Assembly: GCA_030148705.1 (NCBI GenBank)
Contig: JASBSY010000004.1
Span: forward strand, 1-39,498
Source of the DNA: Pukyongia sp.
Lineage (GTDB): Bacteria > Bacteroidota > Bacteroidia > Flavobacteriales > Flavobacteriaceae
Direction of reading: 5' to 3'
DNA: 39,498 nt
The notes beneath the pieces were generated by a model that worked only from the letters and a program-made list of their open reading frames with translations, searched no databases and was not told the origin of the DNA. Numbering within the stretch: the stretch's first letter is position 1; each line of letters begins with the position of its first letter. Positions 1 to 39,498 of this stretch are shown in pieces. The translations under genes and the position numbers were made by a program.

Positions 1-448
1 GGTTGGCCTCAGTAAATGGAACATCGTTAACAAAGTCAACAAGTAACATATAGGCATAAGCCTCAAAGATCTGTGCTACTCCAAGGATCTTTGGGATTCC
101 TTCTCCTCCGGCATCGATATCAGCCTGGTTGATCCCGTCTAATAGATCGACGTTACCAAACATCTGATAGGACTGTTGCCACTCACCCGTTAGGGTAGTC
201 TCATCAACCGCACCGTTGTAATCTCCAAAGAGATACTGCATACGGGTAATGGAACTTGCAGGACCGTTATATCCGCTGAAAATATTACGAGCAAATGTGA
301 TCTGCATATCATTTAAAATGAAATTGGCATCGGCAGATTCACCCGTGATCTCGTTCGGGTCTACTAAAAGATCCAGCTCCAGGGTCTCACAGGCTGTAAA
401 CAGCACAAGCGCAGAAGCAAGAAATGTTATTTTAAATATATTTTTCAT
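1..448 (-). CDS. SusD/RagB-family outer-membrane lipoprotein, 5' part only (cut by window edge)
   Basis: This is the first 149 codons of a SusD-like gene; the rest lies beyond base 1. SusD proteins are surface lipoproteins that cap the SusC channel and bind the nutrient. The N-terminus reads MKNIFKITFLASALVLFTAC, a lipoprotein signal with the lipidated Cys at residue 20. The helical SusD N-domain follows (TRMQYLFGDYNGAV). It starts 19 bases after the susC stop, so the two are co-transcribed. The sequence is almost the same as the first 149 codons of the gene at 37860: 20 base differences in 448 and about four residue differences (Met/Ile, Ile/Val, Asp/Ser, Ile/Leu). The substrate cannot be told from the sequence. 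Confidence 0.93.
   Translation of the reverse strand, partial: MKNIFKITFLASALVLFTACETLELDLLVDPNEITGESADANFILNDMQITFARNIFSGYNGPASSITRMQYLFGDYNGAVDETTLTGEWQQSYQMFGNVDLLDGINQADIDAGGEGIPKILGVAQIFEAYAYMLLVDFVNDVPFTEAN
1..448 (-). repeat. inverted repeat copy A (within susD), partner at 37860-38307
   Basis: By hand alignment 428 of 448 bases (95.5 percent) agree with 37860-38307 read on the other strand, without gaps. The differences are clustered, and the last 60 bases at the window edge are identical. The homology therefore probably continues outside the window. It begins at the ATG; the 19 bases before it have no match in the partner. Confidence 0.97.
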
Positions 449-467
449 AATTATTTTGTTATCAGTT

Positions 468-3400
468 TTAGAATGTTGCTTTTACGCTGAATGAATAACG
501 CTTGTTAGAAGGTCCTGTTTGGAATTCAAGTCCCTGTCCGTTACCAACACCGGTACTCAATGCCTCAGGGTCGATATTGAACGCCTGTGGGATATTGAAT
601 GTACGTACGTATAGGTTTTGTCCGGATACAGAGAATGTTACGTTTCCAAACGGAGTTTTCTCCAGCATTTTTTCAGAAAGCTTGTATGTAAGAGAAACAT
701 CTCTTAGTCGCAGGTGAGAGGCATCGTAGATACCCTGACCTACAGGATCAACAAGGTTGATGAAGTAAACATCATTAGCTCCAATCTGAATTTGGTTCTG
801 AATAGGATTCCCGTTCTCATCCAGTAGTAGCTCTCCTGTGTTAGGGTTAGCCAATAAACCTGGGATTACGAAAGATCCTTCTCTGTTGTCAACATTCACG
901 GTAGTTACACCTCGACGGTAGTACTGAGAAGCAGTTTGAGAGTAGATATCTCCTCCGTGCTGATACTCTAACTGAGCCGAAAGTGAAAGTCCTTTATAAG
1001 TGAAAGTGTTAATGGAAGTCGCATTCCAGTCCGGGTTAGGATCACCAACTGTTTCGATTGGTAAACCAAGTTCATCACTGGAAATGATCTTACCGGTATC
1101 CGGGTTGATAAGTAATACTCCGTCAACACCGGCACCTTCAGCATATTCAAATCCTTCGATAACAGGATTAGATGGGTCATAACGTACCGCATAACTACCT
1201 TTGATAACACCTAGAGGCTCTCCTTCAGACGCGTAGTTACCCAAGCCGATGAAACCTGCAAATGGGAAGGCTTCAACATCACCAAGATCAGTTACTTCGT
1301 TCTCATAGGCAGTGAAGTTATTTCTAACATCCCAGCTAAAGTTCTCGGTTCTGATAGGAGTAAAGTCTAAACCAACCTCAATACCTTTGATCTGGCTCTC
1401 CGCAATGTTATCAGCGATAGAGTTAAATCCTGTTGAAGGGTTTAGCGGACGGCCAGGTACGATCTGGTCCTCGATAATTCTTTTGTAAACTGTTAAGTCA
1501 AGAGCTAATCTTCTGTTGAAAAGATCTGCTTCAGCACCAACCTCGAACTCACGCTGTAGTTCCGGCTCCAGGTCTCTGTTTGCACGAGCCCCAGGCAATG
1601 AGTTGGTAACAACCGGTCCGTTTTCGTTTACGAAAGCAGTGGTTGAAAGTAACAGGTTATCTCTTGTAGAGTAAACACCTGGGAAACGAGCCGATGTACC
1701 GTAAGCAGCACGGAACTTAAGGAAGTTAAGTGCACCGTTGGTATTCACACCATCCAAAGATGTTGGAATAAACGACAGCGACGCTCCAGGGTAGAAAAGA
1801 GATCTGTTTTCCTGCTCCAGTGTAGATCCCCAGTCGTTACGACCTGAAAGTACAAGGAAAAGGAAATTGTCATATTCAAATGTAGCTTCACCATAAGCAC
1901 CGATAATGTTTCTTTCGGCATATCTGTCTAACTGAGTTCCAAAAGCAGGATCGGTATTAAAGTTGTTGGTAAAGTTCTTGTGGTTAAAGAAGTTAAACAC
2001 GATTTGATCGGTACTTACTATACCTGATCGTTCGAAAGTATCTCTTCTCGCGTTAAAACCGGCAACCAAAGACAATCCAAAATCTTCTGTAAACTGAAGG
2101 TTTCCGAAACTTAGGTTGAAGTTGTGGTCATAGATGTAGTTGGAAATATTCGTTGTACGAAGGTATCCTGTGTCATAGTTATCATCTACTGCACCTTTGG
2201 CAGAACGGAATTCCTGAATCTCACTATAGGTATCCAAACCAAAACGGTAAGTCGCTATAATATTATCGGAAATTTCGTAGCTGTTTGTTAACTGTCCGTA
2301 AAAACGGCTGGTCTTTTGCTCACTACCTGCGTAGTTAAGAAGCCAGTACGGGTTCTCCTGGTCACCTCTGTAGTATACACTCGCACCAGTACTTGGGTTT
2401 TCGAAAGGTAGATTTCCAAGATCAACGTTACGAGGAATAAATAAAAGTCGGGTAAATATTGAAAGCGCACCAACTGCGTTGTTTGCAGCAATTGGAGGCG
2501 TGTTTACACGAAGGTTACTATAGTTAGCAGTAGCTGTAACAGAGAACTTGTTCGATAATTTGGTTGTTCCACCCATACCGATATTGTAACGGGTAAGACC
2601 ATTGTTAGGGATATATCCGTCTTCAGTAGTGTAACCAAAGTTTACGTTATACTTACTTCCACCGTCACCAGGCGAACCTGATACGTTTACAGAAGTAGCA
2701 TGACCTAAACCTGTTCTGAAGAAATCCTTTACGTTATTAGGCGCAGCCTCATAAGGAATCTCCAATCCTTCATACTGAGGGAAGATGTCACTTAAAGGTG
2801 CATATGGGTGAGCGATCATAAGGCCCATGTCGAAAGCAGCACCCCAGTTCCCTACGAATCCCGGGTTAGGAGCATTGTTCGATCCCTGACCATAATCATT
2901 CTGGTAATCGGCAAGGTTAGAAATCTCAGTTACGTATACTGATTGAGACAGAGAGATCTCGAACTTCTTGTTCAAGTCTTTCTTACTACCGTTCTTGGTG
3001 GTAATCAGTACAACCCCGTTTCTACCTTGTTGACCGTATAATACAGCAGCACTAAGTCCCTTAAGTACCTGAATAGATTCAACGTTGTTTGGATCTAAAT
3101 CAAGAAAACGGCTACTTGTAACTGCATTACCTGCGGCGAAGTTTCCAGTACCATTATTGGTGCTGGCATCAAATGGAACACCATCAACAATGAAAAGCGG
3201 CTGGTTATCACCATTAATGGAACTCTTGGAACGAATTATAAAGTTCGTACCAGAACCGGTTGCTCCGGAGTTTCCAGTAACCTGGACACCGGCAACTTTA
3301 CCATTAAGGGATCGTACCACGTCGGACTCAGGCTTATTTTCAATAGCCTCAGCTTCAATAGTACTTACGGCATAACCAAGAGTTTTTCGTTCCCTGGCAA

Positions 3401-3737
3401 TACCATATCCGGTTACAACTACTTCATCAAGAACAGCTGCATCCTCTTCCATCTGTACATTTATAGTACTCGTGGCGGCAGTAACTGCTTTTTCTGTAGT
3501 CTTGAAACCGACGTAACTAAATACTAACCGCTGACCCACGTTGACCTGAAGGCTGTAATTACCGTCAAAGTCAGACTGGGTACCATTGGATGTACCTTTT
3601 ACGACAATGTTAACTCCTGGCAGCGGCAGGCCTGTATTATCAGACACCGTACCGGAGATCGTTTTTTCTTGTGCGAACGTGAGTTGCACTACAAACGCTA
3701 GTAATAGCGTTAAAATTCCACTAAACTTTGTTCTCAT
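468..3737 (-). CDS. SusC/RagA-family TonB-dependent outer-membrane transporter
   Basis: The 1089-residue protein is the TonB-dependent channel of a SusCD pair, importing a nutrient captured by SusD. Residues 1-22 are a signal peptide. Residues about 27-112 form a carboxypeptidase-regulatory-like beta domain (TISGTVSDNTGLPLPGVNI). The SusC-type linker VLDEVVVTGYG follows, then the plug with SLNGKVAGVQV and QPLFIVDGVPF. A long barrel ends in an aromatic residue (KATF), as expected for BAM-inserted proteins. There is no STN domain, so it is not a signalling receptor. susD follows by 19 bases. No glycosidase, peptidase or regulator is visible on this side, so the substrate is unknown. A promoter of the Bacteroidetes type lies just upstream. 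Confidence 0.96.
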   Translation of the reverse strand: MRTKFSGILTLLLAFVVQLTFAQEKTISGTVSDNTGLPLPGVNIVVKGTSNGTQSDFDGNYSLQVNVGQRLVFSYVGFKTTEKAVTAATSTINVQMEEDAAVLDEVVVTGYGIARERKTLGYAVSTIEAEAIENKPESDVVRSLNGKVAGVQVTGNSGATGSGTNFIIRSKSSINGDNQPLFIVDGVPFDASTNNGTGNFAAGNAVTSSRFLDLDPNNVESIQVLKGLSAAVLYGQQGRNGVVLITTKNGSKKDLNKKFEISLSQSVYVTEISNLADYQNDYGQGSNNAPNPGFVGNWGAAFDMGLMIAHPYAPLSDIFPQYEGLEIPYEAAPNNVKDFFRTGLGHATSVNVSGSPGDGGSKYNVNFGYTTEDGYIPNNGLTRYNIGMGGTTKLSNKFSVTATANYSNLRVNTPPIAANNAVGALSIFTRLLFIPRNVDLGNLPFENPSTGASVYYRGDQENPYWLLNYAGSEQKTSRFYGQLTNSYEISDNIIATYRFGLDTYSEIQEFRSAKGAVDDNYDTGYLRTTNISNYIYDHNFNLSFGNLQFTEDFGLSLVAGFNARRDTFERSGIVSTDQIVFNFFNHKNFTNNFNTDPAFGTQLDRYAERNIIGAYGEATFEYDNFLFLVLSGRNDWGSTLEQENRSLFYPGASLSFIPTSLDGVNTNGALNFLKFRAAYGTSARFPGVYSTRDNLLLSTTAFVNENGPVVTNSLPGARANRDLEPELQREFEVGAEADLFNRRLALDLTVYKRIIEDQIVPGRPLNPSTGFNSIADNIAESQIKGIEVGLDFTPIRTENFSWDVRNNFTAYENEVTDLGDVEAFPFAGFIGLGNYASEGEPLGVIKGSYAVRYDPSNPVIEGFEYAEGAGVDGVLLINPDTGKIISSDELGLPIETVGDPNPDWNATSINTFTYKGLSLSAQLEYQHGGDIYSQTASQYYRRGVTTVNVDNREGSFVIPGLLANPNTGELLLDENGNPIQNQIQIGANDVYFINLVDPVGQGIYDASHLRLRDVSLTYKLSEKMLEKTPFGNVTFSVSGQNLYVRTFNIPQAFNIDPEALSTGVGNGQGLEFQTGPSNKRYSFSVKATF

Positions 3738-3765
3738 TTTATAATTTATTTGAATTAGCCAATGC

Positions 3766-3796
3766 CAAAAATCACAATAAAAAGTTAATTACACAA
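3766..3796 (-). promoter_or_regulatory. putative promoter of susC-susD
   Basis: On the minus strand a TTG (3796-3794) is followed after 20 bases by GATTTTTG (3773-3766). This is a 7 of 8 match to the Bacteroidetes -7 element TAnnTTTG with normal spacing. Transcription would start near 3759, about 20 bases before the susC ATG. Confidence 0.45.
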
Positions 3797-3836
3797 CTTT
3801 TCCACCCTAAAATTTGGTTTTTTTTTTACGGAATTG

Positions 3837-3856
3837 TTAAGCTATTGTTAGCTTAA
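3837..3856. other. short perfect hairpin between the Omp85-like gene and susC
   Basis: TTAAGCTA and TAGCTTAA form an 8-bp stem with a 4-base loop (TTGT), directly after the stop codon of the minus-strand Omp85-like gene. Read on the minus strand it is followed by an A-run rather than a U-run, so it is not a canonical intrinsic terminator. It could protect a 3' end or be chance in AT-rich DNA. Confidence 0.3.
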
Positions 3857-3857
3857 T

Positions 3858-5555
3858 TCAAAAGCGGGAGGAGAGACTTATATGGATTTTTGAGTTTGAA
3901 AATTTGAAATTCTGACCCTCCGAAATTCCGTTGGCTAAATTGAATTTCAAAAGACCTGCTTTTGTGAGCAAACCCATGCCTATTCCGAAACTGTAAAGCT
4001 GTTGTTTTAAGCCGGCGGTGCTATTCTCAAAATACCCCAGATCGATTATGCTGTGAAGATAGAATCCCGGGCTGAACCTGTATCGGTATTCGGAGTTTAG
4101 AACTGTGAAGAGTTCAGCATCGATACTGTTCTCGTTAAACCCTCGAATACTGTTAATACCGCCAAACCTGAATAATTCATTTGTGAGGAATGTATCACTG
4201 AACAGTATGCCGGTAGTGTTTTGAAGATATACTGAATTGTTATAATTAAGATTAAAGATGGAAGCGGCGGTGAGATTGATCCTGATCTGGTCGTCTCTGC
4301 CTTCCTTCAATTCCCTATATCCAATTTCGGAAGAGGCTTCTATTAAACTCTTAACAGGAAACAATGGATCACTTTGTGGTTTGAGTATCTGAAGACCATT
4401 GGTAAAATATCGGGCCGTATAATCCTCCACCGCCGATCCCGCAAGTACATCGTCCAGCAGCTTGCTGGATTCAACTCCTTTAAACCCTATAAACGCAGAG
4501 GAAGCCGGGCTGATCTGATAACTTGTCTTAATGTTTTGTTCGGTGGTTACAAAAGTGCTGTCGCGCTTGAAGATCCTTAATTCCAATTCCAGGCCTATGG
4601 GTGAACGAAATAAATAGGGCATTCGGGCCCTGGCCCTGAAATTCTGTTGTTCGTTCCCGTCGGCCTTATAGTTTACCAGCAACTGCTCACCGTAATTGAG
4701 ATTGTTGTTCAGTTCGAGGTTGAGATAACCGTTAAACTGCAGCTTGTTTGTTTCTTCGTCGGTTGCAAATCCGAGGATGCCGTCGAAGAGATTATTGTTG
4801 CGTTTTTCCAGGTAGAAAAATACGGTTGTCTTGTCTTCTCGAAAGAGTACTTCAGGGCCTTTTAGGGTGCTTACAAAACCCAGACCGTTGAGCAGTTCGT
4901 TCTGGCGATTTAGTTTTTTGCTGTTGAAGTCCTTACCCTTTTTCACCCCGGCATAGTATTTCAGGAACGATCTGGGGAATTTCTCATACCCTTTAATTGC
5001 GATGGAATCGATCTGCCTCTTTTCCCCGCTGGTCATAATAAGCCTGGCCGACATGATATCCGGGTCTTCCTTGTTGAAGTCGGAAAGTTTTATTCTGGCA
5101 AAGACGTTCCCCGATTCGGTCTTGATTGCATTCAGTTTGGTTAGCGCAATTTCGGTCTCTTCGAATGTTAAGACGAACCAACTGTCGGTAATCTGTTTGG
5201 AAACCAGTGAGAGTTCCTTTTTACTGAAATCTGAAGGTTGGTAATAAACTTTAAGGTATTTGTATTTCTTTCCGAAGAAGAGATCCGCCACGAACGTACT
5301 GTCATTTTTTTTTTCGATCGAATTGATCCCGGCTTCCAGGTATCCGAAGCGCTGAAGGATGGCAGGAATAGTGTCGACGGTCTTTTCAATGGTCCTGTAA
5401 TCTGGATACGAGGATTTTAAATTGAGCGTGTCACGCAGGCCCTGGGTCACCTTTATCTCGGCGTCAATTTCCAGATATAGTTCCTGTGAATTAACCTGAA
5501 CGCTGAGAAGGGTATATATATTAAGGTATAGGAATATGTGAAAAAATCGTGTCAA
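3858..5555 (-). CDS. Omp85-superfamily outer-membrane protein with POTRA domain
   Basis: The 565-residue protein looks like a BamA/TamA/ShlB relative. A hydrophobic N-terminus (about residues 4-23) is a likely signal peptide. Residues about 183-250 resemble a POTRA domain (IDSIAIKGYEKFP, then LNRQNELLNGLGFVST). The rest is a beta-barrel. The hallmark Omp85 motif is present as RFGGINSIRGF, with Arg471-Gly-Phe, and the chain ends in Phe. It is too short and has too few POTRA repeats to be the main BamA. A specialised insertase or secretion role is an inference. No ATG lies between the upstream in-frame stop and the signal peptide, so the start appears to be TTG at 5555-5553. It is divergent from the ribosomal cluster. 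Confidence 0.85.
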   Translation of the reverse strand: MTRFFHIFLYLNIYTLLSVQVNSQELYLEIDAEIKVTQGLRDTLNLKSSYPDYRTIEKTVDTIPAILQRFGYLEAGINSIEKKNDSTFVADLFFGKKYKYLKVYYQPSDFSKKELSLVSKQITDSWFVLTFEETEIALTKLNAIKTESGNVFARIKLSDFNKEDPDIMSARLIMTSGEKRQIDSIAIKGYEKFPRSFLKYYAGVKKGKDFNSKKLNRQNELLNGLGFVSTLKGPEVLFREDKTTVFFYLEKRNNNLFDGILGFATDEETNKLQFNGYLNLELNNNLNYGEQLLVNYKADGNEQQNFRARARMPYLFRSPIGLELELRIFKRDSTFVTTEQNIKTSYQISPASSAFIGFKGVESSKLLDDVLAGSAVEDYTARYFTNGLQILKPQSDPLFPVKSLIEASSEIGYRELKEGRDDQIRINLTAASIFNLNYNNSVYLQNTTGILFSDTFLTNELFRFGGINSIRGFNENSIDAELFTVLNSEYRYRFSPGFYLHSIIDLGYFENSTAGLKQQLYSFGIGMGLLTKAGLLKFNLANGISEGQNFKFSNSKIHISLSSRF

Positions 5556-5656
5556 AAAGGGCTGTTTTTCGATGTAAAGCTAACGTTTTAGTCTTCGGTT
5601 TTCATATGCTTCAAAAAAGAAATTCGCCAAGCGGCTGAAAATAAATTTTGTAACGT

Positions 5657-5686
5657 TTGAAATATCCATTTTAATTTTTACCTTTG
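5657..5686 (+). promoter_or_regulatory. promoter of the rpsL-rplQ ribosomal supercluster
   Basis: TTG at 5657-5659 is followed after 19 bases by TACCTTTG at 5679-5686. This is a perfect match to the Bacteroidetes housekeeping promoter TTG-N19-21-TAnnTTTG. Transcription would begin near 5693 and give a leader of about 50 bases before rpsL. It is the best promoter match in the window, as expected for a highly expressed operon. Confidence 0.8.
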
Positions 5687-5741
5687 CACGCCCTAGAAAA
5701 GGGGATTTAGGAAAAATAATTTAGTATAATCAGGATTTTAT

Positions 5742-6116
5742 ATGCCAACTATTTCACAATTAGTACGAAAAGGAAGAGCCAAAATAACCAAGAAGAGTAA
5801 ATCGGCTGCTTTGGATTCGTGCCCGCAACGCCGCGGTGTGTGTACACGTGTATATACTACTACGCCTAAGAAACCGAACTCTGCAATGCGTAAAGTTGCA
5901 AGGGTTAGGTTAACGAACGGTAAGGAAGTAAACGCGTACATCGGAGGTGAAGGACACAATTTACAAGAGCACTCGATAGTATTGGTTAGAGGTGGAAGGG
6001 TAAAGGATTTGCCGGGAGTTCGGTATCACATTGTGCGTGGCGCATTAGACACCGCTGGTGTTGAAGGCCGTACACAACGTCGATCCAAATACGGAGCAAA
6101 ACGCCCTAAGAAGTAA
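5742..6116 (+). CDS. rpsL: 30S ribosomal protein S12
   Basis: S12 lies at the decoding centre of the 30S subunit and helps control accuracy. The 124-residue length equals that of E. coli. The conserved loop [15 protein letters not shown] keeps Lys43, and [14 protein letters not shown] keeps the second loop with its lysine. Substitutions at these two sites give streptomycin resistance, so this allele looks wild type. It is the first gene of the fused str-S10-spc-alpha cluster. rpsG follows after 22 bases. Confidence 0.99.
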
Positions 6117-6138
6117 CAAAAACTTTTAAAGAGAAGAC

Positions 6139-6615
6139 ATGAGAAAAAGACAAGCCAAAAAGAGACCCCTTTTACCGGATCCCAGGTTTAACGATCAGTT
6201 GGTAACACGTTTTGTGAACAACCTGATGTGGGACGGAAAGAAGTCGGTGGCTTTTAAAGTATTCTACGATGCGATTGATATCGTGGAGGAGAAAAAACAA
6301 GACGACGAGAAAACTGGAGTTGAATTGTGGAAAGATGCACTTTCCAACGTAATGCCACATGTTGAAGTACGAAGCCGAAGAGTGGGTGGTGCTACCTTTC
6401 AAATCCCAATGCAAATACGCCCGGATCGCAAGATCTCTACCGCGATGAAATGGTTAATCCTTTATGCGCGTAAGAGAAACGAAAAATCCATGGCGCAGAA
6501 ATTAGCTGCTGAGATTCTGGCTGCTGCAAAAGAAGAAGGCGCTGCGGTTAAAAAGCGTACCGATACGCACAAGATGGCCGAAGCAAATAAAGCATTCTCA
6601 CATTTCAGATTCTAA
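6139..6615 (+). CDS. rpsG: 30S ribosomal protein S7
   Basis: S7 binds the 3' major domain of 16S rRNA, starts assembly of the 30S head and contacts tRNA in the E site. The 158 residues are of normal length. The N-terminal [19 protein letters not shown] and the C-terminal [15 protein letters not shown] are both family signatures, so the gene is intact. In E. coli S7 represses the str operon by binding between rpsL and rpsG. Here that gap is only 22 bases with no evident structure, so the same mechanism is not supported. fusA begins six bases after the stop. Confidence 0.99.
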
Positions 6616-6621
6616 AAAATA

Positions 6622-8757
6622 ATGGCACAAAGAGATTTAAAATATACAAGAAATATAGGGATTGCTGCGCATATTGATGCCGGTAAAACCACAACTACCG
6701 AACGTATCCTTTACTATACAGGGGTAAGTCACAAAATTGGTGAGGTGCACGATGGTGCAGCTACCATGGACTGGATGGAACAGGAGCAAGAGCGTGGAAT
6801 TACGATTACATCGGCCGCGACTACCTGTACCTGGACGTTTCCTATGGAGAACGGACAACCTACCGAAGATGCTAAAGGATACCACTTTAACATAATCGAT
6901 ACTCCCGGTCACGTTGATTTCACCGTGGAAGTGAACCGATCCTTACGTGTACTCGACGGATTGGTTTTCCTTTTTAGTGCGGTTGATGGTGTTGAACCTC
7001 AGTCTGAAACGAACTGGAGGCTGGCCGATAATTACAAGGTTCCCCGAATGGGATTTGTAAACAAGATGGACCGTCAGGGATCGAATTTCCTAATGGTTTG
7101 TCAGCAGGTAAAAGATATGCTTGGTTCCAATGCGGTGCCAATCGTTTTGCCTATTGGAGACGAGATCGATTTCAAAGGAGTTGTAGACCTGGTTAAGAAC
7201 CGTGCCATTATCTGGCATGACGAAACCCTGGGAGCTACCTTCGATGTGGTTGATATCCCTGAAGAATTAAAAGAAGAAGCGCGTTTGTATCGCGGTAAAC
7301 TTATTGAAGAAGTTGCTGTATACGACGAGAGCCTGCTTGAAAAATATATGGAAGATGAGGATTCTATTACTGAAGACGAAGTGCATGCTGCGCTGCGTGC
7401 TGCCGTAATGGATATGAGCATCATCCCGATGATCTGCGGATCTGCATTTAAGAATAAAGGAGTTCAGTTTTTACTGGACGCGGTTTGTCGTTACCTCCCT
7501 TCTCCGGTGGACAAGGAAGGTATTGTAGGTATTAACCCCGATACTGAAAAAGAAGAGATCCGTAAGCCAGATGTTACTGCACCTTTTGCTGCATTGGCAT
7601 TTAAGATCGCTACCGATCCTTTCGTAGGGCGTTTGGCGTTCTTCCGTGCGTACTCCGGTAGACTGGATGCAGGTTCTTATATCCTTAACAACCGTTCAGG
7701 AAAAAAAGAGCGAATCTCACGTATCTATCAGATGCACTCCAACAAACAAAATGCGATCGATTATATCGAAGCCGGTGATATTGGAGCAGCTGTAGGATTT
7801 AAAGATATTAAGACCGGAGACACCATGTCTGACGAGAAGCATCCTATTGTTCTCGAATCGATGGATTTCCCTGATCCTGTAATTGGTATTGCGGTGGAGC
7901 CAAAAACCAAGGCCGATGTCGATAAACTTGGTATGGCTTTGGCTAAATTGGCTGAAGAAGATCCTACCTTCCAGGTGCGTACAGACGAGGCATCGGGACA
8001 AACTATCATTTCGGGAATGGGTGAGCTTCACCTGGATATTATTGTAGACCGTTTAAGACGAGAGTTTAAGGTTGAAGTAAACCAGGGACAACCACAGGTT
8101 GAGTACAAGGAAGCGATTACCCGTTCGGCCGATCACCGTGAAGTGTACAAGAAACAAACCGGTGGACGTGGTAAATTTGCCGATATCGTGTTTACCTTAG
8201 GACCTGCAGACGATACAAAGGCTGAAGGGCTGGAGTTTGTGAACGAAATCAAAGGTGGAAACATTCCTAAGGAATTTGTTCCTTCCGTTGAAAAAGGATT
8301 TAAAGAGGCGATGAAGAATGGTCCTCTGGCAGGATTCGAAGTAGACAGCATGAAAGTTACGTTAAAGGACGGATCTTTCCACCCGGTGGATTCGGATCAG
8401 TTGTCTTTCGAACTTGCTGCAAAACTCGGATTTAAAGCTGCGGCCAAGGCTGCAGGTGCCGTGATCATGGAGCCTATAATGAAACTGGAAGTAATCACTC
8501 CTGAAGAGAATATGGGTGATATCGTTGGAGACCTTAACCGTCGCCGCGGCCAGGTAAATAACATGGGCGACCGTGCCGGAGCTAAAGTTGTAAAAGCTGA
8601 AGTACCGCTTTCTGAAATGTTTGGATATGTAACAACCCTTAGAACACTTTCTTCGGGGCGTGCAACATCCACCATGGAGTTTTCGCATTATGCCGAAACC
8701 CCATCCAATATTTCACAGGAAGTGATTGCAGCAACAAGAGGAACCGCTAACGTTTAA
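6622..8757 (+). CDS. fusA: translation elongation factor G
   Basis: EF-G is the GTPase that moves tRNA and mRNA through the ribosome and helps in recycling. The 711 residues cover the full five-domain protein. The P-loop AHIDAGKT is at residues 16-23. The G3 motif DTPGH is at 93-97 with the catalytic His97. The G4 motif NKMD is at 147-150. The switch I region ([14 protein letters not shown]) is present, and domain III carries [15 protein letters not shown]. The str-operon position marks it as the main elongation-type EF-G. No tuf gene follows; rpsJ comes next, which fuses the str and S10 operons. Confidence 0.99.
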
Positions 8758-8767
8758 TATTTCAGCA

Positions 8768-9073
8768 ATGAGTCAAAAAATAAGAATTAAATTAAAATCT
8801 TACGATCATAATTTAGTAGACAAATCTGCTGAGAAAATCGTTAAGACCGTAAAGAGTACAGGTGCAGTTGTAACTGGGCCAATACCGTTACCAACACATA
8901 AAAAGATCTTTACCGTATTGCGTTCACCTCACGTGAACAAAAAGAGTAGAGAGCAGTTCCAGTTGAGCTCGTATAAGCGACTGCTGGATATTTACAGCTC
9001 CTCTTCCAAAACCATCGACGCACTCATGAAACTTGAGTTGCCAAGCGGGGTAGAAGTAGAGATCAAGGTGTAA
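8768..9073 (+). CDS. rpsJ: 30S ribosomal protein S10 (NusE)
   Basis: S10 is a 30S head protein and, as NusE, a transcription antitermination factor that links NusG to the ribosome. The start at 8768 gives the standard 101-residue protein beginning [15 protein letters not shown] longer reading from 8726 runs back into the end of fusA and is not credible. [11 protein letters not shown] is the conserved long-loop region. An unusually long gap of 168 bases with a terminator follows before rplC. Confidence 0.98.
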
Positions 9074-9081
9074 TGAGAAAC

Positions 9082-9098
9082 TGAAGCGATTTGCTTCA
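9082..9098 (+). promoter_or_regulatory. hairpin upstream of the rpsJ-rplC terminator
   Basis: TGAAGC and GCTTCA form a 6-bp stem with a 5-base loop (GATTT), nine bases after the rpsJ stop. With TCCG (9106-9109) able to pair to CGGA (9131-9134), and the terminator at 9149-9180, it suggests a folded leader ahead of rplC. The pairing is seen in the sequence; a regulatory role is an inference. Confidence 0.4.
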
Positions 9099-9148
9099 AT
9101 ACATGTCCGGAGCTGCGTGCGAAGGAAAAACGGAAACAAAATAAAATT

Positions 9149-9180
9149 CAGGGCTGAATTTATTTTGGCCCTGTTTTTTT
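9149..9180 (+). terminator. intrinsic terminator or attenuator between rpsJ and rplC
   Basis: CAGGGC (9149-9154) pairs with GCCCTG (9168-9173) across a 13-base loop and is followed directly by seven T residues (9174-9180). This is a classical Rho-independent terminator in the middle of the cluster. I find no good TAnnTTTG promoter between it and the rplC ATG at 9242. Partial read-through (attenuation) is therefore the likeliest way for rplC and downstream genes to be expressed. Confidence 0.75.
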
Positions 9181-9241
9181 AACCTCCGGCGGAAAGGACT
9201 AAAACAAGAGAGAATTAATTAATAACTAATAATAAATAAAT

Positions 9242-9853
9242 ATGTCTGGGTTAATTGGAAAAAAGATAGGGATGACCAGCATCTTTGACGAGAACGGAAA
9301 GAACATTCCGTGTACTGTTATCGAAGCGGGCCCCTGTGTTGTTACCCAAGTCAGAACCGAAGAGGTTGACGGGTATAGTGCTCTTCAACTTGGTTTCGAT
9401 GACAAAAAGACTGCAAGTAAAGCTGCTCAAGGCCATGCCAAGAAAGCAGGTACCGTTGCTAAGCGTCGCGTTGTTGAATTCCAGGGATTTGAAGAAGATT
9501 ACAAATTAGGTGATACGATCACTGTGGAACATTTTATCGAAGGGGAATTCGTGGATATCGCGGGTACTTCAAAAGGTAAAGGTTTCCAGGGGGTTGTAAA
9601 GCGCCACGGTTTTGGTGGTGTGGGTCAGGCGACTCACGGGCAGCATAACCGATTAAGAGCTCCCGGTTCTATTGGAGCCGCTTCGTATCCTGCGAGAGTT
9701 TTCAAAGGAATGAAGATGGCCGGCCAAATGGGGAATGAAAAAGTGAAAGTAGAAAATTTAAGAGTTTTAAAGGTGGTTCCTGAGAAGAACCTTCTTGTTG
9801 TGAAAGGCTGTGTGCCTGGTCATAAGAATTCTTATGTAACGATTCAGAAATAA
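9242..9853 (+). CDS. rplC: 50S ribosomal protein L3
   Basis: L3 is an early-assembly protein whose extended loop reaches the peptidyl-transferase centre. The 203 residues carry the signature [15 protein letters not shown] and [16 protein letters not shown]. The E. coli loop GQNQTPG, whose glutamine is methylated by PrmB, reads GAASYPA here, so that modification site is absent. The start is preceded by an AT-rich leader without a Shine-Dalgarno sequence. The stop overlaps the rplD start by one base (TAATG), which suggests coupled translation. Confidence 0.99.
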
Positions 9854-10482
9854 TGAAGGTAGCGGTATTAGATTTAAACGGAAAAGACACCGGCAGGAAA
9901 GTAGAACTTTCTAAAGAGGTGTTCGGGATCGAGCCAAACAATCATGCGGTTTATCTTGATGTGAAGCAGTACCTGGCAAATCAGCGTCAGGGAACTCACA
10001 AAGCCAAGGAGCGTGCAGAGATTACTGGTAGTACCCGTAAGATAAAGAAGCAAAAAGGAACAGGAACCGCCCGTGCCGGAAGTATTAAGTCCGGATTATT
10101 CAAAGGTGGTGGCCGGATTTTTGGTCCAAGACCGAGAAGTTATTCCTTTAAATTAAACAAAAACCTTAAGCGTTTGGCGCGTCGTTCTGCATTGTCTATC
10201 AAAGCAAATGACAAAGCCATCGTGGTAATCGAAGATCTTAATTTTGACGAGCCGAAATCGAAGAATTTTACTTCAGTATTGAAGTCGCTTGGGCTTGAAA
10301 ACAAAAAGTCTTTGTTTGTGTTGGGAGAGTCGAATAATAACGTATATTTGTCGTCTCGCAATTTGAAAGGTACAGAAGTTATAACTAACTCAGAATTAAG
10401 TACTTACAAAATTATGAATGCAAACAGTGTAGTGCTGTTTGAAGGTTCTTTGGAAGGAATTGAAACGAACTTAAGTAAATAG
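9853..10482 (+). CDS. rplD: 50S ribosomal protein L4
   Basis: L4 lines the peptide exit tunnel with its long loop, seen here as KKQKGTGTARAGSIKS and GGGRIFGPRPRSY. Its 209 residues are standard. In E. coli L4 represses its own S10 operon by attenuation at a leader hairpin and by blocking translation. That makes the terminator at 9149-9180, just upstream of the L3-L4 pair, a natural candidate target, although this is only an inference. It overlaps rplC by one base, and rplW follows after seven bases. Confidence 0.99.
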   Translation: MKVAVLDLNGKDTGRKVELSKEVFGIEPNNHAVYLDVKQYLANQRQGTHKAKERAEITGSTRKIKKQKGTGTARAGSIKSGLFKGGGRIFGPRPRSYSFKLNKNLKRLARRSALSIKANDKAIVVIEDLNFDEPKSKNFTSVLKSLGLENKKSLFVLGESNNNVYLSSRNLKGTEVITNSELSTYKIMNANSVVLFEGSLEGIETNLSK

Positions 10483-10489
10483 AAACAAG

Positions 10490-10780
10490 ATGAATATCTT
10501 AATTAAACCTATAATTACAGAAAAAGCTACTGCCGATGCTGAGTTAAATAACAAGTACGGTTTTGTAGTGAATCCACAGGCGAATAAGGTAGAGATCAAA
10601 AAAGCTGTTGAAGCGGCTTATGGAGTTTCTGTTATCGCAGTTCGCACAATGAATGTCCGCCCGAACAGGAAAACCCGTTATACAAAGACAGGAATCCAGA
10701 CTGGTAAAACAAATGCTATTAAGAAGGCAATTGTACAGGTGGCGGAAGGTGATACAATTGATTTTTACAGTAACATCTAA
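10490..10780 (+). CDS. rplW: 50S ribosomal protein L23
   Basis: L23 sits at the tunnel exit and is the docking site for trigger factor and SRP. The 96-residue sequence starts MNILIKPIITEKAT, the usual family opening. It keeps the C-terminal region with VRTMNVRPNRKTRYTKTG. It lies between rplD and rplB in the conserved S10-operon order. Confidence 0.98.
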   Translation: MNILIKPIITEKATADAELNNKYGFVVNPQANKVEIKKAVEAAYGVSVIAVRTMNVRPNRKTRYTKTGIQTGKTNAIKKAIVQVAEGDTIDFYSNI

Positions 10781-10805
10781 GCAATTAGATATTAATTAGA
10801 CAACA

Positions 10806-11630
10806 ATGTCAGTAAGAAAATTAAAACCTATCACACCAGGTCAGCGTTTTAGAGTTGTAAATGGTTTTGACGCCATTACAACTGATAAGCCGGAGAAGAG
10901 TTTATTAGCTCCGAAAAAGAGATCAGGTGGTAGAAACAGTCAAGGTAAGATGACCATGCGCTACAAAGGTGGTGGTCATAAGAGAAAATACCGAATTATT
11001 GATTTTAAGCGCGACAAGACCGGAATTCCCGGAACTGTGGCGACTATAGAATACGATCCAAACCGTACGGCGTTTATCGCCCTGGTTAATTACCAGGATG
11101 GTGAAAAGCGATATGTAGTCGCTCAGAACGGACTTCAGGTTGGACAGAACATCGTATCGGGCGAAAGCGTTGCTCCGGAGATTGGAAACGCGATGGCTTT
11201 GAGTAACATTCCATTAGGTACTATTATTTCCTGTATCGAATTACACCCCGGGCAGGGAGCTGTAATGGCGCGTTCGGCTGGTGCATTCGCACAGTTGATG
11301 GCCCGAGACAAAAAATACGCTACCGTTAAACTTCCTTCAGGTGAAACCAGAATGATTCTGGCCAGTTGTATGGCAACCATTGGTGCTGTTTCCAACAGTG
11401 ACCACCAGTTGCTTGTATCAGGTAAGGCCGGTAGATCGAGATGGCTTGGAAGAAGACCTCGTACAAGACCAGTTGTGATGAACCCGGTAGATCACCCAAT
11501 GGGTGGTGGTGAAGGGAAGTCTTCAGGTGGACACCCGAGATCTAGAAACGGAATTCCTGCTAAGGGATACAGAACGCGTTCCAGATCGAAAGCGAGTAAT
11601 AAATATATTATCGAACGTAGAAAGAAATAA
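10806..11630 (+). CDS. rplB: 50S ribosomal protein L2
   Basis: L2 is needed for subunit association and peptidyl-transferase centre assembly. The 274 residues are full length. The C-terminal signature reads [18 protein letters not shown]. It keeps the functionally important His of VDH (E. coli His229) but has Met where most bacteria have a second His (HPHGGG). I believe the Met form is common in Bacteroidetes. rpsS begins three bases after the stop. Confidence 0.99.
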
Positions 11631-11633
11631 GCT

Positions 11634-11912
11634 ATGGCAAGATCATTAAAAAAGGGACCTTACGTTCACTACAAGTTAGAGCAGAAAGTTCAGCAAAACG
11701 TTGATTCGAACAAGAAGACCGTTATCAAAACCTGGTCGCGTGCTTCTATGATCACACCCGATTTTGTTGGGCAAACCATTGCAGTTCACAACGGCCGCCA
11801 GTTTGTGCCGGTTTATGTAACTGAGAATATGGTAGGACATAAATTAGGAGAATTTTCACCTACTAGATCATTCCGTGGTCATGCTGGTGCAAAAAATAAA
11901 GGTAAAAAATAA
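11634..11912 (+). CDS. rpsS: 30S ribosomal protein S19
   Basis: S19 pairs with S13 in the 30S head and contacts the A-site finger. The 92-residue protein begins [15 protein letters not shown] and contains the signature [19 protein letters not shown]. It lies in the standard rplB-rpsS-rplV order with very short spacers. Confidence 0.99.
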
Positions 11913-11918
11913 TAGGCC

Positions 11919-12329
11919 ATGGGAGTTCGTAAAAGAGAAAGAGCAGAACGTATCAAGGAAGCAAAGAAAACGCAATACTTTGCCAAATTGAACAATTGCC
12001 CTACTTCACCGAGGAAGATGCGATTAGTTGCTGATCAAGTACGAGGTGAAAAGATAGACAAGGCGCTTAATATTTTGAAGTTTAGTCCGAAAGAAGCTTC
12101 GCGTCGTTTGGAGAAATTGTTGCTTTCCGCCATTGCAAACTGGCAGGCAAAGAACGAAGACGCTTCGATCGAGGATGCAGATCTTTTTATTAAGGAGATT
12201 CGAGTGGACGGCGGGACAATGCTGAAAAGACTTCGTCCGGCACCGCAGGGTCGCGCACACAGAATTAGAAAACGTTCCAACCACGTAACACTGGTTTTAG
12301 GAGCTAACGATAACACACAAAGCAAGTAA
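11919..12329 (+). CDS. rplV: 50S ribosomal protein L22
   Basis: L22 interacts with all 23S domains, and its beta-hairpin lines the exit tunnel near the macrolide site. The 136 residues contain that hairpin as [20 protein letters not shown] with no deletion or insertion at its tip. An N-terminal extension of about 20 basic residues ([20 protein letters not shown]) precedes the usual start of the fold. rpsC follows after three bases. Confidence 0.99.
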
Positions 12330-12332
12330 TAA

Positions 12333-13052
12333 ATGGGACAGAAGACAAATCCAATCGGGAATCGCTTAGGTATCATCAGAGGTTGGGAATCCAACTGGTA
12401 CGGAGGCAACGACTACGGCGACAAACTAGCCGAAGACGACAAGATTAGAAAGTACATCCATGCTCGTTTAAGTAAAGCTAGTGTGTCCAGAGTAATTATT
12501 GAGCGTACGCTTAAGCTTGTAACCGTTACTATCACCACTGCCCGTCCCGGTATTATTATCGGTAAAGGTGGCCAGGAGGTAGACAAGCTGAAAGAAGAGC
12601 TTAAGAAGATTACCGGTAAAGAAGTACAGATTAACATTCATGAGATCAAGAGACCTGAGCTAGATGCGTATTTAGTTGCATCCAGTGTTGCCCGCCAAAT
12701 CGAGAACAGAATCTCGTATCGACGTGCAATTAAAATGGCAATTGCTGCCGCCATGCGTATGAACGCGGAGGGTATCAAGATCATGATCTCGGGACGACTG
12801 AACGGTGCTGAAATGGCGCGTTCGGAGTCTTACAAGGATGGACGTATTCCTTTATCGACCTTCAGAGCCGATATTGACTATGCTTTAGTGGAGGCACACA
12901 CTACTTACGGTAGACTGGGTGTTAAAGTATGGATCATGAAAGGTGAAGTATATGGTAAAAGAGAACTTTCTCCCCTTGTTGGTTTAACCAAAAAAGGAGG
13001 AAAAGGTGGAGCCGGGCGAGGTGGTAATAACAAAGCACGTCGTAGAAAGTAA
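12333..13052 (+). CDS. rpsC: 30S ribosomal protein S3
   Basis: S3 forms part of the mRNA entry channel and helps unwind mRNA structure. The 239 residues carry a KH domain with the [14 protein letters not shown] loop and the C-terminal domain with [18 protein letters not shown] and [20 protein letters not shown] basic, glycine-rich tail ([18 protein letters not shown]) ends the protein. The sequence is uninterrupted and typical. Confidence 0.99.
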
Positions 13053-13070
13053 TTTTTTAAACAGAAGAAA

Positions 13071-13490
13071 ATGTTACAACCCAAGAGAACAAAATACCGT
13101 AAACAACAGAAGGGCCGTATGAAGGGTAACGCCGGTCGAGGTAATCAGCTTGCCTACGGAACCTTCGGTATTAAATCTTTAGACTCGAATTTCTTGACAG
13201 CACGTCAAATTGAAGCTGCGCGTATTGCTGCTACCCGATATATGAAAAGGGAAGGTTCTATCTGGATTATGATTTTTCCGGATAAGCCTATCACTAAGAA
13301 ACCTCTCGAGGTACGTATGGGTAAAGGTAAAGGTGCGGTTGAATATTATGCAGCTGTTGTAAAACCTGGCAGGATTTTGTTTGAAGTATCCGGAGTTCCT
13401 CTGGAAACTGCAAAGGAAGCATTGCGCCTTGCGGCTCAGAAGCTCCCTGTTAAGACGAAATTTGTAATGTCCAGAGATTATCAAGCTTAA
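13071..13490 (+). CDS. rplP: 50S ribosomal protein L16
   Basis: L16 organises the A-site tRNA-binding region of the 50S subunit. The 139 residues start [19 protein letters not shown] and contain [21 protein letters not shown]. The arginine of RMGKGKG corresponds to the residue hydroxylated in E. coli L16. It lies between rpsC and rpmC as in other bacteria. Confidence 0.99.
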
Positions 13491-13501
13491 TTTTTTGAAA
13501 G

Positions 13502-13693
13502 ATGAAACAATCAGAGATAAATAAAGCATCAACAGCGGAACTACAAGAGAAACTTGCAGAATCCAGACAGGCTTATTCAGACCTGCGAATGGCTCACACC
13601 ATTTCACCGTTGGAGAATCCAATTCAGTTAAGAGCTCATCGTAGAACTATAGCTCGAATTGCGACAGAACTAACAAAAAGAGACGAACAATAA
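13502..13693 (+). CDS. rpmC: 50S ribosomal protein L29
   Basis: L29 is a small helical-hairpin protein at the tunnel exit, next to L23. The 63-residue chain (MKQSEINKASTAELQEKLAE) is of normal length. It ends with the conserved RAHRRTIARIATELTKR helix. It lies between rplP and rpsQ. Confidence 0.97.
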   Translation: MKQSEINKASTAELQEKLAESRQAYSDLRMAHTISPLENPIQLRAHRRTIARIATELTKRDEQ

Positions 13694-13710
13694 CGGTACG
13701 AAGCTGAAAG

Positions 13711-13968
13711 ATGGAAAAAAGAAACTTAAGAAAAGAACGTATAGGTGTAGTAACCAGTAACAAAATGGAAAAATCCATCGTTGTTGCCGAGGTTAAAAAA
13801 GTGAAACACCCTATGTATGGAAAATTCGTTTTAAAGACGAAGAAGTACGTAGCACACGACGAAAAGAACGACTGCAACGAAGGCGATACAGTAAAGATCA
13901 TGGAAACACGACCTTTAAGTAAAACCAAATGTTGGAGGCTAGTAGAAATAATTGAAAGAGCGAAGTAA
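13711..13968 (+). CDS. rpsQ: 30S ribosomal protein S17
   Basis: S17 is a primary 16S-binding protein with an OB fold. The 85 residues contain the signature [17 protein letters not shown] and [20 protein letters not shown]. The spacing to rplN is two bases, so the two are probably translated by the same ribosomes. Confidence 0.98.
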
Positions 13969-13970
13969 TC

Positions 13971-14339
13971 ATGATACAACAAGAATCAAGACTAAAAGTA
14001 GCAGACAATACCGGTGCAAAGGAAGTACTATGTATCCGTGTATTGGGCGGTACTAAGAAAAGATACGCTTCTATTGGGGATAAGATCGTGGTAACTGTAA
14101 AGGATGCGACTCCAAACGGAACTATAAAGAAAGGTGCTGTTTCTACAGCTGTGGTTGTACGTACCGTAAAAGAAGTGCGACGCCCGGACGGATCTTATAT
14201 TCGTTTCGACGATAACGCTTGTGTACTCCTCAACCCCCAGGGTGAGATGAGAGGAACACGTGTTTTCGGCCCGGTAGCTCGTGAACTTCGCGATAAACAA
14301 TTCATGAAAATAGTATCATTGGCACCCGAGGTGCTTTAA
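13971..14339 (+). CDS. rplN: 50S ribosomal protein L14
   Basis: L14 forms an intersubunit bridge and is the docking site for the silencing factor RsfS. The 122 residues begin [20 protein letters not shown] and contain the family signature [20 protein letters not shown]. Length and ends match the family. Confidence 0.99.
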
Positions 14340-14352
14340 TACGAAGATCAAA

Positions 14353-14667
14353 ATGGGAAAGCTTAAACTTAAATCTGGAGATACCGTGGTAGTTACTACC
14401 GGAGAACACAAAGGTTCGGAAGGTAAGATAATGAAGGTGCTCCGTGATAAAAATAAAGCAATTGTAGAGGGAGTGAATACCGTAAAGAAGCATGAGAAGC
14501 CAAGTGCGGCTAATCCTCAGGGCGGAATTACCGAAAAAGAAGCTCCTATTCACATTTCTAACCTGGCGTTGGTGGATCCTAAATCGGGAGAAGCAACACG
14601 CGTAGGATATAGAATGGAAGATGGTAAAAAAATACGATTTTCTAAAAAATCGAATCAAGAGATATAG
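14353..14667 (+). CDS. rplX: 50S ribosomal protein L24
   Basis: L24 is an assembly-initiating 50S protein near the tunnel exit. The KOW motif lies at the N-terminus ([20 protein letters not shown]), and the rest ([27 protein letters not shown]) is typical. The length is 104 residues. rplE follows after two bases. Confidence 0.99.
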
Positions 14668-14669
14668 TT

Positions 14670-15221
14670 ATGGGATATACACCAAGACTTAAAGAAGAGT
14701 ACAAGAGCAGAGTTATCAATGCTCTAACCGATGAGTTCGGGTACAAGAACGTAATGCAGGTACCTAAACTGGAGCGAATTGTCGTTTCTAGAGGGGTAGG
14801 TGCAGCTGTAGCCGATAAGAAACTGATCGATTATTCTGTAGAAGAATTAACCAATATTACAGGTCAAAAGGCTATTGCAACAATTTCTAAAAAGGATGTT
14901 GCTGCCTTTAAGCTTCGTAAAGGAATGCCTATTGGAGCGAAGGTAACACTTCGCGGTGAGCGTATGTATGAGTTTTTAGACAGACTTATTACTTCTGCTC
15001 TGCCAAGGGTTCGCGACTTCAACGGAATAAAAACCACCGGGTTCGACGGTAGAGGTAATTACTCATTGGGTATTACCGAACAGATCATATTTCCCGAAGT
15101 GGATATCGACAAGGTGAAGAAAATAGAAGGGATGAATATCACTTTTATTACTTCTGCCGAGACCGATAAGGAAGCGAAATCATTATTAACAGAATTGGGA
15201 CTCCCTTTTAAAAAGAACTAA
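14670..15221 (+). CDS. rplE: 50S ribosomal protein L5
   Basis: L5 binds 5S rRNA in the central protuberance and contacts P-site tRNA. The 183 residues include [20 protein letters not shown] and the C-terminal [19 protein letters not shown]. In E. coli the S8 repressor binds the mRNA at the rplE start. No comparable structure is obvious here, where the gap to rplX is two bases. Confidence 0.99.
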
Positions 15222-15224
15222 GAG

Positions 15225-15494
15225 ATGGCTAAAGAATCAATGAAAGCCCGTGAGGTAAAGAGACGAAAATTGGTTGAGAAGTACGCTGCCAAGCGCAAAG
15301 CTTTAAAAGAAGCCGGCGATTGGGAAGGACTTCAGAAACTTCCGAAGAACTCTTCACCGGTTCGCTTGCACAATCGTTGCAAGTTAACAGGGAGACCAAA
15401 AGGGTATATGAGAACCTTTGGAATTTCACGGGTTATGTTCCGTGAAATGGCAAACAAAGGATTGATCCCCGGAGTTAGAAAAGCAAGTTGGTAA
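15225..15494 (+). CDS. rpsN: 30S ribosomal protein S14, zinc-free type
   Basis: S14 is needed for late 30S head assembly. This is the long, zinc-independent form: 89 residues, with [19 protein letters not shown] in place of the CxxC...CxxC zinc ribbon of the short form. Only one cysteine remains in the region. It ends PGVRKASW, the conserved C-terminus. The spacer to rpsH is 60 bases and contains a strong hairpin. Confidence 0.98.
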
Positions 15495-15504
15495 AATTAT
15501 AAAC

Positions 15505-15535
15505 TGGTTTTAGGTTCGACCCAGGTCGAAAACCA
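15505..15535 (+). promoter_or_regulatory. hairpin in the rpsN-rpsH spacer, possible S8 control element
   Basis: TTCGAC (15515-15520) pairs with GTCGAA (15525-15530) around the tetraloop CCAG. The stem is extended by TGGTT (15505-15509) with AACCA (15531-15535), leaving a one-sided bulge TTAGG. It is not followed by a T-run, so it is not a terminator. S8 is the autogenous regulator of the spc operon in E. coli. A bulged RNA helix directly upstream of rpsH could be its target, but this is an inference. Confidence 0.45.
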
Positions 15536-15554
15536 TTACCGCAAATAAAAATAA

Positions 15555-15956
15555 ATGACAACAGATCCTATAGCAGATTATCTAACTCGCGTTAGAAATT
15601 CAGTGAAGGCAGGACACCGTGTAGTGGAGATCCCGGCTTCTAATTTAAAAAAGGAGATAACAAAGATTTTGTTTGATCAGGGATACGTTCTAAGCTACAA
15701 ATTCGAAGACGACAAGGGACCTCAGGGAACTATCAAAATCGCTTTGAAGTACGACAAGCTTACAAAGGAACCGGTGATCAAGAGAATGCAACGAATTAGT
15801 AAACCCGGTTTACGTAAATATGCAGGTTCTTCGGAAATGCCAAGAATTCTGAATGGTTTGGGAATTGCAATTGTGTCTACTTCAGCAGGAGTTATGACAG
15901 GAAAGCAGGCCCAGGCACAGAATATTGGAGGCGAAGTACTTTGCTACGTATACTAA
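15555..15956 (+). CDS. rpsH: 30S ribosomal protein S8
   Basis: S8 binds helix 21 of 16S rRNA and is a central organiser of the 30S platform. The 133 residues begin MTTDPIADYLTRVRNSVKAG. The C-terminal signature reads STSAGVMTGKQAQAQNIGGE, with a conserved ending in EVLCYVY. The upstream spacer of 60 bases holds a bulged hairpin. Confidence 0.99.
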   Translation: MTTDPIADYLTRVRNSVKAGHRVVEIPASNLKKEITKILFDQGYVLSYKFEDDKGPQGTIKIALKYDKLTKEPVIKRMQRISKPGLRKYAGSSEMPRILNGLGIAIVSTSAGVMTGKQAQAQNIGGEVLCYVY

Positions 15957-15973
15957 CTTAAAGACAGAAAGAA

Positions 15974-16516
15974 ATGTCAAGAATAGGTAATAACCCGGTA
16001 GCGATTCCTGATGGTGTTACAGTTGAAGTAAAAGACAACGCAATCATCGTTAAAGGAAAATTAGGCGAGTTAACTCAGTCAATTGAAGGAGTTAGCGTTA
16101 AAGTTGAAGATGGAAATGTATTTGTTACACGGCCGTCCGAATCGAAAGAACACAAAGCAAAACACGGTCTCTACAGATCACTTGTCGATAATATGATCGA
16201 AGGTGTTTCTAAAGGCTGGACTAAGCAACTGGAATTGGTGGGAGTTGGATATAGAGCTTCAAACCAGGGACAGAAATTGGATCTTGCGGTTGGTTTTTCT
16301 CATAACATCGTTATGGATATCGCTCCAGAAGTAAAAGTGGAAACAGTTTCCGAAAAAGGAAAGAATCCAATCGTAAAATTAACATCACACGACAAGCAGT
16401 TAGTGGGACAGGTAGCGGCTAAGATCCGCGGGTTCCGCAAGCCTGAACCTTACAAAGGAAAAGGAATTAAGTTTGTAGGTGAACAAATTAGAAGAAAAGC
16501 AGGTAAATCTGCATAA
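15974..16516 (+). CDS. rplF: 50S ribosomal protein L6
   Basis: L6 lies near the GTPase-associated centre. The 180 residues have the two-fold L6 domain repeat. The start is [19 protein letters not shown], and the C-terminal signature is [20 protein letters not shown]. It is a normal intact copy between rpsH and rplR. Confidence 0.99.
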
Positions 16517-16527
16517 GAGATAAAGTT

Positions 16528-16884
16528 ATGGCATTATCAAAACAAGATAGAAGAACTCGTTTGCGATTCAGAATTCGCAAAACTGTATCAGGTACGGAGC
16601 AACGACCGCGTTTGGCTGTTTTCCGAAGCAATAAAGAGATCTATGCGCAACTTATTGACGATGTAAATGGGAAAACCATCACTGCTGCGTCTTCAAGAGA
16701 CAAAGATATTGACGCTTCAAAAGTAAATAAGACTGAAGCCGCAAAGTTAGTAGGAAAGGCAATCGCAGAAAAAGCTCAGAAGGCAGGAGTAGAAACCGTG
16801 TCTTTCGATCGAGGCGGTTACCTGTACCACGGAAGAGTAAAATCATTAGCTGAAGGGGCTCGCGAAGCCGGACTTAAATTTTAG
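16528..16884 (+). CDS. rplR: 50S ribosomal protein L18
   Basis: L18 binds 5S rRNA together with L5 in the central protuberance. The 118 residues begin with a basic arm ([16 protein letters not shown]). They contain [20 protein letters not shown] and the C-terminal [20 protein letters not shown] signature. rpsE begins five bases after the stop. Confidence 0.99.
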
Positions 16885-16889
16885 GAACT

Positions 16890-17414
16890 ATGTATCAGGA
16901 TTATAAAAACGTAGAAATAGTAAAGCCGGGCGGACTTGAATTAAAGGATCGATTGGTAGGGGTACAACGTGTTACCAAAGTGACCAAAGGTGGTAGAGCT
17001 TTCGGATTTTCAGCTATTGTAGTTGTAGGGGATGAAAATGGTGTAGTTGGACACGGATTAGGGAAATCTAAGGACGTAGCCAGTGCAATCGCCAAAGCCA
17101 TAGAGGATGCCAAGAAGAATCTTGTACGCATCCCGTTGAACAAGGCAACACTTCCTCACGAACAAAAAGGTAAGTACGGTGGTGCACGTGTAACATTACT
17201 TCCGGCGGCTCCCGGTACCGGGGTTATTGCAGGTGGTGCAGTTCGTGCCGTGCTCGAAGCTGTTGGTGTACACGATGTATTGTCGAAATCTCAAGGATCC
17301 TCAAACCCGCACAACGTGGTAAAAGCTACCTTCGATGCATTATTGCAGTTGCGAAGTGCTCAGGTTGTTGCAAAACAAAGAGGAATCTCTCTTGAGAAAT
17401 TGTATAAAGGATAA
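16890..17414 (+). CDS. rpsE: 30S ribosomal protein S5
   Basis: S5 sits at the mRNA entry site and affects decoding fidelity. The 174 residues contain the double-stranded RNA-binding part ([20 protein letters not shown]) with the loop mutated in spectinomycin resistance. The second domain carries [20 protein letters not shown]. Nothing unusual is seen. The small rpmD gene follows after 11 bases. Confidence 0.99.
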
Positions 17415-17425
17415 AATACAGGAAA

Positions 17426-17605
17426 ATGGCAAAAATTAAAGTAACAAAGGTGAAGAGTGCGATCAACCGTACGAAGACCCAAAAGAGAACGCTCGAAGCG
17501 CTGGGACTGAAGAAAATCGGTCAGACAGTAGAGCACGATGACACGCCAAACATTCTTGGTATGATAAACAAAGTTAATCACCTGGTTTCGGTAGAGACCA
17601 AATAA
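17426..17605 (+). CDS. rpmD: 50S ribosomal protein L30
   Basis: This is a 59-codon gene, from ATG 17426 to TAA 17603-17605, in the usual place between rpsE and rplO. The product begins [19 protein letters not shown] and contains [19 protein letters not shown] and a final [14 protein letters not shown]. These are the L30 signature and length. L30 is a small 50S protein of domain II. Its position and sequence leave little doubt despite the small size. Confidence 0.97.
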
Positions 17606-17615
17606 GATATACGAA

Positions 17616-18068
17616 ATGGATTTAAGTAACTTAAAACCAGCAGAGGGATCTGTTAACAATAAAGGAAAGCGTTTAGGGCGAGGCCAGGGCTCCGGTAAAG
17701 CCGGAACTTCAGGTCGTGGGCACAAAGGTGCGAAGTCACGTTCCGGTTATTCTAAGAAGATCGGATTTGAAGGAGGGCAAATGCCATTACAAAGACGTGT
17801 TCCTAAGTTCGGATTTACTAACATTAATCGCAAAGAGTATCAGGGAGTAAACATCGATACCCTTCAGAAATTAGTGGACGATAAGAAAATAAAAGATACT
17901 GTAGATTTAGACACCTTGATAAGTCTGCGTTTGGCCGGAAAGAATGATTTGGTGAAGATCCTCGGAAGAGGTGAGTTGAAGGCGAAATTAACCGTATCTG
18001 CACACAAGTTTACTGCCTCAGCAAAAGAAGCTATTGAAGCTGCCGGTGGTGAAGTAGTAACACTGTAA
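17616..18068 (+). CDS. rplO: 50S ribosomal protein L15
   Basis: L15 is a late-assembly 50S protein that links domains II and V of 23S rRNA. The N-terminal extension [20 protein letters not shown] and the glycine-rich [18 protein letters not shown] are typical. The C-terminal [18 protein letters not shown] signature closes the 150-residue chain. secY follows after 13 bases. Confidence 0.99.
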
Positions 18069-18081
18069 TCAAGAAGCACCA

Positions 18082-19425
18082 ATGAAGTTTATAGAAACCA
18101 TAAAGAATGTTTTTAAGATCGAAGAGCTGCGCAATAGAATTGTTGTAACTCTCGGACTATTATTGGTATACCGCTTTGGTGCGCAGGTAACATTACCCGG
18201 GATCGATGCTTCGAAATTAGCAGAGTTTGCCGGAAAGTTTGATGCAGGTGGAATAGGCGGACTGTTAAACGCTTTTACCGGGGGAGCATTCGCAAACGCG
18301 TCTGTCTTCGCTCTTGGTATTATGCCGTATATATCCGCATCCATCGTGGTACAGCTAATGCAAATTGCCGTACCATATCTGCAAAAATTACAGAAAGAAG
18401 GAGAGAGCGGGCGAAAGAAGATCAATCAGATCACTCGCTGGCTCACAATAGGTATCTGTTTGGTGCAGGCACCGAGTTACCTGGCAGGTTTACCTGCTTT
18501 GGGAGTGCCTACAGAGGCGTTTATTCTCGGACAGACTCCAATGTTCTATATTTCTTCGGTAATCATTCTGGTAACCGGCTGTATCTTTGCGATGTGGCTT
18601 GGAGAGAAGATCACCGATAAGGGAATTGGAAATGGTATTTCCATCCTGATCATGGTAGGAATCATTGCTACCTTACCGCAAAGTTTTGCGCAGAGTGTGG
18701 CTTCAAGACTTCAACCGGGAGCAGGTGATGTGATCATGATATTAATTGAAGTGGTTATCTGGTTTATCATTATACTCGCCTCGGTCATGCTGGTCATGGC
18801 GGTGCGAAAGATTCCGGTACAGTACGCAAGGCGTACGGCTAGCGGAGGCTATGAGAAGAATATCTTTGGAGCCCGCCAGTTCATACCCTTAAAACTGAAT
18901 GCTTCGGGAGTAATGCCGATCATCTTCGCTCAGGCGATCATGTTCGTACCCTCGGCCGTAGCCAGTCTGTCGGACAGCGAATTTGCAAAGACCATTCAGG
19001 CTAATTTCAGTGATATTTTCGGACTGTGGTACAACGTGGTATTTGCGATCCTGATCATCATATTTACGTATTTCTATACGGCGATTACGGTTCCTACCAA
19101 TAAGATGGCAGACGACCTGAAACGAAGCGGTGGCTTTATCCCCGGAATTAAACCGGGAACCGATACGGCCGAATTCCTCGACAGGGTTATGTCGCAAATT
19201 ACACTGCCCGGATCCATATTCCTTGCGCTTATAGCAATTGCTCCTGCGTTTGCAGTGAAGTTGTTGGGTGTTCAGCAGGGGTGGGCATTGTTTTTCGGAG
19301 GTACCTCCCTACTCATTATGGTAGGTGTGGCAATCGATACCATGCAGCAAATTAATTCGTACTTGTTGAATCGTCATTACGACGGTCTGATGAAGTCCGG
19401 TAAAAACAGAAAAGCAGTAGCATAA
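18082..19425 (+). CDS. secY: SecY, protein translocase channel subunit
   Basis: SecY is the inner-membrane channel of the Sec translocon, working with SecE, SecG and SecA. The 447 residues have ten expected hydrophobic spans. TM1 is near residue 20 ([20 protein letters not shown]), and the plug region follows ([21 protein letters not shown]). TM2 to TM10 continue to the C-terminal [19 protein letters not shown]. The conserved cytosolic loop [11 protein letters not shown] is present. It is in its usual place after rplO, with infA two bases after its stop. Confidence 0.99.
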
Positions 19426-19427
19426 TT

Positions 19428-19643
19428 ATGGCAAAACAACCAGCAATAGAACAGGATGGAACAATTGTAGAGGCATTGTCTAACGCAATGTTCCGCGTCG
19501 AATTGGAAAATGGTCATATCGTTACAGCACATATTTCGGGAAAAATGAGAATGCATTACATCAAGTTACTTCCCGGAGATAAGGTTAAATTAGAAATGAG
19601 CCCGTACGATTTGTCAAAGGCTCGAATAACATACAGATACTAA
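19428..19643 (+). CDS. infA: translation initiation factor IF-1
   Basis: IF-1 is a small OB-fold protein that covers the 30S A site during initiation. The 71 residues contain [20 protein letters not shown] and [16 protein letters not shown], which are the family core. The placement between secY and rpmJ, with no map or adk gene in between, is a compact arrangement. Confidence 0.98.
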
Positions 19644-19648
19644 TAGCT

Positions 19649-19765
19649 ATGAAGGTAAGAGCATCAGTAAAGAAAAGAAGTGCCGACTGCAAGATTGTAC
19701 GCAGAAAGGGCAGATTATATGTAATTAACAAAAAGAACCCTAGGTTCAAACAAAGACAAGGATAA
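19649..19765 (+). CDS. rpmJ: 50S ribosomal protein L36, zinc-free variant
   Basis: This is a 38-codon gene between infA and rpsM, from ATG 19649 to TAA 19763-19765. The product begins [20 protein letters not shown] and ends NPRFKQRQG, clearly L36. The classical protein has a zinc ribbon (CxxC, then C and H). Here only one cysteine (Cys14) remains, and the positions of the other three ligands hold Ser, Asn/Lys and Phe. It is therefore the zinc-independent form. L36 packs into the 50S subunit below the L7/L12 stalk base. Confidence 0.96.
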
Positions 19766-19768
19766 GTT

Positions 19769-20143
19769 ATGGCAAGAATCGCAGGTGTAGATATCCCGAA
19801 GCATAAAAGGGGTGTAATCGCGTTAACGTATATCTTCGGAATCGGTAAGAGTCGTGCCCAGGATATACTTGAAAAAGCCGGAGTTGACGAAGACAAAAAA
19901 GTAAGCGAATGGAACGACGACGAGATCGGATCAATTCGTGAAGCTGTTGGGTCTTTCAAGATCGAAGGTGAATTACGTAGCGAGGTTCAGTTGAGCATTA
20001 AGCGCTTGATGGACATCGGATGTTACAGAGGAATTCGACACAGAACTGGTCTTCCGTTAAGAGGACAGCGCACTAAGAATAACTCCAGAACAAGAAAAGG
20101 AAAACGTAAAACAGTTGCTAACAAGAAGAAGGCAACTAAATAA
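19769..20143 (+). CDS. rpsM: 30S ribosomal protein S13
   Basis: S13 lies at the head of the 30S subunit and makes the intersubunit bridge with L5. The 124 residues begin [20 protein letters not shown]. They carry the helix-two-turn-helix region [14 protein letters not shown] and the conserved [18 protein letters not shown]. The very basic tail that contacts P-site tRNA is present. It is in the alpha-operon order rpmJ-rpsM-rpsK-rpsD-rpoA-rplQ. Confidence 0.99.
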
Positions 20144-20154
20144 TACCTAGAGAT

Positions 20155-20553
20155 ATGGCAAAGACTAGCGCAAAAGCAAAAAGCACTAAGAAACGTAAGG
20201 TTAATGTTGAGTCGGTTGGAGAAGCGCATATTACGGCTTCCTTCAACAACATCATTATCTCGTTAACCAATAAGAACGGGGATGTTATCTCCTGGTCTTC
20301 GGCCGGTAAAATGGGCTTCAGAGGATCGAAGAAGAACACTCCTTATGCTGCTCAGTTAGCCGCCGAAGATGCGGTTGCAGTAGCTCAGGAGGCAGGTTTA
20401 CGCAAAGTAAAAGTTTATGTGAAAGGACCGGGAAATGGTAGAGAATCTGCTATCCGATCTATTCATAACGGAGGAATTGAAGTTACCGAGATCATCGATG
20501 TAACTCCAATGCCACATAACGGTTGTCGTCCACCAAAAAGACGTCGAGTTTAA
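20155..20553 (+). CDS. rpsK: 30S ribosomal protein S11
   Basis: S11 is on the 30S platform, next to the mRNA exit. The 132 residues contain [20 protein letters not shown] and the C-terminal signature [18 protein letters not shown]. An 86-base spacer without a convincing promoter or terminator separates it from rpsD, longer than most spacers in the cluster. Confidence 0.99.
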
Positions 20554-20639
20554 TTTTAAATAGTATCAATCTGAAGGACAAACGAAGCTAGAGGATAGTT
20601 AAGACCTTAATTTAGTTTTACCTTCTATAACCTTAAAAA

Positions 20640-21245
20640 ATGGCAAGATATACTGGTCCAAAATCAAAAATAGCCCGAAAGTTCGGGGAAGCTATCTTCG
20701 GAGACGATAAGTCGTTCGAAAAAAGAAATTATCCCCCGGGACAGCACGGTAATAACCGTCGTCGCGGTAAAAAATCTGAATATGCAATCCAGTTGATGGA
20801 GAAGCAAAAAGCGAAGTATACCTATGGTATTCTTGAGCGTCAGTTCAGAAATATGTTTAAGAGAGCAACCGCTTCAACCGGGATTACCGGAGAGGTATTG
20901 CTTCAACTTTGTGAGTCGCGTCTGGACAATGTTGTATACCGTATGGGTATTGCACCAAGCCGAAGCGCAGCTCGACAGTTAGTGTCGCACAGACATATCA
21001 CTGTAAACAACGAGAAAGTTAACATCCCTTCATATCAATTGAAGCCGGGTGATGTTGTTGCGGTTAGAGAGAAGTCAAAATCTCTTGAAGCCATTCAAAA
21101 TTCGTTGGCGAATGCAAGTCATGTGTACGAATGGATTACCTGGAACGCTGAAAAAATGGAAGGAACATTTGTTTCTGTACCACAGCGAATCCAGATTCCA
21201 GAGAACATCAACGAGCAGTTTATCGTCGAATTATATTCTAAATAA
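20640..21245 (+). CDS. rpsD: 30S ribosomal protein S4, zinc-free type
   Basis: S4 is a primary 16S rRNA-binding protein and, in E. coli, the repressor of the alpha operon. The 201-residue protein has the S4 RNA-binding domain ([20 protein letters not shown]). The N-terminus ([20 protein letters not shown]) lacks the cysteine cluster of zinc-binding S4 proteins. The 86-base leader before it is the place to look for autogenous control, but I see no clear pseudoknot by eye. Confidence 0.99.
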
Positions 21246-21266
21246 TAAAAACAGAGGAGTCACACT

Positions 21267-22259
21267 ATGGCAGTATTTAGTTTTCAAAAGCCTGATAAAG
21301 TTATCATGATCAATTCCACGGATTTCGAGGGGAAATTCGAATTTCGACCCCTGGAACCCGGTTATGGATTGACTGTGGGTAACGCATTAAGACGAGTATT
21401 ACTTTCTTCATTGGAAGGGTTCGCAATTACCTCCGTTCGCATTGAAGGAGTAGATCACGAATTTTCGACCATTGCCGGAGTTGTTGAGGATGTCACCGAG
21501 ATCATTCTTAACCTGAAGCAGATACGTTTCAAGCGACAGATCGATGAGATCGACAATGAAACTGTAACAGTTTCTGTTTCCGGAGCCCAGCAATTAACCG
21601 CAGGGGATTTCCAAAAATTCATTTCAGGTTTCCAGGTACTAAACCCGGAGCTTGTAGTGTGTAATATGGATGCTAAAGTGAACCTTAACTTCGAGATCAC
21701 GATCGAGAAGGGTAGAGGCTATGTTCCGGCTGAAGAGAATAAAAAGGCAAATGCACCTTTGGGTACAATTTTCACCGATTCGATCTACACGCCCATCAAA
21801 AATGTTAAGTACAGCATTGAGAACTATCGTGTAGAGCAGAAGACGGATTACGAGAAATTGGTATTCGAAATCGTAACAGACGGATCTATCCATCCCAAGG
21901 ACGCTCTTACCGAAGCAGCTAAAACACTTATCCACCACTTCATGTTGTTCAGTGACGAGCGCATTACACTTGAAGCTGATGAGATCGCTCAAACCGAATC
22001 GTACGATGAGGAATCGCTTCATATGCGACAGTTGCTTAAAACAAAATTAGTCGACATGGACCTTAGTGTTCGTGCCCTAAATTGTTTGAAGGCAGCCGAA
22101 GTAGATACACTGGGAGACCTGGTTTCTTATAACAAGAACGATCTGATGAAATTCAGAAACTTCGGAAAGAAATCACTAACCGAGTTAGAAGAACTGGTAA
22201 ATGTAAAAGGACTTAGCTTCGGCATGGACCTTTCAAAATATAAATTAGATAAAGATTAA
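21267..22259 (+). CDS. rpoA: RNA polymerase subunit alpha
   Basis: The alpha dimer scaffolds RNA polymerase assembly. The 330 residues comprise the N-terminal domain (about 1-235, with [20 protein letters not shown]) and the C-terminal helix-hairpin-helix domain (about 250-320, [20 protein letters not shown] and [15 protein letters not shown]). That C-terminal domain binds UP elements and activators. Unlike most genes here it has a clear Shine-Dalgarno-like GAGGAG (21254-21259), seven bases before ATG 21267. This supports the start used. It sits between rpsD and rplQ as usual. Confidence 0.99.
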
Positions 22260-22261
22260 TA

Positions 22262-22301
22262 CATCATATTTTGCTCCCCGGAGGGGTAGAGCGAGATGAT
22301 G
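22262..22301 (+). promoter_or_regulatory. nested hairpin in the rpoA-rplQ spacer
   Basis: Almost the whole 58-base spacer can fold. CATCAT (22262-22267) pairs with ATGATG (22296-22301). GCTC (22273-22276) pairs with GAGC (22289-22292). CCC (22277-22279) pairs with GGG (22284-22286), with a TA bulge and an asymmetric internal loop ATTTT/GAG. It ends 16 bases before the rplQ ATG and has no T-run, so it is not a terminator. A translational control or mRNA-processing element for rplQ is plausible, but this is an inference. Confidence 0.5.
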
Positions 22302-22317
22302 ATTAAAACAAAATGTC

Positions 22318-22830
22318 ATGAGACACGGAAGAAAAAACAACCACTTAGGTAGAAAGACAGCGCACAGAAAGTCAATGTTGGCAAATATGGCCTGTTCCCT
22401 GATTGAACACAAGCGAATCAATACTACTGTTGCCAAAGCAAAAGCGCTTCAGCGTTTTGTTGAACCTCTGGTTACAAAATCCAAGGAAGATACAACTCAC
22501 AACCGTCGTATCGTATTCAGCAGACTGCGTCAGAAGGAAGCAGTAAACGAATTGTTCAGGGATGTTGCTACTAAGGTGGGAGATCGCCCCGGAGGCTACA
22601 CGCGTATAATTAAGCTTGGTAATCGACTGGGCGACAACGCCGATATGGCGATGATCGAATTAGTAGATTATAACGAGCTGTACAATGCCGGTAAAGCGAC
22701 TAAGTCGAAATCGACTCGTCGTAGCCGTCGCGGAGGAGGATCGAAAGCTGCTGCAGCAACAACAGCGGCGACCGCCACAACAACAGCAAAGGAAACAAAA
22801 GCTAAAGAGGCGAAGAAAGAAGAAGAATAA
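22318..22830 (+). CDS. rplQ: 50S ribosomal protein L17 with low-complexity tail
   Basis: L17 is a 50S protein next to the tunnel exit. The core ([20 protein letters not shown] to [16 protein letters not shown]) is complete in the first 120 or so residues. About 45 extra residues follow: a basic stretch ([11 protein letters not shown]), an Ala/Thr run, and an acidic-basic end (KEAKKEEE). The total is 170 residues against 127 in E. coli. It is the last gene of the cluster, and a strong terminator follows. Confidence 0.98.
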
Positions 22831-22856
22831 ATGAACATTCATTTGTAAATAACTCG

Positions 22857-22888
22857 GGGATAAGCATTACAAGCTTATCCCTTTTTTT
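22857..22888 (+). terminator. Rho-independent terminator of the ribosomal supercluster
   Basis: GGGATAAGC (22857-22865) pairs perfectly with GCTTATCCC (22873-22881) around a 7-base loop, and seven T residues follow at 22882-22888. It lies 26 bases after the rplQ stop and closes the run that began at 5742. Confidence 0.9.
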
Positions 22889-22892
22889 ATAC

Positions 22893-22900
22893 TATTTTTG
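22893..22900 (+). promoter_or_regulatory. putative -7 promoter element of carA-eno
   Basis: TATTTTTG fits the Bacteroidetes -7 consensus TAnnTTTG exactly and lies between the terminator and the carA ATG at 22919. Transcription would begin about 12 bases before the gene. The TTG expected about 20 bases upstream is not present, since that position falls in the terminator stem. The call therefore rests on the -7 element and location. Confidence 0.5.
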
Positions 22901-22918
22901 TAAAACTCTTTTCTAAAG

Positions 22919-25323
<2,405 letters not shown>

Positions 25324-25329
25324 GCCCGG

Positions 25330-25381
25330 AATTGTTTGAAAAAAATTCAAGAAAGGTTAGTTCTTATGTAATTGTTTGAAA
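25330..25381. repeat. two 12-base direct repeats spaced by 40 bases in the eno-gltA gap
   Basis: AATTGTTTGAAA occurs at 25330-25341 and again at 25370-25381, exactly 40 bases apart. GCCCGGA also occurs twice (25324-25330 and 25389-25395). A short AGGTT-T5-AACCT palindrome follows at 25401-25415. Paired sites at a multiple of the helical turn would suit a regulator of gltA, but no protein is known to me that would bind them. Confidence 0.4.
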
Positions 25382-25430
25382 TCGATCTGCCCGGAGTTTA
25401 AGGTTTTTTTAACCTAACATCACCCTGTAT

Positions 25431-25465
25431 TTGTTAAAGAATTAGGCGGATATTTCGTAATTTAG
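25431..25465 (+). promoter_or_regulatory. possible gltA promoter
   Basis: TTG (25431-25433) is followed by TAATTTAG (25458-25465), which matches TAnnTTTG at 7 of 8 positions. The spacer of 24 bases is long. The location, 37 bases before the gltA ATG, is reasonable, but the match is weak. Confidence 0.3.
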
Positions 25466-25502
25466 CATTCCTATCATTAATAATTTACGTCAAATTTAAG
25501 CT

Positions 25503-26789
25503 ATGTCCAAAACTGCTACACTTACCATTGATGGTAATTCTTATGAGTTTCCAATTAAAGTAGGTACTGAAAACGAAATCGCAATCGATATTAATTCACT
25601 CAGAAGTTCAACTTCTGGTATAATCACCATAGATCCGGGATTTAAGAACACCGGGTCATGTGAAAGTGCGATTACTTTTCTGGACGGTGAAAAGGGGATA
25701 CTACGATACAGGGGATACGCCATCGAAGAATTGGCAGAGAAGGCAGACTTTCTGGAAGTGGCCTACTTATTAATTTTTGGCGAATTGCCAACAGCCGAGA
25801 CCCTTGCCAAATTTCACTCCGATATCAAGGCGCAGTCGCATGTAGATGAAGACGTAAAGAAAATCATTGACGGTTTTCCCAAATCGGCTCATCCAATGGG
25901 CGTATTATCGTCCCTTACTTCGGCATTGGTAGCATTCAATCCTTCTTCTGTTAATGTAGACAGTGAAGAAGAAATGTATAACGCCATTGTGCGTATTCTC
26001 GGGAAGTTCCCGGTACTTACGGCCTGGGCGTACAGGAAGCGCGCCGGACTACCCCTGGATTACGGTGATGATTCCCTGGGTTATGTAGAGAATTTCCTGA
26101 AGATGATGTTTAAAAAACCAAGCGGGGAGTTCACATCAAATCCTGTGGTGGTCGATGCCATGGATAAATTGTTGATACTTCATGCCGACCACGAGCAAAA
26201 CTGTTCAACCAGTACGGTTCGTATGGTTGGTTCGTCCCACGCCGGTTTATTTGTTTCCATATCGGCCGGAATTGCCGCCCTATGGGGTCCGCTTCACGGG
26301 GGAGCAAACCAGGCGGTGATTGAAATGCTGGAGGCTATAAAGGAAGATGGTGGTGATACTAAGAAATATATGGCCAAGGCGAAAGATAAAAAGGATCCCT
26401 TCAGACTGATGGGCTTCGGACACCGGGTTTATAAGAACTTCGACCCCAGAGCCAAGATCATCAAGAAGGCGGCAGACAGTGTTTTGTCCGATCTTGGAGT
26501 TGAGGATCCTGTTCTCGATATTGCCAAAGGCCTGGAGAAGGAAGCCCTTGAAGATTCGTATTTTGTAGATCGTAAGTTGTATCCCAACGTCGATTTCTAT
26601 TCCGGAATTATGTATCGCGCAATGGGTATTCCGGTGGAAATGTTTACTCCTATGTTTGCACTGGGTCGCTTACCGGGATGGATCGCACAGTGGAGAGAAA
26701 TGAGGTTGAAGAAAGAACCGATTGGCAGGCCCAGGCAGGTGTATATCGGAGAGAATCAAAGGTCTTTTAAGAAAATATCAGACCGATAA
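25503..26789 (+). CDS. gltA: citrate synthase, type II
   Basis: The enzyme condenses oxaloacetate and acetyl-CoA into citrate, the entry step of the TCA cycle. The 428 residues keep the catalytic His265 (GPLHGGANQ), His307 (GFGHRVYKNFDPRA) and Asp364 (PNVDFYSG). The N-terminal beta-rich domain (DPGFKNTGSCESAITFLDGE) is that of the hexameric, NADH-sensitive class found in E. coli. It ends with RSFKKISDR, typical of the class. It is probably transcribed alone, with a gap holding paired repeats upstream and an intrinsic terminator downstream. Confidence 0.98.
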   Translation: MSKTATLTIDGNSYEFPIKVGTENEIAIDINSLRSSTSGIITIDPGFKNTGSCESAITFLDGEKGILRYRGYAIEELAEKADFLEVAYLLIFGELPTAETLAKFHSDIKAQSHVDEDVKKIIDGFPKSAHPMGVLSSLTSALVAFNPSSVNVDSEEEMYNAIVRILGKFPVLTAWAYRKRAGLPLDYGDDSLGYVENFLKMMFKKPSGEFTSNPVVVDAMDKLLILHADHEQNCSTSTVRMVGSSHAGLFVSISAGIAALWGPLHGGANQAVIEMLEAIKEDGGDTKKYMAKAKDKKDPFRLMGFGHRVYKNFDPRAKIIKKAADSVLSDLGVEDPVLDIAKGLEKEALEDSYFVDRKLYPNVDFYSGIMYRAMGIPVEMFTPMFALGRLPGWIAQWREMRLKKEPIGRPRQVYIGENQRSFKKISDR

Positions 26790-26814
26790 ACCCCAGCCGG
26801 TGGTTTGAATAAAC

Positions 26815-26840
26815 AAGCATCCTTTTTCCGGATGCTTTTT
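26815..26840 (+). terminator. Rho-independent terminator of gltA
   Basis: AAGCATCC (26815-26822) pairs with GGATGCTT (26830-26837) across a 7-base loop and continues into a T-run ending at 26840. It lies 25 bases after the gltA stop and only 14 before the next ATG. The downstream gene therefore needs read-through or a promoter not recognisable here. Confidence 0.85.
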
Positions 26841-26854
26841 ATATATTGAAGCAA

Positions 26855-27772
26855 ATGAATCTTCATATCACAGATGAGATATCCAGGCTTCGCGCAGTAA
26901 TTCTGGGCAGAGCAGACAGTAATGGACCTGTACCCTTGCTGAAGGATGCATACGACCCTAAATCGGCAGAACATATTATTGCAGGTACATACCCGAAGGA
27001 TGAAGACATGGTAAAGGAGATGGAAGCTGTGATGAACATCTTCGAAAAATACGATGTTAAGGTTTACAGACCTCAGAAAATTGAAGACTACAACCAGATT
27101 TTTGCACGGGATATCGCCTTTGTTATCGAGGATAAATTCATAAAAGCCAACATACTCGAAGACCGTTCCCGGGAAATCGATGCCCTCGAGCATGTGATAA
27201 GTAAAATTGACCCCTCCCGAATTATCGAGTTTCCTGAAAATGCTCATATAGAAGGAGGCGATGTTATGCCCTGGGGTGAGTATATATTCGTGGGAACCTA
27301 CCGCGGAGATGATTATTCCAGTTATATAACCGCCAGAACGAATATGAAAGCAGTGGAACACCTTCAGAAATTGTTTCCGCATAAAAAGGTAAAGTCGTTC
27401 GACCTTCGAAAATCGAATACAGTTGCGCGAGACAATGCGCTGCACCTCGACTGTTGTTTCCAGCCGATTGGAAAAGGAAAATGTATTATTCACAAGGAAG
27501 GTTTTCTAGTTGAAGAGGAATATGAATGGTTGATCGATTTCTTCGGAAGGGAGAACTGTTTTCATATCGATAAAGACGAGATGTATCATATGAACAGTAA
27601 TGTCTTTTCGATATCACCGGAAGTCATCATTTCTGAAAAGAACTTCACCAGGTTGAACAGCTGGCTGCGATCTCAGGGATTTACTGTGGAAGAGGTTCCT
27701 TATGCGGAAATCGCCAAACAGGAAGGATTATTGCGCTGCAGTACCATGCCATTGATACGGGACAGCAACTAA
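26855..27772 (+). CDS. pentein-superfamily hydrolase or amidinotransferase (DDAH/arginine deiminase-like)
   Basis: The 305-residue enzyme belongs to the guanidine-group-modifying penteins: arginine deiminase, dimethylarginine dimethylaminohydrolase (DDAH) and glycine amidinotransferase. The active site is recognisable. FARD (83-86) matches the substrate-guanidine Asp region. EGGD (133-136) is conserved. His197 lies in HLDCCFQPIGKGKC, and the nucleophile Cys295 in LLRCSTMPLIR. The His-Asp and Cys segments resemble amidinotransferase most, so the reaction could be transfer or hydrolysis. ATG 26855 is preferred to the in-frame TTG at 26846, which sits against the terminator. A second pentein, ctlX, lies 1 kb downstream. 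Confidence 0.85.
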   Translation: MNLHITDEISRLRAVILGRADSNGPVPLLKDAYDPKSAEHIIAGTYPKDEDMVKEMEAVMNIFEKYDVKVYRPQKIEDYNQIFARDIAFVIEDKFIKANILEDRSREIDALEHVISKIDPSRIIEFPENAHIEGGDVMPWGEYIFVGTYRGDDYSSYITARTNMKAVEHLQKLFPHKKVKSFDLRKSNTVARDNALHLDCCFQPIGKGKCIIHKEGFLVEEEYEWLIDFFGRENCFHIDKDEMYHMNSNVFSISPEVIISEKNFTRLNSWLRSQGFTVEEVPYAEIAKQEGLLRCSTMPLIRDSN

Positions 27773-27861
27773 GCTTCTAAACGGTTCTTTCCATATTAAT
27801 TGCTTCGAATATTTCGCTGTAGGGAATTGCAGCGTTATCCGACCAAGCTTTAAAATTCATC

Positions 27862-28671
27862 ATGAAAAGATTACTGACCTTTATTTTTGCGATTTGTGTA
27901 AGCGTTGTTTATTCACAGGGCCGAATCGATGGCTTTTATAAAGGCAAGAATAAAGGATCGATTGTTTTAGGTCTTGGTTTCGAGGACGGAATTCAGTATT
28001 TCAGCGGAGGAGAAGTAGGCAAGCTGGATATTAGCCGATCTGTTTTCTATACCAACGTTTTTGGAGCATACGGCCTTGCTGAAAATTTGGATGTTAACCT
28101 CGCAATACCGTATATTATCAGTGACGATAACGCCAACTTCCAGGATATTTCTGCTTTCTTAAAGTATCGTTTAATTTCCCTTAATGCGGCAAACGGCCGT
28201 ATAGAGATTAGTACTGCCGCCGGTTTTTCTACCAACCTCACCAATTATGAGTTGGGAGGGTTGAATGACATAGGTCAGCAGGCCACCATCATCGACTTAA
28301 AAGCGATGATACACTATCAACTTGTTTCAGGTTGGTTTGCCACTCTGCAGGGCGGTTACGCGTTTAAATCCGATCCCACTCCCAATAGTTTGCCTGCCAC
28401 CTTAAAGGCAGGACACGCCGGACGAAAATGGTATTACGATCTGTATTATGATTTTCAACATTCCTTTGGTGGAATTGATTACAGAGGAACACCACCTCCC
28501 CAGGATTTCAGGGCTTTTGGAGTGGATTTTCAGAAGATTGGCGGTACCCTTTATAAACCGTTTTCTTCCACCATGGGAGTATATGTTAGTGTGTCCTATG
28601 TTTTCGATGGCCGCAATATATTCAAGGGTCCCGGATATGGTACAGGACTTGTTTATAACTTCGGAAATTAA
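27862..28671 (+). CDS. outer-membrane beta-barrel protein of unknown function
   Basis: The 269-residue protein starts with a signal peptide (MKRLLTFIFAICVSVVYSQG). It consists of alternating amphipathic strands rich in Gly, Tyr and Phe (SIVLGLGFEDGIQYF, TLQGGYAFKSDPTP, GVYVSVSYVFDGRNIF), ending in VYNFGN. It looks like a small transporter-type barrel of the kind often named meta-pathway phenol degradation-like. No function can be assigned from sequence. It sits between two pentein enzymes on the same strand, which hints at an uptake or export role for a related compound. Confidence 0.75.
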   Translation: MKRLLTFIFAICVSVVYSQGRIDGFYKGKNKGSIVLGLGFEDGIQYFSGGEVGKLDISRSVFYTNVFGAYGLAENLDVNLAIPYIISDDNANFQDISAFLKYRLISLNAANGRIEISTAAGFSTNLTNYELGGLNDIGQQATIIDLKAMIHYQLVSGWFATLQGGYAFKSDPTPNSLPATLKAGHAGRKWYYDLYYDFQHSFGGIDYRGTPPPQDFRAFGVDFQKIGGTLYKPFSSTMGVYVSVSYVFDGRNIFKGPGYGTGLVYNFGN

Positions 28672-28675
28672 TTCG

Positions 28676-28714
28676 ATTTCGAGACAAATTTTTCGGTTCC
28701 AAATAGCTCGAAAT
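28676..28714. repeat. 8-base inverted repeat upstream of ctlX
   Basis: ATTTCGAG (28676-28683) and CTCGAAAT (28707-28714) are perfect inverted copies with a 23-base spacer. They lie just after the barrel gene and overlap the presumed -33 region of the ctlX promoter. They could be an operator half-site pair or a weak 3'-end hairpin. No T-run follows directly. Confidence 0.4.
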
Positions 28715-28726
28715 AATCTATTTTTA
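28697..28726 (+). promoter_or_regulatory. possible ctlX promoter
   Basis: TTC (28697-28699) is followed after 19 bases by TATTTTTA (28719-28726), 7 of 8 to TAnnTTTG. Transcription would start about 11 bases before ATG 28744, the same geometry as at argS. Confidence 0.35.
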
Positions 28727-28743
28727 CACTGTATTTTTTCCCT

Positions 28744-29685
28744 ATGAAGCAAATCACTAATACCATATTGATGATCAGGCCGGTGGCGTTCAGAATGAAC
28801 GAAGAGACCGCGGTAAATAATTATTTTCAGGAAGACATCGACCTTAGGAACAGTGAAATAAATGCCCGCGCCCAGGCCGAATTTGACGCATTTGTAGCCA
28901 AATTACGAGCGGTTGGAGTACGGGTTATAGTTGAACACGACGACTTGAAAATGGATACCCCCGATTCGATCTTCCCGAATAACTGGGTGAGTTTTCATGA
29001 GAATGGCATAGTAGGACTGTATCCCATGTTTGCGGAAAACAGGAGGAGAGAACGGCGGGAAGAGATCATGGACCGACTGGAAAGTGAGGGCTTCCTTATT
29101 GAAGGTTTTATGGATTATACCAGCGCAGAGGAAGAAGGTTATTTCCTGGAAGCTACGGGTAGTTTGGTACTTGACCGTCAGAAAAAGAAGGCCTACTGTG
29201 CACTGTCACCCCGGGCAGACGAAGAATTGCTTATCGAGTTTTGCGAAGATTTCGATTACTTTCCTGTTGTTTTTAAAGCCAATCAGACGGTAGACGGGGA
29301 ACGCATGCCAATTTATCATACCAATGTAATGATGGCCCTGGCCGAAGACTTCGTGGTTATATGTCTGGACAGCATTGATGATGCAAAGGAGAGGAACAAT
29401 GTAATACAACACCTCAAGGATTCGGGGAAGGAGATAATTAGCATTACCGAGGCTCAGATGCATCATTTCGCCGGGAATATGCTTCAGGTACGGGGAAAAG
29501 ATGATTCCAAGTATATGGTGATGAGCCTGGCAGCGCACAACTGCCTAACCCCGGAGCAAATCGAGACGATAGAAAAATATTCTCAAATTTTGAGCAGTGA
29601 TTTGGAAACCATTGAAACCTGTGGTGGGGGTAGCGCTCGATGTATGATGGCAGAAGTATTTTTACCGGAAGCCACGGACGATTAG
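28744..29685 (+). CDS. ctlX: CtlX-type citrulline hydrolase (pentein superfamily)
   Basis: The 313-residue protein matches the CtlX group of arginine-deiminase-related proteins. The Francisella member hydrolyses citrulline to ornithine, carbon dioxide and ammonia. Active-site segments visible are DSIFPNNWVSFH (from Asp74), LEATGS (Glu136), YHTNVMMAL (His192) and GGGSARCMMAEVF, with the nucleophile Cys300. The first codons (TNTILMIRPVAFRMNEETA) are typical of the family. With the DDAH-like gene upstream it could form a guanidine-to-citrulline-to-ornithine route, but this is an inference from context. Confidence 0.85.
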   Translation: MKQITNTILMIRPVAFRMNEETAVNNYFQEDIDLRNSEINARAQAEFDAFVAKLRAVGVRVIVEHDDLKMDTPDSIFPNNWVSFHENGIVGLYPMFAENRRRERREEIMDRLESEGFLIEGFMDYTSAEEEGYFLEATGSLVLDRQKKKAYCALSPRADEELLIEFCEDFDYFPVVFKANQTVDGERMPIYHTNVMMALAEDFVVICLDSIDDAKERNNVIQHLKDSGKEIISITEAQMHHFAGNMLQVRGKDDSKYMVMSLAAHNCLTPEQIETIEKYSQILSSDLETIETCGGGSARCMMAEVFLPEATDD

Positions 29686-29699
29686 TAGAACTTCTTCAA

Positions 29700-31121
29700 C
29701 TAGGTCACAGCTATCCTTCTAATCATTCCCCCGAAAATAAAATAATGAAAAGGCAGCATAGTAAACCAGTACAGTCTTCCCCATAATCCACGCGGCCTGA
29801 ATGTAGCCGTTTGATGCAGATAGTTATCCTCATCTATTTTAAATTCCAGCCAGGCTTCCCCGGGAAGTCGCATTTCAGCAAAGAGCAATAATCGCTTTTC
29901 CTCTTTATCGGCCAACAGTACCCTCCAGAAATCGAGCGAATCCCCTTCGTAAATTTTCTCTGGATGCGTTCTTCCTCTTCTCAATCCTACACCTCCAAAT
30001 AGCTTGTCGATAAACCCTCGTACTCTCCAAAGCCTATTCCCGTAATACCAGCCTTTTTCACCGCCAATCGACCAGATATTTTGAAGGACGCGTTCCGGAT
30101 CGTCTATTTTAATACGCTGGGAATCCTTCAGGCAGCCAAACGTCGGAACCTGGATGTATCCTTTTAAATTTGTAAATCTACCGGCAACAAGTGAATCCTT
30201 CCAGCTGGAAAGTACAAGATTTTGTTCGATCTTAATAAATGCCTTTCTAATAGCCTCCTTATAATCCAGGGGTTGAATTCCAATTAATTGCTGTAAGCGG
30301 TTATCACCGGCGACAACCTCCATCTTCATGCTGTCCACGAGGTTAACTGCCAGTTTATAAGATGTCGAGGTGACGAAATAAAGCCAATAGGCCGATAATC
30401 TTGGCGACATTACCGGTACCTGGATTATCCAAAGTTTTAAATTCCGTACCTGGGCGTATTGCTGCAACATCTGTTTGTAAGTGAGCACTTCGGGGCCTCC
30501 AATATCGAAGAATTGGTTATAGCATTTTGGGTTTGAAAGAACTTCCGTGAGATAGGTAATTACATCCCTGATCGCAATGGGCTGGCATCTTGTCTTTAAC
30601 CATTTTGGAGCGATCATTACAGGTAATTTTTCGCATAGGTCCCTGATGATCTCGAACGAAGAACTTCCGCTTCCAACTACGATTCCCGCGCGCAATACCG
30701 TTAAATTGTAATTACCTTCATAGAGGATGTCTTCTACATTCTTACGCGACGACAGATGTTTGGACAGGTTGTCTTCGTTAACGATCCCACTTAAATAAAT
30801 CACCTGGTTTACGGTTGTGCCAGACATATACCGATTGAAATTTCTGGCTGCCTGAGCTTCCAGTTCATCAAAATCCCCGGTGGTGACACTCATGGAATGG
30901 ATTAGGTAGTAGGCCACATCAATATCTGAAGGAAAATTCGATGTCTCGATTTCCTGGGTGAAATCAACCTCAAGCAGGGTAACACGCTTCAAAGTTTCGG
31001 TATCCAAGGCAATCCGGTTTTTATCCCGAACACAACAAATAACCTCATGGCCCTTTTCAAGTAATTGTGGCAAGACCCGCATGCCGATATAACCGTTGGC
31101 GCCGGTGAGTAATACTCTCAT
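29700..31121 (-). CDS. SDR-family NAD(P)-binding protein with C-terminal DUF2867 domain
   Basis: The 473 residues start with a Rossmann fold of the extended or atypical short-chain dehydrogenase type (MRVLLTGANGYIG, GxxGxxG at residues 7-13). The middle carries YLIHSM, VIYLSGIV and FDIGGPEVLTYKQML. Residues about 330-470 match the DUF2867 type (RLWRVRGFIDKLFGG, DFWRVLLADKEEKRLLLFAEMRLPGEAW). A hydrophobic C-terminus follows (LYWFTMLPFHYFIFGGM), which may touch the membrane. The reaction is unknown. It converges on ctlX with 14 bases between their stops and is divergent from the small membrane protein gene. Confidence 0.88.
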   Translation of the reverse strand: MRVLLTGANGYIGMRVLPQLLEKGHEVICCVRDKNRIALDTETLKRVTLLEVDFTQEIETSNFPSDIDVAYYLIHSMSVTTGDFDELEAQAARNFNRYMSGTTVNQVIYLSGIVNEDNLSKHLSSRKNVEDILYEGNYNLTVLRAGIVVGSGSSSFEIIRDLCEKLPVMIAPKWLKTRCQPIAIRDVITYLTEVLSNPKCYNQFFDIGGPEVLTYKQMLQQYAQVRNLKLWIIQVPVMSPRLSAYWLYFVTSTSYKLAVNLVDSMKMEVVAGDNRLQQLIGIQPLDYKEAIRKAFIKIEQNLVLSSWKDSLVAGRFTNLKGYIQVPTFGCLKDSQRIKIDDPERVLQNIWSIGGEKGWYYGNRLWRVRGFIDKLFGGVGLRRGRTHPEKIYEGDSLDFWRVLLADKEEKRLLLFAEMRLPGEAWLEFKIDEDNYLHQTATFRPRGLWGRLYWFTMLPFHYFIFGGMIRRIAVT

Positions 31122-31228
31122 ATCGGTAAAGGTAAGGCTATTATGTTTTTACGCGAGTTAATATGAGGTTAATAGAGCGCCGTATAGACAATTCCCGTAT
31201 CTTAGTTTACTGCTAAAATATTTGTTAT

Positions 31229-31435
31229 ATGAAAGTTCTAAGATTAGTATTGGTTATTGTCGGAATTGTACTCATAGCATTCGGACTATATAACGCCTTT
31301 GTTCCCCAGGAGGTTTTAGATGTGGGGCCTCTGGAAGTTTCGGCAAAGGAGGGGTTGAGTTCACAAACTATTGCTATGATCGCAATCGGGGTAATTGCCT
31401 TATTGGCAGGCGCATTTATGAAGCCCAGAACTTAA
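31229..31435 (+). CDS. small two-helix membrane protein
   Basis: The 68 residues form two hydrophobic helices (about 5-23, RLVLVIVGIVLIAFGLYNAF, and about 46-65, TIAMIAIGVIALLAGAFM). A 22-residue polar loop separates them, and a short basic tail (KPRT) follows. The layout resembles DUF3185-type proteins of about 60 residues, but I cannot confirm the family. It has its own 107-base divergent upstream region. It converges with the next minus-strand gene, leaving one base between stop codons. Confidence 0.72.
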   Translation: MKVLRLVLVIVGIVLIAFGLYNAFVPQEVLDVGPLEVSAKEGLSSQTIAMIAIGVIALLAGAFMKPRT

Positions 31436-31436
31436 T

Positions 31437-31865
31437 TTAGTTATCGGAGGTACGTCCCGAAGAAATTTCTTTTTCAGAAATTATTCTGGTCATAAATCGT
31501 TGGACGTATTTCTGTTTAGACCCTACCTTAACTTTCACGAACAGCTCCTCACCATATAAACTGTATTCGGTGGCCGTTTTTTTGGAGATGGTTAAAATGT
31601 AAAAAGGGATGACCAGGGCAAAGGAATTTAGACGGGATCTAAACCCGATAATAATACCTGCGGGCCTCAATTCGATGTTGCAAATATTTCGATTGGAATC
31701 CCTGTTTAGTTTTTCCACAATTTCACTGCTACAGTCGATAACCGGGAGACGTGCCACTCCTATTCCTCCTCTTTTCAGGCGCTCAATCAAATTAAACGCC
31801 GGGCCGACAGCAAGGTCAATCTGTTTTTTTATTTCAGGATTTTTTACCGAAACATCGTATAGCAT
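31437..31865 (-). CDS. conserved-looking hypothetical protein
   Basis: I do not recognise the family. The 142 residues form a mixed alpha/beta protein: an amphipathic N-terminal helix (NPEIKKQIDLAVGPAFNLIE), GGIGVARLPVIDCSSE, a hydrophobic strand (NSFALVIPFYILTIS) and a basic C-terminal part (VKVKVGSKQKYVQRF). There is no signal peptide and no clear transmembrane helix. It is divergent from argS across 76 bases that hold the argS promoter, and it may share that regulatory region. Codon use looks like its neighbours. Confidence 0.7.
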   Translation of the reverse strand: MLYDVSVKNPEIKKQIDLAVGPAFNLIERLKRGGIGVARLPVIDCSSEIVEKLNRDSNRNICNIELRPAGIIIGFRSRLNSFALVIPFYILTISKKTATEYSLYGEELFVKVKVGSKQKYVQRFMTRIISEKEISSGRTSDN

Positions 31866-31892
31866 TTTTCTTTTAAAGATACAGTTAAGTCC

Positions 31893-31924
31893 TTAATCTT
31901 AACTTAAAAAATGCCCTATCTTTG
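31893..31924 (+). promoter_or_regulatory. argS promoter
   Basis: TATCTTTG (31917-31924) matches the Bacteroidetes -7 consensus TAnnTTTG exactly. TTA (31893-31895), 21 bases upstream, takes the place of TTG. Transcription would start near 31931, about 11 bases before the argS ATG. Confidence 0.65.
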
Positions 31925-31941
31925 CAGGCAAATCGAGTGTT

Positions 31942-33726
31942 ATGACCCTTCAGGAAAAACTACAGCAGCATATAAATTCGGCTGTCGACGAACTTTATGA
32001 AGCAAATTTAGAATCGGTGGAGTTTCAGGCTACACGTAAAGATTTTGAAGGCGACATCACCGTAGTGATCTTTCCTATGTTACGCCATATAAAAGGCAAT
32101 CCGGTGCAAATTGGAGAAGCCCTCGGGAATTATTTAGTGGCTAATGTCCCGGAAGTTTCGCATTACAATGTTATTCAGGGGTTTTTAAATATAGTACTCA
32201 GCGATTCGTATTACCTGGATTTCTTCAGTAATATATCAAATCCTTCCACCTATGGTACTGTCCGTCAGGGAGAGCAAGCCGTAATGGTGGAGTACGCGTC
32301 ACCCAATACGAACAAGCCATTGCATTTGGGACATATGAGGAATATACTGCTGGGATATTCTGTTTCCGAAATTTTGAAAGCGGCCGGAAAAAAGGTATAT
32401 AAAACCCAGATCATAAACGATAGGGGAATACACATTTGTAAAAGCATGCTGGCCTGGAAACGATATGGGGAAGGGGAAACCCCCCATATGGCAAATGTTA
32501 AAGGAGATAAACTCGTTGGGAAGTACTATGTGCTTTTCGATACGGTTTACAAAGAAGAAATCGAGAAATTAGTGAGACAGGGTGTACCAAAAGAGGAGGC
32601 TAAAGTCCAGGCCCCATCATTACTACAAGCCCAGGATATGTTGCGCAAATGGGAGGCCGGCGATCCGGAAACCGTGGCGCTATGGGAAATGATGAATGGT
32701 TGGGTTTATGAGGGTTTCGATAAGACTTATGATGCGTTGGGAGTCGATTTCGATAGCAATTACTATGAGAGCGATACTTATTTATTAGGCAAATCCACTG
32801 TGGAGGAAGGCCTTGAAAAAGGTGTTTTTTACAGAAAAGAAGACGGCTCGGTTTGGTGTGATCTTACAGATGAGGGACTGGATGAAAAGATTGTGCTGCG
32901 CAGTGACGGAACTGCAGTATATATGACCCAGGATATCGGGACAGCCATTCAGAGAGCCAAGGATCATCCCGATGTAAATGGTATGATCTATACGGTGGGA
33001 AATGAACAGGATTACCATTTTAAAGTACTTTTTCTGATACTTAAAAAACTTGGATATTCCTGGGCCGAAAATTTGTATCACCTTAGTTACGGGATGGTGG
33101 ATCTGCCATCGGGCAAAATGAAAAGCCGCGAAGGAACGGTTGTGGACGCGGACGACCTGATCGAAGAAATGTCGGATACTGCGGCAGAGATCTCCGAGGA
33201 ACTCGGAAAAATTGAAGGGTTCACGGAAGAGGAGAAAAATGCCTTGTTCCACACCATCGGAATGGGCGCCCTTAAATACTATATTCTAAAGGTCGACCCT
33301 CGCAAAGGGATGTTGTTCAACCCCAAGGAAAGTGTGGATTTTCAGGGGAATACCGGCCCCTTTATTCAGTATACCTATGCGCGAATCCAGTCCATTCTAA
33401 GAAAGGCGGAGACTCAGGGGATAGACGGAACTGTCCCGACAACGGTTGAAATTCAACTTCACGAGAAGGAGAAAGAACTTCTAAAACAGCTGGAACAATT
33501 TCCCGATATCGTACAGCAAGCGGCCGCCAATTACAGTCCTGCTCTGGTAGCGAACTACACCTATGATCTGGTGAAGGAGTTTAATTCCTTTTACCAGAAT
33601 GTCACCATCTTAGGAACAGACAAGCTTGAAGATAAGAAATTCAGGGTTGCACTTTCGGCCGTGGTTGGTGAAGTTATTAAAACTGCATTTTCATTACTGG
33701 GCATAGAAGTTCCTGAGAGAATGTAA
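31942..33726 (+). CDS. argS: arginyl-tRNA synthetase
   Basis: The class I synthetase charges tRNA-Arg. The 594 residues have the N-terminal tRNA D-loop-binding domain (about 1-110) and the HIGH motif as HLGH (residues 128-131, in SPNTNKPLHLGHMRN). GNEQDYHF is conserved, and GKMKSREG (391-398) replaces KMSKS. The anticodon-binding helical domain ends in the family signature LLGIEVPERM. It is the only clear housekeeping gene in this stretch. Its stop directly abuts the stop of the convergent TonB-receptor gene. Confidence 0.99.
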   Translation: MTLQEKLQQHINSAVDELYEANLESVEFQATRKDFEGDITVVIFPMLRHIKGNPVQIGEALGNYLVANVPEVSHYNVIQGFLNIVLSDSYYLDFFSNISNPSTYGTVRQGEQAVMVEYASPNTNKPLHLGHMRNILLGYSVSEILKAAGKKVYKTQIINDRGIHICKSMLAWKRYGEGETPHMANVKGDKLVGKYYVLFDTVYKEEIEKLVRQGVPKEEAKVQAPSLLQAQDMLRKWEAGDPETVALWEMMNGWVYEGFDKTYDALGVDFDSNYYESDTYLLGKSTVEEGLEKGVFYRKEDGSVWCDLTDEGLDEKIVLRSDGTAVYMTQDIGTAIQRAKDHPDVNGMIYTVGNEQDYHFKVLFLILKKLGYSWAENLYHLSYGMVDLPSGKMKSREGTVVDADDLIEEMSDTAAEISEELGKIEGFTEEEKNALFHTIGMGALKYYILKVDPRKGMLFNPKESVDFQGNTGPFIQYTYARIQSILRKAETQGIDGTVPTTVEIQLHEKEKELLKQLEQFPDIVQQAAANYSPALVANYTYDLVKEFNSFYQNVTILGTDKLEDKKFRVALSAVVGEVIKTAFSLLGIEVPERM

Positions 33727-36309
33727 TTAAAACAATAATTTCAGGGAAATATTAGGAGTAAAGCCAAGAGAAAATTGTTCCACCTTATTCAGCACCGAAT
33801 TCCCTTCCGAATCGTTTTCCAGTAAATAATAGGTGTCCAGAGCATTTCTGCGATCGAAGATGTTCAAAAGTGCCAGGCTTAATTTGGCCGAAAAGGTATC
33901 ATCGAGCTTTCGGGTATACGAGGCAGAGAAGTCGGTTCGAAAAAACTCCTTCAACGTACTGCTGTTTGGACTCATATAATTAATAACCTCTTTCCCGTTT
34001 TTTGTAACGATTTCATTACCAGCAACCGGTTGCGTAAAGGGTAAACCACTGTGGTAATTGCTGCCTACAGAAAATAAAAGGTCGTTCCAGGAATAGGAAG
34101 CTGCAAATGAAAAGGTATGACGCACGTCGAAATTCGATCGGAAGGAAGCCGGCACGAGCGCATTAAACCTATAGGTGTTATCCATATAGGTATAACTTAG
34201 CCAGGTGTTTAGTTTTTCCGTCTTTCGACTAAGGGAGAATTCTGTTCCATAAACAGCATAACTTCCGGCTGCGACTACATCGATAAGTTGGTTTCGAAAA
34301 CCTTGGTTTGCACTGTTAATATTATTCACATTCTTATAAAACCCTTCGATACCAATTCCCCAGTTTTGACTTCTGAAATTTCCCCCCAGGGAGATTTGTT
34401 TACTCTCCAATATTGCCGATTCGGCTGAATTGAGGACGATCCAGGGTTGTGTTTCTATGCCGAGTAAATTATTTCGGACCCGCGTCGTTTGTACTATGGC
34501 CTGATGTTTTAATTCGGCAGTTGCCGAAAGGCTGAATTCCGAGCTTAATTTTTGGAAGATATTGAGTCTAGGTTCGAGGAATTGCGAGTCCAGGTGAGGG
34601 TAATGGGTAAATCGAATCCCGGCGGATAGATGGGTAGCATTATCAAAGAACTTAAGATTGGAATTAAGATACAAACCATTCGAAAAAAGCACATCTCTCT
34701 GTCGCTCGAATTCATTGGTTTCGAAGGGGCTGTCCACGTTTATAATTTCAGTGTCCGTGTACTGATAGCCTCCGTTAAAACTCGTTTCCCGGTTGAGGGT
34801 ATATCGCAGGTCTAATTTAATTTCCTTTTCGTTTACCTCGTTGCGTTGCGACTGTAATTGCCCGCTGTCAATATTTTGGTTACCACCGTTTATTACATAA
34901 TTTACGCTGTTAAAGAGAACCGCCGTATTAAGCTTAGTATTCCAGGTTCGTTCCCAGGATAAACCATGCACCAGGGTTCGCTCCTTTAGTTCGCTTTCAT
35001 TTCGACTTATGGTTGTTTCCCCGGTAAAACGCTCGCTAAAATCCAGTCGGTTGAAGATGGTGAGAAAGTTATACTCAAGCTTGTCTTTGTTGGAAAGCTG
35101 GTATATTCCCTTGAAATTGAGGTCGTAAAAATTAAACGACTCATCGGTTGAGCGTAATCCCTGCGCCGTTTCTGTTTCCAGGTTTGTTACAATGGTATTC
35201 TGAAATACCCTGCTGAAGAATTGCTTATACACGGGATTGCCAATCCCCGTATTAATGGAGGTTCGGCCGGAAAGGTGAAACGCAATTTTTTCGGATGCCG
35301 GGATCTTGGCATAGAATTGTGTACTAATAAAATCGATTGAAGCCGCCCCGGAAACCTGCTCAGGAATTTCGCTGTCGGATAGCATACTAATCACTCCTGA
35401 AACACTCTTACCATACCTGGGGTGGGTGCCATTTTTATAGATTGTAACCTTTTGGGTTAGGTTGGGATTAAAGGCAGAAATAAGGCCGAAAAAATGACCG
35501 CTTTGATACATACGGATGTCATCCCAGAGCAATAACACTTCATCGCTTTTGCCACCGCGAATATTTATCCTGGAAGCAGTTTCATTAAAACTTTCAATCC
35601 CCGGAAGGATTTGTGCTATGCGCAATACATCAGGTTCGATTAGGTTTGGTAGAATTTCAAAATCTTCATTGGAGATAGTGATCGAACCTTCGGAATTTTT
35701 TGAAATTCCCTTGGTGAGGTAGCTGTTTAAAACTACCGTTGGCAGGTAATTAAATTTTTCATCGGTGAAGAGCAGGGGACAATTGGTTTGATCGCTCAGT
35801 TCATTTGCGAAAACCTCCTTTACCTTAAAACCGAGATAGTATACAGATATAGAGGCATTTTCGGCTATGGATTCGATTGTGAATTTCCCGCCGCTGTCTG
35901 TGATACCCTGGAAATTGGAAGCAATTACCGAAGCACCTTGCAGGGGTTCCCCCGTGGAGGTGTCGATAATGGTCGCACAAACCGACACCACCGGTATAGT
36001 GTTCAATTGAACCGCTATATATCGTTCATCGATTCGGTAGAAACGCAGTCCACATTGCTGTTGCAAGGCTTCCAGCGTCGCTTCGAGTGTTTCTGAATTT
36101 GGCTTGTAGGTGCATTGCAGATCTTTTAGATCGCGCCGGTTAAAAGAGAACCGAACATTATGAGTGGCTTCAACATCTTTGAGAAGTCTGATTACGGCAG
36201 AGGGTTCATTTTGAAATTCCTGGGCTGGAAGAATATTGGCAGTGCACAGCAGTAGCAGTAGTAAGAAAAATTTATTCCGAACCGTATGCGCCAGATATCG
36301 TAACGACAT
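33727..36309 (-). CDS. TonB-dependent receptor with STN signalling domain (FecA-like)
   Basis: The 860-residue receptor has a signal peptide (residues 1-29, ending ILPAQ). An STN secretin/TonB N-terminal domain spans about 38-105 (PSAVIRLLKDVEATHNVRFS). A carboxypeptidase-regulatory-like domain spans about 108-190 (VCATIIDTSTGEPLQGAS). The plug carries RINIRGGKSDEVLLLWDDI, and the barrel ends in Phe. In FecA-type systems the STN domain passes the ligand signal to a FecR protein in the inner membrane. Its start lies inside the 3' end of the FecR gene (38-base overlap), so the two are coupled. The ligand is unknown. Confidence 0.93.
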   Translation of the reverse strand: MSLRYLAHTVRNKFFLLLLLLCTANILPAQEFQNEPSAVIRLLKDVEATHNVRFSFNRRDLKDLQCTYKPNSETLEATLEALQQQCGLRFYRIDERYIAVQLNTIPVVSVCATIIDTSTGEPLQGASVIASNFQGITDSGGKFTIESIAENASISVYYLGFKVKEVFANELSDQTNCPLLFTDEKFNYLPTVVLNSYLTKGISKNSEGSITISNEDFEILPNLIEPDVLRIAQILPGIESFNETASRINIRGGKSDEVLLLWDDIRMYQSGHFFGLISAFNPNLTQKVTIYKNGTHPRYGKSVSGVISMLSDSEIPEQVSGAASIDFISTQFYAKIPASEKIAFHLSGRTSINTGIGNPVYKQFFSRVFQNTIVTNLETETAQGLRSTDESFNFYDLNFKGIYQLSNKDKLEYNFLTIFNRLDFSERFTGETTISRNESELKERTLVHGLSWERTWNTKLNTAVLFNSVNYVINGGNQNIDSGQLQSQRNEVNEKEIKLDLRYTLNRETSFNGGYQYTDTEIINVDSPFETNEFERQRDVLFSNGLYLNSNLKFFDNATHLSAGIRFTHYPHLDSQFLEPRLNIFQKLSSEFSLSATAELKHQAIVQTTRVRNNLLGIETQPWIVLNSAESAILESKQISLGGNFRSQNWGIGIEGFYKNVNNINSANQGFRNQLIDVVAAGSYAVYGTEFSLSRKTEKLNTWLSYTYMDNTYRFNALVPASFRSNFDVRHTFSFAASYSWNDLLFSVGSNYHSGLPFTQPVAGNEIVTKNGKEVINYMSPNSSTLKEFFRTDFSASYTRKLDDTFSAKLSLALLNIFDRRNALDTYYLLENDSEGNSVLNKVEQFSLGFTPNISLKLLF

Positions 36310-37189
36310 TCTTGTTATCTATTCTGTAGTTGAGGTTGAATGGTAGTGTAACCGCTTGAAGTGCCGCTTCAAGATCATCATTGGGGAAGCTACCGCTAAA
36401 ACGTAAATTTACATCAATATTTTCAGTTATGATGCTTATATCATACTGCTTTTCCAGTTCTTCTATTACATAGCGGAGCGCTATATCTTCAAAGGCACTT
36501 TCGTTGTATAACCAGCCGGGACGTGAAACATAGGTTTGTCCCAGTTCCAGCTCGCCATTGGTAATACCTGCGGTTCGGCCTTCGGTAAGCTCGATTGAGA
36601 CTTCGCCTTTTGTGAGGCGCACCAGTCCTTCGAAGCAGCTTACCGACATTGAATCGCCGCGTGAATAGACATTGAACTTGGTTCCCAGCACCGTCACAAT
36701 TCCGGCATCAGTAACCACGGAAAACGTCTCGCCTTCTTCAACCTCAAAAAATGCTTCCCCTTCCAGGGCCAGTGACCTGTTGGAATTCCATTTAAATTTT
36801 TTATAACTGATTCGGGAATCGTTGTTCAGCTGAACCTGTGACCGGTCGGGTAATTCAAATTGTAGGCGCACGGCAATATCGGTTCTGTGGGAAACTTCAA
36901 GGTTGGAAATAAAGAAATAAGACGCAATAGCCAAAACCAGGATGGCTGCAACTTTGTAGATAAAAGGCAAGCTACGCACTTTAGGTTTGCGGGCTCGATT
37001 AGCATCTTTCAACTTTAACTTCAGTTCCTTCAGCGTAATCTCCCGGTCGGGCCGGGGAAGGTCGATTGACTTAACAAAACTGTCGATTTTCTGGTATGAC
37101 GAAAACTCCGGAAGTGTTCTAAAAACCTCAAATTCTTCCGGAGTTAATTCGTCATTTAACCATTTATCCAATAAATCTTTCTTTTTCAT
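36272..37189 (-). CDS. FecR-family anti-sigma factor
   Basis: The 305-residue protein has a short cytoplasmic region (1-70, beginning MKKKDLLDKWLNDELTPEEF). One transmembrane helix follows at about 75-96 (FIYKVAAILVLAIASYFFIS). The periplasmic FecR beta domain covers about 105-200 (FELPDRSQVQLNNDSRISY, GTKFNVYSRGDSMSVSCFEG). The C-terminal DUF4974-type, STN-like domain is at about 235-300. Such proteins hold the ECF sigma factor inactive until the receptor signals. It lies between the sigma gene (58 bases upstream) and the receptor gene (38-base overlap). Confidence 0.95.
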   Translation of the reverse strand: MKKKDLLDKWLNDELTPEEFEVFRTLPEFSSYQKIDSFVKSIDLPRPDREITLKELKLKLKDANRARKPKVRSLPFIYKVAAILVLAIASYFFISNLEVSHRTDIAVRLQFELPDRSQVQLNNDSRISYKKFKWNSNRSLALEGEAFFEVEEGETFSVVTDAGIVTVLGTKFNVYSRGDSMSVSCFEGLVRLTKGEVSIELTEGRTAGITNGELELGQTYVSRPGWLYNESAFEDIALRYVIEELEKQYDISIITENIDVNLRFSGSFPNDDLEAALQAVTLPFNLNYRIDNKNVVTISGAYGSE

Positions 37190-37247
37190 GATTTTGTTGG
37201 CATCTTACCTATAGAACAGTTCACATTAAAATTTACTACCTGCCCAC

Positions 37248-37757
37248 TCAAATATTTTCAATGCTGCGACGGAGACTCTCCAGGGCATCGTGTATTCGTT
37301 TTCCCGCGGCTTTTTCTGAAATCCCCAGGATTTCCGCGATCTCCTTGTATTTTTTACCTTCTACCCGACTCATCAGGAAAGCAGTTCGCTGGACTTCAGA
37401 AAGTTGTTCGATGGCCCTGCTTAATCGTTCTCCAAACTCTTTTTCTTCCAGCATATATTGCGGGGACTGTTCATCTATCCGCGTTTTTTTCTGGTTTTGG
37501 TAGGTGAAGACCACCTTTTGATGTGCCACCACATTGAGGAACAAGTTATTCGCTACCGTATAGAGGAAGGATTTGGCTTTTAAGGGTGGAATTTTCCTGC
37601 AGTTTTCCCATAACCTGATAAAGGCTTCCTGGGTTATGTCCATTGATCGGGCGCGGTTACCACTTTTAAAATAGATGAAATTTTGCAAGGAGGGTGACAA
37701 GTCTCTAAAGAGCTTATCGAAGGTGCGTTCATCACAGCAGTCGTTCTCGTTTTCCAT
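37248..37757 (-). CDS. ECF-type RNA polymerase sigma factor (FecI-like)
   Basis: The 169-residue protein has sigma region 2 at about 14-80 (MDITQEAFIRLWENC) and region 4 at about 112-165 (LSEVQRTAFLMSRVEGKKYKEIAEILG). There are no regions 1.1 or 3, so it is an ECF sigma factor. With the FecR protein and the STN-bearing receptor it makes a complete cell-surface signalling set. Its targets are usually its own receptor and neighbouring transport genes. The closest untested candidate is the divergent susD at 37860, 102 bases away. Confidence 0.95.
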   Translation of the reverse strand: MENENDCCDERTFDKLFRDLSPSLQNFIYFKSGNRARSMDITQEAFIRLWENCRKIPPLKAKSFLYTVANNLFLNVVAHQKVVFTYQNQKKTRIDEQSPQYMLEEKEFGERLSRAIEQLSEVQRTAFLMSRVEGKKYKEIAEILGISEKAAGKRIHDALESLRRSIENI

Positions 37758-37772
37758 TGCATAATATTTCGA

Positions 37773-37805
37773 TTGTAAACTTATTGAAAAAAAAATTTAT
37801 TTCTG
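37773..37805 (+). promoter_or_regulatory. possible promoter of the right-hand susD
   Basis: TTG (37773-37775) is followed after 22 bases by TATTTCTG (37798-37805), 7 of 8 to TAnnTTTG. It lies in the 102-base divergent gap between the sigma factor and susD and would leave a leader of about 48 bases. Match and spacing are only moderate. Confidence 0.35.
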
Positions 37806-37859
37806 CAGGTAGTAATTTGTGTTGTGAGCTGTTTTATTACTGAACACAAAAATTTCCCT

Positions 37860-38307
37860 ATGAAGAATATATTTAAAATAACATTTCTTGCTTCTGCGCT
37901 TGTGCTGTTTACAGCCTGTGAGACCCTGGAGCTGGATCTTTTAGTAGACCCGAACGAGATCACGGGTGAATCTGCCGATGCCAATTTCATTTTAAATGAC
38001 ATTCAGGTAACATTTGCTCGTAACATTTTCAGCGGATATAACGGCCCTGCAAGTAGCATTACACGTATGCAGTATCTCTTTGGAAGTTACAACGGTGCGG
38101 TTGATGAGACTACCCTAACGGGTGAGTGGCAGCAGTCCTATCAGATGTTTGGTAACGTCGATCTATTAGACGGGATCAACCAGGCTGATATCGATGCCGG
38201 TGGCGAAGGGATTCCTAAGCTCCTTGGCGTAGCACAGATCTTTGAGGCTTATGCCTATATGTTACTTGTTGACTTTGTTAACGATGTTCCATTTACTGAG
38301 GCCAACC
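37860..38307 (+). repeat. inverted repeat copy B (within susD), partner at 1-448
   Basis: This is the plus-strand member of the inverted pair that brackets the window interior, 37.4 kb apart. Homology starts at the ATG and runs at least to 38307. How far it continues cannot be judged because copy A is cut at base 1. Confidence 0.97.
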
Positions 38308-39494
38308 AGCCTGAGGAATTTCCAAACCCCTCTACCGATCCGGGAGAGTTTGTTTACGATCAGCAGCTTGAGTTGTTGGACGTAGCCATTGCTAACCTGA
38401 ATTCAACGTCTGCCATCGAGCCAACTACCGATCTTTACTTCGGTGAGTTCGATGCGGCCAACTGGATCGCAGTAGCCAATACCTTAAAGCTTCGTGCCTA
38501 TACGAACCTTCGATTAACAGAGCCGGCCAGAGCAGCTGCAGGAATCAACGCAGTACTGAGCAGCGGACAGTATATCAACACCATCGATGAGGACTTCCAG
38601 TTTATGTACTCTTCTATTGATAATCCTGATTCAAGACACCCGTTCTTTATCAACGGATACGGTGCCGGTGGAGCAGCCAGCTATATGAGCAACCAGATGC
38701 TGGACTTCCTAAATGCAGGAGACGATCAGCCTCCTTTTATCGAAACAGGAGAGACCGATCCAAGAACACGTTACTATCTGTATCGTCAGGATCCGGCTGC
38801 ACCTTCAGGATCTAACCTTCCTTGTGCGGGTGATGCCAGATACGATTACTGTTATGTAGGTAACCTGTACTGGGGTCGCGACCATACCGATGATGCCGGT
38901 ATTCCTAACGATGTATTTAAGCGAACTACCTTTGGAGTATATCCCGGAGGTGGAGCCTTCGATAAGGACGACTTTATTCAGGCCAGAGCAAACGAGAACA
39001 CCTTGGGTGGTGCAGGAGTTCTTCCGATCTTCCTTTCCTCTCATACACACTTCTTACTTGCTGAGAACGCCCTTACAATCGGGACAAGTGGTAACCCGAG
39101 AACCTTACTGGCAGACGGTATCCGCCTAAGCCTTGACAAGGTAGACGATTTCGCATCTGGTGTAGACACCGGTGGATTCGGAATGTCGCAAGGAGACAAA
39201 GATGCTTATGTATCGCGAGTGATGCAGGAGTACGATGCAGCAAACTCAGAAGGTAAACTGGCAATCATCGCAAGAGAAGCCTTTATCGCATCCTGGGGGA
39301 ACGGGGTAGAAGTGTACAACACCTACAGAAGAACCGGATATCCTGATGTACAGGACCCAATTACTGCTGCAGGTCCATTCCCAAGAGGATTCAGATACCC
39401 GAACACAGAAACAGAAAACAACCCGAACATCCAACAACGTCAGTTAACTGATCAAGTATTCTGGGATAATAACCCGGGTGGATTTATAGACTAA
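37860..39494 (+). CDS. SusD/RagB-family outer-membrane lipoprotein, complete, without adjacent susC
   Basis: The 544-residue protein starts at ATG 37860, since the signal begins MKNIFKITFLASALVLFTAC with the lipidation Cys at residue 20. An upstream in-frame ATG at 37824 would spoil it. The SusD helical repeats follow (ILGVAQIFEAYAYML-type helix, IAVANTLKLRAYTNLRL). The end is NPGGFID, a normal SusD closure (TDQVFWDNNPGGFID). It binds nutrient above a SusC channel, yet no susC lies upstream; the neighbour is the divergent sigma gene. Its first 448 bases are an inverted near-copy of window bases 1-448. It is either an orphan that pairs with a distant SusC or a spare copy for exchange. Confidence 0.94.
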   Translation: MKNIFKITFLASALVLFTACETLELDLLVDPNEITGESADANFILNDIQVTFARNIFSGYNGPASSITRMQYLFGSYNGAVDETTLTGEWQQSYQMFGNVDLLDGINQADIDAGGEGIPKLLGVAQIFEAYAYMLLVDFVNDVPFTEANQPEEFPNPSTDPGEFVYDQQLELLDVAIANLNSTSAIEPTTDLYFGEFDAANWIAVANTLKLRAYTNLRLTEPARAAAGINAVLSSGQYINTIDEDFQFMYSSIDNPDSRHPFFINGYGAGGAASYMSNQMLDFLNAGDDQPPFIETGETDPRTRYYLYRQDPAAPSGSNLPCAGDARYDYCYVGNLYWGRDHTDDAGIPNDVFKRTTFGVYPGGGAFDKDDFIQARANENTLGGAGVLPIFLSSHTHFLLAENALTIGTSGNPRTLLADGIRLSLDKVDDFASGVDTGGFGMSQGDKDAYVSRVMQEYDAANSEGKLAIIAREAFIASWGNGVEVYNTYRRTGYPDVQDPITAAGPFPRGFRYPNTETENNPNIQQRQLTDQVFWDNNPGGFID

Positions 39495-39498
39495 TTTA

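Follow-up and report, generated by a model that had tools for sequence, protein, structure and literature searches.

Two susD genes that lie in inverted orientation around the ribosomal supercluster of a flavobacterial genus are most probably kept alike by recurrent gene conversion. Their concerted evolution is read from the sequence, and RecA-type homologous recombination would be the process that converts them; we give this explanation as a whole a probability of about 0.87. The genus sample consists of seven genomes (G000–G006), G000 being the genome of the window, i.e. the whole stretch of 39,498 nucleotides of Pukyongia sp. analysed here. What is new is an outer-membrane uptake lipoprotein under concerted evolution, seen in all five comparable genomes (in two of them over ends of ~100 bp only).

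A BLAST comparison of the window with itself (word size 11, E ≤ 1e-5) returned the susD pair as the sole repeat, 1-449 (−) against 37859-38307 (+), 449 bp long and 95.5% identical; as the only match, with an E value of 0.0, it is not a chance similarity. The earlier note had described inverted copies identical at 428 of 448 bases (1-448 on the minus strand against 37860-38307 on the plus strand), and recomputation gave the same figure. Its placing of the left copy (A) behind susC and of the right copy (B) without a susC is also correct. The repeat starts one base 5' of the susD start codon and extends at the right end at least 4 nt beyond the stop codon. The two start codons are 37,411 bp (~37.4 kb) apart, with the ribosomal supercluster inside. 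The window is a complete contig (C17), therefore its edge, up to which the copies had been said to stay identical, is a contig break; at the left edge 79 bases do match exactly. Copy A is visible directly in its first 449 bases (149 codons). C1 and C6 each begin with the 141 bases that end C17, and through these two contigs both susD tails are seen to finish in identical 141 bases. After the overlap C1 goes on with a terminator-like hairpin and then a TonB receptor/FecR/sigma cluster, C6 with a lipoprotein-like gene and rlmB. The middle of copy A appears to have been merged into the right copy in the assembly, where A–B identity would rest on the merging, and in the 3' part of copy B the assembler has probably collapsed the two copies into one sequence.

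The genes of the window are listed in the table. SusD belongs to its family by the SusD domain and by a leader ending in FTAC, which we take to be the lipobox. The best solved relative of SusC is BT_2264 (5fq6_B, E 7.6e-102), and BT_2263 is among the matches of SusD (E 1.5e-9), other matches being better; the BT_2263/BT_2264 SusCD pair of B. thetaiotaomicron is a distant relative of the susC–susD pair described here. That pair imports peptides, and we know of no duplicate inverted susD for it. The FecR-type protein has a counterpart in the other six genomes of the genus, with 52-55% identity.

Table. Features of the window, with positions counted from its first base.
Feature	Position	Strand or location	Evidence
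susD copy A, 5' part, continues off contig	1..449	−	95.5% identity to 37859-38307; translation; complete G006 counterpart 531110-532744
susC, SusC/RagA TonB-dependent transporter, 1089 aa	468..3737	−	Pfam CarbopepD_reg_2, Plug, TonB_dep_Rec_b-barrel
Omp85/ShlB-like outer-membrane protein, between susC and rpsL	3858..5555	−	Pfam Omp85 E 9.4e-7, ShlB, POTRA
Ribosomal supercluster rpsL, rpsG, fusA ... rplC ... secY ... rpoA, rplQ	5742..22830	+	NCBIfam models, 7 sampled genes
carA	22919-24040	in 22919..33726 block	Pfam/NCBIfam
eno	24037-25323	in 22919..33726 block	Pfam/NCBIfam
gltA	25503-26789	in 22919..33726 block	Pfam/NCBIfam
Arginine-deiminase/DDAH-like genes	26846-27772, 28744-29685	in 22919..33726 block	Pfam/NCBIfam
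DUF2867 gene	29700-31121	−	Pfam/NCBIfam
argS	31942-33726	+	Pfam/NCBIfam
TonB-dependent receptor of ECF/FecR cluster, 860 aa	33727..36309	−	Pfam Plug E 1.2e-8
FecR-type anti-sigma factor	36272..37189	−	Pfam FecR E 2.2e-18
ECF-type sigma factor gene, divergent from susD copy B	37248..37757	−	Pfam Sigma70_r4_2, Sigma70_r2
Divergent intergenic region, 102 bp, sigma gene / susD copy B	37758..37859	+	holds block CTGTTTTATTACTGAACACAAAAATT
susD copy B, complete, 544 aa, SusD-like_2	37860..39494	+	Pfam PF12771 E 3.4e-29
141-bp overlap with starts of C1 and C6	39358..39498	+	contig comparison

Copy B is present at the same place in all seven genomes of the genus. Evidence of both copies was found in five (G000, G001, G002, G005 and G006), and copy B alone in G003 and G004; a search for susC with a cut-off of E 1e-150 found none in G002 or G003 and just a part of the gene in G004. 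Two inverted homologous copies on one contig are seen in the window and in G006, and the copies are ~37-42 kb apart. In G006, which is a single contig, susC–susD A lies at 531110-532744 (+) and susD B at 487558-489192 (−) with the ribosomal cluster between them (the supercluster of the window is collinear with G006 525852-508791), and the two copies are 99.37% identical over 1,587 bp. The row susC–susD–lipoprotein–rlmB of copy A is probably the ancestral place of the gene. Copy B stands alone and is transcribed away from the ECF sigma gene; it has a conserved upstream block of its own and is followed by a terminator-like hairpin.

The susD copies group by genome and not by locus. In the tree of nt 49-447 (7 rows) the G000 copies pair at 100/100 and the G006 copies at 92/96, and when all of the sequence from nt 49 onward is used (6 rows), G006 A and B join at 98/96, apart from G003 and G004. 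A constraint joining the two A copies was rejected (p-AU 9.9e-59). At four-fold sites A and B differ in 5 of 259 positions in G006 and in 7 of 64 in G000 (5' part), while G000_B and G006_A differ in 102 of 176. Likeness within a genome is higher than that of counterparts between genomes, despite the older duplication, and such clustering by genome is the pattern expected from recurrent gene conversion. Both copies are complete only in G006 and partial in G000 and G001; G002 and G005 are represented by end k-mers only, and the comparison there is limited to ends of 127 and 95 bp. The SusD proteins of G006 differ in 9 of 544 residues, leader included, and 20 of the 30 A/B differences in this genome fall in the leader. 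Note that an assembly error in G006 might copy one repeat into the other; the 30 differences speak against this. The 5' parts of A and B in G000 have 20 differing positions, yet only 4 of 149 residues differ.

Upstream regions, tails and, save in G000, signal peptides remain copy-specific. Specifically, A and B are identical at 28 of the first 48 nt in G006 and 27 of 48 in G001, and at 119 and 120, respectively, of the next 120 nt. The B leaders of G006 and G003 share 46 of 48 nt as against 28 of 48 between A and B, therefore the duplication is older than these species. G000 is the exception with a leader homogenised as well (47/48 identical). Just 5' of copy B, at 37829-37854, lies the block CTGTTTTATTACTGAACACAAAAATT, and a like block precedes copy B in 7/7 genomes. 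With up to 3 mismatches allowed, the block had no second match in the G000 genome, the B site being the sole one, so that a regulon shared with other genes is unsupported. The block is presumably the promoter of copy B, which would be under sigma control. A terminator-like hairpin, recognised by eye and by folding in G000 alone, follows B in 7/7 genomes; shortly 3' of A a gene starts in all five genomes readable there. The limits of conversion lie close to functional boundaries: the mature protein is shared, and upstream regions, tails and mostly signal peptides are separate.

The following course of events would account for these observations. The duplication of susD predates the sampled species of the genus and would have been followed by recurrent A–B conversion through RecA-type homologous recombination. 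Conversion would be limited to the region that both copies still share, which in G006 and G001 would run from just before the lipobox onward. Copy B is probably kept alike since its product has to work with the same SusC and ligand under different control. Some exchanges would resolve as crossovers, by which the segment flips. The ancestral orientation is probably the one seen so far, and cells with a flipped segment are likely to be rare and selected against.

An independent recent duplication of susD in each species, with no conversion, would likewise yield similarity within genomes. However, copy B occupies the same position in 7/7 genomes, each time with a similar upstream block and hairpin, and its leaders are common to G006, G003 and G004 (40-46 of 48 nt); the common flanks and B-specific leaders contradict this explanation, and we consider it hardly credible. 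The second susD could also be an artefact, a false join at a repeat or a mixture of strains, and the window does end at assembly breaks with k-mer-sized overlaps. The contigs of G001 and G005 equivalent to the window end in exact inverted repeats inside susD as well (127 and 95 bp), and the susD pair explains why contigs break here in several assemblies of the genus. An assembly join at a repeat, which the earlier note had kept as an alternative, is the reason for the contig end, but it fails as an account of the pair, because G006 has both copies on a single contig. In addition, of the 149 residues encoded by the 5' parts only 4 are changed by the 20 differing positions, seven genomes have the B locus in common together with its particular upstream block and hairpin, and contamination is listed at 0.06%. 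As the whole explanation an artefact is very improbable, being contradicted by G006 and the common B locus.

The earlier note expected recombination between the copies to flip about 37 kb. The pair does bracket ~37.4 kb with the ribosomal supercluster and its copies exchange sequence, but no flipped isomer was seen. Junctions are readable in two of the seven genomes, G006 (both) and G004 (the B one), and gene order in these sister genomes has one common orientation. Inversion is an expected by-product of conversion, with none seen among the two readable genomes. The proposed exchange of the SusD partner of SusC can be dismissed: the 5' part stays with susC and the copies encode nearly the same protein. 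After a flip SusD would be nearly the same as before; only the tail downstream of it would be swapped, a lipoprotein-like gene and rlmB against a terminator-like hairpin. A working inversion switch, with both orientations at appreciable frequency and the tails behind susC–susD and behind the sigma-linked upstream region swapped by each flip, is unlikely but deserves consideration. The inverted genes are long, nearly identical and in recurrent exchange, and their tails differ in a way that would matter. The right end of C17 overlaps C1 and C6 alike, therefore the G000 assembly is compatible with either orientation. In yeast, a region whose inverted genes are homogenised varies in orientation among members of the genus (PMC9731477). 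Against a switch, both genomes with readable junctions have the same isomer, which is also the order of one outgroup, and each flip would turn the whole ribosomal block at a likely cost. We regard it as less likely still that a reversible 37-kb flip/flop of the ribosomal supercluster, driven by constant susD conversion, exists in this genus of Flavobacteriaceae. If this is true, a flip puts the lipoprotein–rlmB tail behind the ECF-sigma-linked upstream region and reverses the ribosomal operons relative to replication, tying an uptake system and growth capacity in one switch. Site-specific inversion by a dedicated recombinase at short sites, like the SusC/SusD phase variation of Bacteroides, involves the same protein families, and invertase-driven SusC/SusD variation is known. 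Here, however, the repeat spans an entire gene, part of which carries scattered differences, and is not a short site; the expressed SusD sequence hardly varies between the copies (4 of 149 residues in the part visible in the window, 9 of 544 in G006). No recombinase family turned up among the genes scanned, 22 in the window (14 with Pfam, 8 with NCBIfam alone at a cut-off of E 1e-10) and 12 neighbours with Pfam. Within this scope we consider the explanation scarcely plausible.

The orientation in G006 and G004 is the gene order of the outgroup Muriicola jejuensis. Four of the 10 annotated outgroup loci had flanks of ~10 kb: in Muriicola (L082) both rpsL and rlmB are beside susC–susD, in Aquimarina (L076) only rlmB, and in Roseivirga (L079) and Lewinellaceae (L081) neither of them within these flanks. 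At each of the remaining six, one flank or both extended no further than ~1.5 kb, rlmB being seen in one of them (L062), and L077, L078, L080 and L083 were outside the annotated set. The ancestral gene order is therefore based mainly on one genome, that of Muriicola. In G006 dnaA is at 2.263 Mb, and GC skew of 20 sampled 20-kb stretches and 3 from the segment gave no clean signal of origin or terminus. Skew is negative in the samples at 320-340, 560-580, 640-660 and 800-820 kb; this would place the ribosomal genes of the '−' strand on the leading strand; the skew there follows the coding strand, therefore it allows no conclusion on replication direction.

Among the literature matches listed, with subscription papers largely beyond the search, there was no description of this susD pair. 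Nakayama-Imaohji and colleagues reportedly described in 2009 invertible SusC/SusD loci of Bacteroides fragilis that use a site-specific invertase. Those loci share with ours the SusC/SusD genes and inverted DNA; they differ in the invertase, whereas for the susD pair whole-gene homologous exchange is the probable route and SusD hardly varies. The tuf and rRNA genes are known examples of repeated genes that evolve in concert. The tufA and tufB genes of Salmonella are likewise two inverted, distant and nearly identical genes homogenised by intrachromosomal gene conversion, and, judged by analogy, the susD pair works like the tuf pair. It differs from tuf in encoding an outer-membrane uptake lipoprotein with copy-specific signal peptides in most readable species, and in bracketing the ribosomal supercluster at ~37-42 kb. 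When the tuf genes convert, 'almost half' of the events at one site come with an inversion (PMC5485169), or 'up to a quarter', and for test cassettes the share is 5/59 (PMC8262849); the Salmonella systems thus range from 8% to almost half. The link to inversion is demonstrated there (PMC5485169, PMC8262849), whereas the susD pair has been seen in one orientation in two genomes. The 24-kb flip/flop region of Saccharomyces is similar: a segment of several genes lies between inverted genes, and these show concerted evolution throughout the genus. It is eukaryotic, with other genes and both orientations in nature (PMC9731477), as opposed to one orientation in two genomes for the susD segment. A pair around the ribosomal block in marine bacteria is a natural test for the rate of inversions made by conversion and for selection against flipped ribosomal operons.

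The two susD copies in the window are best explained as an inverted gene pair kept alike by recurrent gene conversion, a reading to which we give, on sequence comparison, a probability of nearly nine in ten. The inverted repeat described in the earlier note is confirmed: bases 1–448 (minus strand) and 37860–38307 (plus strand) are identical at 428 of 448 positions, with susC beside the left copy (copy A) and none beside the right (copy B). Each of the two begins a susD gene, with 37,411 bp between the start codons, and self-BLAST of the window (E up to 1e-5) returns this pair as the only repeat. Beyond the sigma gene, away from copy B, the family scan places FecR and a TonB-dependent receptor. 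The rplQ product (22318–22830) has 170 aa and also matched, below cut-off, the NCBIfam 'sunset domain' L17 model.

Features of the susD pair and of the segment between the copies
Feature	Position	Strand	Remarks
susD copy A, 5' part	1–448	-	3' of susC; seen only in part in the window's genome
susC, SusC/RagA transporter, 1089 aa	468–3737	-	5' neighbour of copy A
Ribosomal supercluster			between the susD copies; rpsL, rpsG, fusA, rplC, secY, rpoA, rplQ confirmed by family models
carA, eno, gltA, argS, among others			3' of ribosomal supercluster, inside the segment; family models
ECF-type sigma gene			divergent from copy B, 102 bp away; family scan
susD copy B, complete	37860–39494	+	PF12771; no susC

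The window spans contig C17 from end to end, in an assembly (G000) of 24 contigs and 2.89 Mb. Comparison of its 48 contig ends gave 15 overlaps, 12 of them exactly 141 bp, a length that we read as the signature of a k-mer assembler; MEGAHIT has 141 among its default k values. C17 shares such an overlap, at its right end, with both C1 and C6. Past it, C6 carries a lipoprotein-like gene, then rlmB (with SpoU methylase domains) and genes that we take to be rhomboid and rarA; on C1 the overlap is followed by a terminator-like hairpin and then by a TonB-receptor/FecR/sigma cluster. Since this end is common to C1 and C6, both susD copies end alike, and the assembler seems to have kept a single merged 3' part for the two. 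For the same reason the assembly is compatible with either orientation of the segment. Other 141-bp overlaps between contig ends (C12/C15, C16/C5, C18/C8/C2, C4/C6 among others) mark further repeats.

The susD pair is real and genus-wide. Our sample of seven genomes of the genus (G000–G006) includes records of Aureitalea sp. L0-47 and four MAGs. A SusD protein search found two matches each in G000 and G006 and a single one in each of G001, G003 and G004; G002 and G005 gave none. Such uneven counts are expected where assemblies merge or drop a repeat. G006, a single contig, is the only genome with two complete copies: susC-susD A (531110–532744, plus strand) is followed by the lipoprotein gene and rlmB, susD B (487558–489192, minus strand) is divergent from the sigma gene, and the ribosomal cluster lies between them. 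Its shared segment genes have the same order as in the window, and over 1,587 bp its copies have 99.37% identity. A single contig in G001, and likewise in G005, reaches from sigma to susC and ends in exact inverted repeats inside susD (127 and 95 bp, respectively). Two contigs each in G002 (L085/L086) and G005 (L087/L088) begin with an identical susD 3' end (127 and 95 bp), one running to the lipoprotein-rlmB side and the other to the B side. G003 and G004 have copy B only; the susC search (E up to 1e-150) returned nothing in G002 and G003 and a partial match in G004. Taken together, copy B is present in 7/7 genomes, with evidence of both copies in five.

Copies within a genome are far more alike than copies between genomes. 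Of the four-fold sites compared, A and B differ at 5 of 259 in G006; G000, over the stretch where both copies are visible, has 7 of 64 differing, and G000 B against G006 A has 102 of 176. Trees of 7 rows (nt 49–447) and 6 rows (whole region from nt 49) group the copies by genome: G000 A and B join with support 100/100, G006 A and B with 92/96 and 98/96, respectively, and G003 and G004 stand apart. A constraint joining the two A copies is rejected (p-AU 9.9e-59). Over the 48 nt at the 5' end that encode the signal peptide, A and B are identical at only 28 positions in G006 and 27 in G001, and the G006 and G003 leaders of copy B agree at 46/48; the duplication therefore predates these species. 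The next 120 nt are nearly identical between A and B (119/120 in G006, 120/120 in G001), so overwriting of the mature region came after the duplication. In G000 the leader is homogenised too (47/48), and the 20 differences, one at nt 6 and the rest within nt 141–369, look like a patchwork of conversion tracts.

At the sequence level, the pair shows both traits expected of inverted genes that evolve in concert. It works like the inverted, homogenised tuf genes of Salmonella, and its layout is similar to that of the yeast flip/flop region (PMC9731477). It differs from SusC/SusD phase variation, whose defining sequence variation is absent. Family scans of 22 window and 12 neighbouring genes found no recombinase families. 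The proposal that a flip would exchange the SusD partner of SusC does not hold: the two proteins differ at 4 of 149 visible residues in G000 and 9 of 544 in G006, so no real exchange would result. If a flip occurs, susC-susD would then be followed by the hairpin, and the sigma-linked upstream region by the lipoprotein-rlmB tail.

For the inverted Salmonella tuf genes, PMC5485169 gives inversion in 'almost half' of conversion events at one selected site; PMC8262849 quotes a share of up to a quarter for tuf and itself found 5/59 with test cassettes. By this yardstick, segment flips should arise in this genus. The orientation is readable in two of seven genomes, from the junctions susC-susD-lipoprotein and sigma-susD-hairpin (both in G006, the B junction in G004). 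The gene-order comparison suggested in the earlier note found the same order in both and the flipped one in neither, a sample too small to judge selection against flips. Muriicola jejuensis (L082) has rpsL-susC-susD with rlmB 3.9 kb downstream, in the order of G006, and one susD within the 21.6 kb examined. The observed orientation is thus probably ancestral, resting mainly on this one outgroup genome. In Aquimarina (L076) the row is susC-susD-rlmB, and rpsL is absent from the 6.7 kb examined upstream; the Roseivirga (L079) and Lewinellaceae (L081) loci have neither rpsL nor rlmB beside susC-susD.

The flanks are copy-specific. A block like CTGTTCTATTACTGAACGCAAAAAT stands a few bases 5' of the copy B start codon in all seven genomes (37829–37854 in G000, its single occurrence in that genome with up to 3 mismatches allowed), and we infer that it is a promoter which the neighbouring sigma factor controls. 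In 7/7 genomes copy B is followed, by eye, by a hairpin that is GC-rich and has a T run; the G000 hairpin, the one folded, has −21.1 kcal/mol (z −4.7). At copy A, a lipoprotein-like gene begins shortly 3' of the stop codon in 5/5 readable genomes. Copy B thus looks like a one-gene unit and copy A like part of a row.

Related sigma/FecR/TonB-receptor clusters lie at window 33727–37757 and on C1 (L007) at 202–4202 and from 9722 on. Each of the seven genomes has three FecR genes matching at E up to 1e-40; the FecR beside copy B has 52–55% identity within the genus and at best ≤40% in 24 other genomes searched. Past the hairpin, G003 (L084 187–5359, the locus with Pfam assignments) carries two TPR histidine kinases, a LuxR-type response regulator and a 227-aa gene of unknown kind. 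This set is present in G003, G005 and G006, part of it is seen on G001 and G004 contigs, and in G000 and G002 the next TonB receptor takes its place. Two genes at L007 4309–8126 have repeated units (by eye and cross-matches) and long glycine runs; the first has no Pfam match, the second META and GH43_C lipocalin-like matches.
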